Shown piece by piece: positions 1 to 64,000 of a stretch of 64,000 bases of DNA; positions within the stretch are counted from its first letter, which is position 1; each line of letters opens with the position of its first letter. The stretch is taken from NCBI RefSeq assembly GCF_000372645.1, contig NZ_APMP01000009.1:62001-126000 (forward strand). Direction: 5' to 3'. The DNA is from Caulobacter vibrioides OR37 (GTDB lineage Bacteria > Pseudomonadota > Alphaproteobacteria > Caulobacterales > Caulobacteraceae). Both the position numbers and the translations under genes were made by a program. The notes under the pieces are model-generated. The model saw only the letters and a program-made list of their open reading frames with translations, was not told where the DNA came from and did no database searches.

Positions 1-327
1 CAGCTCGCCGTTCGAGAAGGTGGCGTTCTCCGGGCCCATGTTCTCGATCTCGAGATACCGGATGGCGGTGACGAAGCCGCCCATGCGGCTGGATCGCCAG
101 TGCAACTGCTCGTAGGGCACCCAGTCCTGGACGATCGGCGCGATCACCTGGGCCGGCTGGTCGGGCAGGTGCTGTTCCAGCGTCAGGGCCGTGCCGATCT
201 TCATCTGCCCCTCGGCCTTGCGGTAGAGGGGGTTCCACTCGTGCCAGGTCGAAAAGTCGGACACGACCTCCCAGACGATCTCGGCGGGGGCCTGGACCCC
301 GATGCGGTGCTCGACGGCGCGCTTCAT
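1..327 (-). CDS. SRPBCC (START/polyketide-cyclase-like) family protein, 3' part cut by window edge
   Basis: Reading leftward from the ATG at 327, the protein begins MKRAVEHRIGVQAPAEIVWE and continues with WHEWNPLYRKAEG, the typical N-terminal beta-helix-grip pattern of SRPBCC proteins (pocket strand, then W-x-x-WNP). 109 codons are present and the frame is open to position 1, so the C-terminus lies outside the window. Family members bind hydrophobic ligands; no specific ligand can be deduced. The start is only 5 nt downstream of the cysS stop codon, so the two are probably co-transcribed. Confidence 0.75.
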   Translation of the reverse strand, partial: MKRAVEHRIGVQAPAEIVWEVVSDFSTWHEWNPLYRKAEGQMKIGTALTLEQHLPDQPAQVIAPIVQDWVPYEQLHWRSSRMGGFVTAIRYLEIENMGPENATFSNGEL

Positions 328-332
328 GGCCC

Positions 333-1724
<1,392 letters not shown>

Positions 1725-1924
1725 GATGTCGCGATGCTGTGACGTAACGGAGATGTTGCCCCCAGGCGGGGCCGGCTCCATATATCCTTCGGATACGGAT
1801 TGGGCCACGCCCATCGATACGTCCATCGCGACGCTTCGACCGTAGCCGTGAAACGGGTGGCACGCGTCATTCCAGGACGACCGGCGTCCTGGCGCAACTC
1901 AGCCCGTGGAAAGAACCCTCTGAC

Positions 1925-2554
1925 ATGGACGCCCTCGCTCGCGAACGAACCCTGATCGGCGCCGACGATCTTGATCTTGAAGCCGCTGAACGCCCTTCGA
2001 AAGAGGAGGCCATGGCCGCCGTGCGGACCTTGCTGGCCTGGGCCGGCGACAATCCCGAACGCGAGGGGCTGATCGATACGCCCAAGCGCGTGGTCGAGGC
2101 CTTCGAGGAATGGTTCGCCGGCTATCACGGCGATCCGGCCAAGGAGCTGTCGCGCACCTTCGAGGACGTGCAGGGCTATGACGACATGGTCATGCTGCGC
2201 GGCATCGACGTGCAGAGCCACTGCGAGCACCACATGGCGCCGTTCCTGGGCAAGGCCTGGGTCGCCTACATGCCGACCGGCAAGGTCGTGGGCCTGTCGA
2301 AGCTGGCGCGCCTGGTCGAGATCTTCGCCAAGCGTCTCCAGACCCAGGAGACCATGACCATGCAGATCGCCGACGCCATCGAGGACCACCTCTCGGCCGC
2401 CGGCGTCGCCGTGCTGATCGACGCCGAGCACCAGTGCATGTCGACGCGCGGCGTCCACCACCACGACGTCTCGACGATCACCACCCAGTTCCGCGGCGTG
2501 TTCAAGACCGACAAGGTCCTGCAGCAGCGGTTCATGGACCTGGTGCGGAAGTAG
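1925..2554 (+). CDS. folE: GTP cyclohydrolase I (housekeeping copy)
   Basis: Converts GTP to 7,8-dihydroneopterin triphosphate, the first step of tetrahydrofolate synthesis. 209 aa. The type I signature is clear: [14 protein letters not shown], the catalytic zinc and His region [10 protein letters not shown], then [20 protein letters not shown], and a C-terminal [11 protein letters not shown] with the third zinc ligand Cys. A charged N-terminal extension of about 25 residues precedes the fold. A second, divergent folE lies at 13919-14503 in the catabolic island. A strong hairpin follows the stop codon. Confidence 0.95.
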
Positions 2555-2560
2555 GAAATG

Positions 2561-2589
2561 GATCCTCCCCCGCGACGCGGGGGAGGATC
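2561..2589. terminator. Bidirectional hairpin terminator between folE and the DUF817 gene
   Basis: A perfect 13-bp inverted repeat (GATCCTCCCCCGC / GCGGGGGAGGATC) with a 3-nt loop GAC sits between two convergent genes. Its right arm overlaps the stop codon of the leftward gene by 2 nt. There is no long T tract, as is common in high-GC genomes. Confidence 0.6.
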
Positions 2590-3472
2590 AAGCCGCCCGC
2601 CAGATGCCCTCGCGCAGCCGCGCGACGCAGGCGTCGACGGGGCGGTGCACCAGCGTCACCAGCACGAAGCTGATCAGCATCAACAGATACCAGGCGCCCA
2701 TCTTCTCGATCGGCACCAGGCGCCAGCCGTCCGCCTGGCTGGGATAGATCCACGCCCCGGCGAAGGTCCCGAGGTTCTCGGCGAACCAGATGAACAGCGA
2801 CACCAGCACCGCGCCCATCAGCATCGGCATCCGCCGCGCGGTTTGATCGGGCGTGAACACGAACCACGTCCGGCCGAACAGGAGCGCCGACAGGGCGAAC
2901 AACCCGACCCGGAAGTCGACGATGTAGTGGTGGGAAAAGAAGTTGGCGTAGATCAGCACCGCCAGGATGTGCGTGCTCCAGAACGGCGGATACCGCTCGA
3001 AGGTGATGTCGAACAGCCGCCAGATCCGCGCGATATAGCTGCCGACGCAGGCGTACATGAAGCCGGTGAACAGCGGCACGCCGCCGATCCGCAGCAGGCT
3101 GGGCTCGGGATAGATCCAAGAGCCATGGGCCGTCTTGAACAGCTCCATCACCGTGCCGACGACGTGGAACATGAAGATGACCAGCGCCTCGTCCCAGCGC
3201 TCCAGCTTCAGCGCGAGCAGAGCCGCCTGGATCGCGACGGCGGCGATGACGAGAAAGTCGTAGCGGGCCAGCGGCGCGTGGGCGGGCCAGAACAGATGGG
3301 TGCCCACCAGCAGGGCCAGCATCAGACCGCCGAACAGGCAGGCCCAGGCCTGTTTCAGGCCGAACAGCAGGAATTCGTAGGCGTAGCCGTTCCAGCGCGA
3401 GCGCCGCGCCCAGGGCCGAGCCCACACGTCCAGAGCCGCGACGGCGGCCTTGATGCGGTCCTTCAGAGTCAT
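2588..3472 (-). CDS. DUF817 family multi-pass membrane protein (YoaT-like)
   Basis: 294 aa with about eight hydrophobic segments (for example CLFGGLMLALLVGTHLFW, FLVIAAVAIQAALLALKL, GAWYLLMLISFVLVTLV). It carries the conserved DUF817 blocks MELFKTAHGSWIYPE, GGVPLFTGFMYACVGSYI, NFFSHHYIVDFR and AGAWIYPSQADGW. The function of the family is unknown. It is convergent with folE and divergent from hisI, so it is a single-gene unit. Assignment rests on recognising the family blocks. Confidence 0.8.
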   Translation of the reverse strand: MTLKDRIKAAVAALDVWARPWARRSRWNGYAYEFLLFGLKQAWACLFGGLMLALLVGTHLFWPAHAPLARYDFLVIAAVAIQAALLALKLERWDEALVIFMFHVVGTVMELFKTAHGSWIYPEPSLLRIGGVPLFTGFMYACVGSYIARIWRLFDITFERYPPFWSTHILAVLIYANFFSHHYIVDFRVGLFALSALLFGRTWFVFTPDQTARRMPMLMGAVLVSLFIWFAENLGTFAGAWIYPSQADGWRLVPIEKMGAWYLLMLISFVLVTLVHRPVDACVARLREGIWRAA

Positions 3473-3540
3473 CCCTGTCCCGTCCCTCGGGGAGACGCGG
3501 AACCTAGCGCAGGCTCAGCGCCTGCGCCATATGTGGCGCC

Positions 3541-3960
3541 ATGAGCACCAACCTGTTTCCCCAAGCGCACAGCAAGCACGATCTGGAACGCGGCGCGGCC
3601 CTGGCCCCGCGCTTCAACGCCGACGGTCTGGTCGTGGCGGTGGCTCAGCACGCCGACACCGGCGAGATCCTGATGCTGGCCTGGATGAACGACGAGGCCC
3701 TGAAGCTGACCGTCGAAACCGGCGTCGCCCACTATTTCAGCCGCTCGCGCAACGCGCTCTGGAAGAAGGGCGAGACCAGCGGCCAGCTGCAGGACGTGGT
3801 CGAGCTGCGGGTCGACTGCGACCAGGACGCGGTGCTGATCAAGGTTCGTCCGCGCGGCGACGGCGGCGCCTGCCACGTCGGCTTCCGCTCGTGCTTCTAC
3901 CGCGTCTTGAAGGACGGCGAACTGGTCGAGACGGACGCGCCGCTCCATGACCACGACTGA
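3541..3960 (+). CDS. hisI: Phosphoribosyl-AMP cyclohydrolase
   Basis: Third step of histidine biosynthesis: hydrolytic opening of the adenine ring of phosphoribosyl-AMP. 139 aa, the monofunctional form without a HisE domain. Diagnostic blocks are YFSRSRNALWKKGETSG, the DCDQDAVL metal site and the zinc ligands of GGACHVGFRSCFYR. The last 14 nt overlap the start of the LysE-family gene, suggesting translational coupling. Confidence 0.95.
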   Translation: MSTNLFPQAHSKHDLERGAALAPRFNADGLVVAVAQHADTGEILMLAWMNDEALKLTVETGVAHYFSRSRNALWKKGETSGQLQDVVELRVDCDQDAVLIKVRPRGDGGACHVGFRSCFYRVLKDGELVETDAPLHDHD

Positions 3961-4573
3961 CGCCCTCGTCGCCTTTAGCCTGGCCGCCGGCCTGCTGACC
4001 CTGACGCCGGGCCTGGACACGGCGCTGGTCATTCGCACGGCCGCCGCCGAGGGGCCGCGCCGGGCGGCGGGCGCGGCGATCGGCATCGGCCTGGGCTGCT
4101 TCCTCTGGGGCGCGGCGGCCGCCTTCGGCATCGGGGTCCTGCTGACCGCCTCGACCCTGGCCTATACGGCGCTGAAGTGGACCGGAGCCGCCTTCCTGGC
4201 CTGGACCGGCCTTCGCATGATCCTCAAGCCCCGCGACCAGTTCGAGCCCGGCGAGATGAAGGCCGTCGACGCCGGACCGATCGGGGCGATGCGCCGGGGC
4301 CTGCTGACCAATCTGCTCAATCCCAAGGTCGGGATCTTCTACGTCTCGTTCCTGCCGCAGTTCATCCCGGCCGGCGTCGATCCCGCCCACTTCGGCCTGC
4401 TGCTGGCCGGCATCCACGTGGCCGAGGGCCTGCTGTGGTTCACGGTCCTGATCGCCGCCACCGTGCCGATCGCCGGCCTGCTGCGCGTGTCGAGCGTGGT
4501 CCGCTGGCTGGACCGCGTGACCGGCGGCGTCTTCCTGGCGTTCGGCCTGCGGCTGGCGTTGGAGCGGCGATGA
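3947..4573 (+). CDS. LysE/RhtB family amino-acid exporter
   Basis: 208 aa inner-membrane protein with about six hydrophobic helices. The family signature TLTPGLDTALVIRTAAAEGPRRA is in helix 1 and its loop, and GLLTNLLNPKVGIFYVSFLPQF is in the middle. The family exports amino acids or related metabolites; the substrate cannot be told. The start codon lies inside the 3' end of hisI and the stop overlaps the rluD start (ATGA), so hisI, this gene and rluD form a coupled unit. Confidence 0.85.
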   Translation: MTTTDALVAFSLAAGLLTLTPGLDTALVIRTAAAEGPRRAAGAAIGIGLGCFLWGAAAAFGIGVLLTASTLAYTALKWTGAAFLAWTGLRMILKPRDQFEPGEMKAVDAGPIGAMRRGLLTNLLNPKVGIFYVSFLPQFIPAGVDPAHFGLLLAGIHVAEGLLWFTVLIAATVPIAGLLRVSSVVRWLDRVTGGVFLAFGLRLALERR

Positions 4574-5604
4574 CCCGCGCCGTCGATGACATGGACGACG
4601 ACTTCGCGGACCTGGCCTTCGCGGATGGCGCGGAAGGCGCGGAAGGCGAACGTCTGACCGTCGACCTGCCCGCCGATCAGGCCGGCCAGCGGCTGGACAA
4701 GGCGCTGGCGCCGCTGTTTCCCGCCCTGTCCCGCGCCAGGCTGCAAGCCCTGATCGGCGAGGGCCGCCTCAGCCTCGACGGCCAGCCGGTCGCCGACGCC
4801 TCGCGCAAGGCCCGGGCCGGGACCTATGTCCTGTCGGTCCCGCCGCCCGCCGCGGCCGAGCCCGAGCCCGAGGCTATTCCTCTGACCGTCCTCTACGAGG
4901 ACCAGCACCTGATCGTGGTCGACAAGCCGGCCGGCATGGCGGCGCACCCGGCGCCGGGCTCGTGGACCGGCACCCTGGTCAACGCCCTGCTGCACCATTG
5001 CGGCGACAGCCTGTCAGGGGTCGGCGGGGTGGTGCGGCCGGGCATCGTCCACCGCCTGGACAAGGACACCTCCGGCGTCATGGTCGCGGCCAAGAGCGAC
5101 GCGGCTCACCAGGGCCTGTCGCGGCTGTTCTCGACCCACGACATCGACCGCCTGTACATCGCCCTGACGCGCGGCGCGCCCTCGCCGGCCGCGTCCACGA
5201 TCGAGACCCGCATCGGCCGCTCGCCCGGCGATCGCAAGAAGATGGCGGTGCTGCGCGCGGGCGGCCGCGAGGCGATCACCCACTACCGCGTCGAGGCCGC
5301 GTTCGGCCCCGCCGACAAGCCCCTGGCCGCGCGCGTCGCCTGCCGGCTGGAAACGGGCCGCACCCACCAGATCCGCGTCCACATGGCCAGCAAGGGCTCG
5401 CCGTGCCTGGGCGATCCGGTCTACGGCGCGGGCCAACCGGCGACGGCGGTGCGCGAGATGATCCGGGAGGCCGGCCTGTCGCGTCAGGCCCTGCACGCGG
5501 CGGTGCTGGGCTTCGTCCATCCGATCACCGGCGAGGCCCTGCGCTTCGAAACCCCGTTGCCGGCGGACATGGCGGCGCTGCAGGCCTGTCTGGAAACCCT
5601 CTGA
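4570..5604 (+). CDS. rluD: RluD-type 23S rRNA pseudouridine synthase
   Basis: Isomerises specific uridines of 23S rRNA to pseudouridine. 344 aa from the ATG that overlaps the previous stop (ATGA). An acidic N-terminal tail is followed by an S4 RNA-binding domain (QRLDKALAPLFPALSRARLQ, ending near residue 95). The RluA-type catalytic domain has the active-site Asp in GIVHRLDKDTSG and the preceding HPAPGSWTGTLVNALLHH block typical of RluD rather than RluC. A Gly/Arg-rich C-terminal half with ETGRTHQIRVH completes the fold. Confidence 0.88.
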   Translation: MTRAVDDMDDDFADLAFADGAEGAEGERLTVDLPADQAGQRLDKALAPLFPALSRARLQALIGEGRLSLDGQPVADASRKARAGTYVLSVPPPAAAEPEPEAIPLTVLYEDQHLIVVDKPAGMAAHPAPGSWTGTLVNALLHHCGDSLSGVGGVVRPGIVHRLDKDTSGVMVAAKSDAAHQGLSRLFSTHDIDRLYIALTRGAPSPAASTIETRIGRSPGDRKKMAVLRAGGREAITHYRVEAAFGPADKPLAARVACRLETGRTHQIRVHMASKGSPCLGDPVYGAGQPATAVREMIREAGLSRQALHAAVLGFVHPITGEALRFETPLPADMAALQACLETL

Positions 5605-5716
5605 ACCCGGCCTAAATGTCGCGACGAGGCAAAACTTGCGCCCCGGCGACAAACTCGCCCTAATTAGGCTGACTTGGCGGCGCACTGTTGGGGTTCCGTC
5701 GTCGTGGAGCGTAGTC

Positions 5717-6397
5717 ATGCGGCCTCATCTCGCGATCATCGTCGCCTCCCTGGCCCTGGGCGCCGCCGCCGCGCGGGCCGCGCCCGCCGACGACGAGGTG
5801 ATCGCCACCGCCCAGGCCAAGCCCTCGGCCCAGGCCCTGACCGCGACCGCCGCCGCGCCGACGCCGCCCGCCGCGACGCCCGCCAAGCCGTTGACCACCC
5901 AGGAACAGATCGCCGCGTTCATCGCCGCCAACCCCGCGCCCCAGGTCGAGGACGGCCCGCGCGGCATCGTGCCGGCCGCGCGCGACCAGGACGACGACCG
6001 CGACGCCGACGGCAAGCGCAAGATCCACGGTTCGGCGGGCTTCTCGGTGGGTTCGGGCGGCTATCGCAGCGCCTACGCCTCGGCCCTGATGCCGGTCGGC
6101 GAGAACACCACGGTCGGCGTGGCCGTCTCGAAGACCGACTACGGCAAGCGCGGCGCCTATCTTGATCCCTATTATGGGTACGGCGGCGGATACGGCTACG
6201 GCGGGCCGTGGCGGCGCGGCGGCGAAAGCCAGTCCCTGGCGCTGTCGGTGATGACCGGCTCCGGACGGGGTCATGGCGACGTGCCGGCCGGCTGCGCGCC
6301 TGGATTCCGCGATGGAAGCCGCTATGTCGAGCCGCTCTGGGTGCAGGACATGCGCGCCGATGGTCGCGGCTGCCCGGCCAGCGAACCGTCGCACTGA
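5717..6397 (+). CDS. Secreted hypothetical protein, Ala/Pro-rich N-terminus and Gly/Tyr-rich segment
   Basis: 226 aa from the ATG at 5717, chosen because MRPHLAIIVASLALGAAAARA is a good Sec signal peptide. The mature part has an Ala/Pro/Thr-rich linker, then GSAGFSVGSGGYRSAYASAL and ENTTVGVAVSKTDYGK, alternating patterns suggestive of beta-strands. A Tyr/Gly stretch (YYGYGGGYGYGGPW) follows, with three Cys near the C-terminus. Family not recognised; probably periplasmic or envelope-associated. It stands alone between rluD and a metallo-beta-lactamase-fold gene. Confidence 0.6.
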   Translation: MRPHLAIIVASLALGAAAARAAPADDEVIATAQAKPSAQALTATAAAPTPPAATPAKPLTTQEQIAAFIAANPAPQVEDGPRGIVPAARDQDDDRDADGKRKIHGSAGFSVGSGGYRSAYASALMPVGENTTVGVAVSKTDYGKRGAYLDPYYGYGGGYGYGGPWRRGGESQSLALSVMTGSGRGHGDVPAGCAPGFRDGSRYVEPLWVQDMRADGRGCPASEPSH

Positions 6398-6490
6398 TCC
6401 GCATACCCGCGATCGACGATCGCGCGGCGTTCGCGGATGTTTAACGGCTTAGCCCCCATGGTGCGCGCCTCGGGCGTCTAGGGCTATTCG

Positions 6491-7333
6491 ATGCAGCCGG
6501 AACTCACCGCATATCGCCACCCCGCGACCGGGACCATGACCTATGTCATCGTCGACACCGCGACCTTTCTTTGCGCCATCGTCGACCCGGTTCTGGACTT
6601 CGACCCCAAGACCGAAGCCGTCGACACGGGTTTCGTCGACCAGATCATCGCCGACATCCGCGCCAAGGATCTGGGTCCCACCTGGATCCTGGAAACGGGC
6701 CTGCACACCGGCCATCTCTCCGCCGCCGGCCATCTGAAATACGAAACCGGCGCCTCGGTCTGCATCGGCGCGCGGGTCGTCGAGAGCCTGAAGCGCCTGG
6801 CCCCGATCTTCGGGGAAACCATGGTCGACCTGGACGGCTGGGATTTCGACAAGCTGGCCCAGGACGGCGACACCTTCCCGATGGGCGGGCTGGAGATCAC
6901 CCCGATCGCCCTGACCGGCCGCCTGCCCGGCGCGGTGGCCTACAAGATGGCCGACATGCTCTTCACCGGCGACCTGATCCTCTGCCCCGAGGACGGCGCG
7001 GGCCGTTGCGACGTGCCGGGCGCCGACGCCGGCAAGGCCTGGGACGACGCGCGCAAGCTTCTGGACCTGCCGCCGGAAACCCGGATCCTGCCGGGCGTCT
7101 GCGCCGTCGAGGCCCGCGAATCGACCGTGGCCGAGGAAAGGGCCGGCAATATCCAGTTGAACGACAAGATCGACCGGCTGGACTTCATCGCCCTGCGCAC
7201 CGCCGCCGACGCCATCCTGCCCGACCCGGATCTGGTCTCGCCCGCCCTCCGCGTGGCGATCCGATCCGGCAAGCCGCCCTCCCCGCCCGAGCAGGGACCG
7301 CGCTTCCCGGTCGTGGACCTTTCGAAGCTCTGA
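6491..7333 (+). CDS. Metallo-beta-lactamase-fold protein with degenerate metal site (persulfide dioxygenase/glyoxalase II-like)
   Basis: 280 aa. The architecture follows ETHE1/Blh-type hydrolases: N-terminal strand pair TYVIVDTATFLCAIVDPVLD, then the metal motif region ETGLHTGHLSAAGHLKYETG at residues 68-87. In active relatives this reads T-H-x-H-x-D-H; here the first His and the Asp are Gly while His72 and His75 remain. The later GH-x-PG block is GRLPG, and the PGH block is PGVCA, so two more His are gone. The bridging Asp in LFTGDLIL is kept. This suggests loss of dinuclear catalysis or a changed metal site. Isolated gene upstream of tRNA-Ser. Confidence 0.75.
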   Translation: MQPELTAYRHPATGTMTYVIVDTATFLCAIVDPVLDFDPKTEAVDTGFVDQIIADIRAKDLGPTWILETGLHTGHLSAAGHLKYETGASVCIGARVVESLKRLAPIFGETMVDLDGWDFDKLAQDGDTFPMGGLEITPIALTGRLPGAVAYKMADMLFTGDLILCPEDGAGRCDVPGADAGKAWDDARKLLDLPPETRILPGVCAVEARESTVAEERAGNIQLNDKIDRLDFIALRTAADAILPDPDLVSPALRVAIRSGKPPSPPEQGPRFPVVDLSKL

Positions 7334-7534
7334 GGCGACGGGCGTCGGGACCCTGGACGCGCCGCCGGGAACCCTGGCGAAGTCCCCGCTTTTTCCGCTG
7401 CATCCTGACAATCGCGCGCCCCCTGGGCTCGCTCGATAAAAAGCTTGGTCCAGGGGCTTGCGTCCCGCCGACGACGCCGCTAGGTATCGCGCCCTCGACC
7501 TCGGGGGCCTTTCCGGCTCTCCCGAACGGCGCCT

Positions 7535-7624
7535 GGAGAGGTGGCAGAGTGGTCGAATGCGCCGCACTCGAAATGCGGTTTACGTGAAAGCGTAACGTGG
7601 GTTCGAATCCCACCCTCTCCGCCA
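7535..7624 (+). tRNA. tRNA-Ser (anticodon CGA)
   Basis: The acceptor stem GGAGAGG pairs with CCTCTCC, followed by G73 and an encoded CCA. The anticodon arm CCGCA-CTCGAAA-TGCGG gives anticodon CGA, reading serine UCG codons. A long variable arm (TTTACGTGAAAGCGTAAC), typical of type II tRNAs such as Ser, precedes the T arm GTGGG-TTCGAAT-CCCAC. Length 90 nt including CCA. Confidence 0.95.
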
Positions 7625-7704
7625 TAGCCCCTCGCCGCGACCGTGGTCTTCTGGCCATGAGTCCTGAGCCTAGATCCCGCACCGACGAACCTGTCCGCGA
7701 ACAG

Positions 7705-8205
7705 TCAGCCGGTTGATTCAAACGAGCGGGCGTCGAGCTCGCGCAACTCCGCCTCAAATGCGGTGTCGCTGATTGTCGTTTGCGCGACCAGCAGGCTGCA
7801 GTCGACATTGTCGACGATGTATCCGCCGCTTGCCCCCGACCACCAGCGCTCAAGGAAGTTTCGCCGGCGATGCCCGACCACGACCAGATCAGCGCCCACC
7901 GCTCGGGCGAATTTGGCGATCTCCTGGGTTGGTTCGCCTCGAACCAGTTCACCTTCCGCCATGAAGCCCAACCGACGAAGATTGGACAAGCCTTCTTCAA
8001 GGACCGAAGCATAGGTGTCCCTCAGCCGTTCGGCCGCGCCGACCTGAGCCGCCTCGGCCATCGACACGCCCGAGGACGCCGGCAGAACCGACAGCAGAAA
8101 CACGCGCGCGCCACAACGTTTGGCGACAAGCGCGCCCTCGCGTAACGCCGCGCGTCCTTCCAATGTGCTATCGTAGGCCAGTACGATCCTGCGGTACATT
8201 TCCAC
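7705..8205 (-). CDS. Universal stress protein family (UspA-like)
   Basis: 166 aa single Usp domain: N-terminal strand RRIVLAYDSTLEGRAAL and ADLVVVGHRRR. The loop GASGGYIVDNVDCSLLVAQ corresponds to the ATP-binding G-2x-G-9x-G(S/T) region, in slightly altered form. It is likely a cytoplasmic nucleotide-binding stress protein. It points away from the catabolic island, and an AGTATACT-type site lies about 66 nt upstream of its start, so control by the island regulator is possible. The ATG at 8205 is chosen; a second ATG is 6 nt further in. Confidence 0.85.
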   Translation of the reverse strand: MEMYRRIVLAYDSTLEGRAALREGALVAKRCGARVFLLSVLPASSGVSMAEAAQVGAAERLRDTYASVLEEGLSNLRRLGFMAEGELVRGEPTQEIAKFARAVGADLVVVGHRRRNFLERWWSGASGGYIVDNVDCSLLVAQTTISDTAFEAELRELDARSFESTG

Positions 8206-8263
8206 CCCACGCAGCCGGTCCGATGGCCGGAGTCCTTATTGTCGCCAATCGCGGCGACCCAAA

Positions 8264-8283
8264 ATAAAGGGTATACTGGTTAA
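8264..8283. promoter_or_regulatory. Putative GntR operator, site 1
   Basis: Core GTATAC at 8271-8276 in context AAAGGGTATACTGGTTA. It lies between the divergent UspA-like gene and the gntR region, 9 nt before the start of a 40-codon frame. It matches the island-wide consensus at the core, at +1 T and in the T-rich right arm. Confidence 0.5.
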
Positions 8284-8284
8284 A

Positions 8285-8407
8285 ATGGCCGAGTCCACCA
8301 GCCCAAGCGTCTATGAGGTTCACGGGACAGCGTCGATCAATGGGCTGGACAGCGCGCTCGACCGGTTAGCGCGCGGGCGATCGCCGCGCCTCCGCCGTCA
8401 CCGGTGA
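8285..8407 (+). CDS. Possible 40-aa small ORF directly after operator site 1
   Basis: ATG at 8285, stop at 8405-8407; the product starts MAESTSPSVYEVHGTASING and ends in an Arg-rich tail. No Shine-Dalgarno sequence is visible and the ATG is only 9 nt from a GTATAC core, so translation would have to be leaderless. The sequence is not recognised. It may be a remnant or chance. Confidence 0.15.
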   Translation: MAESTSPSVYEVHGTASINGLDSALDRLARGRSPRLRRHR

Positions 8408-8602
8408 GACGGCGATCGGCGGGAGCGCCCGATCGCCGAGACGCCAAAGCCTAATCGATCCCCTCAGGATCGCTCGGCCGAACTGGCGCGCCTTCCGACG
8501 CCCGCGTCACCTACCGGCCGCCAAGCTCTCTTTCATCCTCGGCGGACAGACGCTCGATTTTCTTCTCGGAATTTACCGCCCATGGTCTCCGCGCACGAAG
8601 AC

Positions 8603-8622
8603 ATCTTCAGTATACCCATTTG
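8603..8622. promoter_or_regulatory. Putative GntR operator, site 2 (upstream of gntR)
   Basis: Core GTATAC at 8610-8615, context ATCTTCAGTATACCCATTTG, about 157 nt upstream of the gntR ATG. The right arm lacks the usual +1 T. It would allow autoregulation of the regulator gene. Confidence 0.5.
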
Positions 8623-8771
8623 AACGCCTTACGCAGTTGGACGAGATGACAAAGCGGCCTAGGCGTGTCAAATTGTTTGACCCAGTAGTCTGAAGTCAAA
8701 TCCGAACCCAACGAGGCGAATAGCTCGGCGGGACAAACGTGCTCGGTGCTCGCAGGAAACCCATAGAGATT

Positions 8772-10235
8772 ATGCCGTCGTCCAACGTGGATTTCGTTCA
8801 GCCCCGAAAAAAGAAACTTGGTGAGCAGATCGCTCAACAGATCATCCGGCACATCATCGACAGCGGCTGGCCCCAGAATGAGAACCTTGGCACGGAGCGG
8901 GAGCTTCTTGAGCGCTACAATATTTCGCGCGCGACGTTCCGCGAGGCCGTAAGGCAGGTCGAGCGTCACGGCGCGGCCAAGATGCGACGCGGCGCCGGCG
9001 GCGGCTTGGTGGTAACCTCCCCGCCGCGTTTCGCCGCCCTGCGGGCGATGATCACCTATCTCGAATTCACTCGCGTTAGTTTCGCCGAACAGCATGAGGT
9101 GCGCGAACAGCTCGAACGCACCGCCGCGCGCTTGGCCGCGACCCGCGTCCAACCAGAGCAGGCCCAGCGACTCGTCGCCCTGGCCAAAACACTGGACGGG
9201 CTAACCGACCCCGCCGAAAACGTCTCGGGCAACATGGCCATCCGGGTCGCGATCGCCGAGACGACGGGCAATCCGTCGCTGGCCTTGTTCATCGAGACCT
9301 TGAACGGGGTGTTACGCGACATCCTGGTCGTGCTGGGCCTAGACGCTCGCTCCTTCCAAGAAGACCGCGACCAGTCGGTGCGCTTCAAGCATGAATTGAT
9401 CGCGGCGATCATCAGTCACGACAGCGAGGAGGCCCAACGCCTAGTGGACCGCGACGTCGCCCGCCGACTGCTCGCGATGTCCTCCGTAAGCGCATTGGGG
9501 CCCGCGCCGGCGGAAGCCCAGCACAGGATTCGCACGGTTCCCGACTGGTGGGAGGCCGCCGGCGCCGAGCGAAAGCTTAGCGAGCGGGTCGCCTTCGACA
9601 TCGTCAGGGACTTGGCCGCCGAGCGGTGGCAGGAGGGCCGCAACCTGGGCAATGAGGCCATTCTGCAGAAGCGTTACAAGGTCAGCCGCGCCGTGCTGCG
9701 CGAGGCTATTCGCCAGCTTGAGCTGCACGGCATCGTGCGTATGAAGAGCGGCGTCCAAGGCGGGCTGATCATCGGTCGGTTCGATCCGGCCTACACCGTC
9801 GAACTGGTCGAGACGTATCTGACCTCCACGAAGATCGCGATGATGCATCTGTGGGAGACCCAGTCGGTCCTTGAGATCTTCGCGGCCGAACGTCTGGCGC
9901 GGATCTGCACGCCTCGGGACGCCGCCGCCCTCAGGACCGCCGTCGACCGGCTAGACCATGCCTCCCCGGAGGCGTTCCTGGCCGTATCGACGCAGTTGCA
10001 TCGGGAGATCGCCGATCGCGCCGGCAATCGCGCGTTATCCCTGTTCGTGCACATCCTGCTGCACCATGGACTTCTGGCCTTGCCCCCCATCGACGCCCTG
10101 CGCATACCGTGGTTGATCAAGATGCACCGACGGCTTGTCGACGCGATCTGCGCGCATGATCAGACGGTCGCCCGTCGCGAGATGGCGACCCTATTCGAGC
10201 AGTCGCGGATCTGGGTCAGCGAAGTAGATCGTTGA
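8772..10235 (+). CDS. Tandem GntR/FCD transcriptional regulator (two complete HTH-FCD modules in one chain)
   Basis: 487 aa. The first winged-helix domain (about residues 12-75) has LGTERELLERYNISRATFRE and ends RRGAGGGLVV. It is followed by an FCD-like helical ligand domain (about 80-240). A linker leads to a second winged helix with LGNEAILQKRYKVSRAVLRE and KSGVQGGLII, then a second FCD domain with LHREIADRAGN. FCD-type GntR proteins normally have one module (about 230-250 aa) and dimerise, so this is an internal duplication acting as a pseudo-dimer. FadR-subfamily regulators bind GT-N2-AC palindromes and often sense acids or CoA esters; matching sites lie all over the island. ATG 8772 is chosen; a GTG at 8739 in frame is possible. 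Confidence 0.85.
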   Translation: MPSSNVDFVQPRKKKLGEQIAQQIIRHIIDSGWPQNENLGTERELLERYNISRATFREAVRQVERHGAAKMRRGAGGGLVVTSPPRFAALRAMITYLEFTRVSFAEQHEVREQLERTAARLAATRVQPEQAQRLVALAKTLDGLTDPAENVSGNMAIRVAIAETTGNPSLALFIETLNGVLRDILVVLGLDARSFQEDRDQSVRFKHELIAAIISHDSEEAQRLVDRDVARRLLAMSSVSALGPAPAEAQHRIRTVPDWWEAAGAERKLSERVAFDIVRDLAAERWQEGRNLGNEAILQKRYKVSRAVLREAIRQLELHGIVRMKSGVQGGLIIGRFDPAYTVELVETYLTSTKIAMMHLWETQSVLEIFAAERLARICTPRDAAALRTAVDRLDHASPEAFLAVSTQLHREIADRAGNRALSLFVHILLHHGLLALPPIDALRIPWLIKMHRRLVDAICAHDQTVARREMATLFEQSRIWVSEVDR

Positions 10236-10322
10236 GGGACTGGCTCCGGGGCTAGGCCTGAAGATGGTCACGCCACGCCAGCAACCGACAGTCCTTTGAA
10301 TCGGGCGCGCCGGGCCACCCGC

Positions 10323-10643
10323 TCAATCCTCTTCCGGCGCGATCACGACCCGCAGGCCATCGAGCGCCGCGGTCATCTCGATTTGGCAGCCCAGGCGCGA
10401 GGTCTCGCGTCGGTGGTTCGAGCTGTCGAGAAGCTCGCTTTCGAATTGGCCGGGCGCGCCCACGCGATCGATGAAGGCCGCATCGACGAAGACGTGACAT
10501 GTCGCGCATGAGCAGCTTCCGCCGCACAGAGCCAGCAATTCATTCAAGCCGCCGTCACGAATGATTTCCATGACGGTGAATCCCGGCTTGGCCGGCAGAC
10601 GATGCTGCCGGCCCCCTCGGTCCGTGACGACGAGCTCCGCCAT
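10323..10643 (-). CDS. [2Fe-2S] ferredoxin, adrenodoxin/putidaredoxin type
   Basis: 106 aa. The cluster ligands follow C-x5-C-x2-C in LCGGSCSCATCHVF, with the fourth Cys in RLGCQIEM, and the fold has the usual FTVMEIIRDGG helix before the loop. Such ferredoxins pass electrons from an NADH-dependent reductase to a bacterial class I P450. A P450 gene lies at 42.5 kb in the same putative regulon, but no ferredoxin reductase is visible in the window. Start ATG 10643 chosen because MAELVVTDRGG begins the fold. Downstream of the amidohydrolase in the same orientation (124 nt gap). Confidence 0.9.
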   Translation of the reverse strand: MAELVVTDRGGRQHRLPAKPGFTVMEIIRDGGLNELLALCGGSCSCATCHVFVDAAFIDRVGAPGQFESELLDSSNHRRETSRLGCQIEMTAALDGLRVVIAPEED

Positions 10644-10767
10644 GTTTTCTCCCCGCGGCGCGTTCGCCCGCGATCTATTTGGTTGAATGGCGCGGAAGCA
10701 CGCAGGGCGCCTCCGCCGACGCGAGTGACGCAAGAGCGCGAGTGGGTCGGCCGCTCGCGCTGTTGCG

Positions 10768-12084
10768 TCAGGCCCTTTCGAAGGTGTTGGATTGCGGGAA
10801 CAGACGCATGATGTCGCGCGCGCGCACCGTGCCTTGATGCTCGGCCGGCGGCTTCCCGCCGCCTTTCAGCGGCGTCAAGTCGACATGGCCTGCCTGAGCG
10901 CGCATGGCCCCGACGTTGCAGTTCTCACGCCCGAGGCGTTCCACCGCGTCCCACCTATAGGTGCGGGCGGCGTTCTGGAACGTGATCTTATCGATGTCGG
11001 CCTGCCCGATCGCGCCATTTTCGAACTCGCCGCTCCACAACTGTTCGGGCGTGTTCGGCCAAGTGATATCGGCGTGCGGATAGTCATTTTCGAACGTGAT
11101 GGTGTCCACGCCGATACGGTCGCGCATCGAAACCCCAACCTCATCCTGGATGAAGCACGAGATGAAGTGCTCGCGATAGATATCGGTCGGACGCTTACCC
11201 CGCCAGTTGTGGCGCATCCAAGGACCATGGTTCTTGCACACCAGCTCGGCCCGTTCCAGGCAGTAGGGCAACCAACCGATCCCGCCTTCCGACAGAATGA
11301 TCTTGAGGTTCGGGTAGTCATGGATGAAATCGGACCATAGGTATTCCGCGAAGACCGCCATCGAGGCCAGGCCGACCTTGGTCAGGAACGAGCCCAAGGG
11401 CGAGTCCATCGAAAGGTGCTCCGATCCCGTGGAGTCGCCGGCGCTGATGTGGATCGAGATCGGCATCCGCTCTTCGTCCAGCACCTTCCATAACGGACGC
11501 CAGTAGTCATCATGGATGGTCGGCATACCCAGTTGATGCGGCATTTGCGGGATCGTCACCGTCCGCGCCCCCTTGCGCGCCGTGCGCTTGACCTCGGCAA
11601 CGGCGGCGTCGATGTCGTAGAGGGGCAGGCTCACCATCGGGATCAGCCGATCCGGGGCGACTCCGCAGAATTCGTCGATGTGCCAGTCGTTGTAGGCGCG
11701 GATGATGGCCGTCGACAGATCCCGATCGGCGCCGGTCTGGAACATCTCCAAGGCAAAGCCCGGAAACGTCGGGAAGTTGACGCCGGCGAAGACGCCATTG
11801 ACGCTCATGTCGTCGACCCGGCTCTTGGGATCGTAGCACCCCTTGCGGATCTGCTCGAAGCGATTGGGTTCGAAACCAAGCTCCTCGCGCGGTCGTCCGG
11901 CCACGGCGTTTAGCGCGAAATTGACGCTAGGCTTGCCCTCGTAGACCCACTCGAACCCATCCTCCCGCTCGATGCACTTGGGCGCGCGGTCTTTCCATTT
12001 GGCCCCGATGTGCTGGTCGAAGATGTTCGGCCCTTCGACGATATGATCGTCGACGCTGAAAATCACCATGTCCTCTTTGCGCAT
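10768..12084 (-). CDS. Amidohydrolase family 2 protein (ACMSD-like TIM-barrel hydrolase/decarboxylase)
   Basis: 438 aa. It begins with the subfamily motif FSVDDHIVEGPNIFDQH, which supplies the N-terminal metal-site residues. ISIHISAGDS, KIILSEGGIGWLPYCLERAE and the C-terminal TFENDYPHADITWPNT follow, where the Asp is the conserved catalytic metal ligand. Members act as decarboxylases or C-C/C-N hydrolases on cyclic acids and are frequent next to acyl-CoA dehydrogenase clusters; the substrate is unknown. ATG 12084 has a GAGGAA Shine-Dalgarno; GTG at 12087 is also possible. An operator core lies 31 nt upstream. Confidence 0.85.
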   Translation of the reverse strand: MRKEDMVIFSVDDHIVEGPNIFDQHIGAKWKDRAPKCIEREDGFEWVYEGKPSVNFALNAVAGRPREELGFEPNRFEQIRKGCYDPKSRVDDMSVNGVFAGVNFPTFPGFALEMFQTGADRDLSTAIIRAYNDWHIDEFCGVAPDRLIPMVSLPLYDIDAAVAEVKRTARKGARTVTIPQMPHQLGMPTIHDDYWRPLWKVLDEERMPISIHISAGDSTGSEHLSMDSPLGSFLTKVGLASMAVFAEYLWSDFIHDYPNLKIILSEGGIGWLPYCLERAELVCKNHGPWMRHNWRGKRPTDIYREHFISCFIQDEVGVSMRDRIGVDTITFENDYPHADITWPNTPEQLWSGEFENGAIGQADIDKITFQNAARTYRWDAVERLGRENCNVGAMRAQAGHVDLTPLKGGGKPPAEHQGTVRARDIMRLFPQSNTFERA

Positions 12085-12107
12085 CACCCAGATTCCTCGC
12101 CTAATTT

Positions 12108-12127
12108 CTAATTAGTATACTCTTAAG
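12108..12127. promoter_or_regulatory. Putative GntR operator, site 3 (amidohydrolase-ferredoxin unit)
   Basis: Core GTATAC at 12115-12120 in CTAATTAGTATACTCTTAAG, 31 nt upstream of the amidohydrolase ATG. The left arm CTAATTA is identical to that of the site at 20393. Confidence 0.65.
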
Positions 12128-12137
12128 GCCTACGCAT

Positions 12138-12377
12138 TCAAGCACTCGCGATGCGGGGCTCTCCTGTCGCCCCGGCGGGAATCTCGACCTTCACGCCATC
12201 GACGCGAACCGCGTAGCCGCTCTCGGGGAACACCTGGGTGGGCCTGATGCCGCCGTGCTGACGGAGCCAACGCCCAACCCGCCAGGCGACGAAGGCGCTC
12301 GATCCGTGGGTGAACTCGACCGTAGCGTCTTCCTCGGCGTCATAACCTTGCTGGGCGAAGAGGGTCAGATCGATCAT
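12138..12377 (-). CDS. Small hypothetical protein, 79 aa
   Basis: Preceded by a good Shine-Dalgarno (AGGAGA) 16 nt after the crotonase gene, so almost certainly its operon partner. The sequence contains HGSSAFVAWRVGRWLRQHGG and ends VDGVKVEIPAGATGEPRIAS. There is no signal peptide, no membrane segment and no Cys. I do not recognise the family. It may be a small accessory subunit or chaperone of the neighbouring crotonase or amidohydrolase, but nothing in the sequence proves this. Confidence 0.6.
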   Translation of the reverse strand: MIDLTLFAQQGYDAEEDATVEFTHGSSAFVAWRVGRWLRQHGGIRPTQVFPESGYAVRVDGVKVEIPAGATGEPRIASA

Positions 12378-12393
12378 CGCGTCTCTCCTGAGG

Positions 12394-13227
12394 TCACTGG
12401 CCCGTGAATTCGGGTGCTTGCTTCGTGCCGAACAGCCGCATGGCCGCGAGGTTGTCCTTGGTGCGACCGGTGCGCGCGACGGCCCTGGCCTCGGCTTCGA
12501 AGGCGCTGTCGAGTTCGCCGCTTAAACCGTCGGCGAGCAGCCGCTTGATCTCCATCAAGGCGATGGTCGGCCCCGCCGCGAAGGCGGCCGCCCGCGCCAA
12601 GGCCGCTTCCTCGAAACCTTCCTCGGGCGCCACCTCGGCGATCAATCCAAGATGCAGCGCCTCGCGCGACGAAATGCGCTCGGCGCCCAGCAAAAGGCGT
12701 CGCGCGGCCTGCAGCCCCACCAGCCTGGGCAGGAGCCAGGTCAAACCGGAGTCCGAGGCCGAAGCCAGGTTCCGAAAAGGGGCCTGAAAATAGGCGGCTT
12801 CGGAAGCGATGATGTGATCCGCCGCCAGAGCCAGGCCTAGACCGATGCCAAGGCAGGGGCCGTTGACGGCGGCGATCACTGGCACCGGTAAGGCGTGGAG
12901 CCGGCGCAGCATAGGGTGGAAAGCCGTCTCCACCGCGTTGATCGCCGGCGCCTTGCCTTGCCCCCGCGTGACCGCTCGGGCTTCCGCCGCGAGGTTCGCG
13001 CCGGCGCAGAAGCCCCGCCCCTCGCCGCGGATCAGCAGCGCGCGAACCCCGCGTCGCGGCTTCGAAAGCTCCGTTAAGGCCTCGATGACGCCCAAGGCCA
13101 TGGCGGCGCTGAGCGCGTTCAACCGATCCGGATCATTCAGGGTCAGCGTGGCGAGGGCGGCGTCGAAACGCAGCGTCAAGCCCTCGTAAATGATGGTTTC
13201 TTCGACACGCTCCGTCGCGTCCGTCAT
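12394..13227 (-). CDS. Crotonase-fold enzyme, PaaG-like enoyl-CoA isomerase/hydratase
   Basis: 277 aa. The CoA/oxyanion motifs are GFCAGANLAA and NGPCLGIGLGLALAAD. The two Glu of classical enoyl-CoA hydratase are replaced by Gly and Phe, but SASDSGLTWLLPRLVG carries the Asp that PaaG-type isomerases use. The best reading is therefore a delta3-delta2 isomerase or ring-isomerising enzyme rather than a hydratase. ATG 13227 is preceded by AAAGGGGT; an upstream TTG gives only two more residues. First gene of a two-gene unit with an operator about 115 nt upstream. Confidence 0.85.
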   Translation of the reverse strand: MTDATERVEETIIYEGLTLRFDAALATLTLNDPDRLNALSAAMALGVIEALTELSKPRRGVRALLIRGEGRGFCAGANLAAEARAVTRGQGKAPAINAVETAFHPMLRRLHALPVPVIAAVNGPCLGIGLGLALAADHIIASEAAYFQAPFRNLASASDSGLTWLLPRLVGLQAARRLLLGAERISSREALHLGLIAEVAPEEGFEEAALARAAAFAAGPTIALMEIKRLLADGLSGELDSAFEAEARAVARTGRTKDNLAAMRLFGTKQAPEFTGQ

Positions 13228-13334
13228 GGCCAAACCCCTTTCATCGACATCCGCCGCCTACCTGGTGGGATCGCCGCCGACGGGCGGCATCCAGCGATTT
13301 CATCCTTCGCCTCTCGCTTGACGTGAGGATTTCC

Positions 13335-13354
13335 ATATCCAGTATACGGTTATA
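13335..13354. promoter_or_regulatory. Putative GntR operator, site 4 (crotonase unit)
   Basis: Core GTATAC at 13342-13347, context ATATCCAGTATACGGTTATA, about 115 nt upstream of the crotonase ATG. The sites at 13342 and 13449 flank the space between divergent genes. Confidence 0.55.
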
Positions 13355-13441
13355 GGCTAACGAGCGCTCTTACCAGGGACTTCCTTGGCGACGATGGCGC
13401 TCCGCCCGCACGCGTTGCAAAAAATACGGCGCTTGCCTCCG

Positions 13442-13461
13442 CAAACTAGTATACTCATATA
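13442..13461. promoter_or_regulatory. Putative GntR operator, site 5 (small secreted protein)
   Basis: Core GTATAC at 13449-13454, context CAAACTAGTATACTCATATA, 63 nt upstream of the ATG at 13517. Confidence 0.6.
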
Positions 13462-13516
13462 GGCCGCATTGGCTCGGGCCGCCTGGAGCGACCGAGCGCG
13501 CCAAAGAGAGTTCGTC

Positions 13517-13810
13517 ATGCGCCTCATCTCCATCGCCGCCACGCTTCTCGTCCTGACCTCGCCCGCGATGGCGCAGACCGCTTCGCCCCAAGCGCGGACC
13601 GCGACACCCCAGGCGCCGATCCGCGCCGGGCAGATCCTGCGCGACGTCAACAAGGTCCGCTTGGGCCCCATCAACACGGTCAAGGCCGACGGGTCGGTCG
13701 TCATCATCTTCGACTCCCACTTCAAGACGATACCGGCCGACAAGGTCAACGTGATCAACGGGCAGCCGACGACGTCGCTGACTCGCGGCGAAGTCTTCAA
13801 ACTCGACTGA
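13517..13810 (+). CDS. Small secreted protein, PRC-barrel-like, 97 aa
   Basis: A clear Sec signal peptide (MRLISIAATLLVLTSPAMAQ) is followed by a Thr/Pro/Ala linker. The compact beta-rich domain has IRAGQILRDVNKVRLGPI, ADGSVVIIFDSHFKTIPADK and a short helix TSLTRGEVFKL. The strand pattern resembles PRC-barrel or small periplasmic domains; this is a fold guess only. An AGTATACT operator precedes it, so it appears to be induced with the catabolic genes and may bind the hydrophobic substrate or a metal in the periplasm. Start chosen from the signal peptide and the AGAGAG ribosome site. Confidence 0.65.
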   Translation: MRLISIAATLLVLTSPAMAQTASPQARTATPQAPIRAGQILRDVNKVRLGPINTVKADGSVVIIFDSHFKTIPADKVNVINGQPTTSLTRGEVFKLD

Positions 13811-13918
13811 CCGAAGCGGGATCTCCCTGCGCGTTGTCGGATGCCCGCTCGAGGAATTCCTCGAGCGCCGCGACGCGGATATGCGTGGCGATGGAATGAC
13901 GCTTTCGCGACTTGCGCT

Positions 13919-14503
13919 TCAGAAGCCCATCAGGGCCAGCACCTCGCGCCGTGAACGCTCGTCTTCCCGAAAGACGCCCATCATGCGACTGGTCTTCATC
14001 GCCACGCCGGGGGTGCGTACGCCACGGCCGCTCATGCAGGCGTGACTCGCCTCTATCACCACGGCGACGCCAAGAGGCTTGAGATTTTCCCAGAGGCAAT
14101 CGGCGATCTCGGCCGTCAGACGCTCCTGGACCTGCAGGCGCCTAGCGTAGCCATGCAATACGCGCGCCAATTTGGAAATGCCAACGACATGGTTACGCGG
14201 CAGATAGGCGATATGCGCCTTGCCGATGATCGGCGCCATGTGATGCTCGCAGTGCGACTGGAACGGGATGTCCTTGAGCAGGACGATGTCATCGTAGCCA
14301 CCGACCTCCTCGAAAACGCGCGAAAGATGTTCGCCCGGATCCTCGTCATAACCTTCGCAATACTCCTTCCAGGCCCGCGCCACACGTAATGGAGTGTCGA
14401 TGAGACCTTCGCGCTCGGGGTCGTCTCCGGTCCAGCGGATGATCGTCCGAATGGCCTCCTGCACGTCTTCCGGAACATCGGGCTTCTTGGCTTTATTGCT
14501 CAT
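13919..14503 (-). CDS. folE: GTP cyclohydrolase I, second copy inside the island
   Basis: 194 aa from ATG 14503, which follows a GGGAGAA ribosome site. All type I landmarks are present: [25 protein letters not shown] with zinc Cys and His, GISKLARVLHGYARRLQVQE, and ASHACMSGRGV. It is clearly divergent from the copy at 1925 (different N-terminus, C-terminal MMGVFREDERSRREVLALMGF), so it is not a recent duplicate. Its product feeds folate or pterin synthesis. No operator site is seen directly upstream. Why a pterin gene sits between a secreted protein and scoB is unclear. Confidence 0.9.
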   Translation of the reverse strand: MSNKAKKPDVPEDVQEAIRTIIRWTGDDPEREGLIDTPLRVARAWKEYCEGYDEDPGEHLSRVFEEVGGYDDIVLLKDIPFQSHCEHHMAPIIGKAHIAYLPRNHVVGISKLARVLHGYARRLQVQERLTAEIADCLWENLKPLGVAVVIEASHACMSGRGVRTPGVAMKTSRMMGVFREDERSRREVLALMGF

Positions 14504-14700
14504 CGAGTTCTCCCATCTCGGGCGTCCGCCGCTCGTCAACACGACCGATGCGAATAGCGCTCGCCAGCCGATGACGCTCCCGCGCTCGAAATCGGCCGTG
14601 ATCTCGTCTCGCCGAACGGGCGATCTCAAAGATCAATCGCGGCGCGGCCGCGCTTGCTGACCTGTCGCTTCGCGTCCCCGAGACATTCGCTCTTTCGATG

Positions 14701-15372
14701 TCAGTCCGTCAGGTATCTTGCGGTCGTCGCCGCCCGAACCCGCGCCGCGCTCACGCCGGGAGCCGTTTCGAGCAGGCGAAAGGGCGCGCTTCGGTCCGGG
14801 CGCTGGAATACCGCCAGGTCGGTGATGATCATGTCGACGACGTTGACGCCGGTGAGCGGCAGCGTGCAGGCGGGAATGAACTTGGCTCCGCCATCCTTCG
14901 CCAAGTGGTCCATCACCACGATGATCCGCCGGGCGCCGGCGACCAGGTCCATGGCGCCTCCCATGCCCTTGACCATTTTCCCCGGGATCATCCAGTTGGC
15001 GATGTCGCCGGTCTCGGAGACCTCCATCGCGCCGAGGATCGACAGGTCCATATGGCCGCCCCGGATCATCGCGAAACTGTCGGCGGAAGAGACGTAGGCC
15101 GTATGGTCAAGCTCGGTGATGGTTTGTTTGCCGGCGTTGATCACGTCGGCGTCGACCTCATCTTCCCGGGGATAGGGCCCAAGGCCCAGCATGCCGTTCT
15201 CGGACTGCAAGACCACCGCGACGCCGGACGGAATGCAATTGGCCACCAGCGTGGGAATGCCGATGCCGAGATTGACGTAAAACCCGTCACGCAGCTCCCG
15301 AGCCGCGCGAGCGGCCATGCCTTCGCGGGTCCAGCCCTCCGTCGTCGCCGACATGCCTGCCTCCAAGCTCAT
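14701..15372 (-). CDS. scoB: 3-oxoacid CoA-transferase, subunit B
   Basis: 223 aa. Transfers CoA from succinyl-CoA to a 3-oxoacid, or the reverse, in complex with subunit A. The family I signature [15 protein letters not shown] and the catalytic Glu motif [13 protein letters not shown] are intact, and [18 protein letters not shown] follows. The ATG at 15372 overlaps the scoA stop (ATGA), giving coupled translation. An intact SENG motif argues for true CoA transfer rather than the hydrolase role of IpdB-like homologues. Confidence 0.92.
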
Positions 15373-16070
15373 GCGGCGCTCCGACGAACCGTGCGCTGCT
15401 CGATGCGCTTTTCGAACGTGCCTTCCAGGATACGATCCACATATACGCCCGGCGTGTGAACCGAGTCGGGATCGATCTCGCTCGCTGGCACGATCGCCTC
15501 GACCTCCGCGACGCACACCTTGCCGCAGGTGGCGACCATCGGATTGAAATTCCGGGCCGACTTTCGGTAGACCAGATTGCCCCAGGAGTCGCCCCGCCAA
15601 GCCTTGACGATCGCCAAATCGGCGGTGATGCCGGTCTCCAGAATGTGGGTCTCGCCATTGAAGACCTTATGGTCCTTGCCCTCGGCTACCTGGGTGCCGA
15701 CCCCGGTTTTGGTGTAGAAGCCGGCGATGCCCGCGCCTCCGGCCCGGATACGCTCGGCCAGGGTGCCTTGCGGATTAAATTCCAGCTCGAGCTCGCCGGC
15801 CAGATACTGACGCTCGAACTCCTTGTTCTCGCCGACATAGGACGAGATCATCTTGCGGACCTGACGCGACCGCAGCAGCAGGCCCAGACCGAAGTCGTCG
15901 ACGCCGGCGTTGTTCGAGACGATGGTCAGATCCTTGACGCCCGACGCGCGGATGGCGGCGATCAAGTTCTCGGGGATGCCGCACAACCCGAAGCCGCCCG
16001 CGGCGATGGTCATCCCGTCGAACAGGAGGTCTTGGAGCGCGATCTCGGGATTCTGAAAAATCTTGTTCAT
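15369..16070 (-). CDS. scoA: 3-oxoacid CoA-transferase, subunit A
   Basis: 233 aa. Canonical subunit A blocks are present: [48 protein letters not shown] and [20 protein letters not shown]. Partner of scoB. In the island it could activate a keto acid intermediate or recycle CoA from the final short acyl products. ATG 16070 chosen; a GTG one codon earlier is possible. A variant operator (AGTCTACT) lies 77 nt upstream, in the space shared with the divergent methyltransferase gene. Confidence 0.93.
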
Positions 16071-16139
16071 CACACTTCCGGCGATGCTGAGTGAAGGTCG
16101 TGAAGGCGCCGCGGGGACAATTGCTTATTCCCATTTCCC

Positions 16140-16159
16140 GCAAAGAGTCTACTAGAATG
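16140..16159. promoter_or_regulatory. Putative GntR operator, site 6 (divergent scoAB / methyltransferase-SDR)
   Basis: Variant core GTCTAC at 16147-16152 in GAGTCTACTAGAATGG. One base differs from the consensus, but the site sits in the only promoter space of two divergent units. Confidence 0.4.
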
Positions 16160-16273
16160 GGGTGGTGATCGCGCCCTGGCGACATACTGACGGAGGAACC
16201 CCTGGACCGCCACGCCACGCCGGTCAGCCATGTCCGAGACGCGGACGAAGCCAGCCGGCGCCACCATGAAGCG

Positions 16274-16984
16274 GTGCTGCTTCGCCTTGGCGTGCGGCAC
16301 TGGGCCAGCTTCGATCGGGAGGTCGTGGCCGGCGCGCACGAGGCGCATCTCCAGCTCCAGCTGACTGACGCCACCTATTCAGTCGATGGCGTCGAAGCGC
16401 ACTGCCCGCCGGGCGTCTATCATGCCACGTCGGCCTCCAGCTCGACCTTTCTGCTGCGCCACCTCAACGGCGTGAACTTCGGCGATCATCCCTCCATCCT
16501 GGAGGTCGGCGTGGGCAGCGGCGCGGTGCTCCTGTCATTGGCTAAACGCCTGGGCGACGGTGTTTTCGTGGGCGTGGACATCTCGGACCTGGCGGTGAAG
16601 ACCGCTAGGTCCAACGCCGTTCGAAACGGCCTGAACGTGGACATCCGCAAATCGGACCTTTTCGACGCGGTCGCGGGCGAGCGCTTCGACGCGATCTTCT
16701 TCAACGCGCCGCTTTACGATCGCGAGCCGCGCTCGGCGGTCGAGGAGCACATGCTGTGCGATCCGGGCGGACGCATCCTCGAGCGCTTCGTCCGCGAGGC
16801 GCCGCGACATCTGAAACCCGGGGGCGCGGCCTTCGTCACCGCGTCGAATATCGGCCTAGTCGCGCCGCTCGACGATCCGACCGTCTCGATCGCGCTGAAG
16901 GGCGCCGAACTTTTCGACACCGGCGTGATCCGCGCGCTCGTGCGCATTACGCCCGCTAGGACCCGGAAGGACACGCCACCATGA
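16274..16984 (+). CDS. Class I SAM-dependent methyltransferase, HemK/PrmC-like small-molecule type
   Basis: 236 aa from the GTG at 16274. Motif I ILEVGVGSGAVLLSLAKRL binds SAM, VGVDISDLAVKTARSNAV is motif II, and DAIFFNAPLYD matches the N-[DP]-P-[YF] catalytic motif in altered form (NAPL). The GTG lacks a good ribosome site, whereas a strong GGAGG at 16192-16196 sits 5 nt before an in-frame CTG at 16202, so the true protein may start there and be 24 residues longer. Substrate unknown. The stop overlaps the SDR start (ATGA). Confidence 0.75.
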   Translation: MLLRLGVRHWASFDREVVAGAHEAHLQLQLTDATYSVDGVEAHCPPGVYHATSASSSTFLLRHLNGVNFGDHPSILEVGVGSGAVLLSLAKRLGDGVFVGVDISDLAVKTARSNAVRNGLNVDIRKSDLFDAVAGERFDAIFFNAPLYDREPRSAVEEHMLCDPGGRILERFVREAPRHLKPGGAAFVTASNIGLVAPLDDPTVSIALKGAELFDTGVIRALVRITPARTRKDTPP

Positions 16985-17664
16985 ACGCTCCCGTGATCGT
17001 CGTGACAGGGGCCGCCGGCGCCCTGGGCTCGGTGGTGGCCGCGCGTCTGGCCGCCGCTGGCGCGCGCGTCGTTGGCGTCGATCTCGCGCGCGAAGGGCTC
17101 TCGCCCGCCTTGGCCCTAGCGCTCGGCGGGGTCGACCTTGGAGAGCCCGCGCAAGTGCGAGCGGCGTTCGCGGCGGTGGCGGAGCGCTTTGGCCGCCTGG
17201 ATGGCCTGGTCAATATCGCCGGCGGCTTTGCCTGGGAAACCATCGAAAGCGGCGCCGTGGAAACCTGGGACCGGCTGTACGCCATGAATGTCCGTTCCGC
17301 GCTCTTGGCCTGCCAGGCGGCGACGGAAGCGCTGGCGCGCGACGGCGGGGCGATCGTCAATGTCGGAGCCGCCGCCGCCCAACGGGCGTCCTTGGGAATG
17401 GGCGCCTATGCCGCATCCAAATCCGGCGTCGCTCGCTTGACCGAGGCGCTGGCCGCAGAGTTGCTGGACCGAGGGGTGCGCGTGAACGCCGTGGCGCCGA
17501 GCATCATCGACACCCCGCTCAATCGCAGGGACATGCCCGACGCCGACTTCGAGCGCTGGGTCGCGCCCGAAGCACTCGCCGAGGTCGTCGCGTTTCTCCT
17601 GTCGCCGGCCGCCCGCGCCATGACCGGCGCCTTGCTTCCCGTCACCGGCCGCACGCCGCTCTAG
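16981..17664 (+). CDS. Short-chain dehydrogenase/reductase with catalytic Ser replaced
   Basis: 227 aa. The Rossmann motif TGAAGALG, the NIAGG motif (NAG equivalent) and catalytic YAASK are present. At 13 residues before the Tyr, where SDRs have their catalytic Ser, the sequence has Ala (VNVGAAAAQRASLGMGAY). Either a nearby Ser takes over or activity is lost. It is translationally coupled to the methyltransferase upstream. Substrate not deducible; a role in oxidising or reducing a hydroxy/keto intermediate of the island pathway is an inference. Confidence 0.8.
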   Translation: MNAPVIVVTGAAGALGSVVAARLAAAGARVVGVDLAREGLSPALALALGGVDLGEPAQVRAAFAAVAERFGRLDGLVNIAGGFAWETIESGAVETWDRLYAMNVRSALLACQAATEALARDGGAIVNVGAAAAQRASLGMGAYAASKSGVARLTEALAAELLDRGVRVNAVAPSIIDTPLNRRDMPDADFERWVAPEALAEVVAFLLSPAARAMTGALLPVTGRTPL

Positions 17665-17717
17665 CTTGGCTTTCGGATCTTCCTTCGTCTCGTAGGGTGG
17701 ACACTCGACGCCGAATT

Positions 17718-17737
17718 TTAAATCGTATACTAGATTG
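17718..17737. promoter_or_regulatory. Putative GntR operator, site 7 (PaaK-like ligase and MFS)
   Basis: Core GTATAC at 17725-17730, context TTTAAATCGTATACTAGATT, 37 nt upstream of the GTG start at 17767. Confidence 0.6.
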
Positions 17738-17766
17738 CCTAAGAACATCGACGTAGGGAGAGAGAC

Positions 17767-19071
17767 GTGGCGATTGAGGATTTTGGCGATCTGACGCGTG
17801 AAATGTGGGACGAGGCCGCCGAGACCGAGCCGATGGAGTCGCGACGTCAGCGTTCGCTTGCCGCACTAAAGACCGAATGGCTCCGGGTCTGGGATGAGCC
17901 TATCCCCTTCTATCGCGACAAGTTCGAGGCCGCCGGTCTGACACGCGACGCCATGCCCGCCCTGGACGAGATTCCAGTGACGCGGAAGGGCGAACTCCGC
18001 GCGAACGAAGCCGAACACCCGGTTTTCGGCACCCACCGCTCGACCCGGCTTTACAAGGATGGCCAGATCAACGCCCTGCGGATCGCCCAATCGACCGGAA
18101 CGACCGGCAAGGCCTGGTACATCTTCTACTCGAAGGATGACCTGCTGCGCTGGCGAGCGCTCAACAAAGAGCAGCTTTGGCGCAACGGCGTGCGCCCAGG
18201 AAATCACTTCACCCACGCCTGGCCGGGGGGCATGTATCCGACCGGTATACTGGGCGGCGCGCAGTATAGCGACCTCGACGTGATCGAACTGCCCGTGGGC
18301 CCGCCCTTTTCGGCGGCCGACGCCCTACGTCACATCCAGATCTGGCAGGATTGCGGGATCGACGCGCTGATGTGCACGATTTCTCAGTTGCAAATCTATG
18401 ACGCCGCCGCCCAAGGCGCCGGGATCGACCTAGCTTCGATTCTGAAGGGCAAGCCACTGATTACCTCGGGCGAGGCCATATGGCAGTTCGAAGCCGGACG
18501 TAAGCGCATCGAGGACGCCTACGGCGTCTCGCTATTCAACATCGGCGGCGCTTCCGAAGCCCCTGGCTTTGTCACGGCCGACAGCCGCTACCACGACGGT
18601 CTGATCTGTCCGACCGATCACTACTGGATTCAAGTCTGCGATCCGGAAACCGGTAAGGAAGTGCCACCCGGAACGCCCGGCCACCTGGTCATCAACGCGT
18701 TCGGCATGGATCACTTCATGCTGCGCTACGACCTCGAAGACCTGGTCGTCCTGCATGAGGGCCCCGACAAATCTGGCCGCACGGCCCAACGCTATACGAT
18801 CTTGGGTCGCCTGGCTGATCGCGCCATAGTCGGCGGGAAGGCGCTTCTACCCATCGATGTGCAGCTGGCGCTCGAAACCTTCGGCGCGCCGGAATACACC
18901 ATGGCCGCCGGTGTCGCCGACGCGCTGATGCTCAATATCGAGGGCGAGGGCTCCGCCGCCCGGTTGACCGACGGTCTGTCCGCCGCGCTCGGCGTCCCGG
19001 TGGTGATCACCGAGGTCCCCGTCGGCTCGATCCCGCGCTCGACCTTCAAGCAGCGTCGACTGGCGGAGTGA
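17767..19071 (+). CDS. PaaK-like acyl/aryl-CoA ligase (AMP-forming)
   Basis: 434 aa, the size of phenylacetate-CoA ligases, with the adenylate P-loop QSTGTTGKAWYIFYS and the typical N-terminal FYRDKFEAAGL. Later blocks include ITSGEAIWQFEAGRKRIEDAYG and the acceptor motif GGASEAPG. It would activate a carboxylic acid with ATP and CoA. The GTG start follows a strong GGGAGAGAG ribosome site. The stop overlaps the following MFS gene (TGATG). An operator precedes it. Confidence 0.8.
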   Translation: MAIEDFGDLTREMWDEAAETEPMESRRQRSLAALKTEWLRVWDEPIPFYRDKFEAAGLTRDAMPALDEIPVTRKGELRANEAEHPVFGTHRSTRLYKDGQINALRIAQSTGTTGKAWYIFYSKDDLLRWRALNKEQLWRNGVRPGNHFTHAWPGGMYPTGILGGAQYSDLDVIELPVGPPFSAADALRHIQIWQDCGIDALMCTISQLQIYDAAAQGAGIDLASILKGKPLITSGEAIWQFEAGRKRIEDAYGVSLFNIGGASEAPGFVTADSRYHDGLICPTDHYWIQVCDPETGKEVPPGTPGHLVINAFGMDHFMLRYDLEDLVVLHEGPDKSGRTAQRYTILGRLADRAIVGGKALLPIDVQLALETFGAPEYTMAAGVADALMLNIEGEGSAARLTDGLSAALGVPVVITEVPVGSIPRSTFKQRRLAE

Positions 19072-20393
19072 TGGCCGGGGACGCGCTCAACAGTGGCGAG
19101 GCGTCGGATCCCGAGGCCCGCTACCGCTGGTATGTGCTCGCCATTCTGATGCTGGCCTATACCGTCCACTACCTGGATCGCAGCGTCGTCAACGCGGTGC
19201 TGGAGCCCATTCGCGTCGAGTTCCATGTCTCGGACGCGGCGTTGGGTCTGTTGGCGGGGCCGGTCTATGCGGTGGCGTTCGCTTGCGCCGGCGTGCCGCT
19301 TGGCCTGCTGATCGATCGGGTCAACCGCAAGCGCCTGCTGGCGACCCTGTTGGCCGGCTGGAGCGCGTTGACCTTCGTCAGCGGCTTCGCGGGCGGCTTT
19401 TCCATGCTCTTGGCGGCTCGGGCGGCGGTCGGCGCGGCCGAAGCCGGCGGCTCGCCAACAGCCATGTCGCTCTTGTCCGACTACTTTCCGGCGTCCAAGC
19501 GCGCGACGGCGACAGGCGTCTTCTTCCTGAGCGTCACGCTCGGCATCTTCCTGGGCTACCTCGTCAGCGGCGTCGTCGCGGCCCATCACGGTTGGCGCGC
19601 GGCCTTCCTGGTGGCCGGCGCCCCCGGCCTCCTGATCGCGCTGCTCTTGATGGCAACGGTGCGCGAGCCGCCGCGCGGCCGGTTCGATGCGCGAGCCGTT
19701 CAGGCCCGTCCGTCTCTGCTGGAGACCTTCTCGGCCCTGCTCGGGCGTCGGGCCCTAGCGCTCACGCTCGTCGCGCTGGTCATCGCCGCGACCGTCACGG
19801 GCGGCTTCAACGCCTTCGTCATCTCGCTCCTAGTCCGCCGCTATGAGCTCGGCCTGGCCGAAGCGGCGATCATCGTCTCGGTCTCTCTGGGCGTCTTCGG
19901 CGGCCTGGGATCGGTTTTTTGGGGCGCGCTCAGCGACCGGGTCGCCGAGCGCGGCGCCTTCGCCCCGCCCCTGCTCATCGCGATCACTTCGCTGATCGCG
20001 ACAGGATTTGGCGTCTTTGGCGTTCTCGAAGGCTCGTTGAAGAGCAGCATCCTGGGTATCGCCGGGTTTTCGCTGTTCATCACCAGCTTCATGGGCGGCG
20101 GCTATGGCCTGCTGTTGAACCTATCGCCGCCATCCATCCGAGGGGCCTGCACCGCGATGGCGCAAGTGTTGGTCAATCTGATCGGCGTGGGCTTTGGACC
20201 GCTCGTCGTAGGCGGGCTCAGCAGCGCCCTTGGGGCGAGCGGCAAGGTCGACGGCCTTGCCTGGGCCCTGGTGCTCGTTCTGCTCCTGTCGCTGGTCAGC
20301 GCCGCTTGCCAAGTCGGCGTGGCCAACGCCCTGAGGCGCTCAGCCGCCGCTGGCCAATCCCCCTTGCCGAACCCGCTCCCCGCGCCTAATTAG
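19071..20393 (+). CDS. MFS transporter, spinster-like
   Basis: 440 aa with 12 predicted membrane helices. The first helix has the LAYTVHYLDRSVVNAVLEPI signature of proteobacterial spinster-type MFS proteins, and the loop 2-3 motif is GLLIDRVNRKRLLA. These permeases often lie in catabolic clusters for aromatic or terpenoid acids. Translationally coupled to the PaaK-like ligase, suggesting import and activation of the same acid. The TAG stop is part of the next operator. Confidence 0.85.
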   Translation: MAGDALNSGEASDPEARYRWYVLAILMLAYTVHYLDRSVVNAVLEPIRVEFHVSDAALGLLAGPVYAVAFACAGVPLGLLIDRVNRKRLLATLLAGWSALTFVSGFAGGFSMLLAARAAVGAAEAGGSPTAMSLLSDYFPASKRATATGVFFLSVTLGIFLGYLVSGVVAAHHGWRAAFLVAGAPGLLIALLLMATVREPPRGRFDARAVQARPSLLETFSALLGRRALALTLVALVIAATVTGGFNAFVISLLVRRYELGLAEAAIIVSVSLGVFGGLGSVFWGALSDRVAERGAFAPPLLIAITSLIATGFGVFGVLEGSLKSSILGIAGFSLFITSFMGGGYGLLLNLSPPSIRGACTAMAQVLVNLIGVGFGPLVVGGLSSALGASGKVDGLAWALVLVLLLSLVSAACQVGVANALRRSAAAGQSPLPNPLPAPN

Positions 20394-20405
20394 TATACTA
20401 GTTTT
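20386..20405. promoter_or_regulatory. Putative GntR operator, site 8 (seven-gene acyl-CoA operon)
   Basis: The best match of all: CTAATTAGTATACTAGTTTT, core 20393-20398. The core begins at the last base of the MFS stop codon and lies 19 nt before the first acyl-CoA dehydrogenase start. Confidence 0.7.
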
Positions 20406-20416
20406 GGAGACAGCCC

Positions 20417-21538
20417 ATGCGCTTATCCTTTTCAAGCGATCATCAGGGCCTGCGGGAGGAATTCGAACATGTCTTCGCCGCCGAGGCGACGAGCGCCCGC
20501 GCGCGCGCGGGCGCGTCGAGTCCGGAAGGCTGGGATCGCGCGCTTTGGCGGCAGTTGTCCGAGTTGGGCTGGCTCGGCGTGACGGCCAGTGAGGCCCATG
20601 GCGGCTTGGGTCAGGATCCCCTGGCGCTCTGCCTTATCGCCGAAGCCTTCGGTCAACGCCTGGCGGCGATTCCGTTCCTCGGCGCCGCGCTCGGTTTCGC
20701 CGACGCGTTGCTCACGATCGGCGACCGGTCTCTGTCGGACGCGCTGGCGCCGGGTGTCGTAGCTGGTGAGGTGATCGGCGCTCTGGCGATCCCCGAGCAT
20801 TTCACGGCGCTGGATATCGACGACGGACACGCCAGCGGCGCCTGCCCAGCCTTGATGGACGCGGCCGCGACGACTCACATCCTGACCTTGGCGGGAGCAG
20901 GATCGGACGCGCAGCTGATCCTGCTGGATGTAACCGCCGCCCACCGCGAACGGATCGACTCCCTGGACAGAGTCAACCTGGCTTGGGCGGTCACGTTTGA
21001 CCGCGCGCCGAGCCGAACCTTGGCGCGCGGCGAAACGGCGTCGGACCTGTGGCGAACGCTACGAGCTCGCTACGCGACCTTCATGTCCTTCGTCCAGATC
21101 GGCGCGGCCAGCGCCGCACTGGACATGGCGCGTGATCATGTCATCCAGCGTTACGCCTTCGGTCGCCCCCTCGGGTCGTTCCAGGCGGTCAAGCATGAGC
21201 TGGCCGACGTGCTGGCGGCCATCGAGATCGCCCGATCGAACGCCTGGTTCGCCGCCGCCGCGCTGAACGAGGGCGGATCGGCTCTGGCTCAGGCCGGCGC
21301 CGCCGCGCGCGTATCCGCCACAGACGCCCACCGCTTGGCCGCCCGCGCCAATGTTCACCTTCACGGTGGCCTTGGGGTCACGGCCGAGAGCGACGCCCAC
21401 CTTCATTATCGACGCGCTCAGGCTCTTGGCCTGGTCATCGGCCCCTCGTCGGTCTGGCGCGAGCGCCTGATAGCCGAGTTGGTCGCCGCGCGCGCCGTCG
21501 CGCCCGCCGCGCCGCAGCTACCGAGGACCGGCTCATGA
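20417..21538 (+). CDS. Acyl-CoA dehydrogenase, short non-catalytic-type subunit (pair 1)
   Basis: 373 aa. FAD-dependent fold with DMARDHVIQRYAFGRPLGSFQAVKHELADVL and the C-terminal LHGGLGVTAESDAHLHYRRA block of FadE27/FadE28-type partners. At the helix G position where the long partner has Glu-Arg, this protein has Ala-Arg (ARYATFMSF), so it probably provides only FAD or substrate contacts. ATGA overlap with the long subunit at 21535. First gene of the operon running to 28142. Confidence 0.85.
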   Translation: MRLSFSSDHQGLREEFEHVFAAEATSARARAGASSPEGWDRALWRQLSELGWLGVTASEAHGGLGQDPLALCLIAEAFGQRLAAIPFLGAALGFADALLTIGDRSLSDALAPGVVAGEVIGALAIPEHFTALDIDDGHASGACPALMDAAATTHILTLAGAGSDAQLILLDVTAAHRERIDSLDRVNLAWAVTFDRAPSRTLARGETASDLWRTLRARYATFMSFVQIGAASAALDMARDHVIQRYAFGRPLGSFQAVKHELADVLAAIEIARSNAWFAAAALNEGGSALAQAGAAARVSATDAHRLAARANVHLHGGLGVTAESDAHLHYRRAQALGLVIGPSSVWRERLIAELVAARAVAPAAPQLPRTGS

Positions 21539-22764
21539 ACCTCAACGACACGCCCGAGGAGGCCGCGTTCCGCGCCGAAGCGCGCGCCTGGATCGCCGCC
21601 AACCGATACGACGAGAGGACGATGGAGACCCTGAAGGGCCTGGCGGGCAACGGCGCGCCCCTCCCCTCGGCGGAACTCTGGGCCCTGGCCAAGGACTGGA
21701 ACGCCCGCAAGTACGACGCCGGCTATGCGGTCCTGACCTGGCCCAAGGCGTTCGGCGGCCGAGACGCGCCCAACCTTGCCGCCATCTTCGCCGAGGAGGA
21801 AGGCCCGCTGGCGCGCTTCCAGGGCTATCTGGTGATCACCCAATTCATGTGCGCGGCGACCTTGATGGCGTTCGCTTCGTCGGAACAGAAGGCCGCCCTG
21901 CTGCCGCGTATCGCCCGGGCCGATGACATCTGGTGCCAGATGTTCTCCGAGCCGGCCGCGGGCTCCGATCTGGCGGCGGTCCGCACCCGCGCCGAACGTG
22001 TCGAGGGCGGCTGGCGGGTAAACGGCCAGAAGGTTTGGACCAGCGGCGCGCACATGGCCGGCTGGGGAACCTTGCTGGCCCGGACCGATCCGACGACGCC
22101 CAAGCACAAGGGCTTGACCATGTTCTTCCTCCGCATGGACAGTCCAGGCGTGCGCGTTCGGCCGATCGAACTGATGTCCGGCGAAGCCGAATTCAACGAA
22201 ATCTTCTTCGACGACGTCTTCATTCCCGACGCCCAGCGTCTCGGCGAGGTCGGCGCGGGCTGGAAAGCCGCTGTCGTGACGCTGAACAGCGAGCGCATGG
22301 CCATCGGGGCGATGCTGGACGTCGATTCCGCCGCCCTGCTGGACCTCGCCTGCGAGACAGGCGCGATCACGCGGGCGGATGTGCGCCAAACGCTCGCGGA
22401 CTGGATCATCAAGGAGCGCGGGCTTCGCGCCTGTGTCGCGCGGCAGCTGACGGCGATTTCCGAGGGCCGCGCGCCGGGTCCGGAGGCGGCGACCATCAAG
22501 CTCGTCGGCGGCGTGATGATCGAAGACATGGCCGCCTACGCCCTGGACCTTATCGACGGTGAGGGCCTGGCGTTGCGGCCTGGCCGCGACCCGCGCCGCG
22601 TCTATCGCGACATGTTCTACTTTGGTCCCGCGCAGCGCGCCGCCGGCGGCTCGGACGAAGTGCTCAAGAATGTTCTGGCTGAAAGGGTTCTGGGCCTTCC
22701 GATGGAGGATCGTCCGGACAACCGGCTGCCCTTCAACGAGGTGCCGACGGCGCCCCGCGGCTAG
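21535..22764 (+). CDS. Acyl-CoA dehydrogenase, long catalytic-type subunit (pair 1)
   Basis: 409 aa. The flavin loop WCQMFSEPAAGSDLAAVRTR and NGQKVWTSGAHMA are standard. The candidate catalytic base is Glu in VVTLNSERMAIG, equivalent to the helix G Glu of isovaleryl-CoA dehydrogenase and steroid FadE26/29-type enzymes. The C-terminus AAGGSDEVLKNVLAERVLGLP lacks the Glu of the short/medium-chain type. Expected to form an alpha2-beta2 enzyme with the 20417 product. Introduces a 2,3 double bond into an acyl-CoA. Confidence 0.88.
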   Translation: MNLNDTPEEAAFRAEARAWIAANRYDERTMETLKGLAGNGAPLPSAELWALAKDWNARKYDAGYAVLTWPKAFGGRDAPNLAAIFAEEEGPLARFQGYLVITQFMCAATLMAFASSEQKAALLPRIARADDIWCQMFSEPAAGSDLAAVRTRAERVEGGWRVNGQKVWTSGAHMAGWGTLLARTDPTTPKHKGLTMFFLRMDSPGVRVRPIELMSGEAEFNEIFFDDVFIPDAQRLGEVGAGWKAAVVTLNSERMAIGAMLDVDSAALLDLACETGAITRADVRQTLADWIIKERGLRACVARQLTAISEGRAPGPEAATIKLVGGVMIEDMAAYALDLIDGEGLALRPGRDPRRVYRDMFYFGPAQRAAGGSDEVLKNVLAERVLGLPMEDRPDNRLPFNEVPTAPRG

Positions 22765-22789
22765 AACCATATAGGGAGGAAGAAAGATC

Positions 22790-24241
22790 ATGGACGCCCA
22801 AGGCCAAGACTTCACCCGCAACGCACCGCTGATCGGCGGTCGCTGGCTGAGCGCCACTTCGCTGGGCAAGGCGGATCATCTCAATCCAGCCAACAATCGC
22901 CCCCAGGCCGAACTGCACATCGGCGGCGCGGCGGAGATCGACCAGGCCGTGGCCGCCGCGCGCCAGTCGCACCGGGCCTGGGCCGGACTCGGCGGCGACG
23001 CCCGCCGTGATATCCTCCTGCGCTGGGCCCAACTGATCGAGGACAATCGCGAGCAGTTCACGCGTCTGGCCGCGCTGGAAAGCGGCACCCCGGTGATGAT
23101 CGGCGGCGGGGTCGGCTTGGCGCTCCATTGGCTGCGCTATTTCGCCGGCTGGGCCGACAAGATCGCCGGAGACGCGGTCGAGCCGATCGGCGCGGCCGGG
23201 ATGAACTACACCCGGCACGAGCCCTATGGGGTCGTCGGCCTGATCATACCCTGGAACTCGCCAATGGTCGCCAGCGCGATGAAGGTTGCGCCGGCCTTGG
23301 CGGCCGGCAACAGCGTCGTGCTCAAGCCTCCGACCCTCACGCCGTTCGTGGCCCTACGCCTGGCCGAGCTCGCGCTGCAGGCGGGCATGCCCGAGGGGGC
23401 GTTCAACGTCGTTCCCGGCGACGCCGAAGCCGGCAACGCCCTGGTGACCCATCGCGACGTCGCCAAGGTCAGCTTCACAGGCGGAGAGACGGTGGCCAAG
23501 ACCGTGATGCGCAACTGCGCCGACCATCTCAAGCCCCTAGCCCTGGAACTGGGCGGGAAGTCGGCCAATCTGATCTTCGAGGATGCCGACCTCGACGCCG
23601 CGGCCCAAATGGCGGCGATCCATGGAACGGCCGTTCTGGCCGGACAAGGTTGCGTCTTGCCCACCCGCGCCTACGTCCACGAAAGCCTCTACGACGCGTT
23701 CGTGGCCAGGGTGAAAGCGATCGTGGAGAGCTTCCGCGTCGGCGATCCGCTCGATCCGACGAACTTCGTGGGCCCCGTGATCAGCCGCGGCGCCGCCAGC
23801 CGGATCCTCGGCATGATCGAGCGGGCGAAACAGGAGGGCGGAGAGCTTATCGCCGGCGGAGAAAAGCTCGGCGGCGCCCTGGCCGAAGGCAATTTTATCG
23901 CGCCGACGGTGTTTGGCGTCGCTCACGACAGTGATCTCGCGCGGCGGGAAGTGTTCGGCCCGGTCCTGGCCGTTTCGCGCTTTTCGGACGATGACGACGC
24001 CCTGGCCAAGGCCAACGACTCGGACTTCGGCCTGGGCGCCTACGTCCACACCCGCGACCTGGGCCGCGCTCACCGCCTCGCCGCCGGGCTCAAGGCCGGC
24101 GCCGTGTCGATCAATAGCGGCGTACCCATGGCCCCGAACACGCCCTTCGGCGGCTACAAGCAGTCGGGCTTCGGGCGCGAGGGCGGCAAGGCGGGGCTCG
24201 AAGAGTTCCTGCAGGTCAAGAACGTCTACATCCCCTTCTGA
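22790..24241 (+). CDS. NAD(P)-dependent aldehyde dehydrogenase
   Basis: 483 aa. Landmarks are IIPWNSPMVASAMKVAPALAA, KVSFTGGETVAKTVM, the general base Glu in LALELGGKSANLI, and the nucleophilic Cys in AGQGCVLPTRAYV. The C-terminal NTPFGGYKQSGFGREGG is typical. Oxidises an aldehyde to the acid. Its place between acyl-CoA dehydrogenases and a CoA transferase suggests that the acid formed is next converted to its CoA ester. A second aldehyde dehydrogenase, more distant in sequence, lies at 58871. Confidence 0.9.
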   Translation: MDAQGQDFTRNAPLIGGRWLSATSLGKADHLNPANNRPQAELHIGGAAEIDQAVAAARQSHRAWAGLGGDARRDILLRWAQLIEDNREQFTRLAALESGTPVMIGGGVGLALHWLRYFAGWADKIAGDAVEPIGAAGMNYTRHEPYGVVGLIIPWNSPMVASAMKVAPALAAGNSVVLKPPTLTPFVALRLAELALQAGMPEGAFNVVPGDAEAGNALVTHRDVAKVSFTGGETVAKTVMRNCADHLKPLALELGGKSANLIFEDADLDAAAQMAAIHGTAVLAGQGCVLPTRAYVHESLYDAFVARVKAIVESFRVGDPLDPTNFVGPVISRGAASRILGMIERAKQEGGELIAGGEKLGGALAEGNFIAPTVFGVAHDSDLARREVFGPVLAVSRFSDDDDALAKANDSDFGLGAYVHTRDLGRAHRLAAGLKAGAVSINSGVPMAPNTPFGGYKQSGFGREGGKAGLEEFLQVKNVYIPF

Positions 24242-24250
24242 GGAACAGCC

Positions 24251-25504
24251 ATGTTCAAACTCCTCGAAGGCGTGCGCGTGATCGAGTGCGCCATGCTGTT
24301 CAACGGTGGCGCCGTCGGAATGCATTTGGGTGATCTGGGCGCCGACGTGATCAAGATCGAAAGCCCGGGACGCGGCGACTATCTGCGCGATTTCCTGGGC
24401 CAGATCGTCCCGCACGTCAGTCCGCCGCACGCCCAGCTCAACAAGAACAAGCGCTCGGTCGAACTGGACGTGCGCACGGCCGAAGGCCGCGAACTCTTCT
24501 TCGCCCTTATCCGCGACGCCGACATCTTCATCGACGGCTTTCGCGCTGGGGCCTGCGACGAAATGGGCATTGGCTACGACGCCCAGAAGGCCATCAAGCC
24601 CGATATCGTCTACGTGCAATACACCGGCTATGGCGCGGACGGCCCCTACGCCGCCATTCCCACGCACGGCCAGCAGATGAACGCCCTGGCTGGCGGCATG
24701 CCCTGCGAGGTTGGAGAGGACGGATTCGTCCATTTCGTCCGCGGCAAGCAGTTCATGGGCGGCACCGAGCAGTCGGGACCGGGCCCTTCGGTCGGCGCGC
24801 CCGTCGCGGCCCTAGCGGCGGTCTCGGCCTTGGTTCACCGTGATCGGACCGGCAAGGGCGCATACATCGACGTATCGGCGGCCGACGCGGTTCTAGCCAT
24901 GAGCTGGATCGGCGGCGCCTTCGCGTTCAACAAACACCGACTGACGAGCCGGGTCGGCCTCGCCGACGAATCCAAGGCCGACGAGGTCGGCGGCGGCTCG
25001 GCCCGCTATCAGCTGTACCAGACCCTCGACGACCGCTTCATGCTGTTCTGCGCGATCGAACCCAAGTTCTGGCGCAACTTCTGCGCGGCGATCAACCGTC
25101 CCGATCTGGTCGAGACGATCGACCAAGGCGCGCCGGTGGACTTCGGACACGCCGACGATGCGCTGCGCAAGACGCTGACGGAGATCTTCAAGGGCCGAAC
25201 CCAGGCCGAATGGACGAAGATCGCGGCCGACCACGATATCGCCATGGGACCGGCCCCGCGGCTCGAGGAAGTGCGCGAAGACCCCCATATCGCGCACCGC
25301 GGCGTAATCGTCGACGGCGTGCATCCGGCCGCGGGCCCGTTCACCTATATCGGCTTCCCCGCCGTGATCAGCGGTGATCGCTACGGCGAGGTCCGTCCCG
25401 CGCCCGCGCTCGGCGAGCAGACGGCCGAAATTCTCTCCGAGCTTGGCGTGAACGCCGCGCGGCTGGCCCAACTCCGCGCCGCGGGCGTGGTGGGAAAGAA
25501 TTAG
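24251..25504 (+). CDS. CaiB/BaiF family CoA transferase
   Basis: 417 aa family III CoA transferase. It opens with LLEGVRVIECAMLFNGGAVG and GADVIKIESPGRGD, continues with NKNKRSVELDVRTAEGRELF, and has the Asp of VSAADAVLAMS where the catalytic Asp of formyl-CoA transferase lies. Moves CoA between carboxylic acids without ATP. Ten nucleotides downstream of the aldehyde dehydrogenase and ten upstream of the crotonase, so within one operon. Donor and acceptor unknown. Confidence 0.9.
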   Translation: MFKLLEGVRVIECAMLFNGGAVGMHLGDLGADVIKIESPGRGDYLRDFLGQIVPHVSPPHAQLNKNKRSVELDVRTAEGRELFFALIRDADIFIDGFRAGACDEMGIGYDAQKAIKPDIVYVQYTGYGADGPYAAIPTHGQQMNALAGGMPCEVGEDGFVHFVRGKQFMGGTEQSGPGPSVGAPVAALAAVSALVHRDRTGKGAYIDVSAADAVLAMSWIGGAFAFNKHRLTSRVGLADESKADEVGGGSARYQLYQTLDDRFMLFCAIEPKFWRNFCAAINRPDLVETIDQGAPVDFGHADDALRKTLTEIFKGRTQAEWTKIAADHDIAMGPAPRLEEVREDPHIAHRGVIVDGVHPAAGPFTYIGFPAVISGDRYGEVRPAPALGEQTAEILSELGVNAARLAQLRAAGVVGKN

Positions 25505-25514
25505 GGAGCACACC

Positions 25515-26327
25515 ATGGAAAGCCACGAAGGCCTGCTTTACGACATCGACGACGAAGGCGTGGCCACCATCACGCTGGACCGTCCCCAGGAAGGCAACGC
25601 CTTGACGGTCGAGATGCACCGGGCGCTGCGGCGCGTCTGGCGTGATGTCGACGAAAACCCCGCCGTGCGCGTCGCGATCGTCACCGGCGCCGGCGAACGC
25701 CATTTCTGCACCGGGGCTTCGGTCTCAGGGCTCAAGACCGATGGCGATACCGCTCTGCAGATGGGCACCTTCCAGGAATCCAACCATCTGTCGCCCTATC
25801 AGAACCGCGTCTGGAAGCCAGTGATCTGCTGCGTCAACGGCTTGGTCGCCGGCGGCGGATTTCACTTCGTCGTCGACAGCGATGTCGTCGTCGCGGCTTC
25901 GCACGCCAAATTCATGGACACCCACACCACCATCGGCCAGGTCGGGGCTCTGGAGAACATCGGCATCGCCCGACGTTCGACGCTGGGCACGGCGCTGCTT
26001 CTGACCCTGGCGGGGCGGGGTTATCGCATGGACGCCGAACGGGCCCACCAGGTGGGCTTGGTCGACATCCTCGAGCCCGACGCGCCCAGCGCCCTGGCCA
26101 AGGCGCGCGAGATCGCAAAGTTGATGGCCGGCAATTCTCCCAACGCCATGCGCCTTTCCAAACAAGCGCTCTGGGGAGCGATGGAGAACGGTTACGAGCG
26201 CGCGCTGGAGCACGGCTGGTCGCTGCTGCAGGCGCAATGGTGCCATCCAGACTTCGAGGAAGGCCCCAAGGCCTTCGCGGAAAAGCGAGCGCCGGTCTGG
26301 AACCCTGACCGGAACGCCCGTCGATAG
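25515..26327 (+). CDS. Crotonase-fold protein with both catalytic Glu replaced by His (candidate C-C hydrolase)
   Basis: 270 aa. Crotonase landmarks are HFCTGASVSGL and VNGLVAGGGFHFVVDSD. Aligned without gaps to enoyl-CoA hydratase, the first catalytic Glu (GGGCEL) is His117 (GGGFHF) and the second (QPE) is His137 (MDTHTT); Glu147 lies ten residues further on. 6-oxocamphor hydrolase, a crotonase that cleaves cyclic beta-diketones, is known to use two His plus acidic residues, so a ring-opening C-C hydrolase is an attractive reading. A plain hydratase is unlikely. The C-terminal GPKAFAEKRAPVW is normal for the fold. Confidence 0.8.
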   Translation: MESHEGLLYDIDDEGVATITLDRPQEGNALTVEMHRALRRVWRDVDENPAVRVAIVTGAGERHFCTGASVSGLKTDGDTALQMGTFQESNHLSPYQNRVWKPVICCVNGLVAGGGFHFVVDSDVVVAASHAKFMDTHTTIGQVGALENIGIARRSTLGTALLLTLAGRGYRMDAERAHQVGLVDILEPDAPSALAKAREIAKLMAGNSPNAMRLSKQALWGAMENGYERALEHGWSLLQAQWCHPDFEEGPKAFAEKRAPVWNPDRNARR

Positions 26328-26353
26328 GACAATTCAGGATACAAGGTCAGAAC

Positions 26354-27214
26354 ATGGGAATGCTCGACGGCAAGGTGGCCATCATCACGGGCGCTGGCGG
26401 CGGCTTGGGGCGCGAATATGCCCTGCTGCTGGCCAAGGAAGGCGCCAAGATCGTGGTCAACGACTATGGCGGTTCGCCGGATGGCCGGGGTGGAGGCTCG
26501 CCAGCGGCCCAGAAGGTGGTCGATGAGATCCGCGCCGCCGGCGGCCAGGCGGTAGCCAATGGCGCGGACGTCGGCGATGTCGCTTCCGGCGCGAGCCTAC
26601 TCGACGCCGCCCTCGACGCGTTCGGCCGCGTGGACATCCTGATCAACAACGCCGGCATCCTACGCGACAAAAGCTTCGTGAAGACCGATGAGGAGGACTG
26701 GGACGCCGTGGTCCGCGTTCATCTCAAGGGAACCTATGCCGTCACCAAGCCCGTTTTCGCCTGGATGAAGGATAATGGCGGCGGCGTCATCATCAACACG
26801 TCATCGGCCTCTGGACTTATCGGCAACTTCGGCCAGTCCAACTACGCGGCGGCCAAGGCCGGCGTCTGGGGCCTGAGCAATGTCCTGGCGATCGAGGGAG
26901 CGCGGTTCGGCATCCGGGTCTGGACCCTGGCGCCCACGGCCACCACGCGCCTTACCGAAAACCTGCTGCCGCCCGAACTCGCGGCCAAGTGGAGACCTCA
27001 CCGGCTGGCGCCGGCCGTACTCTACATGGTCAGCGATGCGGCCGCCCATTTGACCGGCAAAACGCTTTCCGTCTCGGGCTCGAAGATCCAAGAGCTGCGG
27101 CTGGTCGCCGGACCCGGCTACTGGCCCGGCGATGAAACACCGACCGTTCAGGACATCGTCGACAACTACGACAAGATCTTCCTGCCGGAGACCGCTCCGA
27201 TCGGCTTCGAATAG
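26354..27214 (+). CDS. SDR of the MFE-2/17beta-HSD4 type (3-hydroxyacyl-CoA dehydrogenase)
   Basis: 286 aa. TGAGGGLGREYALLLAKEGA and VVNDYGGSPDGRGGG are the hallmark of the (R)-3-hydroxyacyl-CoA dehydrogenase domain of peroxisomal multifunctional enzyme 2. NNAGILRDKSF, Ser in NTSSASG and catalytic YAAAK are all intact. The C-terminal tail (about residues 245-286) extends past the usual SDR end. Probably oxidises a 3-hydroxyacyl-CoA made by a MaoC-type or crotonase-type hydratase of the island. Confidence 0.88.
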   Translation: MGMLDGKVAIITGAGGGLGREYALLLAKEGAKIVVNDYGGSPDGRGGGSPAAQKVVDEIRAAGGQAVANGADVGDVASGASLLDAALDAFGRVDILINNAGILRDKSFVKTDEEDWDAVVRVHLKGTYAVTKPVFAWMKDNGGGVIINTSSASGLIGNFGQSNYAAAKAGVWGLSNVLAIEGARFGIRVWTLAPTATTRLTENLLPPELAAKWRPHRLAPAVLYMVSDAAAHLTGKTLSVSGSKIQELRLVAGPGYWPGDETPTVQDIVDNYDKIFLPETAPIGFE

Positions 27215-27302
27215 GCTGGGCCATGGGCGCGCGCCGCGCCGGATGGTCCCAGGGCCGGCCGCGCCACCGATCTATCGGCGCTCGCCCTTATAGGAGCTGG
27301 AA

Positions 27303-28142
27303 TTGGAACACCGTAGGTTCGAGGGTCATCGCGGTCTTGCTCTGGCCGCGGATATCGCGGGACCGGCCCAAGGCCGGCCCGTGGTCTTGTTGCATGGCGG
27401 CGGCCAGACGCGCGGGAGCTGGAAGAACGGCCTGAAGGCCTTGGTCGAACGCGGCTACCGCGTGTTCTCGATCGACGCCCGCGGCCACGGCGAGAGTGGG
27501 TGGGATCCCGATCAAGACTACAGCTTGGACGCCCAAGTCGCGGACCTGACGGCGCTGCTCGCCCAGCTTCCCGACTCTCCGGCCCTCGTCGGAGCCTCTA
27601 TGGGCGGCGTCACCGCCTTGGCGACCCTGGGACAGGCCCATCCCCCCGCCGCGCGCGCCCTAGTCCTGGTGGACGTCACGCCTAAGGTGGACCCGGTCGG
27701 CGCCCAGCGCATCGCCGACTTCATGCGCGCCAATCCAGAAGGTTTCGCCACCCTGCAAGAGGTGTCGGACGCGGTGGCGGCCTATAATCCTCATCGCCCG
27801 CGCCCCAAGGACCTTTCGGGGCTCAGGCGCAACCTCCGAGAGGTCGACGGTCGGTTCTATTGGCACTGGGACCCAGCCTTCCTCGGCGTGCGCCGTCTTG
27901 AGCCGGAAGCCTATCGCGAGCGCCTGGAGGACGCGGCGAGGGCTATAGCCGTCCCGACCCTCCTCGTGCGCGGCGCGCGAAGCGAGATCGTCGGCGACGC
28001 CGAAGTGGCCCACTTCCGCGCGTTGATGCCTAGGGCGCGCTACGTCGACGTGGCGGGCGCCGGGCATATGGTGGCTGGCGATCGCAACGACGCGTTCAAT
28101 GCCGCGATCCTGAATTTCCTCGCCGACGTCGACGCGACCTAG
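27303..28142 (+). CDS. Alpha/beta hydrolase
   Basis: 279 aa. HGGGQTRGSW forms the oxyanion region, GASMGG carries the nucleophilic Ser, and GAGHMVAGDR the catalytic His. The acid position reads GARSEIV, with Glu where most relatives have Asp. Could hydrolyse an ester, a CoA thioester or a C-C bond. The start is a TTG at 27303, chosen because a perfect AGGAG ends 6 nt before it. Last gene of the operon, followed by a hairpin. Confidence 0.83.
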   Translation: MEHRRFEGHRGLALAADIAGPAQGRPVVLLHGGGQTRGSWKNGLKALVERGYRVFSIDARGHGESGWDPDQDYSLDAQVADLTALLAQLPDSPALVGASMGGVTALATLGQAHPPAARALVLVDVTPKVDPVGAQRIADFMRANPEGFATLQEVSDAVAAYNPHRPRPKDLSGLRRNLREVDGRFYWHWDPAFLGVRRLEPEAYRERLEDAARAIAVPTLLVRGARSEIVGDAEVAHFRALMPRARYVDVAGAGHMVAGDRNDAFNAAILNFLADVDAT

Positions 28143-28189
28143 ACTCTTCGGATCGTCAAGCTTCCGAAGATGAATAGAGTGAGGATGGC

Positions 28190-28214
28190 CGCTTCCGATG
28201 TTCCATCGGAAGCG
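28190..28214. terminator. Hairpin between convergent alpha/beta hydrolase and GMC genes
   Basis: Perfect 11-bp inverted repeat CGCTTCCGATG / CATCGGAAGCG with loop TTC. It lies in the 80-nt gap between convergent stop codons; no T tract. Confidence 0.55.
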
Positions 28215-28222
28215 ATAGCGAT

Positions 28223-29851
28223 CTAAGCAGCGACCCGTCGGCGGAGCGCCGCGGCGACGAGTTCGGCGCCTTTTTCGGCGATCATGATCGTCGGAGCGTT
28301 GGTGTTGCCCGAGATGATGTTGGGCATGGAGGACGCGTCAATCACCCGCAGTCCCGCCACGTCGCGCACACGTAGCTGGGCGTCGGTCACCGCTTGCGGC
28401 CCATCCCCCATCGCGCAGGTGCTGGTGGGGTGGTAGCCGATGCCCGCCGTGGTCCGGATGTGGCTTTCCCACGCCTCGTCGGTCTCGGGTATCGGCGAGG
28501 GCATGTTCTCGGCGATCACGTGACGCTTCATGGCCGGAGCCTGGTAGACCGCCTCGATGGCGCGGGCGATGGCGATGAGAACCCGCATGTCGCGCTCATC
28601 GCCGATCAGGCGATGGTCGATGACGGGCGGATCTTCGGGTTGGGCCGAGCGCAGCAGGATGCGGCCGCGGCTGTGAGGACGCGCCACGTTGCCAGCCAGG
28701 GTAATGCCTGGCTTGGGGTGCATGCCCGGCTTGCCGCCGGCGAAGCTTATGGCGAGCGGCATCAGGCTCAGGCAGAAGTCAGGCACGTCCAGATCAGGAC
28801 GCGACTTGCCATAGGCCATGGCCTGAACCGCCGCCGACGTCATGGGGCCATTCCTCAAGAACAGGTACCGCAACATGTTCCCCGCCGCTGTCAGCGGTCC
28901 GAAAGGACTGTTGTAGGTTGGCATGTCGACCAGCTTGCTGATCGATGTGGCGCTGTGCTCCTGGAGATTGCGCCCTACCCCATCGAGCGGGACCACGACA
29001 TCGAGGCCGTGGGCCTTAATGGCGTCAACCGGTCCGATGCCCGAGCGCAGTAAAATCGCCGGAGAACCGATCGCGCCGGCGCTAACGATCACCTCGGCCC
29101 CCGCGCGCAGGTCTCGACTCCCGCCATCCTGCTTGATGCGCACGCCAGTCGCGCGACCGCCTTCGACGAGCACCTTATCGACCAGGCAGTCGGTCAGGAC
29201 CGTCAGGTTTGGACGCCCCAACGCCGGCTCGAGAAAAGCCTTGGCGACACTGGCGCGCTGGCCGTTGCCGGTGGTGTTGTAGACTTGGAAGGCGCCTTCC
29301 GGGTCGCCGTCGCAATAGTCGTCATTGCGGGGGAGACCGATTTCGCCGCAGGCTTGGACGAAGACGTCGACGATCGGGTGCTTGACGCGCCCGGCCGATA
29401 CGGACAGCGGCCCCATCGCGCCATGGCTTTGCGAAGGCGGACCATCGAAACGTTCGGACTTCTTGAAATAGGGCAGCACCTCGTCAAACGACCAGCCCTT
29501 GGCGCCCGCCGCGACCCAGTCGTCATAGTCGCTACGCTGACCGCGAATGTAGACGAGACCGTTGATGGCGCTGGAACCGCCCAGCATCTTGCCGCCCGCC
29601 CATTGGACGACGCGGTTGTTGATCGAGGGGTCCGGCTCGGTGCGATAACTCCAGTCGGCCTTGGGGTTTCCCATCAGCTTGAAGGTGCCGGCGGGCATGT
29701 CGACGAGGAAGCCGCCGCCCACAGGTCCGGCTTCGATCAGCAAGACCTTGATCGATGGATCTTCGGACAGGCGCGCGGCCAGAACACAGCCAGCACTGCC
29801 CGCGCCCGCGATAATGATGTCGGCGTCCGCCAAGCCTTCACTCCCAATCAT
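28223..29851 (-). CDS. GMC family FAD oxidoreductase (choline dehydrogenase-like)
   Basis: 542 aa. The FAD dinucleotide motif is [23 protein letters not shown] signature 1 is [19 protein letters not shown] and signature 2 is [19 protein letters not shown]. The C-terminal catalytic His lies in [13 protein letters not shown], followed by [16 protein letters not shown]. Oxidises an alcohol with FAD, passing electrons to oxygen or a quinone. Cytoplasmic, as no signal peptide is seen. An operator core lies 101 nt upstream, inside the end of the preceding dehydrogenase gene, so it can be transcribed separately or with the upstream operon. Confidence 0.9.
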
Positions 29852-29938
29852 CGGCGCATTTCCGTCAGGTCTAAACAGCCGGCGGAAGTGTTCGCGGAAC
29901 TATTGGACGGTCGGCGCCCGCGCCCGCGCGCGCCCTCG

Positions 29939-31057
29939 TCAGATAGAAAAGGTATACTGATTGTCGAGGCGGAGTCCAGATGACCAGCCGGCCAGATCCG
30001 CGGCGCGCAGACGATGGTGTCGAGGGTCGCCCATCCACGCCCAGTCGAACATCGCGCGCTTCAGAAACAGATGCGCATCGTGCTCCCAGGTAAAGCCGAT
30101 GCCGCCATGGGCCTCCACCGTGTCGCGCGCGGCCTGGAGATAGCCATCGCAAAGGTGTGCCTTGGCCTGGGCGGCGGCGTGGGCGGCTTTTTCCGGCAGA
30201 TGATCGATGGCGTGGGCCGCGTACCAGAAAAGGCCACGGCCGGGTTCGACGGCCAGAGCCATCTCGGCCAGTTGGTGCTTCAGCCCCTGGAACGAACCAA
30301 TCGGAACGCCGAATTGCTCGCGAAGCTTGGCATAGTCGACCGACATCGCCACACACCGCCGCGCGCCGCCGAACGCATCGGCCGCCAACAGGACGCAAGC
30401 CGCGTCGACGAGGCGTTCAGCGGCATCGAGCTCGCCCTTGAGCGGATGAGCCCGGACGTCCACGAAAGACACCCGATCCAGGGGGCGCGTGCGATCGGCG
30501 CCGTCGATTCGCTCGCAGGTTACTCCGCCCCCCCGCTCGACCACGCAAAGCCCGCCGTTCGCCGTGCCGACCACGAAGAGGTCCGCCTCCGTGCCGTGGG
30601 GAACAAGCGTCTTGACGCCGCTAAGCCGTCCGTCGCGGGGTGACAGCGTCCAGGCCCGCGACGACCAGCGTACTGCCTCTTCCGCCAGCGCTACGGTCGC
30701 GAGGATTTCCCCGGAGGCGATCGCGGGAAGCCAACGCGCCCGCTGATCGGCATCGCCGCCGCGCGCGATCGCCAGGCCAGCAAGAGCCTGTCCCAGGAAA
30801 GGGACGGGCGCGAGCGCCGCGCCAAGAGTTTCCGCCACCAGGGCCAGATCGATCATCTCAAGGCCCAAGCCGCCCGCCGCCTCGGGCAGGATCATGCCAG
30901 CGACGCCGAAATCGATCAGTTTTGCCCAGAGGTCCTTATCAAACGCGACCCCGCCGTCGAGCACTTCGTGAACCCGCCGTAAGGGACAGGTCGCTTCGAT
31001 AAGTTCGCCCAGCCGATCCTGCAGGATCCGCTGTTCCTCCGAAAGCAGGAAGTTCAT
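29939..31057 (-). CDS. Acyl-CoA dehydrogenase, short non-catalytic-type subunit (pair 2)
   Basis: 372 aa from the ATG that overlaps the upstream stop (ATGA). VDYAKLREQFGVPIGSFQGLKHQLAEMAL and the AHGGIGFTWEHDAHLFLKRAMFD block match FadE27-type partners. The helix G position has no Glu (VDAACVLLAADAFG). Its last codons, encoding NQYTFSI, contain the GTATAC operator that precedes the GMC gene. Confidence 0.87.
   Translation of the reverse strand: MNFLLSEEQRILQDRLGELIEATCPLRRVHEVLDGGVAFDKDLWAKLIDFGVAGMILPEAAGGLGLEMIDLALVAETLGAALAPVPFLGQALAGLAIARGGDADQRARWLPAIASGEILATVALAEEAVRWSSRAWTLSPRDGRLSGVKTLVPHGTEADLFVVGTANGGLCVVERGGGVTCERIDGADRTRPLDRVSFVDVRAHPLKGELDAAERLVDAACVLLAADAFGGARRCVAMSVDYAKLREQFGVPIGSFQGLKHQLAEMALAVEPGRGLFWYAAHAIDHLPEKAAHAAAQAKAHLCDGYLQAARDTVEAHGGIGFTWEHDAHLFLKRAMFDWAWMGDPRHHRLRAADLAGWSSGLRLDNQYTFSI
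29945..29964. promoter_or_regulatory. Putative GntR operator, site 9 (within ACAD 3' end, upstream of GMC gene)
   Basis: Core GTATAC at 29952-29957, context AGAAAAGGTATACTGATTGT. It is embedded in coding sequence and 101 nt upstream of the GMC start. Confidence 0.5.
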
Positions 31058-32220
31058 GGGGCGCTCGTGATGTCGCGCGGCAGGCCAAGGCCCCGCTCGG
31101 CGATAATGTTGCGCTGGATGTTGGACGTGCCGCCCGCGATCGCCATCGACAACGAGACCATGAAACGTTCGGTCCACTTGCCGTGCGGTCCGGACATGTC
31201 GAGAAGGTCGTCCTTAAGGATGTCGCGCGCAAGCTTGGCGATGCGTTGGGCCAGATCGGTGCTGGAGATCTTGGCCATGGTCGAGAACAGCCCAGGATCT
31301 TGCCCATGCGCGTTCATGGATGCGGATCGATAGGTCGAATAGGTGAGCGCCATCGCCGCACCTTCGATGGCGGCCAGCTCGGCGCGAATACAAGGGTCGA
31401 GAATGGCGGGTCGTCCGTCATGCGTCGTCTCGCGCGCCAGTTTCACGAGATCGCGTAGCATCGACTCCACCCAGGTCACCCCGCCCAGCGATCCGCGTTC
31501 ATGCTTGAGGGTCGACCGGGAGACACGCCAGCCCTGCCCGCGACCGCCGACGATCCAGTCGGCCGGCGTCCGGGCGTTGTCGAAGAAAACCTCGCAGAAC
31601 TCCGACCGCCGCGTCATCTGGCGTAAGGGACGGATCGTCACGCCAGGCTGGCGCAAATCGATGATAAGGTAGGAGATACCCTCGTGTTTTGGCGCGTCGG
31701 GCTCGGTGCGCACCAGCGCGAACATGAAGTCGGCGCGGTGCGCGTAGCTGCTCCAGATCTTCTGACCGTTGATCACCCAGTTATCGCCAACCAGCTCGGC
31801 GCGGGTCCGCAAGGCCGCGAGGTCCGAGCCCGCGCCCGGCTCCGAAAAGCCCTGCGCCCAGCGATATTCTCCCGCCAGCGTTTTGGGGATGAAGGTCTCC
31901 TTCTGGGCCTCGGTCCCCCACTCAAGCAATGTCGGAATGAGCAGGGTGATGCCGCCATCCCGCACCTCGGCGGGCGCTCGGGCGCGGCGCACCTCTTGGC
32001 GGATGATCTCTCCCCGAACCATGTCCGGGGGCTGCTCGGATCCGCCATAGCGCTTTGGAACCCCGCGGGCATAATAGCCCGCGGCGATCGCCGCGTCCCG
32101 AAAGGCGCGCTGGGCGACCGGATCCTTAGGATCGCCGCCAGGAGGCGGCCAGTGGGCCCCGACGAAGGCGGCCACTTCGGACCGGAAATCGTCGAACCGT
32201 GAACCGAAGCCGAGATCCAT
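31054..32220 (-). CDS. Acyl-CoA dehydrogenase, long catalytic-type subunit (pair 2)
   Basis: 388 aa. WAQGFSEPGAGSDLAALRTR and NGQKIWSSYAHRADFMF form the flavin and substrate site. The candidate base Glu is in STLKHERGSLGG. The C-terminus AGGTSNIQRNIIAERGLGLPR is the FadE26/29 type. Starts 1 nt after the crotonase gene stop and overlaps the short partner by ATGA, so three genes (32222, 31054, 29939) are tightly coupled. Confidence 0.9.
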   Translation of the reverse strand: MDLGFGSRFDDFRSEVAAFVGAHWPPPGGDPKDPVAQRAFRDAAIAAGYYARGVPKRYGGSEQPPDMVRGEIIRQEVRRARAPAEVRDGGITLLIPTLLEWGTEAQKETFIPKTLAGEYRWAQGFSEPGAGSDLAALRTRAELVGDNWVINGQKIWSSYAHRADFMFALVRTEPDAPKHEGISYLIIDLRQPGVTIRPLRQMTRRSEFCEVFFDNARTPADWIVGGRGQGWRVSRSTLKHERGSLGGVTWVESMLRDLVKLARETTHDGRPAILDPCIRAELAAIEGAAMALTYSTYRSASMNAHGQDPGLFSTMAKISSTDLAQRIAKLARDILKDDLLDMSGPHGKWTERFMVSLSMAIAGGTSNIQRNIIAERGLGLPRDITSAP

Positions 32221-32221
32221 C

Positions 32222-33010
32222 CTAGCCCCCGCTCCAATTGGGCGCGCGCTTTTCGAGAAAGGCGCGCGGCCCCTCGCGCGCGTCGTCGCTCGCCGCGATC
32301 CTCCGTCCGGCGGCCTGGCTGAGCGTCCAGAGTTCTTCCTCGTCCAGCTGATCGGCCTGTCGCGCCAGGGTCAGGGATTCGCGGACCGACAGCGGGGCGT
32401 TGGCTGCGACCAAGCTCGCCAGGGTCAAGGCCTCCGCCATGAGCAGCGAGTCGTCCACCACGCGATTAACAAGGCCTAGGGTAAAGGCATGATCGGCCCC
32501 AATGGACTCTCCGGTCGCGATCAGCTCCATGGCCACGGCGCGGGGAATGGCGCGGGGCAGTCGGAAGACGCCTCCGGCGCCGGCGAAGATGCCGCGCTTG
32601 ACTTCCGGAAGCCCAAAGCGCGCCGCGCGGGCCGCGACAACCATATCGCAGGCCAAGCAAAGCTCCAGCCCGCCACCCAGGGCGTTGGAATTGACCGCCG
32701 CGATCCAGGGCTTCGAGCGCTTTGCGCGCACGAAGCCGGCGAAGCCGCCACGCGCTGTCGACAGTTCATGGCCTCGTCCGCTCGCGGCCACGGCTAGGTC
32801 CGCGCCCGCGCAGAAGCTCTTGTCGCCGGCGGCCGCGAGGATAGCGACCCGAACCTCCGGATCGGCTTCGGCCTCGTCCACCGCGGCCTCCAAGCGTTGG
32901 GCGACCTCGCCGTTCACTGCGTTGCGGACAGCCGGACGGTTGAGGGTCGCGCGCATGACGAAGGGCGCGGGGCGCTCGATCAGCACCGCCGGAGCGGCTA
33001 CATCGGTCAT
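32222..33010 (-). CDS. Enoyl-CoA hydratase (classical crotonase)
   Basis: 262 aa. Both catalytic Glu are in place: LGGGLELCLACD (first Glu) and FGLPEVKRGIFAGAGGVFRL (second). The oxyanion motif is KSFCAGADLA. This is the only one of the three crotonases in the window that keeps the full hydratase site, so it is the best candidate to hydrate the 2-enoyl-CoA made by the dehydrogenase pair immediately downstream. Located 57 nt after the TonB receptor gene, probably in its operon. Confidence 0.9.
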   Translation of the reverse strand: MTDVAAPAVLIERPAPFVMRATLNRPAVRNAVNGEVAQRLEAAVDEAEADPEVRVAILAAAGDKSFCAGADLAVAASGRGHELSTARGGFAGFVRAKRSKPWIAAVNSNALGGGLELCLACDMVVAARAARFGLPEVKRGIFAGAGGVFRLPRAIPRAVAMELIATGESIGADHAFTLGLVNRVVDDSLLMAEALTLASLVAANAPLSVRESLTLARQADQLDEEELWTLSQAAGRRIAASDDAREGPRAFLEKRAPNWSGG

Positions 33011-33067
33011 GAAATGAACTCCAGGCGGTCGCCACGCTCCACGAAGGTCGCGGCGACCGCTTTCCGG

Positions 33068-35404
33068 TTAGAACTTGACGGTCGCCTCGAGACCGAAGAT
33101 CCGGGGTTCGCCATAGAAGCGCGACAGGTAGCCGAAGGCTTGGCCCAGATTCACCGTCTGCGCGTAGGCCTTGTTTGTGAGATTCTTGCCATAGAGCGCC
33201 AGGTTGACGTTCGATCCGGCGACATTGGCCAAGTCGATGCGCGCGTTCAGCAGGCCGTATGAACTGATGAAGTTGCCGGGCGACTTCTCGTAAGTGAAGT
33301 AGAAGCCCTGACGCCAGCTATAGAAAACCGACGGGGTGAGCCGACCAAAGTCCGTATCAAGGCCGTAGGAGGCGTTTAGAGTATAGGTGAGCTTTGGTTG
33401 TGAATTGTAACGCACCCCGGCTAGGTTCACTGGCATGTTGTTGGTGCCGATGATCGTACCTTGGGTGAACTTACCGTCGAAATAGCTGACGGTCGCGTTG
33501 AGCGTGAGATTGCGGACTGGAATGACGATCAGTTCGCCCTCGCCGCCCCAGAGCTTGGCCTTACCGATGGTCTGTGTAAGCGATTGAGGGCCTGCCGTCG
33601 GATCGACGACCACGTTGGTCAGTTGCAGACCATCGTACCAGTCGTGGAAGCCCGATCCGTTGAAGCGGACGTCCACGTCGCCGAAGCGGTGCTGGGTTTT
33701 GAAGCCGACCTCCAGATCGTTCAGTTTTTCAGGCTGGAAAATCAGCCCTGGCCCGGAATAGCTCGAAGTCGAATTGAAACCTCCGGACTTATATCCGTGG
33801 CGGAACGATGTGTAGAGCAGGACGCCCTCGGTCGGCTTCCAATCCATGCTGGCGATATAGTTGCCCGCCGCGAACTTGGCGCTGGCCGAGCGCATGCAGT
33901 TTGTCGTGTCCACCGTAACCCCGGGGGAGATCGGAGCGGCCAGCAGCGAGCACGCGCTGAAGCCTGTCGCCGGCGGCGTGAACGGCAGCAGCACCGTTCC
34001 GGGGAAGAACACGCGATACTGGGAATCGTGCAGCTCGGTTTCGTCCCAGGTATAACGATAGCCGCCCGTCACGGTGAGTGTGTCGGTCAGCTTGTAGCTG
34101 GCCTGGGCGAATAGGGCTTTGCTGGTCTCTTCGCGATGGGTGTACTGCGGGTTCACGAAGAAGGCGGGGAAATCGACATAGCCGACGCTGGTCCCGCCCA
34201 TCGCCGTGCGCCCCTTGAACGGATCCTCGGAGGTGTCGAGATAGAAGGCGCCCCCAATCAGGCGCAGGCGGTCGTCCAGAAGCGAGCCCTGCACCTGGAG
34301 TTCCTCGCTCAGTTGCTTGGCATGACGGGCGTACTCAACGGTCAAGCCCGTGGAGTCGATGCCGTCATAGTCGTCGTGACCCTGGAACTTGGCGTCGTGA
34401 TAGCCGAAGACATTCTTGATGGTCAGATTGTCCAGCTGGAACGTGGTGGTGTTCGAAACCCCGTAGGCTTTGATCTCGATATATCCGGGCGTGCTCAGCG
34501 CCACCTTTCGTATGCCCAATGCCTGTTGGGCGGCGAACTGCGACGTCGCGGCGGGGAAGATGCACGACATTGCCGGCGGCGAGGAGCACGGCGCTAGGTC
34601 AGAGAGGATATAGGCGGGACCGCGCTCGTTGCTGTGGCTGTAGTTGACCACCAGTTTGTTGTCGACGACGTCGTTGGGCTGCACGCGCAGCGAAATCCGG
34701 GCGTTCTCATAGTTGAGATTGTCTAGATCGGCCCCCTCGGTGTTCTTGGTGAAACCATCCCGCCGCTCGATATTTCCGGCCGCCCGCAGAGAGACCTTGT
34801 CACTCAGCGGAATATTGATCGCCGCCTCGCCGTAACGCTCGTTGAGATTGCCGATCCGGCCTGTGGCGTAGCCTTCGAAATGGGCGCTCGGAGCCACGCT
34901 TTCGAAAAGGATCGCGCCACCGTTTGTATTGCGTCCAAACAGCGTGCCTTGCGGCCCCTTCAGGACCTGGACGTTGTTGATGTCGAAGAACGACCGGGCG
35001 ATTTCGGCGCCGAACACCGGCACTTCGTTGAGATAGGCCACGACCCCGGGCGGCGCATCGTCGCCGGCGGCCTTCTGACCGTGGATGACATAGCTACCGG
35101 AGGCCCGGCCCTCCGACTGGGTGCCCTGAACCTGCAGCGAAGGGGTGGCCATCTGCAGGGCGTAGACGTCGTTGACCGCCCTCTCGGCGAGAATTTTCGG
35201 CGACATGGCCGTTACCGTCAGAGGCACGTCCTGCAGATTTTCCTCTGTCCGGCGGGCGGTGACGATGACCTCCGCTATGCTTGTCGAGGGTTCGGCCGCG
35301 GGCGACGAAGCCTGCCTGGCCTGCGCGAGGGACGGCGCGGCGACATAGGCGCCCAGACCGAGCAGCACAGCGGTCGCGCCCGACATCGTCGAGTTTCTAC
35401 GCAT
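33068..35404 (-). CDS. TonB-dependent outer-membrane receptor
   Basis: 778 aa including a signal peptide (MRRNSTMSGATAVLLGLGAY, cleavage near SLAQA). A TonB-box-like region AEVIVTARRTEENLQDVPL is followed by the plug (IHGQKAAGDDAPPGVVAYLN, VLKGPQGTLFGRNTNGGAI). The beta-barrel ends GEPRIFGLEATVKF with terminal Phe. There is no STN signalling domain, so it does not use the FecR route. This type imports hydrophobic or bulky organic molecules. ATG 35404 has a GGGAGG ribosome site. Two operator-like palindromes 40 bp apart precede it. Confidence 0.93.
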   Translation of the reverse strand: MRRNSTMSGATAVLLGLGAYVAAPSLAQARQASSPAAEPSTSIAEVIVTARRTEENLQDVPLTVTAMSPKILAERAVNDVYALQMATPSLQVQGTQSEGRASGSYVIHGQKAAGDDAPPGVVAYLNEVPVFGAEIARSFFDINNVQVLKGPQGTLFGRNTNGGAILFESVAPSAHFEGYATGRIGNLNERYGEAAINIPLSDKVSLRAAGNIERRDGFTKNTEGADLDNLNYENARISLRVQPNDVVDNKLVVNYSHSNERGPAYILSDLAPCSSPPAMSCIFPAATSQFAAQQALGIRKVALSTPGYIEIKAYGVSNTTTFQLDNLTIKNVFGYHDAKFQGHDDYDGIDSTGLTVEYARHAKQLSEELQVQGSLLDDRLRLIGGAFYLDTSEDPFKGRTAMGGTSVGYVDFPAFFVNPQYTHREETSKALFAQASYKLTDTLTVTGGYRYTWDETELHDSQYRVFFPGTVLLPFTPPATGFSACSLLAAPISPGVTVDTTNCMRSASAKFAAGNYIASMDWKPTEGVLLYTSFRHGYKSGGFNSTSSYSGPGLIFQPEKLNDLEVGFKTQHRFGDVDVRFNGSGFHDWYDGLQLTNVVVDPTAGPQSLTQTIGKAKLWGGEGELIVIPVRNLTLNATVSYFDGKFTQGTIIGTNNMPVNLAGVRYNSQPKLTYTLNASYGLDTDFGRLTPSVFYSWRQGFYFTYEKSPGNFISSYGLLNARIDLANVAGSNVNLALYGKNLTNKAYAQTVNLGQAFGYLSRFYGEPRIFGLEATVKF

Positions 35405-35432
35405 ACAAACCTCCCTGATCCTTATTTTATAG

Positions 35433-35452
35433 AAAAGGAGTATACTATTTTT
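35433..35452. promoter_or_regulatory. Putative GntR operator, site 10 (TonB receptor, proximal)
   Basis: Core GTATAC at 35440-35445, context AAAAGGAGTATACTATTTTT, 36 nt upstream of the receptor ATG. Confidence 0.65.
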
Positions 35453-35472
35453 CGCGGGCGCCAAGCCAAGAT

Positions 35473-35492
35473 AAAATCAGTGCACTAAATTG
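35473..35492. promoter_or_regulatory. Putative GntR operator, site 11 (TonB receptor, distal)
   Basis: Variant core GTGCAC at 35480-35485, context AAAATCAGTGCACTAAATTG. Exactly 40 bp from the proximal core, about four helical turns, as expected for cooperative binding. Confidence 0.45.
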
Positions 35493-35585
35493 GGGGTTAG
35501 TGAGGCTCCCCCGCCACACCTAACGGCGTTCACTTTCGCTAGGCGCGCGCCTAGCCGGCTTGTGACGCCCTGATCCGGGGGCGTC

Positions 35586-37103
35586 TCAAGGCCTAGCCGT
35601 CCCAGCGAACATTTCGCGCAGCGCCAGCGCGCTGACCTTCATCGAGACGGTGCGGGGCAGCTCCGCCACCGGCCGAATTTCGACGGGCACCTGGTAGGAC
35701 GAAAGCCGCTCGCGCAAGAAGGCCTTCAGGTCCTCGTCCGAGGGAGCCGCCTGCCCTGCTCTGACGATGTAAGCCGCCACGGGAAGTTCGCCCAGTCGAT
35801 CATCGGGTATCGAGCCTACGGCCGCCTCCAGGACGGCGGGATGCTGCTCGATCGCCCGCACGACGTCGTCAGGCATGATCTTGAAACCGCCGCGGATGAT
35901 GGCGTTGTCGTAGCGCCCCTTGATGAACAGAAAGCCGTCCTCGTCGAGCACCGCGCGGTCGGTCGTGTCGATCCAGGCCTGACCATCGCCTAGGTGCCCC
36001 GCGCGTAACGACAGCACGCCTTCGGCTCCAGCCGGCAGGGGCGCGCGGGTTTCCGGGTCGAGAATCCGGCCCTGGATCCCGGGATTGAGCCGTCCGACCG
36101 ACCCACGCTTGCGACTTCCGTGGGCATGGAAGTCGTCCAGCGTCCACCCGGCCACGCCGCCGGCGAACTCGGTCGCGCCATAGACCTGGAGCACCGGAAT
36201 CCCATAGCGCGCGAAGAAGGCGTCCGCGGTGTCCGGATCGAGCGGCGCGGTCGAGGTGCGCCAAGCCTTGACGCTCCGCAGATCATCCGGCGACACGCCC
36301 GCGTCCAGCACCATGCGCAGGATGGCCGGCGGCGTGCCCAACACGCGTGGGCGGTGTCGGCGGAGGCCCTCGACGAAGGGGGCGATCGCGAACTTCTCGA
36401 GCATGAACATCTGCCGGCCGCTGACGAGGGTGTTCATGACGCTCCAGACGCCGCCCATATGGGCGAAGGGGATCATGACGAAATTGATCCCCTTGCGGAG
36501 CCGGGGAGTGTCGTCGCCCTGACGATCACGCTCGTAGATCGCCGAGTCATTGAGCATCTTCTCGAACAGCCGAGTCTTGAGCGGAATACGCTTGGGAACG
36601 CCGGTGGTGCCGCTGGTCAGCATTTCGATGGCGATGCCCGGCGCTTCGCGAACTTCGGCGGTCGTAACGCGCTCCAGACCTTCGACAAGGCGGACGGCCT
36701 CGCCGGGCGAGTCCGGCAGAAGGATGCCGAGAACCCCCGCCTGCTTCGCGGCGCTCATGACCGCCGGTCGGTCCCAATCCCGCGCGCAGCCGACGACCAC
36801 GGGCAATCCTAGGTTCGCGATATCCGCGGCGAGCTTTTCGTCAGGCAGACCGGGATTGAGCGTCACGACGCATCTGTCGCCCGACACGATGGCGGCCAGG
36901 ACGGCCGCGCAGGCCGGCTGGTTGCGGAGCATCGCGCCGATGCGGACGCCAGCTCCCAATCCCGCGGCCTCCAGCGCCGTTTCGAACTGCCTCTTGACGC
37001 GCGACAAGTCGCCCCACGACCACCACTGTCCGTCGCTTTCCACGGCGGCGGCCTCGGGATCCACCGCCAGCACGCCCTCGATCGTTTCGCGTAAACTCGC
37101 CAT
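35586..37103 (-). CDS. AMP-forming acyl-CoA synthetase
   Basis: 505 aa. The P-loop EMLTSGTTGVPKRIPLKTR, the YGATEFAGG acceptor motif, GRYDNAIIRGGFKI and the C-terminal lysine in PRTVSMKVSAL are all present. It adenylates a carboxylic acid, then forms the CoA ester. Last gene of a leftward series (dehydratase, SDR, ADP-type synthetase, thioesterase, this gene). The gap to the thioesterase gene is about 50 nt. Confidence 0.88.
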   Translation of the reverse strand: MASLRETIEGVLAVDPEAAAVESDGQWWSWGDLSRVKRQFETALEAAGLGAGVRIGAMLRNQPACAAVLAAIVSGDRCVVTLNPGLPDEKLAADIANLGLPVVVGCARDWDRPAVMSAAKQAGVLGILLPDSPGEAVRLVEGLERVTTAEVREAPGIAIEMLTSGTTGVPKRIPLKTRLFEKMLNDSAIYERDRQGDDTPRLRKGINFVMIPFAHMGGVWSVMNTLVSGRQMFMLEKFAIAPFVEGLRRHRPRVLGTPPAILRMVLDAGVSPDDLRSVKAWRTSTAPLDPDTADAFFARYGIPVLQVYGATEFAGGVAGWTLDDFHAHGSRKRGSVGRLNPGIQGRILDPETRAPLPAGAEGVLSLRAGHLGDGQAWIDTTDRAVLDEDGFLFIKGRYDNAIIRGGFKIMPDDVVRAIEQHPAVLEAAVGSIPDDRLGELPVAAYIVRAGQAAPSDEDLKAFLRERLSSYQVPVEIRPVAELPRTVSMKVSALALREMFAGTARP

Positions 37104-37154
37104 GTCCTCACCCCTTTTCAGGTCAAAAGGCCTTTGAGTGGGGCCTTTGAGCGC

Positions 37155-37940
37155 TCATCGGGCTTGCCGCTCCAAAAACAGGGTCTGGTGGGTCTTGCCG
37201 ACCGGTCCGTGAAGATCCCAGAGATCGCCATCCACCACGGCCACGCCCTCGCCAGCACTTAGAGACCTCGCCTGCAGCTTCAGCCAGTCGCCTCGCGGCG
37301 CGCGCGCCAGATGCAGCGTGATATCAACATTGGCGAACGACCATTCTCGCCAATCGACGAAGGCCGAGAGCCCGCTGCCGAAGTCCGCGGCCATGGCCGC
37401 CCGCGCCAGGGGCGAGGCGGGCTTGCCGCGCACCACCTCGCCATCGAGCTTCACCCAGACCTCTCCCGGTCCCTTCTTCTCCAGGCCGCCGCTGATCAGC
37501 CGCGTGTCGGCCAAATGGCGCAGACGCGAGCGCTCGGCCAGCAAGCCAGGACCTTGGGCGGGCGGCGGCTGGAGCGGCTGTGGCGACGCCATTCCGGGCG
37601 AGACCGGCCCCTCGGCCACTCGGACGCGCATGGCGGCGGCGCGAACCGTCACCTGGCCATCGACGAACAGTTCCACCTCGCTCCATTGCAGCCGGCGCCC
37701 TTCCCGGACGATCCGGCTGCGGGGAACGATCACGTCCATCGGCGTCGGCCGCAGGATGTCGATCACCAGCCGGGCTATGATCATCGGGCCCGTCGTGGGG
37801 ATGTCCTCGACCAAATGCGCAACCAATCCCGCCAGGGGGACACCCCCCTGATGGGCGGGATTCCACGGGCCGGGAACCAGGCTGCTCGGCGCGAAACCCT
37901 CTCCTTCGGCCTCATAGAAGAAATTGGGCGGCGCGCTCAT
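37155..37940 (-). CDS. Acyl-CoA thioesterase, double-hotdog (TesB-like)
   Basis: 261 aa. The N-terminal half has FYEAEGEGFAPSSLVPGPWN and HQGGVPLAGLVAHLVEDI; the second half has WREWSFANVDITLHLARAPRG and VAVVDGDLWDLHGPVG. This is the layout of thioesterase-superfamily proteins with two fused hotdog domains. Hydrolyses acyl-CoA to free acid and CoA, perhaps to relieve CoA trapping. The ATG at 37940 overlaps the stop of the ADP-type synthetase (ATGA). Confidence 0.8.
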   Translation of the reverse strand: MSAPPNFFYEAEGEGFAPSSLVPGPWNPAHQGGVPLAGLVAHLVEDIPTTGPMIIARLVIDILRPTPMDVIVPRSRIVREGRRLQWSEVELFVDGQVTVRAAAMRVRVAEGPVSPGMASPQPLQPPPAQGPGLLAERSRLRHLADTRLISGGLEKKGPGEVWVKLDGEVVRGKPASPLARAAMAADFGSGLSAFVDWREWSFANVDITLHLARAPRGDWLKLQARSLSAGEGVAVVDGDLWDLHGPVGKTHQTLFLERQAR

Positions 37941-40036
37941 GCCGTCCAAACCGCCAGGGCGTCCAGGCACTCGATCCTGTCACCGTCGACCCAGAGAGGA
38001 TTAATCTCGAGCGACGCCAGATCGGGGCCCAAGGCGATCGCCGCGTCGCCGATCGCCGCGACGGCCCTAGCCACCGCATCGACATCTACCGGCGGTCCGC
38101 CGCGATAGCCGGCCAGGACCTTCGCTCCCCGGAGCTCCCCTAGCATGGTCTTGACCATTTCCGGACGCACCGGAAGCAGGCGCAGACTTGTGTCATGGAG
38201 CAGCTCCACGAAAACGCCGCCGAGGCCGACGGCGATCGCCAGACCCCATGTCGGGTCGCGCGCCACGCCGACGAACAGCTCCAAGCCGCCCTCGCGCATT
38301 GGAGAAACGATGACGCCTTCGATATGCGCCGTCGGCCTGACCGCCGCGACACGGGCCATCATGGCCTCGTAGGCGTCGCCGACGGTCTCCTGGCCCACCA
38401 GGTTCAACTGGACGCCACCGACTTCGGTCTTGTGCTGGATATCCGGCGACAGGATCTTCAGGACGACCGGCTCCGCGATCTCTCGAGCCGCGGCCTCAGC
38501 CTCGGCCCGAGAGCGCGCGATCCTCGCCGGCACCACCGGAACGCCCGAGGCCGCGAGAACGTCAAGGGTTTCGCGTTCGGTGATGGGGCGCGCGACGATC
38601 GGCGCCGGCGCCGGCGGCGCCTTGGGAAGTCCCTCGCGGGCAAGCCGCGACCAGGCGAACGCCGCGCCGACGGACCGCATGGTGTGACCAAGGCCGCTGG
38701 CGATGTACGGCAGCCCCGCCTCGGCCGCCAGTTGGCGCGCGAACGGCGTGATCGGCTGATAGGTTTGCTGCAAGAGAAAGCCTTTGACGCCCGCCTCGTT
38801 AAGGCCCTTGGCGATGGCCCCGATGGCCGGCCGGGTCACCGGCGACACGTCTTCTTCGGCCGCCGGCGCCTCGAAGCAGACACCAATCAGGCCGACCTGC
38901 GGGTCGGGGGCGATGGCCGCGATCGAGCGTCGGAAGAGATCCGGATCCGACATGGCCGCGCCGGTGATGTCGAGCGGGTTATGCGCCGCGCCGAAGTCCG
39001 GCAACTCGGCCTTCACCCGCGCGGTCGTGGCCGCGTCGAAGCGAGCGAAGGGAACGCCGTGATCGTCGCCGCGGTCGGCGATCATCTCGCAGGCCCCACC
39101 CGAGATAGACGCGACCGCGAACTTGGCGTCGGGCAACACGCCGGCATAGGCGAGGAAGTCGGCGGTGTGGAGCAGCTCTTCGAGGGTGTCGACCCGCACG
39201 ACGCCGTATTCACGACAGGCCGCTTCGAAGATTTTGTTGTCGCCGACCAACGCGCCGGTATGGGCCTGAGCCACCGCCGCGGCCAATTCCCCGACCCCGA
39301 CCTTCAGCATCACGATTGGCTTGCGCGCGGCGAGAGCCTTGCGGGCGACGCCGAGAAAACGGGCTGGATCTCGGATAGACTCGGCGAACACGGCGATCGA
39401 TCGCGTCGTCGCGTCGTCGACGAGGAACTCGACGACGTCCGACAGACCAACCCGCGCCTCATTGCCCAGGGCCACCGAATAGCTCAGCGATACGTTGGTC
39501 TTGTTTGCGGCCCGGCTGAGGATGCCCGCGGTGGCGCCGCTCTGGCTGACCAAGCCCACCCTCGGATCGGCCAGAAGCGGTGTGGTCACGGGCAGAGTTC
39601 CCACGCCGACGCGATCGACGAAATTGAGGAAGCCTAGGCTATTGGGTCCCAACAGGGTCAGGCCAAGGTCCTCGGCTCGCGCGAAGATCCTGGCCTGTTG
39701 CGCGGCGCCCTCGTCGCCGACCTCGGCGAAGCCGGACGTCACGATGGCGCCGTGTCGGATACCCGCGGCGGCCATGTCCTCGATCGCCTCCGCCAGACCC
39801 GACGCCGGCACGACCACGAAAGCCGCGTCAACGGGTTCCTGGATGGCCCTGGCGGAGGTCACGCTCCGGCGCCCCAGAACCTCGCCGCCCCGCCGGTTGA
39901 CCAGATGGACCGGCCCGGAGAAGTCCATCTGCTTGAGGACCCTCAGCGCCATCGCCCCCCAGGGGTTCTTATCCGACGCGCCGATGATCGCGACGCTTCG
40001 CGGTCGAAGCAGTTGCGTGAGGTCCAGCGCGGTCAT
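37937..40036 (-). CDS. ADP-forming acyl-CoA synthetase family protein (fused alpha-beta subunits)
   Basis: 699 aa. The CoA-binding Rossmann domain is at the start (RPRSVAIIGASDKNPWGAMA), then succinyl-CoA-ligase-like domains with the phosphorylated His in AQAHTGALVGD. A C-terminal ATP-grasp domain follows from about residue 490 (EPVVLKILSPDIQHKTEVGG, REGGLELFVGVARDPTWG). Interconverts acyl-CoA, ADP and phosphate with acid, CoA and ATP. No GNAT domain is attached. It offers an energy-saving or reversible route to CoA esters beside the AMP-forming ligases. Confidence 0.88.
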   Translation of the reverse strand: MTALDLTQLLRPRSVAIIGASDKNPWGAMALRVLKQMDFSGPVHLVNRRGGEVLGRRSVTSARAIQEPVDAAFVVVPASGLAEAIEDMAAAGIRHGAIVTSGFAEVGDEGAAQQARIFARAEDLGLTLLGPNSLGFLNFVDRVGVGTLPVTTPLLADPRVGLVSQSGATAGILSRAANKTNVSLSYSVALGNEARVGLSDVVEFLVDDATTRSIAVFAESIRDPARFLGVARKALAARKPIVMLKVGVGELAAAVAQAHTGALVGDNKIFEAACREYGVVRVDTLEELLHTADFLAYAGVLPDAKFAVASISGGACEMIADRGDDHGVPFARFDAATTARVKAELPDFGAAHNPLDITGAAMSDPDLFRRSIAAIAPDPQVGLIGVCFEAPAAEEDVSPVTRPAIGAIAKGLNEAGVKGFLLQQTYQPITPFARQLAAEAGLPYIASGLGHTMRSVGAAFAWSRLAREGLPKAPPAPAPIVARPITERETLDVLAASGVPVVPARIARSRAEAEAAAREIAEPVVLKILSPDIQHKTEVGGVQLNLVGQETVGDAYEAMMARVAAVRPTAHIEGVIVSPMREGGLELFVGVARDPTWGLAIAVGLGGVFVELLHDTSLRLLPVRPEMVKTMLGELRGAKVLAGYRGGPPVDVDAVARAVAAIGDAAIALGPDLASLEINPLWVDGDRIECLDALAVWTA

Positions 40037-40066
40037 CCAAGGTCTCCATGAAAGCGGGTCATTGGC

Positions 40067-40897
40067 CTAGTCGAGCAAGGCGGCGGCGCCGCCGTGAATG
40101 AGGGCGCTGGCGGCCGCCCCGGCGGTCAGGGCCCGGTCGATCGCGATCTCCGAGCCCGTGATCATGCGCGCCTCGGGGACGCAAAGCGCCGCGAGACTGA
40201 CAGCCACCTCCTCGGGCTTCATCATGAGCCCCGCGTACCGGTCGAGCGCCTCGGCGCTCGGTTCACGATCGGCGCCGGCGGCGGACTTGGCCATGGCGAT
40301 CGTGGTGGCGACATTCATCTCTGAAAGGACGCCACCCAAGATTATGGCGTTGGCCCGCACGTTATTGGCCACGCCTTCCGCGGCGATCACCTTGGTCAGG
40401 TGAACAAGACCGGCCTTGGACGCACAATAGGCCGCCATCTTGGTGACGCCGAACCTGGCGTTGATCGAGGCGATGTTGAGAATAACGCCGTCGCCCTGAG
40501 CGCTCATTAGCGGCACGGCGAGCTGACAGAGGTGGAACGCCGCGGTGAGATTGAGATCGACCGTTCGGCTCCAATCCGCGGCGGGATAGTCGCCAACGGC
40601 CGCCAGGACGCCGCTCACTCCGGCATTGTTGATCAGAATGTCCAACCGCCCTGAGCGCGCCAGGCACGCATCGATCGCCGCTTGGCGGCAGGCAGGATCG
40701 GTGATGTCGCCCGGCACGAACCACATGGAACCACCGCTGCGCTCGATGTCCCAGGCGAGCGCCCGCCCCTTGTCGGCCCGCCGGGCCACGCCGATCACCC
40801 GCGCCCCTAGAGCGGCGAAGACCCTGGCCACGCCCTCGCCAAGGCCGGAGCTGACGCCGGTTACAAGGACGGTGCGTCCACTGAGCGATATCGACAT
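40067..40897 (-). CDS. Short-chain dehydrogenase/reductase
   Basis: 276 aa. TGVSSGLGEGVARVFAALGA binds the nucleotide and NNAGVSGV the ring. Ser is present in NIASINAR, and YCASK is the catalytic pair. Preference for NAD or NADP is not obvious; ARRADKGR after strand 2 hints at NADP. It sits between a hotdog dehydratase and the ADP-type synthetase, so a hydroxyacyl-CoA or ring alcohol is the likely substrate. Confidence 0.87.
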   Translation of the reverse strand: MSISLSGRTVLVTGVSSGLGEGVARVFAALGARVIGVARRADKGRALAWDIERSGGSMWFVPGDITDPACRQAAIDACLARSGRLDILINNAGVSGVLAAVGDYPAADWSRTVDLNLTAAFHLCQLAVPLMSAQGDGVILNIASINARFGVTKMAAYCASKAGLVHLTKVIAAEGVANNVRANAIILGGVLSEMNVATTIAMAKSAAGADREPSAEALDRYAGLMMKPEEVAVSLAALCVPEARMITGSEIAIDRALTAGAAASALIHGGAAALLD

Positions 40898-41005
40898 GGC
40901 GTTCCTTCCTCGCCTCTCACGCTGGCCCCGCGGATCAGGCGCGAATGAACCTTCCGCTGGCCGAGGCGCGCTATGGGATATTTTCCGGACGATGTCGGGC
41001 CGGGC

Positions 41006-42280
41006 TCAGCGTCGCGCCGACAATCGCCAATGGTTGGCCATCATGCGCGCGGCGTCCTGGGCCAGCGCCTCTGGAACCGGCGGATAAAGCGGGAGCTTGC
41101 CATTGAGCGGCAAGGCGATCGTGGCCGTCGCCTTGACGGTCTCCTCGCCGCGTTGGTTGGTGAAGCGCACGGCGACATCGACAAGGCCCTGACCGTTTTC
41201 TTCACGCTTGGCCGTCACCTCGCCCGTGATCTTCTGAAGATCACCCATGTAGTTGAACTTGCGAATCTCGTCGTGGAGACCGAGCACGACGCCGTCATCG
41301 CCGCACCAGTCAGTGAGATAGTGGTAGAGGTAGTTTTCGCGCATCACCCCATAGTCGTAGGCCATGGGATTGCCGATCGCCTGCGCCCATTTGGGATCCC
41401 AGTGAAGACGCTGGGCGACGTCGGGCACGCCGTATTCGTTCTTGATGTAGAAGGGCGGAATACGCTTGCGGTTCTTGTAGGCTAGACGGCCCACCGTGGG
41501 CGCATAGGGCACGAATCCGTAGCCGCCAGCGTGGAAGCATACGACGTCGGTCACCGTGAGCGGCCCCTTGGCCATGACGCCGAGGCTGTCGCCGACCGCC
41601 ACCGCGCCAAAGTCTCTCGGGGTCGCGCCCTGCACCTGTTCGGCTTCGTAAATCGCGTCGATCGCCGCGATATCGTCTTCGGTGTAGGTGGCCGGCTCCA
41701 GAGCGCTGTACTTGCCCTTCTTGGCGGCTGTCTTCCGCTCGGTGAGCACCATCAGCACCCGATAGACGGCGACCACCTCGCCCCGCTGGTTGACCTTCAC
41801 CTCGCGACGAACCCGGATCACCGATCGGCCGGCGAACTCCGAGTCCTTGGCTTCGACGCTCTCGTCCCCATAGAAGCTGAAAAGTGTGTCGCCGGGATGG
41901 ATCGGCCGGTACCAATCCCACTTAGATCCCGAGACGAAAACGTGAATGCCGCGGAACAGGCTCTTGCGAGCGGCCTTGATGTGGTCTGGAGTGGGCTCGC
42001 CGCGCATGGGCGAATTGATGACGCCGGCCATCATGCCTGGCGCGATCACCGAGCCCCACCGTGTCCCTCGGCCATATTCGGGGTCGCAGAATAGCGGGTT
42101 GTCGTTGCCACAGCCGTGAGCGAAGTTGCGGATATTGTCAGAGGTCGCCGTCTGAATGTACTCGCGCTCGCGAGCGGCGTCATAGAAGCCCACTTGGCTC
42201 TGGGCGCGGGCTATATCCTCGTCCGTGATCTGGTAGCTCGTGGCCTTACGCCACTCTTCGCTTTCCGCGATGTCCGTCAT
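41006..42280 (-). CDS. FAS1-like/MaoC double-hotdog dehydratase
   Basis: 424 aa. The N-terminal hotdog has TSDNIRNFAHGCGNDNPLFC, the hydratase-2-like D-x-NPLH motif in altered form, and GTRWGSVIAPGMMAGVIN. The second half has HYLTDWCGDDGVV and KFNYMGDLQKITGEV. This two-domain type occurs in steroid and alicyclic acid clusters and probably hydrates an enoyl-CoA or similar. A variant operator lies 37 nt upstream. Possibly first gene of the leftward unit ending at 35586. Confidence 0.75.
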   Translation of the reverse strand: MTDIAESEEWRKATSYQITDEDIARAQSQVGFYDAAREREYIQTATSDNIRNFAHGCGNDNPLFCDPEYGRGTRWGSVIAPGMMAGVINSPMRGEPTPDHIKAARKSLFRGIHVFVSGSKWDWYRPIHPGDTLFSFYGDESVEAKDSEFAGRSVIRVRREVKVNQRGEVVAVYRVLMVLTERKTAAKKGKYSALEPATYTEDDIAAIDAIYEAEQVQGATPRDFGAVAVGDSLGVMAKGPLTVTDVVCFHAGGYGFVPYAPTVGRLAYKNRKRIPPFYIKNEYGVPDVAQRLHWDPKWAQAIGNPMAYDYGVMRENYLYHYLTDWCGDDGVVLGLHDEIRKFNYMGDLQKITGEVTAKREENGQGLVDVAVRFTNQRGEETVKATATIALPLNGKLPLYPPVPEALAQDAARMMANHWRLSARR

Positions 42281-42309
42281 CGCGCCCTCCCCATTCTCAT
42301 TGTCTTTGA

Positions 42310-42329
42310 TAAAATAGTATCCTGTTTAA
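42310..42329. promoter_or_regulatory. Putative GntR operator, site 12 (dehydratase unit)
   Basis: Variant core GTATCC at 42317-42322, context AAAATAGTATCCTGTTTAAG, 37 nt upstream of the dehydratase ATG. Confidence 0.5.
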
Positions 42330-42432
42330 GTTGTCACTGCAAGGCGCCGTAACCGCTGCCTCCGAGCCTGCCTTTTGATTTAAAGTCACCATCCCAAAGC
42401 ACGACCTCGATGCCGGCGGATTGCCATTCCGG

Positions 42433-42452
42433 ACAATCGGTGCACTATATGC
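42433..42452. promoter_or_regulatory. Putative GntR operator, site 13 (P450)
   Basis: Variant core GTGCAC at 42440-42445, context ACAATCGGTGCACTATATGC, 28-34 nt before the P450 start. Same core variant as the distal TonB site. Confidence 0.45.
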
Positions 42453-42478
42453 TGAAAATGCAGAAACGAGGGATGGAA

Positions 42479-43717
42479 GTGTCTTCAGCGCGCCCTTTCG
42501 ACGCTCAGGCGTTCAATGCGAACTTCAATCACCACGCCGCCGAATTCGGGGCGCATCGCGAGGCGATCTTCGACGATCTGCGCGCTCGCTGTCCGGTCTC
42601 GCGCACCGATGCCTGGGACGGTTTCCACATCCTGACGCGCTACGAGGATATAGCCGCCGTGGCCAAGGACGACGTCACGTTCAGCAGCGAGCCCGGCATC
42701 ACGGTTCCAGGCCTCCCAGCGGATCAGATGCTCCGTCTGCCGATTTCGATCGATCCGCCGCGCGCCTTCTTCTATCGCAACATCCTGGCGAGGTTTTTCA
42801 CGGTTCGCTGGCTTAAGACGCTCGAGCCCTGGATGCGCGACCTCGTCGATGACATGGTCGACGGGTTCATCGAGACCGGAAAGGCTGATCTGCAGACCCA
42901 GCTGGGCCACCCGCTGACGGCCAAGTTCATCATGCACATCACCGGCCTGCCTATGGAGCGCTGGTACGAGTTGTCGGAGCCGGTCATCGCCGCGGTCGGC
43001 CACGGCAAGGATGATCCCAGCGGCATCCTGCGTCGCGGCGAAGCCAGCCGTATCCTCGCGGCCGAGATCGAACGTCAGAAGACCGACCCGAGCGGCGCGC
43101 CGGACGAGAAGGTCATTCCCTATCTGCTCAGCCTGGAGTTCGAGGGCAAGAAGCTCACCGACGCGGAATTGATGGGCATGGTCGAACTCCTGCTCGACGG
43201 CGGCTTCGACACCACCTTGGCCGCGATGGGCAATAGCTTCATCTACCTCTCCAAGAACCCCGATAAGCGGCAACAGCTGATCGACGATCCCGAGCTTATC
43301 CCAAGCGCGGTCGACGAGTTCCTGCGCTGGGTCACTCCCCAGCAGGGGCTGTTCCGTACAGCGATGGTCGACACAGAAATATCGGGCGTGAAGATCGCCA
43401 AGGGCGATAAGGTCTACTTGGCTTGGCCCGCCGCCAATCACGATCCGGAGGCCTTTCCCGATCCTCACGAGGTGCGGTTCGATCGCGGACCGATCCGCCA
43501 TCTGACTTTCGGCGTCGGATCGCATCTTTGCCTAGGCATAAACGTCGCCAAGCTAGAAATGCGCGTGGCGTTCGAGACCGTTCTCAAACGCCTACCCGAC
43601 TTCAAGGTCGACGAAAGCGGTGTTGTTCGACCGCCGGGCCTGGGCATTGTCTATGGGGTCGAGCACGTGCCGATCACCTTTACCCCGGGCCGGAAGCGAG
43701 CGGCCGCGGCGGCCTGA
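42479..43717 (+). CDS. Cytochrome P450 (bacterial class I, soluble)
   Basis: 412 aa. The oxygen-binding I-helix motif is DGGFDTTLAAMGN, the ExxR pair lies in VDEFLRWV, and the heme loop FGVGSHLCLGINVAKLE supplies the thiolate Cys. There is no membrane anchor. Needs a ferredoxin, probably the one encoded at 10323. Hydroxylates a hydrophobic substrate. GTG 42479 is preferred because GAGGG ends 6 nt before it; the ATG at 42473 overlaps that ribosome site. Single gene flanked by an operator and a strong terminator. Confidence 0.92.
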   Translation: MSSARPFDAQAFNANFNHHAAEFGAHREAIFDDLRARCPVSRTDAWDGFHILTRYEDIAAVAKDDVTFSSEPGITVPGLPADQMLRLPISIDPPRAFFYRNILARFFTVRWLKTLEPWMRDLVDDMVDGFIETGKADLQTQLGHPLTAKFIMHITGLPMERWYELSEPVIAAVGHGKDDPSGILRRGEASRILAAEIERQKTDPSGAPDEKVIPYLLSLEFEGKKLTDAELMGMVELLLDGGFDTTLAAMGNSFIYLSKNPDKRQQLIDDPELIPSAVDEFLRWVTPQQGLFRTAMVDTEISGVKIAKGDKVYLAWPAANHDPEAFPDPHEVRFDRGPIRHLTFGVGSHLCLGINVAKLEMRVAFETVLKRLPDFKVDESGVVRPPGLGIVYGVEHVPITFTPGRKRAAAAA

Positions 43718-43741
43718 ACGATTCAGGGACGGAGCAAGAAG

Positions 43742-43769
43742 AAGCCGCCGTGGTCATCCACGGCGGCTT
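43742..43769. terminator. Strong bidirectional terminator after the P450 gene
   Basis: Perfect 12-bp stem AAGCCGCCGTGG / CCACGGCGGCTT with loop TCAT. The A and T ends of the stem give a short U run for either strand. It lies between the convergent P450 and acyl-CoA dehydrogenase genes. Confidence 0.8.
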
Positions 43770-43810
43770 TGGAGTTTGTCGAGGCGGGAGGGGCCTCGAG
43801 GAGAGTCTCG

Positions 43811-44980
43811 CTACCGGCCGCGCGGCAGCCCCAACAGACGTTCGCCGATGATGTTGCGACGGATTTCGGACGTGCCGCCGGCGATCGTCTGCATGATCGA
43901 ACGCAGATACTGCGTGGTCCATCGGCTGGGGCTGGCGTCCAGGTCCAACATGTCTGGGCCCATCAAATCAGTCGACATGCGGTAGATGCGTTGCAAGGTC
44001 TCGGTGTTGTACAGCGCGATCAGGGTTCCCTCGGAGCCGGGGACCAGATCGCGCTGAGCCCTGCTGATCGACGCGTAGCTCATGGCTCGCAGAGCAGCCA
44101 CTTCAGCGCGAAGCGTCGCCAGCCGGGCGGCGATTTCGTCGTCCTGGATCGCGGGCCTTGTCCCATCGGGCCCCACCCGCTCGTGGGCCAGCGCGATCAG
44201 CTCCTCGACCACCCTGCTCATTTCTATCTGTTCGGCCAAGGCCGCGGTCCCCCGCTCGAAGCCAAGCGTCGCCATGGCCACGTTCCAGCCGTCATTGATC
44301 CCGCCAACGACGTTCTTTAGCGGAATCCGCACGTCGTCATAGAAGACCTCGCAGAAGTCGGCCGAGCCGTGCATGCAAGAGATCGGCCGGATCGAGACGC
44401 CGGGCAGGTCCATCTGGCCGATCACCCAGGTGATCCCGCCGTAGCGGCTATCCGGATCGGTGCGGACAAGCAGCTCCTGATAGCTCGACCAATTGGCTAG
44501 GGAGGTCCAGATTTTCGAGCCATTGACGACTAGGTCGTCACCATCCACGACCGCTCGGGTGCGCAGTGAAGCAAGGTCCGAGCCGGCGCCAGGCTCTGAA
44601 AAGCCCTGGCACCACGGCGTCTCGCCCTTCAGGATTCGAGGAAGATAATACGCCTTCTGGGCCTCGGAACCGCGCGCGATCAAGGTAGGTCCCGCATGGC
44701 TGAGCGCCACGAAGAACGTGCCAAGATAGGGACCGCCGGCCAGGGCGTATTCCTCGAACCAGATCAATTGCTGAATCAGAGAAAGGCCGGCCCCCCCGTA
44801 CTCCTTGGGCCAGCTGATGCCGGCCCAGCCATCGTCGAATTGCTTGCGCTGCCACGCCTTATCAAAGGCTAGCATCTCGGCTCCGTCGTCGGGGCGACGA
44901 TCGGTCGGCACGTTGGCTCTCAGCCACTCACGCACCTGGAGGCGGAAATCGCGTTCGTCGGGCGTGAAATCCAGATTCAT
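43811..44980 (-). CDS. Acyl-CoA dehydrogenase, long catalytic-type subunit (pair 3)
   Basis: 389 aa from the ATG overlapping the short subunit stop. WCQGFSEPGAGSDLASLRTR and NGSKIWTSLANWSSYQE are standard. The candidate base Glu is in ATLGFERGTAAL, and the C-terminus reads AGGTSEIRRNIIGERLLGLPR. Closest in style to FadE26-type steroid side-chain enzymes. Last gene of the leftward unit led by the ligase at 47553. Confidence 0.9.
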   Translation of the reverse strand: MNLDFTPDERDFRLQVREWLRANVPTDRRPDDGAEMLAFDKAWQRKQFDDGWAGISWPKEYGGAGLSLIQQLIWFEEYALAGGPYLGTFFVALSHAGPTLIARGSEAQKAYYLPRILKGETPWCQGFSEPGAGSDLASLRTRAVVDGDDLVVNGSKIWTSLANWSSYQELLVRTDPDSRYGGITWVIGQMDLPGVSIRPISCMHGSADFCEVFYDDVRIPLKNVVGGINDGWNVAMATLGFERGTAALAEQIEMSRVVEELIALAHERVGPDGTRPAIQDDEIAARLATLRAEVAALRAMSYASISRAQRDLVPGSEGTLIALYNTETLQRIYRMSTDLMGPDMLDLDASPSRWTTQYLRSIMQTIAGGTSEIRRNIIGERLLGLPRGR

Positions 44981-46005
44981 GCGGCCATCTCCGGCGCCGG
45001 CTGGGCCAGCAGCAAACGTTGTTGCCGACGGACGCCACCACCGATCTGGTCGTAGAGGTGCGCGCGCTTTAGGAAATGATGGGCGTCGCACTCGACGGTG
45101 AAGCCGATCCCGCCGTGGACCTGAATCACCTCCTTGCCGCTCAGCAGAGCGTACTGACCACCCAGGAGTTTGGCCGCGGTGGCTTGAAACTCGGCGTCAT
45201 CACGCCGCGCGGCCACCGTGATCGAGGCGAAATTAACCAAGGCTCCTGTCGCGTCGGCGCGCAGCGCCATGTCGGAGCACTTGTGCTTGATCGCCTGGAA
45301 AGCCCCAATGGGCTGACCAAACTGCTGACGGACCTTGGCGTATTCCGACGCCAGATCCCGCGCGCCCTCGCAGAGCCCGGCGAGCATCGACGCCGCCAGC
45401 AGGCGCAGAAGAACGTGGCCGCCGAATGTGGCCGGAGCGCCCACGGGACAGCGTGCGCCCGCCAGAATCGCCTCGTGAAGCGTGACGCCGTCAATGGCCG
45501 ATGACAGGGTCCGCCAACGAATGGCCTCGCGCGGCGCCAGAGCCGCCGAGCCGGCGTCGTCGAGCACCAGCAGCCAGTCCGCCCCCTCGGCGTCGAAAGC
45601 CTGGAAACGACCATCGACACGCTCGCCGATCGCGACGGGGCCTATCGGATTGGCCAGGGCAACACGCGTCCGACCCGCGGCGATCGCCAAGGCCAGATCC
45701 GCCTGGCCCCGGGCGGCGGCCACGCGCGCGCCGATGGCCGAGGCGATGACGTTGGGCGAGAGCAGATGGCGACCCAACTGGCGGAAGACCAGGGCCTCCT
45801 CGACCTCGCCGAGCCCGACCCCGCCGGCGCTTTCGGGCAGGGCCATCATGAACCAGCCCAGCGCGCCCATCTCGGACCAGAGCGACATCTCGGACGGGCT
45901 CTTGGCGTCGGGCCTCAGTCGCGCGACGGGCAGCTTCGAACCGAGATAGTCGGCGACGCTGTCGATAATCTGCTGCTGCTCGACGGAAACGACGAGATCA
46001 ACCAT
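44977..46005 (-). CDS. Acyl-CoA dehydrogenase, short non-catalytic-type subunit (pair 3)
   Basis: 342 aa. EYAKVRQQFGQPIGAFQAIKHKCSDMALR and VHGGIGFTVECDAHHFLKRAHL are characteristic. The helix G position reads LLRLLAASMLAGLCEG, without Glu. ATG 46005 is 6 nt after the ligase stop; the gene overlaps its long partner (ATGA). Expected to form a heterotetramer with the 43811 product. Confidence 0.88.
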   Translation of the reverse strand: MVDLVVSVEQQQIIDSVADYLGSKLPVARLRPDAKSPSEMSLWSEMGALGWFMMALPESAGGVGLGEVEEALVFRQLGRHLLSPNVIASAIGARVAAARGQADLALAIAAGRTRVALANPIGPVAIGERVDGRFQAFDAEGADWLLVLDDAGSAALAPREAIRWRTLSSAIDGVTLHEAILAGARCPVGAPATFGGHVLLRLLAASMLAGLCEGARDLASEYAKVRQQFGQPIGAFQAIKHKCSDMALRADATGALVNFASITVAARRDDAEFQATAAKLLGGQYALLSGKEVIQVHGGIGFTVECDAHHFLKRAHLYDQIGGGVRRQQRLLLAQPAPEMAA

Positions 46006-46011
46006 CGACGA

Positions 46012-47553
46012 TCACCCGAAGCTCGGATAGCCGCCGCCGCCGTGCGCGGCGTCCACGGCCTTGCGGTCCGTGAACGGCGTGCCGGCGAACTTCGGCAGGG
46101 CGTCAACGAAAGTCACCAGTTTGGGCTTCTTGTAGGAGGCGATCTTGGCGCGGCAGTGCTCGATGATGTCGGCTTCGCTAGCGCTTTGGCCAGGCTTGAG
46201 CACAATCACCGCCTTGACATTCTGCTTCCAGGTTGGGTCGGGCACGCCGATGACACAGACATCCGCCACGGCCGGGTGCTGACGGATGCAACCTTCCACG
46301 TCGGCCGGATAGATGTTCTCGTCGGCCGACTTGATGATCGCCGTCTTCGGGCCGACGAAGATCAGCGAACCGTCTTCGGCGCGCTTGCCCAGATCGTTGG
46401 TCAAGTGCCAGCCAAATCGACCGCGGCGCTGGTTCTCACGGTCCGCGCCAAGATAGCGGTTCATCACCAGAGGTCCCCGCACGGCGAACTCCCCCGTCTC
46501 CCCCGGCCCGACTTCCCGACCTTCGTCATCGAGCAAGGTGACCTGGGCCATGGGCGAGACCCGGCCCGCCGCCGTGCCGCCGAGATAGGCGAAGGAGATC
46601 AGCCCCATCACCTCCGACTGCCCGTAGCCGCCCAGCTTGCGCAGCATCGGCGCGTCGGCGGGCATGCACATCGGGTATTTCCATTCGGGCGCGGCGGGCG
46701 ACGACCAAAGGCTTGAAACGTCGTAGAGCCCCTCCTTGTTGACCTCGCGGATCTGCTCGATGGTCGGAGCTGGGATGAAGGCGTGCGTGGCCTTCTCGGC
46801 CTGGATCAGTTCGAGGAGACCAACGGCGTCGACGCGGGCGGCGAAGACGTTGGCTCCGCCCAGGTGAAAGGTGGCCAACGCTCCCATCAGGGTGCCGAGA
46901 TGGAACAGCGGTCCGGAATTCAGGTGGACACTATCCTCGTCGATCGCCTGGCCGCGACCGACGATCAAGTTCTGGTACATGAGGGTCGAATGCGACAACA
47001 AGGCCGCGTTCGGCTTACCCTCGAAGGCGGCGGTGAATACCGCCAACAGCGGCAGCTCGGCGTTGATGCGGGTGTCGGGGTCCGTCTCGGAACCGGCCGC
47101 TAACAGGCCCTCATAACTGCCCTGGCCCTCCGCGTCATGCTGAAGCCAAAGCCGATCTCCCCCCGAGGCCTCACGCGCCTTGCGCAAAGTCTCGCCGACC
47201 TCCGCGTCCTGCCAGATCACCACCGCCGGATCGAAATCCCGAAGCAGGGTCGTCACCTCGTCGGCTGACGAGCGCCAGTTGGCCGGGCAGAACACCGCGC
47301 CGAGCTTAGCGCAGGCGATCAGGGTCTCGAGAATGCGGAAGCTGTTCTGGCCCAGCCAGAGCACCCGGCCGCCCCGCGCCACGCCGCGATCCGCCAGCGC
47401 GTTAGCCAATTGGGTGGTGCGGCGATCGAAGGCGGTGAAATCCAGGCGTACCGCGCCGTCAACGACGGCAAGGAGATGGGGCCGCGAACGCCGGTGTTCA
47501 CGGGCGACATCGCCGAACCCATGCAGGCGGATGGTCTCGTAAAGGTCGGTCAA
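46012..47553 (-). CDS. AMP-binding (ANL superfamily) protein with degenerate P-loop
   Basis: 513 aa of normal acyl-CoA synthetase length. The usual (S/T)SGTTG-x-PK loop reads FTAAFEGKPNAALLSHS, keeping only the Gly-Lys. The second motif GGYGQSEVMGL is good and SADENIYPADVEG is normal. The C-terminal Lys motif (usually TGK) is AGTPFTDRKAVD. It may be a ligase with altered ATP binding or a specialised subgroup. The start is a TTG with GGAGGGG just upstream; no ATG or GTG fits. An operator lies 35 nt upstream. Confidence 0.8.
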   Translation of the reverse strand: MTDLYETIRLHGFGDVAREHRRSRPHLLAVVDGAVRLDFTAFDRRTTQLANALADRGVARGGRVLWLGQNSFRILETLIACAKLGAVFCPANWRSSADEVTTLLRDFDPAVVIWQDAEVGETLRKAREASGGDRLWLQHDAEGQGSYEGLLAAGSETDPDTRINAELPLLAVFTAAFEGKPNAALLSHSTLMYQNLIVGRGQAIDEDSVHLNSGPLFHLGTLMGALATFHLGGANVFAARVDAVGLLELIQAEKATHAFIPAPTIEQIREVNKEGLYDVSSLWSSPAAPEWKYPMCMPADAPMLRKLGGYGQSEVMGLISFAYLGGTAAGRVSPMAQVTLLDDEGREVGPGETGEFAVRGPLVMNRYLGADRENQRRGRFGWHLTNDLGKRAEDGSLIFVGPKTAIIKSADENIYPADVEGCIRQHPAVADVCVIGVPDPTWKQNVKAVIVLKPGQSASEADIIEHCRAKIASYKKPKLVTFVDALPKFAGTPFTDRKAVDAAHGGGGYPSFG

Positions 47554-47580
47554 GGCCGCCCCTCCCCTTTTTGGCTTTTT

Positions 47581-47600
47581 CTAATTGGTATACTGTTTTG
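47581..47600. promoter_or_regulatory. Putative GntR operator, site 14 (ligase-ACAD pair 3 unit)
   Basis: Core GTATAC at 47588-47593, context CTAATTGGTATACTGTTTTG, 35 nt upstream of the TTG start at 47553. Confidence 0.65.
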
Positions 47601-47626
47601 AGGTGCTCGGCAATCACCTCGCGGCT

Positions 47627-49147
47627 TCAAGGCCAATAAGCGGCGCGCACCTCGCGCTTGAGCAGTTTTCCGTTCTCCAAACGCGGCAACGACGGAACGA
47701 AATCAACGCTCGTGGGGCATTTGAAGCCCGCGAGCTTGGCGCGGCAGTAGGCGATCAGGTTGGAAGCGAGCGATGCGTCGGCCATGACCCCCGCGCGAAC
47801 GACCACGACCGCCTTGACCGTCTCTCCCATCTCCGCGTCCGGCGCGCCAATCACCGCCACGTCGTCGACGGCGGGATGCATGATTAGGAGATCCTCGACC
47901 TCTTGCGGATAGATGTTGACCCCGCCGGAAATGATCATGTGTGATCGACGGTCGGTGAGGTAGAGATAGCCTTGGGCGTCGACCCACCCCATGTCGCCGA
48001 GGGTGGAAAGACCGCCTGGAGCCCGACTCTCGGCGGTCTTGGCTTCGTCGCCGTGGTAGCGGAATGCGCCGCCCCCCTCGAAATAGACCGTTCCGACCTC
48101 GCCAGCCGGCAAGGCGCGGCCTTCCTCGTCGAGAATGTGCAGCTTGCCGAACACCGCCTTCCCGACCGATCCGGGATGGGCCAGCCACTCTTCAGGGCCG
48201 ATCGCGGTCATGCCCAAGCCTTCGCTTCCCGAATAGAACTCGAAGATCCTCGGCCCAAGCCAATCAAGCATGGCCTGCTTGACCGGCGCCGGGCAGGGCG
48301 CGGCCGCGTGCACGACCTTCCGCAGCGTCTCAAGGCGATAGCGCGCGCGCATGTCTGGCGGCAGTCGCAGCATCCGCACGAAGTGTGTCGGCACGAACTG
48401 CGCCAAGGTAACGCCGAAGCGATCGATCGCCGCGAGCGCGGTTTCGGCGTCGAAGCGATCCATCAGCACCACGGCGCCGCCCGAGCGCATCACGCTCATC
48501 GACCAGACCAGAGGGGCGGCGTGATAAATCGGCGCCGGGCACAGATAGACTGTTTCGGGCCCAAGCTCGTAAGCATCGACCAAGACCCGAACGCCAGCCG
48601 GCATGACGCCATAGGGCTGGCTTGGCCCCTGCTCTTGGACGATGCCCTTAGGCTTGCCCGTCGTCCCCGACGAATAGAGCATCGGCCCGCCCTCGACTTC
48701 CGGACCCGTCGCATCCCGAGGCGCGGCGACCGCCAGGGTCTCCAGGCGCGTAAAGCCGGGAATATCGCCGCCGAAGGCCACGCATGCGAGATCTCGCGTC
48801 TCGCCCATCGCCACGGCAAGGTTGGCCAAAAGCCCGTGCGCTAGCAGCAGCTTGGCGCCGCTGTTGTCGAGAATGTAGCCGGCTTCCTCCGGCTTGAGAT
48901 GCCAGTTCAAGGGCACGAACTGGGTGCCGACACGTAAGGCCGCCCAATAGACCCCGAAGGCTTCGAGCCGATTTGGCGTAAGCACCGCCACCTTGTCTCC
49001 AGGAAGCACTCCCAGCGAACGCAAGGCGTTGCCCCATCGCGCCGCCGTGTCGGCCAGGGCCTCGAAGGACCAGCTCAAACCGGTTTCGGCGGCGATCAGC
49101 GCGGGCTTGTTGGGCGTGCGCAGCGCCCAGGCGTCGGGCGTGGTCAT
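47627..49147 (-). CDS. AMP-forming acyl-CoA synthetase (FadD-like)
   Basis: 506 aa. The P-loop MLYSSGTTGKPKGIVQEQG is perfect, SGSEGLGMTA is the second motif, and DRRSHMIISGGVNIYPQEVE and the catalytic Lys in LENGKLLKREVR are intact. Also carries GETVKAVVVV. A fully functional ligase by sequence, in contrast to its neighbour at 46012. The ATG overlaps the stop of the thiolase-like gene (ATGA). Third gene of the unit starting at 51690. Confidence 0.9.
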   Translation of the reverse strand: MTTPDAWALRTPNKPALIAAETGLSWSFEALADTAARWGNALRSLGVLPGDKVAVLTPNRLEAFGVYWAALRVGTQFVPLNWHLKPEEAGYILDNSGAKLLLAHGLLANLAVAMGETRDLACVAFGGDIPGFTRLETLAVAAPRDATGPEVEGGPMLYSSGTTGKPKGIVQEQGPSQPYGVMPAGVRVLVDAYELGPETVYLCPAPIYHAAPLVWSMSVMRSGGAVVLMDRFDAETALAAIDRFGVTLAQFVPTHFVRMLRLPPDMRARYRLETLRKVVHAAAPCPAPVKQAMLDWLGPRIFEFYSGSEGLGMTAIGPEEWLAHPGSVGKAVFGKLHILDEEGRALPAGEVGTVYFEGGGAFRYHGDEAKTAESRAPGGLSTLGDMGWVDAQGYLYLTDRRSHMIISGGVNIYPQEVEDLLIMHPAVDDVAVIGAPDAEMGETVKAVVVVRAGVMADASLASNLIAYCRAKLAGFKCPTSVDFVPSLPRLENGKLLKREVRAAYWP

Positions 49148-50664
49148 ACGAGGGCCTGTATCCAGCGGTTGGTCTCGCCATCGCGGACAACAAGCCCCCG
49201 CCGCCCCACGGGCTCCGTGACGCCATCGGTCAGGAACGCGATGGTTTCCGCGTCGGTGGACGGCACTCGCCCAATCACGCGACGGCCATCGTCCGCGCGT
49301 CCGATGACGACGCCCAGACGGGGCGCGCCCTCCCGGTCATAGAGCACCGTGTAGGTCTCGATGCGCGCCGGGCCGGCATAGGCTTCATCGATGGGCGTGA
49401 GCGCGCCACGCCGGCGATCCGCCTCCGCCTGCACATCAAAATCCTGCGGAAAGGTTCCGGCCGGCTGGGGCCTTCGAGTCAGGAGCAGCGTGTGATTATG
49501 GGTGGCGTAGCCGCCATTGGCGAAGAGCAACCCGTTGACGCCCTCTCGCCGTAGGCGCTCGACCATGCTGGCGGCCGCGTGGGTCATGTAGTTGCCGATC
49601 GGGCCGCCACCGAAGGTCAAGCCGCCGAAGACGCTGGCCGGACGCTCGGCCGGCCAGCCCAGGATCCGCCGCGCCATCTTCGGTACGCACGGAAAGCAGG
49701 AATAGAGCTCAACGTGGTCCAGGTCCTCGACGGTCAGGGCGTTGAACGCCAGGGCGCGTTCGAGGGAAACCGCCATACTGACCGACTGATCGAACCGCGG
49801 ACGCACAAGCGGATCGTCATCCTCGTGCGCCGCCGCCCCGCGTCCGACGTAGATGAGCCGCTCGTCGGGCGTGTTAAGCGCGCGCGCGACCGCGAGACTC
49901 GTAACGATGACCGCCGCGCCCTGATTGACCGAGGCGTTGGCCACCATCAGCTTGTTGTAGGGAAAGGCGATCGGGCGGTTGTCGGCGTCGGCCGCGAGGA
50001 TCTCTTCGGGCATGCGGGCCTTGTGGATCCAGGCGGCGGGGTTGGTCGCGGCCACCTCGGAAAGCGCGGACCAGATCACGCCTGTCTCGGCCTGCCCCTC
50101 CGCCAAGGTCTGGCCATAGACCGGCCGCGCCGCGTTCTCGTAGAGCGGATAGATGTCCGTCGGCGAGACCAAGCCATAGCGATGGCGCATTTTTGGCTCG
50201 GCGGGCTTCCGCGCCCCGAGCGGCCCGGACTTGGCGAGCGGCGCCCCCTCGCGCGCGGCGGCCTCGGCCACTCGACGGCTGGCGGTTCGCAAAGCTTCCG
50301 CGCCGACGATCAGGGCGACGCTGGCCTCGCCCCGGCCGATCGCGTTGGCGGCCTGATTGATCAGAAGCACCGGGCTGTCGCCGGTCGGCATCGGCGTCTC
50401 GTGCGCGCGTCCGGGCTTGAGGCCCAGCGCGTCCGATAGCAGAGTCGCCAAGCGCCCCGCATACCGCGGAAAGGAGATTTGGCTGACGATCCCTAGCCAG
50501 TCAATCCGCGCCAAAGCCCCTTCGCCGGCGTCGTCGCCCGCCGCTCGCGCCGCGGCGGCCATGAGCCCCAGGGAATCGAGGCCCTCCGCGCCCGAGTCGG
50601 CGCGGTCGTTGATCTGGCCAACCCCGATCACGACCGGGATTCGCGTTTCGTCGTCATGAGTCAC
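49144..50664 (-). CDS. Thiolase-like protein (TLP1 type) lacking catalytic Cys and His
   Basis: 506 aa, longer than a thiolase because of a C-terminal extension (about residues 410-506, with VVIGRADDGRRVIGRVPSTD) as in TLP1 proteins. The fold is clear: NQAANAIGRGEASVALIVGAEAL and LTFGGGPIGNYMTHAAASM. Compared with SCP2-thiolases, the nucleophilic Cys falls on Gly in PTGDSPVLLIN, and the GHP catalytic His falls on Gly in GGGPIGN. Thus not a normal thiolase; perhaps a CoA-binding or chaperone-like partner, or a different reaction. GTG start with AGGAG 7 nt upstream. Confidence 0.8.
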   Translation of the reverse strand: MTHDDETRIPVVIGVGQINDRADSGAEGLDSLGLMAAAARAAGDDAGEGALARIDWLGIVSQISFPRYAGRLATLLSDALGLKPGRAHETPMPTGDSPVLLINQAANAIGRGEASVALIVGAEALRTASRRVAEAAAREGAPLAKSGPLGARKPAEPKMRHRYGLVSPTDIYPLYENAARPVYGQTLAEGQAETGVIWSALSEVAATNPAAWIHKARMPEEILAADADNRPIAFPYNKLMVANASVNQGAAVIVTSLAVARALNTPDERLIYVGRGAAAHEDDDPLVRPRFDQSVSMAVSLERALAFNALTVEDLDHVELYSCFPCVPKMARRILGWPAERPASVFGGLTFGGGPIGNYMTHAAASMVERLRREGVNGLLFANGGYATHNHTLLLTRRPQPAGTFPQDFDVQAEADRRRGALTPIDEAYAGPARIETYTVLYDREGAPRLGVVIGRADDGRRVIGRVPSTDAETIAFLTDGVTEPVGRRGLVVRDGETNRWIQALV

Positions 50665-50721
50665 CTGGGCGCTCCTGCTTGTTTGGGGCGACGCGCGGGC
50701 GGATCAGCGCGGGGTAGGTCA

Positions 50722-51690
50722 TCAAGAGGCCTTCCAACCCCGGAAAGCGGGCACGTCACAGGCGGCCTCGTACTCACCGGCCAGCCGCTCGACGAGTTCG
50801 GCCACATCCGGCGCATCGGCGATCAGCCCTATTCCCTGGCCAGCGCTCCACAGGTTGCGCCACGGCTTGACGCCGGCGGGCAGGTGCCCGTGGGTCAAGC
50901 GCGGCCCCGGCGCGGGCAGAGCATCCGGGTCCAAGCCGACCCGGCGCATCGACGCCGTCAGCCAGCTCGCGGCGACCCCCGAGATTGCCGCAGTATGGAC
51001 CACACCGACGATGTCCTCGTCGATCAGCATCTGCTTGTAGGCCGTATCGGCGCCGGACTCCCGCGTGGCGATGAAGCGCGTGCCCAGATAGGCTAGGTCG
51101 GCGCCGAGGATTTCCGCCGCGCGGATCGCGGCGCCGCTGGAGACCGCGCCGGCCAGAACGATCGTTCCCGAAAACATCGCGCGAATCTTGGGAATCAGAG
51201 CCAGCGGCGTGATGACGCCGGAATGCCCCCCGCCGCCCGCGCCCACGGCGGTGATCCCGTCGACGCCCGCGGATGCGGCCTTTTCCGCGAAGCGCAAATT
51301 GACGGCGTCGGCATAGACCAACATGCCCGCGTCCCGGGCGCGTTTGGTGAGCTCGGTAGGATCGCCGGTGGCATTGACGATGATGTCGACGCCATAGCGC
51401 GCGCAAAGCGCCAGATTCGCGGCGAGTTCTTCGGTCGGAAGATTGGAGGCGAGATTGACAGCGAGGGGCCCGGCCGCCGCGCCTTGGTCACGCGCGACGT
51501 CCAGGGCCAAGCGGATATCGGCGAGCCAGGCCTCGAACTGCTCTATCGATCGAGCATTCTGCCTTGGAAGACCGCCGATGATTCCTGACAGACAGGCGGC
51601 CTTCACCAGTTCCGGCGTCGACACGAGGAACATCGGCGCGCAGAAGGCCGGAAGTCGGAGTCGACCGGCGATCGATGGCGGAAGGCTCAT
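50722..51690 (-). CDS. NAD(P)H-dependent flavin oxidoreductase, nitronate-monooxygenase-like
   Basis: 322 aa FMN TIM barrel of the 2-nitropropane dioxygenase family: PAFCAPMFLVSTPELVKAA, then VDGITAVGAGGGGHSG with the flavin-phosphate and catalytic His region, and ILGADLAYLGTRFIATRES. IpdC, which acts in degradation of the last steroid rings in actinobacteria, belongs to this family, so a role in ring oxidation of an acyl-CoA is possible; true nitronate detoxification is the alternative. First gene of a three-gene unit. Confidence 0.83.
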   Translation of the reverse strand: MSLPPSIAGRLRLPAFCAPMFLVSTPELVKAACLSGIIGGLPRQNARSIEQFEAWLADIRLALDVARDQGAAAGPLAVNLASNLPTEELAANLALCARYGVDIIVNATGDPTELTKRARDAGMLVYADAVNLRFAEKAASAGVDGITAVGAGGGGHSGVITPLALIPKIRAMFSGTIVLAGAVSSGAAIRAAEILGADLAYLGTRFIATRESGADTAYKQMLIDEDIVGVVHTAAISGVAASWLTASMRRVGLDPDALPAPGPRLTHGHLPAGVKPWRNLWSAGQGIGLIADAPDVAELVERLAGEYEAACDVPAFRGWKAS

Positions 51691-51747
51691 GAGCCCGCTC
51701 CTTGGTGCGGGCTAACGGACCGTCGCTTCGCCATTGTCGCCTCCCGT

Positions 51748-51767
51748 AAGAATAGTGCGCTTGGTTT
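51748..51767. promoter_or_regulatory. Putative GntR operator, site 15 (flavoprotein unit), degenerate
   Basis: Variant core GTGCGC at 51755-51760, context AAGAATAGTGCGCTTGGTTT, 65 nt upstream of the flavoprotein ATG. Only the arms and outer core bases match. Confidence 0.3.
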
Positions 51768-51842
51768 TTAAGACGCGCCGAGGTGACGGACGCCGAGTTC
51801 GCACGCGGACCAAGGCCGTCCCGAACCGGAACCCAAAGTCCG

Positions 51843-52955
51843 CTAGGCTTTCAGGCCCAGTCCGGCCCTCGCCACGATGCTGGTCATGATTTCCGTGGTG
51901 CCGCCGCCGAGGGATTCTTCCGTGGTTTGTCGCCAGAGCAGATGGGTTGGCGCGTCCTGGGTCAGCGCCATTGGCGCGCCAAAATCCATGGCCGCGCGGG
52001 CGATGGCCTGGATCGCGTCCGTGCACGCGCGCTTGTTGGCCGCCGCCGCGACACTCGCGAGGACGGGATCGTGGTTGGCGGTCAGGACGCGGAAGGCGTG
52101 AGCCTGACATTCCAGCACTCCGACGGCCAACTCCGCCAGCTTCTCGCGAACGACGGGATCGCGATCGAGGCCTTGGGTCAGCGCCCAGTCGCGCACGCTT
52201 TCATAGTCGGCCAGTACACGTTTGGGCGGAAACTGGACGTGACGCTCGTCGGCCAGGCTGGCGTTCATCATTTTCCAGGCGCCGTTCTCCGGGCCGATCC
52301 GTTGATCCTCGGGGACTTCGACATCGTCGAAGAAGATCTCGCAAAAGATGTTGCCGCTCATCTTCGCCATGGGTCGGATGCGTAGGTTCGGCGACTTGAG
52401 GTCCACGATCAGCAGGGACAGGCCCGCGGCGCGGCTATTGACCTCGCCGGTCCGGCAAAGGAGCCAAAGATAGTCGGCCTCTTGGGCCGCGGAGCTCCAG
52501 ATCTTCGAACCGTTGACGATATATTTCCCGTCCCGCAATTCGGCCCGGGTGCGAAGTCCGGCGAGGTCCGATCCCGCCCCCGGCTCCGAATAGCCCAGAG
52601 AGAACATCAACTGCCCAGTGCGGATGGGCTCAAGCCACCGCGCCTTCTGCGCGCGGGTTCCGAAGCGAATAATGGTTTTGGCGACGATGCCGGCGGACAG
52701 GGGCGGCCGCGCGACCCGTGCGTAGGCCATCTCGTCCCAAAGCAGAAATTCGAAGATCGGCGGCAGGCCTTGACCGCCATCTTCGATCGGCCACCCGAGC
52801 GACAGCCAATTGCGAGCGCCCAGAGCCTGATAGAAGGCGCGAAGACGGTCGAAGTCCTCGCCATGCAGGTACTGGTCCAGACCGCGCCAGTCTTCCAGAA
52901 AGGCCAGCACCTCACCTTGAAAGGCGCGTTCTTGATCCGAATAGCCTAGTTGCAC
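51843..52955 (-). CDS. Acyl-CoA dehydrogenase, long catalytic-type subunit (pair 4)
   Basis: 370 aa. FSLGYSEPGAGSDLAGLRTR and NGSKIWSSAAQEADYLWLL are standard. The candidate base Glu is in ASLADERHVQFP and the C-terminus reads LGGGTTEIMTSIVARAGLGL. The start is a GTG 10 nt inside the upstream gene. Last gene of the seven-gene unit that begins with the DUF35 protein at 58528. Confidence 0.88.
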   Translation of the reverse strand: MQLGYSDQERAFQGEVLAFLEDWRGLDQYLHGEDFDRLRAFYQALGARNWLSLGWPIEDGGQGLPPIFEFLLWDEMAYARVARPPLSAGIVAKTIIRFGTRAQKARWLEPIRTGQLMFSLGYSEPGAGSDLAGLRTRAELRDGKYIVNGSKIWSSAAQEADYLWLLCRTGEVNSRAAGLSLLIVDLKSPNLRIRPMAKMSGNIFCEIFFDDVEVPEDQRIGPENGAWKMMNASLADERHVQFPPKRVLADYESVRDWALTQGLDRDPVVREKLAELAVGVLECQAHAFRVLTANHDPVLASVAAAANKRACTDAIQAIARAAMDFGAPMALTQDAPTHLLWRQTTEESLGGGTTEIMTSIVARAGLGLKA

Positions 52956-53923
52956 TGTCGCCCCTCCCGCCAGAGCGCCGGATCCAGCAGGCGCGACACG
53001 TCCAGCGATAGGCTCGCGCGCAACCCGCGGCTAGACGGCGCCAAAGTCGCGTATTCCTGGATGCGCCTGGAAAGCCATCCGACGGGCCCATCATCGAGAA
53101 CGCCATAGGCCCCTAGCGTCTGATGCGCGGCGAACCCCGCCTTCAGCGCCGCGCGGGTGGACGACAGGCGCGCCGCGCCGGCCAGGTCCGCCGCGTCGGC
53201 CCGTCCCGCGTCCAACGCCATCGCCGCTGCCCGCGTCATAAGCTGAGCGGCTTCCAGGCCGATCAAGGACTCCGCCAGGGGGAAGGCTACGGCCTGGAAC
53301 TCGCCGATCGGACGACCGAACTGGCTTCGTGTCCGGGCGTGCTCGGCGGCGAGGTCGATGAAGAAACGGCCAGCGCCGACGCCGTAGGCCGATATGGCCA
53401 TGTGATAGCGCGCCAACACATCCCCGACCTCGCCCGCCAGAGGCTCCGCGCGCTCGACCAACCCCGCGCGGGTCGCGCCCAGGGTCTCGATAGGGCCGAC
53501 CAGACGGGCTTGGCTAAGACCATCCCCGTCGATCAGGAAGAGATCGTCGGCCACGGCGGCCCAGGCGGTCAGGACGTCGCCGCCCAGGGTGGGAACCCGC
53601 TCGCCGCCGGCCCAAGCCGGCTGGCGCGCATCCGATAGCCCCATCACGGCCACCGATTGAGCCAGCGGCCCCGGAAAGCCGTGATAGCCGAGCACCTCCA
53701 GGCCGACGCACGTCAGCAGCATGGCGCTGTCGCCGGGGGTCGCGGCGATCTCCAAGAGCCCGAGCTCGGCCATGGATCGCCACAAATCGCGAGAGAAGTT
53801 CACGGCTTGCCGGTCGTGCGGCTCGGCGCCGAGGTTTCGCGCGCAATAGCGCGTCGCCGCGTCGGCGAAGTCGCGCGCCTCGACCGGCAAGGTGAGCGAA
53901 AGCGATGGGTTCTCCGGCGTCAT
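52946..53923 (-). CDS. Acyl-CoA dehydrogenase, short non-catalytic-type subunit (pair 4)
   Basis: 325 aa. SQFGRPIGEFQAVAFPLAESLIGLEAAQL and a shortened C-terminal block with AHQTLGAYGVLDDGPVGWLS are seen; the HGGIG motif of other partners is degenerate here. The helix G region (MAISAYGVGAGRFFID) has no Glu. ATG 53923 overlaps the upstream gene stop (ATGA), and the stop overlaps the GTG of the long partner. Confidence 0.82.
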   Translation of the reverse strand: MTPENPSLSLTLPVEARDFADAATRYCARNLGAEPHDRQAVNFSRDLWRSMAELGLLEIAATPGDSAMLLTCVGLEVLGYHGFPGPLAQSVAVMGLSDARQPAWAGGERVPTLGGDVLTAWAAVADDLFLIDGDGLSQARLVGPIETLGATRAGLVERAEPLAGEVGDVLARYHMAISAYGVGAGRFFIDLAAEHARTRSQFGRPIGEFQAVAFPLAESLIGLEAAQLMTRAAAMALDAGRADAADLAGAARLSSTRAALKAGFAAHQTLGAYGVLDDGPVGWLSRRIQEYATLAPSSRGLRASLSLDVSRLLDPALWREGRQCN

Positions 53924-54867
53924 GCTCGGCCCTCGGCCCACATCAAGGACGCGACGGACGAAGCCTGCTCGCGCGGGCCGCCTAGCTCGCCCTGCAGCAA
54001 GCGCAATCTAAACGTCCAGAAGTGCAAGCTGTGCTCTAGCGTCATCCCCAAGGCGCCATTGAACTGGTGGCTATCGTAATTGACCGATGCGATCGCCTGC
54101 TGGGCGTAGAGCGCCGCCAGCGACGCGTCGAGTTCCAGCCCGCTCCAGGCGGCCTTCAGAGCCAGCCAATAGGCCCCGCGGCATTTCTGAACATCTGCGG
54201 CCAGGCGGTGTTGCACCGCCTGGAACGATCCGACAGGTCGGCCGAAGACCCGGCGATCCTTGACATAGACGGTCGTGAAGTCGATCGCGCTCTGCATCGC
54301 CGCGGCGATCTCCAGCGAAAGACCAACGCGCCAGAGCCGGCGCAACGGTTCCACCGCCTCCGCGCCCAGACGGCGAGCGCCGGCGAGATCGGGCATCGCC
54401 GCGAGCCGCCCCAGCGGGTAGGCGAACATGCTGGCCACGGGCTCGACCTTAAGATCGTCGGTCGACAGCACGGCGACGTCGTCGCCCAAGTCCACGATCA
54501 GCGTCTTGGCCCGATCAAGAAAACGAACGGCTCGCGTGAGATCCGCCAGACGTGCGACGGCGATCGGGCGCGGGAGCGCTTGGCCGGTCAGCAACGGACC
54601 GATCAGCGCGGACCCGGCGATTTCCAGGACCAATGGAGAACGACCGACTTCGTAGACGAGCAGCGCCGCTTCGAGCGCGCCATAGTCTCCGCTCAGAGCG
54701 ACGTTGAAGAATTCTCCGGCCGCGAGCGCCTCGTCCAGCTCATCGGCGTAGAAATATTCGACCGGCTTTAACGTTGGGCCTGTGCGCGGAACCTCCATGT
54801 GCTGGGAGACGATCTGCTGGATGACCTCCTGGAGCGCGCGTTGGTCGTCATTCAGGTCTAGGTCCAT
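53920..54867 (-). CDS. Acyl-CoA dehydrogenase, short non-catalytic-type subunit (pair 5)
   Basis: 315 aa. Starts MDLDLNDDQRALQEVIQQIV. Contains VYVKDRRVFGRPVGSFQAVQHRLAADVQK and ends with SHQFNGALGMTLEHSLHFWT, a variant of the HGGIGFTWEHD block with His replaced. The helix G position (LRRLWRVGLSLEIAAAM) lacks the Glu-Arg pair. The ATG is 2 nt after the stop of the long partner at 54870. Confidence 0.84.
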   Translation of the reverse strand: MDLDLNDDQRALQEVIQQIVSQHMEVPRTGPTLKPVEYFYADELDEALAAGEFFNVALSGDYGALEAALLVYEVGRSPLVLEIAGSALIGPLLTGQALPRPIAVARLADLTRAVRFLDRAKTLIVDLGDDVAVLSTDDLKVEPVASMFAYPLGRLAAMPDLAGARRLGAEAVEPLRRLWRVGLSLEIAAAMQSAIDFTTVYVKDRRVFGRPVGSFQAVQHRLAADVQKCRGAYWLALKAAWSGLELDASLAALYAQQAIASVNYDSHQFNGALGMTLEHSLHFWTFRLRLLQGELGGPREQASSVASLMWAEGRA

Positions 54868-54869
54868 GG

Positions 54870-56021
54870 TCAGGCCCCGCGCGGCAGGCCGAGATACCGG
54901 CCGGAAATCATGTTGAGCTGGACTTCGGCCGCCCCCGCGGCGATGCCCGAGGTGATGGCGGCGGTGAAGTGGGCGTGGAGCATACCGTCGCCGCCCTTGA
55001 CGAGCAGGTCGGGCAGATAGGTCGAGCCGAGGTTGGCGACGGCGTGGTCTGCCTGGATCATGGCGAAGCGCGCCACATAGGTGTCGGCGCTGGGCGGCTT
55101 GTCCTTGGCGCGGCCGTCGATCACCACATAGGTCAACAGGCGCGCGGCCTCCACCATGGCCAGTGCCGAGGCGCACTCGCCCCGCACCACCGGATCCTCG
55201 AAGAGGCCCCGCGCCCTCAGCAGCGCGACGATGTGGTCGAGCGTGCGACGCGAATATTCGTAACGCGCCGCGCCTATGCGCTCGTAGTGGAGGATGGTGG
55301 TGACGATATCCCACCCCTGACCCTCCTCGCCCAGTCGGGAATCTTCCGGCGCGACGGCGTCGGTGAAGAAAACCTCGTTGAAGTCGTGCGGGCTATGGAT
55401 GGCGGGGATCGGCCGAACCACGACGCCGGGCGTGTCCATCGGCACGATAAAGCAAGTCACGCCGCTCTTGCCGCCCCCATCGAGCCGCGCCAGCAGGAAG
55501 CAGACGTCGGCGCGCGACGCATAGGATGTCCAGACCTTCGAGCCGTTGATCCGATAGCCGCCCCCGGGCAAGAGCTCGGCGCGGGTGGACATGTTGGCCA
55601 AGTCCGTACCAGCTTCCGGCTCGGAAAAGCCCTGACACCAAAGCACCCGCCCTTCCGCGATCGGACGCAGGTACCTCTGCTTCTGGGCCTCGGTGCCGAA
55701 CTTCATGATCGCCGGCCCGGCCCAGTTGGCTCCGAGGTAAAGGGACGAGCGGGGCTCGCCGTTACTCCACATCTCCTCGCTAACGATGATCTGCTGCCAG
55801 GCGCTGGCGTTCTTGCCGCCATACGCTTCCGGCCAGTGGCGGACCACCAGGTCGCGCGCCGCCAATTCGCGATTGAACTCGCGCGCGTTGGCCATCAGTT
55901 CCGGCCCGGCGGGACCGTCATAGGCGAAATCATTCCACCAGTTCTCGTGCAGCTTGGCCTCCAGCAGAGCCACCAGCTCCGCGCGATAAGCCCTCTCGGC
56001 GTCGTTCCAAGAAAAATCCAA
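54870..56021 (-). CDS. Acyl-CoA dehydrogenase, long catalytic-type subunit (pair 5)
   Basis: 383 aa. WCQGFSEPEAGTDLANMSTR and NGSKVWTSYASRADVCFLL are standard, and the candidate base Glu is in TILHYERIGAARYEY. The C-terminus GIAAGAAEVQLNMISGRYLG is the divergent GGT-type end. The start is a TTG preceded by GGGAGGT; no ATG precedes the fold. Located 42 nt after the MaoC-like gene. Confidence 0.87.
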   Translation of the reverse strand: MDFSWNDAERAYRAELVALLEAKLHENWWNDFAYDGPAGPELMANAREFNRELAARDLVVRHWPEAYGGKNASAWQQIIVSEEMWSNGEPRSSLYLGANWAGPAIMKFGTEAQKQRYLRPIAEGRVLWCQGFSEPEAGTDLANMSTRAELLPGGGYRINGSKVWTSYASRADVCFLLARLDGGGKSGVTCFIVPMDTPGVVVRPIPAIHSPHDFNEVFFTDAVAPEDSRLGEEGQGWDIVTTILHYERIGAARYEYSRRTLDHIVALLRARGLFEDPVVRGECASALAMVEAARLLTYVVIDGRAKDKPPSADTYVARFAMIQADHAVANLGSTYLPDLLVKGGDGMLHAHFTAAITSGIAAGAAEVQLNMISGRYLGLPRGA

Positions 56022-56063
56022 AGCGTTACCTCCCGCCTTCTCGCGCCGGCCGCAGCCCGACCG

Positions 56064-56924
56064 TCAGGACGCCGCGGGGCGGAAATCGGCGCGCCCGTTG
56101 CTAATCGCCACCACTTCGCGTTCGGCCACCCTGACGCGGAACGCCGCTCGTCCGGGCTCCTCGCGCCAGATATCCGTGACAAGGGTTTCTCCCGGAAACA
56201 CCGGCGTGGAAAACCGGACGTCCAGGCGCGCGAGACGGTCCGGATCGCCATCGCACAACGCCTTGACGATCATCCGTCCGGCGACGCCATAGCTGCAGAG
56301 CCCATGCAGGATCGGGCGGGGGAACCCGGCCGCGGCCGCCATGACCGGGTCAGCGTGCAGGGGATTGAAATCGCCCGACAGCCTGTAGATCAGGGCTTGA
56401 TCGTCGCGGGTCTTGAAGGTCAGGCTCAGATCCGGTTCGCGGTCCGGAGTCGGGTGCGGCGCGGGTTGCCCCTCGCTGGAGCCGCCAAAGCCGCCGTCGG
56501 CGCGCAGAAAGGCGCTCGAGCGCACGGTCGCTAGCAGCGCGCCGTCGGCCTGATCCCGCAATTCACGCTTGAGCAGCAGCACCGCGCCCTTGGCGCCCTT
56601 GTCGAACAGGCCATCGACGGAGGCCTGTCCCACGACCGTCGCCTCGGCCGGCAGCGGCCTATGGATTTCTAGCCTCTGCTCGCCGTGCAGAACCTGGGCG
56701 AAGGTGATGCCCGCGCGCGGGTCGTTCATCCACATCCGCTCGCCCGCGAGCACGACGGCCATGGTCGGCAGCGCCTTGAGCCCCCGCTCATAAACCAGCG
56801 GCAAGTCGCTTTCCTCGGCGCCCGCGCCGACGCCAAGCGCATAGAGGATCGCGCGCGGCGCGCCATAGTGTTCGACCACGGGATCGAACCGCCAGTTCAG
56901 GACGGCTTCGGCGTTGACGGGCAT
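56064..56924 (-). CDS. MaoC-like enoyl-CoA hydratase 2 (MFE-2 type)
   Basis: 286 aa double hotdog. The hydratase-2 motif YRLSGDFNPLHADPVMAAAA carries the catalytic Asp and His, and FPRPILHGLCSYGVAGRMIV follows. N-terminal half begins DPVVEHYGAPRAILYALGVG as in eukaryotic MFE-2. Adds water to a trans-2-enoyl-CoA giving the (R)-3-hydroxyacyl-CoA, which the MFE-2-like SDR at 26354 could oxidise. Start ATG 56924 with GGAGGA. Confidence 0.92.
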   Translation of the reverse strand: MPVNAEAVLNWRFDPVVEHYGAPRAILYALGVGAGAEESDLPLVYERGLKALPTMAVVLAGERMWMNDPRAGITFAQVLHGEQRLEIHRPLPAEATVVGQASVDGLFDKGAKGAVLLLKRELRDQADGALLATVRSSAFLRADGGFGGSSEGQPAPHPTPDREPDLSLTFKTRDDQALIYRLSGDFNPLHADPVMAAAAGFPRPILHGLCSYGVAGRMIVKALCDGDPDRLARLDVRFSTPVFPGETLVTDIWREEPGRAAFRVRVAEREVVAISNGRADFRPAAS

Positions 56925-56970
56925 TTTTCCTCCGAAAAGACGACGCGCGCCGGCGCGGCTGCTCGCCGCG

Positions 56971-58113
56971 TCAGTTGGCTTTTTCGAGAATGTGCACGGC
57001 CGCGACCGTGCCTAGGCCCACGACGTGGGCCAGCCCCAGCCGCGCGCCTTCGACCTGGCGCCGATCGGCTTTGCCGCGCAGGTGGGTGCTGATCTCGTAG
57101 AGATTGGCGATCCCGGTGGCGGCGATCGGATGGCCCTTCGACAACAGGCCGCCCGACACGTTGACCGGGACGCGCCCGCCCAGGGCCGTCTCGCCGGTGT
57201 CGATCATGCGACCGGCTTCACCCACGCCGCAAAGCTTGAGGTTCTCGTAGTGGAGCAGCTCGGCGGTGGCGAAACAGTCATGCAACTCGACCAAATCGAC
57301 CTCGTCGGGCCCCACGCCCGCCTGCTCGTAGGCCGCCTCTGCGGCCAGGCGGGTGGCGGCGTTGATGTCCCACATCGCTAGATTCCGCGGCGTGTAGGGA
57401 TCGGACGCCAGGGCCGAGGCGCGGATTTTCACCGCCTGATCCATCAGTCCGCGGCGTCGGACCTCGTCGCCGCTCATCAAAACCGCCGCGGCCGCGCCGT
57501 CGACATTCACCGAGCACATCAACTTGGTGTTGGGATAGGCGATCATCTCCGCGCCCATCACCTCCTCCAGAGGCGTTTCCTTTTGGTACATCGCCTTGGG
57601 ATTCAAGGTTGAATGGTGGTGGTTCTTCACGGAGACCTTGGCGAATTGCTCGAAGGTCGCCCCGTGCTCGTGGGCATAGGCTTGACCGGCTTCGGCGAAC
57701 ACCGCCGGCATGGACGCCGACCCCAGAATCCCCTCGGGATTGAGGCCCGCGGTTTCGCCGCCGCCCAACAAGCCGCGCGGCATGACCTCGGCTCCGACGG
57801 CGAGCGTCACCTCGGCCGCGCCCGCCTTGATCAGGTACATCGCCTCGCGAAACGCGGTAGCGCCCGTGGCGCAGGCGTTCTTGACATTGGCGGCTGGAAT
57901 GCCGGTCTGACCGATCTGCTTCTGGATGTCCTGGGCGACCATGCCCACGACATCGAACTGGTTGCCGCTATAAAGGGCCTGGATATCGTGGATGGTCACC
58001 CCGGCCTCGTCCATGGCCAGCAGCGCGGCCTGGGCGCCGAGTTCGCCGGGCGTCGCGCCCTGGAATCGGCCGAATTTCAGCATGTCGATGCCGACGATGT
58101 AGACGTCTCTCAT
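56971..58113 (-). CDS. SCP-x/Ltp-type thiolase or retro-aldolase
   Basis: 380 aa. The nucleophilic Cys is present in VKNACATGATAFREA and the His in GGLLSKGHPIAATG; the last motif is GLGTVAAVHIL, without the second Cys of classical thiolases, as in SCP2-thiolases. Immediately preceded by a DUF35 gene. In actinobacterial sterol breakdown such a pair (Ltp2 with a DUF35 domain) cleaves the final side chain by retro-aldol reaction; SCP2-like thiolysis is the alternative. With the next MaoC and dehydrogenases this makes a complete beta-oxidation set. Confidence 0.88.
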   Translation of the reverse strand: MRDVYIVGIDMLKFGRFQGATPGELGAQAALLAMDEAGVTIHDIQALYSGNQFDVVGMVAQDIQKQIGQTGIPAANVKNACATGATAFREAMYLIKAGAAEVTLAVGAEVMPRGLLGGGETAGLNPEGILGSASMPAVFAEAGQAYAHEHGATFEQFAKVSVKNHHHSTLNPKAMYQKETPLEEVMGAEMIAYPNTKLMCSVNVDGAAAAVLMSGDEVRRRGLMDQAVKIRASALASDPYTPRNLAMWDINAATRLAAEAAYEQAGVGPDEVDLVELHDCFATAELLHYENLKLCGVGEAGRMIDTGETALGGRVPVNVSGGLLSKGHPIAATGIANLYEISTHLRGKADRRQVEGARLGLAHVVGLGTVAAVHILEKAN

Positions 58114-58126
58114 GGCAGGGCTCCGC

Positions 58127-58528
58127 CTAGGCCGCTTCGAAGAAATAGCTGAGGTAACGGTCGCCCTTCGCGTCGACGCCGGCCTCGTCGAACACCAGTC
58201 GAACCGGCATGCCGAAGCGTATCGCTTCGGGGTCGAAGGCCACGCCGCGTAGGTTTCCCTTGAGGACAGTCCCGTCCTCCATGTCGACGACGGCCGAAAT
58301 GAACGGCGTGGTCACGCCTGGAAACGAGCGGTGGACGATCGAATAGCTGTGCAGCACGCCGCGGTCGGCGACGCGAACGGGCGCCAAGCCCTCGCGCGCG
58401 CCGCACGACGGGCAGGCCAGGGAGGGCCGAGTCAGCATCGCCTCGCATCGCGAACAGCGGCGCGCCTGGACATGCGCGCCTTCGTCCTCGATCACCACCC
58501 AAGGCGCCACGCCGCGATACTCGACCAT
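58127..58528 (-). CDS. DUF35/OB-fold protein with zinc ribbon, thiolase partner
   Basis: 133 aa. An N-terminal rubredoxin-like zinc ribbon (RRCSRCEAMLTRPSLACPSC, two CxxC pairs) is followed by an OB fold (VLHSYSIVHRSFPGVTTPF, ISAVVDMEDGTVLKGNL). These proteins dock to SCP2-type thiolases or aldolases and guide CoA substrates. First gene of a leftward seven-gene unit; a GGAGGTGAGG ribosome site precedes the ATG, and an operator lies 28 nt upstream. Confidence 0.9.
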   Translation of the reverse strand: MVEYRGVAPWVVIEDEGAHVQARRCSRCEAMLTRPSLACPSCGAREGLAPVRVADRGVLHSYSIVHRSFPGVTTPFISAVVDMEDGTVLKGNLRGVAFDPEAIRFGMPVRLVFDEAGVDAKGDRYLSYFFEAA

Positions 58529-58548
58529 ATCCTCACCTCCCTCGTTAT

Positions 58549-58568
58549 CAATTCAGTGTACTAGTTTT
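58549..58568. promoter_or_regulatory. Putative GntR operator, site 16 (DUF35-thiolase-ACAD unit)
   Basis: Variant core GTGTAC at 58556-58561, context CAATTCAGTGTACTAGTTTT, 28 nt upstream of the DUF35 ATG. The right arm TAGTTTT is identical to site 8. Confidence 0.6.
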
Positions 58569-58792
58569 AAGGCCAAGTCCAGCCTCTGACGCGCCTTAAA
58601 TTGGCGAGGCGAAGGCTGGATTGGCGAGAAGTCGTATCGAAGACTGACCACGACCGTGCAGGGTGCGCCGGGATTGCCGAGGGCCATTCCGATCTGATCA
58701 CCGCCAGTCACGCGCGAGGGCGGGCTCAAGGCGATGGCGCCGGCGTCGTAGGCCTCGTCGAACAGGTTGACCGCCAGGTTCGCCCTCGACAA

Positions 58793-58812
58793 ATAAATAG
58801 TACACTGTTAAT
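58793..58812. promoter_or_regulatory. Putative GntR operator, site 17 (aldehyde/alcohol dehydrogenase unit)
   Basis: Variant core GTACAC at 58800-58805, context ATAAATAGTACACTGTTAAT, 66 nt upstream of the aldehyde dehydrogenase ATG. Confidence 0.5.
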
Positions 58813-58870
58813 TCGCACCATCGAGAAGCGGCGAGCAGCGCCGACTGGATCATTAGGACAGCGAGGCCCC

Positions 58871-60331
58871 ATGAGCTTCCATGCGACGGTTCACCTTAGC
58901 CGTCCCGATGCGCTATTCATCGGCGGCGCATGGGTCGCTCCCGCGACAAGCGCCAAGCACACTATAATCAGTCCGTTCGACGGACGAACGGTGATCGAAA
59001 TCGCCGAAGCCAAGGCTGAGGACGTGGAACGGGCCGTCGCCGCCGCGGCGACGGCTTTCGAGAACGGCCCATGGCCCCGAATGCAGTTGAGCGAACGTCT
59101 CGCGGTCCTCTCGCGGTGGGCTGATGCAATCGAGGCGAGGGTCGGCGATATCGCGACGGCCCACTCCGCGCAGATCGGCATTCCGATAAGCTTCTCGACG
59201 GCAGTGGCGAGCTCAGCGGTCGTTAGCCTGCGCAACACGATCGAGTTCGCTGGCGCCTACAGGTTCGAAGAGGACCGTCCGGCGCAGGGGGGGCTCGCGC
59301 GCATCAGCCGGGAGCCCGTCGGCGTCGTCGCCGCCATCGTCCCGTGGAACTTCCCGTCGCTTCTGGCGATGAACAAGATGGCGCCGGCGCTAGCGGTAGG
59401 CTGCCCAGTGATCGTCAAGCCGGCCCTCGAGGCCCCGCTCGATTGCCTGATCTTCGCCGAGTGCGCCCAGCAGGCCGGCTTTCCCGAGGGCGTGCTGTCA
59501 GTCCTGCCGGCCGATCGGGCGGTCGGCGAGCACCTCATTGGCGACCCGCGCGTCGACAAGGTGAGCTTCACCGGCTCCACCACGGCCGGCAAGCACATCG
59601 CCGCGCGCTGCATGGAGAGAGTCGCGCGCGTGACGCTTGAGCTTGGCGGGAAGTCGGCCGCCATCATTCTGGACGATTTCCCGCTCGCTTCGGCCATTCC
59701 CGCCCTGGTGCAGATGTCGACCCTGTTCAACGGTCAGGCCTGCATGGGCCTGACCCGCGTCCTGGTCTCCCGTCGTCGGCACGACGAACTCGCGCAAGGC
59801 CTGGCGGCCGCCTATGGCGCGCTGAAGGTCGGCGACCCTTCGGATCCAGCCACCCAGATCGGTCCTGTCGCCAGTCCCGCCCAGGCCGAACGGGTGGCTG
59901 GCTACATCGAAGCGGGGAAACGGTCAGGCGCGCGCCTGATGACCGGTGGGATCGTGAACGGCTGCCTCGTTCAGCCGACCGTTTTCGCCAATATCACCAA
60001 CCAGATGAGCATCGCGCGGGAGGAAATCTTCGGTCCCGTGCTTGTTGTTCAACCCTACGACAGCGTCGACGAGGCCGTGGCGATCGCCAACGATAGCCCT
60101 TATGGTCTCAACGGCGCGATCTTCACCCTCGACGCGGATCTCGCCCTGACCTTGGCGCGGCGGATTCGGGCGGGCTCGGTGGCCCAGAACGGGATGGGGC
60201 CGCAGGCGGGCTTGCCTTTCGGCGGATACAAGCAGTCTGGCCTTGGCCGGGAGGGAGGCCCGGAGGCCCTCGATCTCTATACCGAGATCAAGGCTATCTA
60301 CCTGTCGTCCCCTCCAATCGCCCCCCGGTAA
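58871..60331 (+). CDS. NAD(P)-dependent aldehyde dehydrogenase
   Basis: 486 aa. IVPWNFPSLLAMNKMAPALA, KVSFTGSTTAGKHIAARC, Glu in LELGGKSAAIIL and Cys in NGQACMGLTRVLV are intact, and it ends GLPFGGYKQSGLGREGG. ATG 58871 (MSFHATVHLSRPDALFIGG) begins the fold; the frame is open far upstream but that part overlaps the operators. Followed after 18 nt by an alcohol dehydrogenase, so the two probably turn an alcohol into an acid in sequence. Confidence 0.9.
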   Translation: MSFHATVHLSRPDALFIGGAWVAPATSAKHTIISPFDGRTVIEIAEAKAEDVERAVAAAATAFENGPWPRMQLSERLAVLSRWADAIEARVGDIATAHSAQIGIPISFSTAVASSAVVSLRNTIEFAGAYRFEEDRPAQGGLARISREPVGVVAAIVPWNFPSLLAMNKMAPALAVGCPVIVKPALEAPLDCLIFAECAQQAGFPEGVLSVLPADRAVGEHLIGDPRVDKVSFTGSTTAGKHIAARCMERVARVTLELGGKSAAIILDDFPLASAIPALVQMSTLFNGQACMGLTRVLVSRRRHDELAQGLAAAYGALKVGDPSDPATQIGPVASPAQAERVAGYIEAGKRSGARLMTGGIVNGCLVQPTVFANITNQMSIAREEIFGPVLVVQPYDSVDEAVAIANDSPYGLNGAIFTLDADLALTLARRIRAGSVAQNGMGPQAGLPFGGYKQSGLGREGGPEALDLYTEIKAIYLSSPPIAPR

Positions 60332-60349
60332 ACCTGGAAGGTTCGAGTC

Positions 60350-61444
60350 ATGCCGATGAAGATCAAGGCGGCCGTGTTTCATGGCCCCAACCAGCCGCTT
60401 ACCATCGAGACGCTCGAACTCGACGATCCAGGTCCGGGAGAAGTCCTGGTCAAGATCAAGGCTACGGGGCTATGCCACACCGATCTACACATCATCGAGG
60501 GTCATCAACCCCAGCCCGTCCCGGCGGTGCTCGGTCATGAGTCGGCAGGCGTCGTTGTGGCTGTCGGCCCCGACGTTTCCGATCTGCGGGAAGGCGATCA
60601 CGTCGTCCCTTTTCTGCTGCCCGAATGCGGTGTCTGCCCGAACTGCCAATCGGGTAAGACCAATATCTGCCTGAAGATCGGCGAGCGGACCGGCACGGAT
60701 TTCTCGCGCCTGTCGCGGAACGGACAACGCATCCACACCTTCGTGGGCATGGGCACCTTCGCCGATCATATGGTCATCGCCGCGGACCGGGTCGCCAAGG
60801 TGAGCGAGCACGCAAGCTTCGAAGGGGCGTGCTACGCCTCTTGCGGCGGAGCGACCGGCATCGGCTCGGTCCGCCGCCATGATGTCGATCGCGAGGCCCT
60901 GGTAGCGGTGTTCGGCCTCGGCGGCGTCGGCCTCAACGTGGTGCAAGGCGCCGCGCTCGCCGGCGCGCAAGTGATCATCGGCGTCGACACCAACGATGCG
61001 AAGGAGGCCGTGGCTCGAAAGCTGGGCCTCACTCATTTCATCAATCCCGACAAGGTGGAAAGCGTGGCCGCGGAGATCATGGCGATCACCGTCATGGGCG
61101 CGACGCATAGCTTCGAATGCATAGGAGCGCCGGCGGTCATGCGCGAAGCTATCGCCGCGACCAATGCTTTTTATGGCCGCTGCACGATCATCGGCGTCGC
61201 GCCATCGGGTTCCGAACTGACGACGCCCGTTCAGCAACTATCGATGGGCAAGACGGTGGGCGGCCTCCTGATGGGAGGCGTCAAGGCGCGCTCGGGCTTG
61301 CCTAGCCTCGTATCGGAATATGCCGAAGGCCGTGTCAATTTCGACGATCTGATCTCACACCGCCTCAAGCTGGATGAGATCAACGAGGGCTTTGCGATGA
61401 TGAAGCAGGGCTTAAGCACTCGCACCGTGATCCTATTTGACTGA
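60350..61444 (+). CDS. Zinc-dependent alcohol dehydrogenase, class III-like MDR
   Basis: 364 aa. The catalytic zinc ligands are Cys in GLCHTDLHIIEGHQP, His-Glu in LGHESAGVV and Cys in GACYASCGGATG. The structural zinc loop has four Cys in ECGVCPNCQSGKTNIC. The nucleotide motif is FGLGGVGLNVVQGAALAGA, with Asp in VGVDTND-like context (IIGVDTNDAK) indicating NAD. Oxidises a primary alcohol, perhaps the P450 product, to the aldehyde used by the upstream enzyme. Last gene of the island. Confidence 0.92.
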   Translation: MPMKIKAAVFHGPNQPLTIETLELDDPGPGEVLVKIKATGLCHTDLHIIEGHQPQPVPAVLGHESAGVVVAVGPDVSDLREGDHVVPFLLPECGVCPNCQSGKTNICLKIGERTGTDFSRLSRNGQRIHTFVGMGTFADHMVIAADRVAKVSEHASFEGACYASCGGATGIGSVRRHDVDREALVAVFGLGGVGLNVVQGAALAGAQVIIGVDTNDAKEAVARKLGLTHFINPDKVESVAAEIMAITVMGATHSFECIGAPAVMREAIAATNAFYGRCTIIGVAPSGSELTTPVQQLSMGKTVGGLLMGGVKARSGLPSLVSEYAEGRVNFDDLISHRLKLDEINEGFAMMKQGLSTRTVILFD

Positions 61445-61637
61445 TCGCCGCTATCATCAGGGTCTGGTAGGCGACCGGCGACAAGGCCAGCCTCATCGAG
61501 TCGGCTTTTGTCCCAAACCGAACTGTCACGATTTCTACCCTTCGCGCCCGGAGCGGCTTTGCCGGCGGCGGCCACGATCGCGCTGCCGCGCGGGAACAGC
61601 CGGACTGACCGCCCCCTAGGACCCGCCTGCCGAGTCG

Positions 61638-61925
61638 TCAGGCTCGAGCAAGAGGCACGATCTTTAGCTGGGTCTCGACAACCTCTCTCACGGCCGCGTC
61701 GATCGGAAGATTGCTCAGGTCTCGACTCCAGATCTCCCTGAAGGCCGCGACCGTCTCGACAGCGGCGCTTAGGACCAGCCCCTCGGGCAGACCCGCCTTA
61801 CGAGACATGACGATCAGCTCTTCCTGGCCCAAATCCGACCAGCGTTTGCCGCGAGACACCTTCAGGGCGGCCTTATCGTCGGGGATGTAGGCCGGCCGCT
61901 CTCCGGCGCGCCGGTCATGGACCAT
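61638..61925 (-). pseudogene. HipA-like toxin/kinase C-terminal remnant
   Basis: 95 aa. DDKAALKVSRGKRWSDLGQE and VMSRKAGLPEGLVLSAAVET, followed by a helical tail, resemble the last third of HipA-family Ser/Thr kinases. The kinase core and any HipB partner are absent; the frame starts at an ATG without a ribosome site just where an unrelated rightward frame begins. Likely a truncated remnant at the island border. The HipA assignment is by pattern only. Confidence 0.45.
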
Positions 61926-62067
61926 GCGCGCCAGCCCGTGGCCGCCCGCGCCCCCAGTCGGCTACGACCGCGCCTTTCGCGGAGGTTATCGCCCCAACGA
62001 GACCTTCTACCTTAGCGTTGGCGAGCGCGCGCGGCTGGCCAACGCCAACTTCGCAAAGTTGTTATAG
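61924..62067 (+). pseudogene. Orphan 47-aa frame, possible gene-end fragment
   Basis: Reads MRASPWPPAPPVGYDRAFRG then YRPNETFYLSVGERARLANA and a TAG stop at 62065. The C-terminal half looks like a piece of a structured protein, while the start has no ribosome site. Overlaps the start of the HipA-like remnant on the other strand by 2 nt. Not recognised; could be the 3' end of a lost gene. Confidence 0.2.
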
Positions 62068-62088
62068 TCGACCGCTATCAGCGCGGCC

Positions 62089-62610
62089 GTGCCGCCCGAA
62101 CCCAAGCCCGATGTCGAGCGCCTCGTCCAGGACGAGGAGCCCCTGCTGCGGGCCTATCTGCGTCGGCGCCTGCGTGTCGGGGACGACGTGGACGACTATG
62201 TTCAAGAGGTCTACGCCCGAGTTCTTGCCACGCCGCCGTCCAGGCCGGTGCGGTCGTGGCAGGGCATGCTCCGCCGCATCGCCGCCAACCTGATCATCGA
62301 CGGCGCGCGCAATGCCCGCCGCCAAGCCAGCAGCGCCCAGGTCCGCCTGGATGACGACTGGGAGGTGGGCGACGATCGCCCGTCGGCCGAGGCTTCTGTC
62401 ATCGCCCGAGAGCGGCTGTCGAAGGTCATCGCCACCCTGGAGGAGGCCTCGCCGATCGCGCGCAGCGTCTTCCTACTGGTCCGCGTCGAGGGCCTCACCC
62501 ACCGCGAGGCCGCCGCCAGGCTCGGCATTGAGCCCAAGGTTGCGTCGCGTCACGTCGAACGTGTGCTGCTCTTGATTTCCCGACGGCTGGCGGAGACCTT
62601 GCGGCCGTGA
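62089..62610 (+). CDS. ECF sigma factor, FecI-like
   Basis: 173 aa. Region 2 is LLRAYLRRRLRVGDDVDDYVQEVYARVL with RSWQGMLRRIAANLIID. Region 4 is VFLLVRVEGLTHREAAARLG with a helix-turn-helix ending KVASRHVERVLLLI. Works with the FecR-like protein downstream, whose start overlaps its stop (GTGA). GTG start. Directs transcription of the adjacent TonB receptor on substrate signal. Confidence 0.9.
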   Translation: MPPEPKPDVERLVQDEEPLLRAYLRRRLRVGDDVDDYVQEVYARVLATPPSRPVRSWQGMLRRIAANLIIDGARNARRQASSAQVRLDDDWEVGDDRPSAEASVIARERLSKVIATLEEASPIARSVFLLVRVEGLTHREAAARLGIEPKVASRHVERVLLLISRRLAETLRP

Positions 62611-63635
62611 CCGTCGCCCCCGTCCCGACCTTGGCGCCCAGCGAAGAACGCGTCCTCGAGGAAGCGACGCGCTGGTTCGTGCGCGCCCGCTCCGACAGCC
62701 TCTCCGAGCCCCAGCGCGCGGAGTTGCTGGCCTGGCTGAAGGCCGCGCCCGAACATGCCGCGGCCATGGACGTCGTCTCCAGGTCCTGGACCATGTCCGA
62801 ACAGGCCGGACGGTCCGATGTCCTGGCGCCCGCCCTGCTGCGCGCGCGGAGCCTGCGCGACAGCCATGGCGCCCGGGCGCGGGGGCGGGCCAGGATCTGG
62901 TTCCGGGGCGCGGCCTTCGCCGGCGCCGCCCTGGCCACGGCGGCGGCCGCAACGTTCACCCTGCTGTCGAACCAGCAGACCTACGCCACGCCGCGCGGCG
63001 AGCAGCTGAACACCGTGCTTCCCGACGGGACGCGCGTGCGGCTGGACTCGGCCACCCGGCTGGAGGTCCGCTACGGCGTCTTCAGCCGCGAGGTCCGGCT
63101 GGTCAGGGGCGAGGCGGAGTTCGACGTCGGTCACGGCCGCTGGATGACGCAGGCCTGGCGTCCGTTCCGGGTCGCCGCCGGTCCGCTCCAGGTGTGGGAC
63201 AAAGGCACGCGCTTCACCGTCCGCTGCCGGGACGAGACGCTGCGCGTCGTGCTGGTGCAAGGCGCTGTCGAGCTGCACGATCCGGCTGCCAGGACGGTCC
63301 GCGCCCGCCTGCGCCCCGGCGAAGCCGCCGAACTCGCGCCGGACGGCCAACTGACCGTCTCCCCAGTGGACCTGACCTCCGCCCTGGCCTGGCAGCGGGG
63401 CGAATTGGTGCTGCGGGGCGCAACCTTGGCTTCGGCCCTGGCGGAATTCGGCGCCCGGACGCCGACCAGCTTCGACGTGGACCCCGCGATCGGCGCCAGG
63501 CCGATCAGCGGCGTCTACCACGTCAACGATCCCGTCGGCTTCCTCAACGCCGTATCGACACTCTACCCGATGACCTGGCGAGAAGTCGGTCCCGGCCGTT
63601 TCGAGATCCGGTCCGCCGCCGCTGCCCATCGCTGA
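62607..63635 (+). CDS. FecR family anti-sigma/signal relay protein
   Basis: 342 aa. The N-terminal cytoplasmic DUF4880 domain has EEATRWFVRARSDSLSEPQR and AWLKAAPEHAAAMD; one membrane helix follows near residues 100-120 (GAAFAGAALATAAAATF). The periplasmic FecR domain has TPRGEQLNTVLPDGTRVRLD and EVRLVRGEAEFDVGHG. It ends with a small domain like the STN partner (LRGATLASALAEFGARTPTS). Passes the occupancy state of the TonB receptor to the sigma factor. Confidence 0.92.
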   Translation: MTVAPVPTLAPSEERVLEEATRWFVRARSDSLSEPQRAELLAWLKAAPEHAAAMDVVSRSWTMSEQAGRSDVLAPALLRARSLRDSHGARARGRARIWFRGAAFAGAALATAAAATFTLLSNQQTYATPRGEQLNTVLPDGTRVRLDSATRLEVRYGVFSREVRLVRGEAEFDVGHGRWMTQAWRPFRVAAGPLQVWDKGTRFTVRCRDETLRVVLVQGAVELHDPAARTVRARLRPGEAAELAPDGQLTVSPVDLTSALAWQRGELVLRGATLASALAEFGARTPTSFDVDPAIGARPISGVYHVNDPVGFLNAVSTLYPMTWREVGPGRFEIRSAAAAHR

Positions 63636-63647
63636 GCCCTCGCGGAC

Positions 63648-63662
63648 CGTGAAATTTTCACG
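63648..63662. promoter_or_regulatory. Palindrome upstream of the TonB receptor gene
   Basis: CGTGAAATTTTCACG, a perfect inverted repeat around a central T, lies between fecR and the receptor start. It may be part of a promoter or operator; it could also form a small hairpin. Distinct from the island operator. Confidence 0.3.
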
Positions 63663-63751
63663 ACACTCCGGATAACGCCGTTCCCTGTCGTCAAGCCCTG
63701 CGAAAGCCGGAGCGCCCTCCCCTCCGCGCTCCAATTTCGGGGACGACGAAC

Positions 63752-64000
63752 ATGAACTCACGCAACATCAAGCGCGCGCTGCTGGCCAGCGCGCTCTGGC
63801 TGGCCGCCGCGAACACGGTCGCCGCCCAGACGCACGCGACCGGCTTCAACATCCCGTCGCAGGACCTGGGCGAGGCCCTGACCAAGCTGGCCCACATGTC
63901 CGGCCGCAACATCCTGTTCACGCCGCAGATGGTTCAGGGCGCCCGATCCTCGACCGTGCGCAACGCCGCCAGCTTCGACATGGCGATCCACGGCATGCTG
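63752..64000 (+). CDS. TonB-dependent transducer receptor, N-terminal part (STN domain), cut by window edge
   Basis: 83 codons are visible. The signal peptide MNSRNIKRALLASALWLAAA is followed by ATGFNIPSQDLGEALTKLAH and SGRNILFTPQMVQG, the secretin/TonB short N-terminal (STN) domain of FecA-type transducers. Together with fecI- and fecR-like genes just upstream it forms a cell-surface signalling unit. The plug and barrel lie outside the window. Confidence 0.9.
   Translation, partial: MNSRNIKRALLASALWLAAANTVAAQTHATGFNIPSQDLGEALTKLAHMSGRNILFTPQMVQGARSSTVRNAASFDMAIHGML

Follow-up and report, generated by a model that had tools for sequence, protein, structure and literature searches.

The 17 palindromes that precede most units of a catabolic island in Caulobacter vibrioides OR37 are probably operators of the island's own FadR-type regulator, a protein that carries two modules in one chain and is predicted to repress most of these units. 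An island-wide regulon had been proposed in the initial annotation of this DNA, and it is supported both by genome-wide counts and by the presence of the same motif before the matching genes of Azospirillum sp. RU38E, with which the regulator is shared. The window, that is, the whole stretch of DNA that was analyzed, spans 64 kb or 1.4% of a genome of 4.43 Mb.

Palindromes and genes of the island

All 17 sites share one palindrome, AANNAGTRYACTNNTT, and every core that had been annotated was found at its position; the island-wide set is thus confirmed as real. The sites are listed below in window coordinates, each with the neighboring gene or unit (strand in parentheses), mismatches to the palindrome, and the score given by a weight matrix trained on 11 of the 17 sites plus one near-exact match beyond the right edge of the window.

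8266..8281: operator candidate (core 8271), upstream of the stress-protein gene 8199 (-) by 75 nt, next site 339 nt away; 1 mismatch, 26.2 bits
8605..8620: operator candidate (core 8610), before the regulator gene; 17.9 bits
8739..10235 (+): regulator with two tandem GntR-FCD modules, 498 aa from GTG 8739 (ATG 8772 is a possible start)
10323..61444: body of the catabolic island, with CoA ligases, acyl-CoA dehydrogenases, hydratases, thiolases, a CoA-transferase, a P450 and a TonB receptor
12110..12125: operator candidate (core 12115), before the amidohydrolase 12084 (-); 1 mismatch, 27.9 bits
13337..13352: operator candidate (core 13342), before the enoyl-CoA hydratase 13227 (-); 19.0 bits
13444..13459: second operator candidate before 13227 (-) (core 13449); 1 mismatch, 26.9 bits
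16142..16157: operator candidate (core 16147, GTCTAC), between the divergent units 16070 (-), a 3-oxoacid CoA-transferase, and 16274 (+); 10.9 bits
17720..17735: operator candidate (core 17725), 39 nt before the PaaK-like ligase 17767 (+); 22.5 bits
20388..20403: operator candidate (core 20393), 21 nt before the acyl-CoA dehydrogenase 20417 (+), within a run of co-directed genes; 0 mismatches, 32.2 bits
29947..29962: operator candidate (core 29952), before the GMC oxidoreductase 29833 (-), overlapping the 3' end of gene 29939-31057; 1 mismatch, 21.1 bits
35435..35450: operator candidate (core 35440), before the TonB receptor unit 35404 (-); 0 mismatches, 29.9 bits
35475..35490: second operator candidate before 35404 (-) (core 35480); 1 mismatch
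42312..42327: operator candidate (core 42317), 40 nt before the MaoC-like gene 42280 (-); 1 mismatch
42435..42450: operator candidate (core 42440), before the P450 gene 42479 (+); 11.7 bits
47583..47598: operator candidate (core 47588), before the acyl-CoA ligase 47553 (-); 1 mismatch, 28.2 bits
51750..51765: weakest operator candidate (core 51755, GTGCGC), before the NMO-family gene 51690 (-); 9.3 bits
58551..58566: operator candidate (core 58556), before the OB-fold/thiolase/ACAD unit 58528 (-); 1 mismatch, 25.6 bits
58795..58810: operator candidate (core 58800), before the aldehyde dehydrogenase 58871 (+); 1 mismatch, 29.3 bits

The core is an exact GTATAC in 10 of the 17 sites and a variant in the other seven, and it is followed by T in 15. 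Unsymmetrised counts gave A in 15/17 and 14/17 sites at 5 and 4 bases upstream of the core, and T in 12/17 and 12/17 at the mirrored arm positions. These counts agree with the earlier description of an A/T-rich left arm, GTATAC or a variant of it, a +1 T and a T-rich right arm. Training sites scored 13.5-31.1 bits when each was left out in turn and the six untrained sites 9.3-22.5 bits; only 51755, 16147 and 42440, the three lowest, fell below 12 bits. Paired operators are spaced by 40, 107, 123 and 244 nt, and no common helical phase was found in the site coordinates.

Although non-coding DNA makes up 7.8% of the island, it holds 16 of the 17 sites. A site accompanies 14 of the 18 called units, and eight of the 17 site centers lie 21-40 nt upstream of a called start codon, close to the half that had been reported. 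Gene starts and units are the calls of a simple ORF caller; one of its ORFs, 13517-13810, was judged spurious and does not enter the non-coding and unit counts.

The whole block of breakdown genes measures 53 kb and includes five dehydrogenase pairs. The nearest solved chain to the island P450 is CYP125, with CYP142 also high, and an SCP2-type thiolase and a ChsH2-type OB fold are further pointers to a steroid or terpenoid side chain; IpdE2- and PimC/D-like dehydrogenase matches were below their cut-offs. We did not adopt a steroid-degradation reading, because the CoA-transferase pair matches 3-oxoacid CoA-transferases and because HsaD, the sole steroid-ring enzyme searched genome-wide, gave no match above its cut-off. 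Neither the acyl-CoA dehydrogenase 52949 nor the hydratase 12397 pointed to a special substrate when used as a query, a literature search on steroid degradation in Novosphingobium yielded no link to the island, and one combining Azospirillum, steroid and GntR returned nothing. The tRNA-Ser at 7535-7624 was rejected as an attachment site (its last 16 nt have no second copy in the 75.7 kb searched), and repeats within 7000-9000 were not telling.

Distribution of the motif in the host and in other genomes

Allowing at most one mismatch, AANNAGTRYACTNNTT occurs at 12 places genome-wide, all on the window's contig and 11 of them inside the window, and so it is not equally common elsewhere in the genome. 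The twelfth (C9:129935, window +67943, 3.9 kb beyond the right edge) falls in the gap between two called genes that converge and is probably a chance match. Exact AGTATACT is found at five places, four of them in the window (12115, 13449, 20393 and 35440) where 0.04 would be expected by chance; the fifth, C19:73722, is inside ORFs and was rejected as a site. GTATAC itself occurs 50 times in the genome and 11 times in the window, and the eleventh of these, at 18245, was left out of the set because it lies within a coding gene and has GC-rich arms. A scan with the weight matrix, a test of the kind that the initial annotation had suggested, returned at 8 bits or more the same 17 sites in the window compared to six in 420 kb of the genome outside it; at 12 bits or more the counts were 14 and 0. 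The core-gene flanks (1-8200 and 61500-64000) and the 20 kb to the left contained no match of at least 8 bits, as had been noted for the flanks.

In Azospirillum sp. RU38E, 40 of the 45 called island ORFs, including the regulator (58% identity), have counterparts on one 72-kb contig at 50% identity or more and 80% coverage or more. The pattern derived from the window has 10 near-exact matches in that genome, eight of them on this contig, which also carries all three exact ones. Twelve of the 14 units with a site have one before the same gene or unit in Azospirillum, two of them loosely: for the regulator gene the site is 326 nt off, and for the hydratase 13227 another gene leads the unit. The amidohydrolase (12115) and the GMC oxidoreductase (29952) have no counterpart site. 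Site 20393 is 21 nt from its start in both organisms, and site 42317 is 40 nt from its start compared to 41 nt in Azospirillum. A 17-base block around the variant core at 16147 is identical, the paired arrangement before 35404 (35480) is present, and site 47588 aligns with an Azospirillum site. The ortholog next to the weak site 51755 carries a site of 24.0 bits, the ortholog of the 58556 unit has sites 25 and 45 nt before its ATG, and for 17725 a site is found 40 nt before an MFS gene with further sites before the PaaK-like gene. Counts of Azospirillum units with sites (17/30) and of non-coding sites (20/22) are unreliable, because false calls hid genes on the opposite strand (e.g., 38357-39955 + and 48801-53027 +).

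The 36 same-genus genomes together contain 24 palindrome matches, 0-3 each and none close together, and among the matches listed, at least 24 genomes of the order have 1-18 each. An amidohydrolase search gave two matches on contigs of 88,065 and 4,914 bases, sizes also present among the regulator matches, which suggests that amidohydrolase and regulator are linked in those two carriers as well.

The two-module regulator and its proposed action

Pfam found both GntR (PF00392, 66.2 bits) and FCD in two stretches each, placing the modules at about 24-257 and 277-498 of the 498 residues, and the AlphaFold model has a pLDDT of 90.7 and a pTM of 0.90. The first gene of the island had been annotated as a FadR-subfamily GntR protein: the N-terminal GntR winged helix and all-helical C-terminal FCD that define the subfamily are both present, so the assignment stands, but the usual layout of one module per chain does not apply. 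The consensus of the 17 sites fits the GT-N2-AC palindrome of the subfamily, and judged by sequence these sites are likely the regulator's operators. Helix arginines R64 and R317 are invariant in 46 aligned sequences (the query and 45 hand-picked tandem FadR-like proteins) and correspond to Arg45 of Atu1419, which contacts guanine (PMC7797058). By eye, the three-histidine metal-site columns align with R169/K217/D239 in the N-terminal module and H421/H463/L485 in the C-terminal one. Two wHTH domains in a single chain, as modeled, would fit a pseudo-dimer.

Tandem FadR-like relatives numbered 107 with the query, most of 450-530 aa; some two dozen form a close group at 45-60% identity, and the remainder are mostly at 26-46%. 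Among the 398 genomes sampled from the order and the 390 from the family, a close homolog was found in one each, in both cases the window's own genome; no further carriers at the set limits came from the class and phylum samples, and a plasmid search gave distant relatives only (78 records, all below 60%). Titles and abstract openings retrieved by a literature search mentioned no fused or tandem FadR protein.

Most likely, the regulator represses the island as a single-chain pseudo-dimer on its operators. The tandem protein would bind all 17 candidate sites, with each wHTH reading one half-site and one chain covering a palindrome alone because both DNA-reading heads are on it. When occupied, the sites 21-40 nt from start codons would block transcription; an intermediate of the island's pathway, perhaps a carboxylate or an acyl-CoA, is predicted to release the regulator and thereby switch on most units, the C-terminal FCD being the probable main sensor. 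The regulator gene may be autorepressed through site 8610, which is less telling than the other sites given its position 126-159 nt upstream of the start. We consider possible, though on balance doubtful, an extended version in which the protein is a pre-dimerised, asymmetric FadR repressor with one chain and two heads: the N-terminal FCD, with R, K and D in place of the metal/ligand histidines, would only structure the dimer, with sensing left to the C-terminal FCD, a four-headed dimer could loop paired operators, and the regulator would move between bacterial families together with its 17 operators and about 40 genes as one self-contained regulon.

It is improbable that the palindromes serve instead as operators for another FadR-type protein, an ordinary one with a single module, whose gene is elsewhere in the genome. 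Nine other FCD places in the genome leave room for such a binder; one of them (C9:132916-133293) is near the island, 6.9 kb beyond the window on the same contig, and excerpts of PMC4494728 describe GT/AC palindromes with 2-nt spacing as targets of several FadR-subfamily proteins. However, motif and tandem regulator co-occur on the 72-kb Azospirillum contig, where no second regulator was recognized, and the cluster is missing from the 36 same-genus genomes.

That an alternative or housekeeping sigma factor reads the sites as promoter -10 elements seems very unlikely. Both arms are conserved in the unsymmetrised counts, several sites have GTGCAC or GTGTAC as their core, which would make a poor -10 box, and core promoters would not be limited to one island, even though TATACT and TACACT resemble -10 boxes, the distances of eight sites to starts would suit them, and a -35-like hexamer (at least 4/6) stands ahead of nine of the 28 sites examined (16 of this island's 17 and 12 of the 22 in Azospirillum) compared to 14% of 2000 random positions. 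On the narrower suggestion of the initial annotation, that TATACT may double as a -10 element, the hexamer counts and the variant cores point neither way. Random occurrence, at about one per 64 kb, could account for weak sites such as 51755; to ascribe the clustering as a whole to chance or to the bias of A/T-rich intergenic DNA is scarcely credible, since ten first-order Markov copies of the window averaged 0.4 matches of at least 12 bits where 14 were seen, exact AGTATACT exceeds its expectation, 11 of 12 near-exact matches fall in the window, and the pattern is independently replicated in Azospirillum.

Control by the island's own two-module repressor would describe a large regulon with sharp limits, open to testing with a single protein and a handful of fragments, its motif tied to a barely described form of FadR. 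Since the sites, the regulator and the genes have stayed together in two different bacterial families, the island appears to carry its own complete wiring, and therefore no host regulator would be needed to switch it on in a new cell.

Comparison with known regulators

Several FadR-subfamily regulators with 2-nt spacing (GntR, HpxS, HypR, MdcY, PrpR and UxuR) read an A/T-rich palindrome with a GT-N2-AC core like that of the island, in agreement with the annotated view of such palindromes as a FadR-subfamily form (excerpts of PMC4494728 and PMC7797058). A tandem form like that of the island protein is not described in the excerpts of PMC4494728, a paper whose text lacks the word "tandem". NanR of E. 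coli, a GntR-type repressor, is the best NCBIfam match of the regulator (106.9 bits, best stretch 23-240, below the cut-off of 260), but it reads direct repeats of GGTATA whereas the island sites are inverted repeats (excerpts of PMC8012715). Other tandem FadR-like proteins have the same two-module layout; in G1060, a distant carrier with two such regulators (32-35% identity) that was searched whole, the palindrome is not clustered. In G1059 and G1060, the 20-kb surroundings of the distant tandem regulators contained 0, 1 and 5 matrix matches of at least 8 bits, the five (8.1-19.9 bits) being on G1060 contig C20.

Atu1419 of Agrobacterium fabrum, in the VanR group of the FadR subfamily, has the operator ATGTATACAT and resembles the island regulator in being a GntR-FCD protein with a GTATAC-centered palindrome (this and the following from excerpts of PMC7797058). 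It is a local repressor of a catabolic region that includes its own gene, as we propose for the island, and a further likeness is that its promoter region contains two sites. The operator arms differ, however, and Atu1419 has one module per chain in a tetramer of four chains and represses three genes, in contrast to two modules per chain and 17 candidate sites over some 50 kb here. We conclude that the type of regulon is already known and that the two-module form of its regulator is new.

The palindrome in the island and in the host genome

The initial annotation had described 17 palindrome copies with A/T arms, a GTATAC or variant core and a T after the core, and on rereading all of the positions this description held. 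The core was GT-N2-AC except at 42317 (GTATCC) and 51755 (GTGCGC) among the 17 sites read, and T followed it in 15 of 17. On the plus strand, A occupied the positions five and four bases ahead of the core in 15/17 and 14/17 sites, and T the mirrored positions in 12/17 and 12/17. Because these unsymmetrised counts are high on either side, we conclude that both arms are conserved (consensus AANNAGTRYACTNNTT).

Within the window, AGTATACT was observed 4 times (0.04 expected) and GTATAC 11 times (1.45 expected); these represent 4 of 5 and 11 of 50 places, respectively, in the whole 4.43-Mb genome (70 contigs), of which the window is 64 kb. All 12 genomic places with at most one mismatch to the palindrome lay on the window's contig, 11 of them in the window. 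Another 23 places had exactly two mismatches; as 2 of these were in the window, this class is mostly background. A weight matrix built from the 12 near-exact sites (at most one mismatch) recovered the same 17 sites in the window at 8 bits or more, versus 6 sites, the best at 10.6 bits, in 420 kb of control DNA (eight other contigs plus the 20 kb left of the window). The scan that the initial annotation had proposed, run on the window and these 420 kb, found the sites concentrated in the window. Taken alone, the host-genome counts are partly circular because the pattern was derived from the window itself; the Azospirillum genome test below is their non-circular complement.

According to our own gene calls, non-coding DNA makes up 7.8% of the island, and this share contains 16 of the 17 site centres, the one coding exception (29952) lying in the final bases of the upstream gene. 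With units delimited at gaps >60 nt, 14 of 18 island units had a site; each of the other four lies ~90-200 nt behind a same-strand gene and may be transcribed by read-through from it.

The counterpart island in Azospirillum

The regulator searched for in other genomes was:
Window 8739-10235 (+), 498 aa, two fused GntR-FCD (FadR-type) modules

Over GTDB genome contigs, the search found a single locus, which belongs to Azospirillum sp. RU38E (58% identity; residues 23-494 of 498 matched). This strain is probably of another family than the window's host, since its regulator was absent from the results of the 390-genome family search. In its 6.1-Mb genome, all 3 exact matches to the window-derived pattern, and 8 of 10 at no more than one mismatch, were on the regulator's 72-kb contig. 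The same two arms were present in 19 matrix-chosen Azospirillum sites.

For 40 of the 45 called island ORFs, a translated search found a relative on this contig (at least 50% identity and at least 80% coverage), with up to 89% identity, and 37 window genes had a reciprocal best hit there. The five ORFs lacking such a relative were one probable false ORF, GTP cyclohydrolase, and three genes with 27-43% relatives there. GTP cyclohydrolase I (FolE; window 13919-14629, minus strand), odd cargo for a catabolic island, had no relative on the contig in the translated search. The PaaK-like ligase (window 17767-19071) and the P450 (window 42479-43717) were 43% and 37% identical to counterparts placed elsewhere; given the low identity and different positions, it may be that these two steps were exchanged and the other island genes stayed.

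The remaining genes of the Azospirillum contig, including those hidden by false calls, encode enzymes, transport and an integrase core. No other regulator was found among the genes scanned, a set from which a few small or uncalled genes were possibly missed; as judged from these genes, the contig appears to hold no alternative candidate binder beside the tandem regulator. The rve integrase-core (transposase-like) gene (204-707 of L043, Azospirillum contig C16) is at the end of this contig.

A counterpart site was present for 12 of the 14 site-bearing window units, loosely for the regulator gene and hydratase 13227; none was found for amidohydrolase 12084 or GMC oxidoreductase 29833. Site 20393 lies within a run of co-directed genes, and the Azospirillum site is in the same place. 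The variant core GTCTAC upstream of the CoA-transferase sits in a 17-base block that Azospirillum shares without change, while the flanks of the block differ.

Table. Distance from site centre to start codon (nt), window versus Azospirillum
Acyl-CoA dehydrogenase 20417: 21 versus 21
MaoC-like 42280: 40 versus 41
CoA-transferase 16070: 80 versus 77
TonB receptor 35404: 39/79 versus 33/96
Ligase 47553: 38 versus 28
NMO-family gene 51690: 68 versus 23
OB-fold gene 58528: 31 versus 25/45
Aldehyde dehydrogenase 58871: 68 versus 186 (called starts)
P450 42479 (37% identical): 36 versus 86

Genomes without the regulator and the island's surroundings

Among the genomes sampled, the regulator was carried by 1 of 398 in the order, 1 of 385 in the class and 1 of 398 in the phylum, each time the window's own genome; the family search (390 genomes) gave two others with merely 32-35% relatives. 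The pattern occurred 24 times in total in 36 other same-genus genomes (0-3 per genome), with no close-lying pairs, and 1-18 times each, among the matches listed, in 24 more distant genomes of the order. No motif clustering was seen in G1060, a genome with two distant regulator relatives. One conserved place, ACTCAGTATACTGCTT (or complement), recurs in the same-genus genomes G066, G356, G924 and G925, which have no close tandem regulator, and is perhaps the operator of a different FadR-type protein.

Some 640 bp separate a tRNA-Ser (CGA) gene (window 7535-7624) from the first operator, and a stress-protein gene lies in this interval; in the 75.7 kb examined, the 3' end of the tRNA occurred just once. 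The genes to the right of the island (window 62089-64000 and contig positions 126001-137698) resemble a separate locus for sugar uptake: they include an ECF-type sigma/FecR pair, a malectin-domain GH2 hydrolase, two TonB-receptor-like genes, a LacI regulator and an FCD regulator with a single module.

Proposed working and known systems

Repression is the natural reading, because sites 21-40 nt from start codons would place the transcription start under the bound regulator. A pathway intermediate would then free the regulator, and all units, the regulator gene included, would be switched on together. In the island, uptake is represented by the TonB receptor and MFS, oxidation by P450, GMC and dehydrogenase genes, and CoA activation by an ATP-grasp synthetase along with four ligases. 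For beta-oxidation-like steps, the island has hydratases, thiolases, a 3-oxoacid CoA-transferase and five adjacent pairs of acyl-CoA dehydrogenase genes (ten in total). A bulky acid resembling a terpenoid or steroid would fit as a candidate substrate.

We found no tandem or fused FadR protein in the literature within our search coverage, which leaves out most subscription papers. Local FadR-type regulons with a GTATAC palindrome are already a known kind; what is new is the fused two-module regulator, together with how large and mobile the regulon is.
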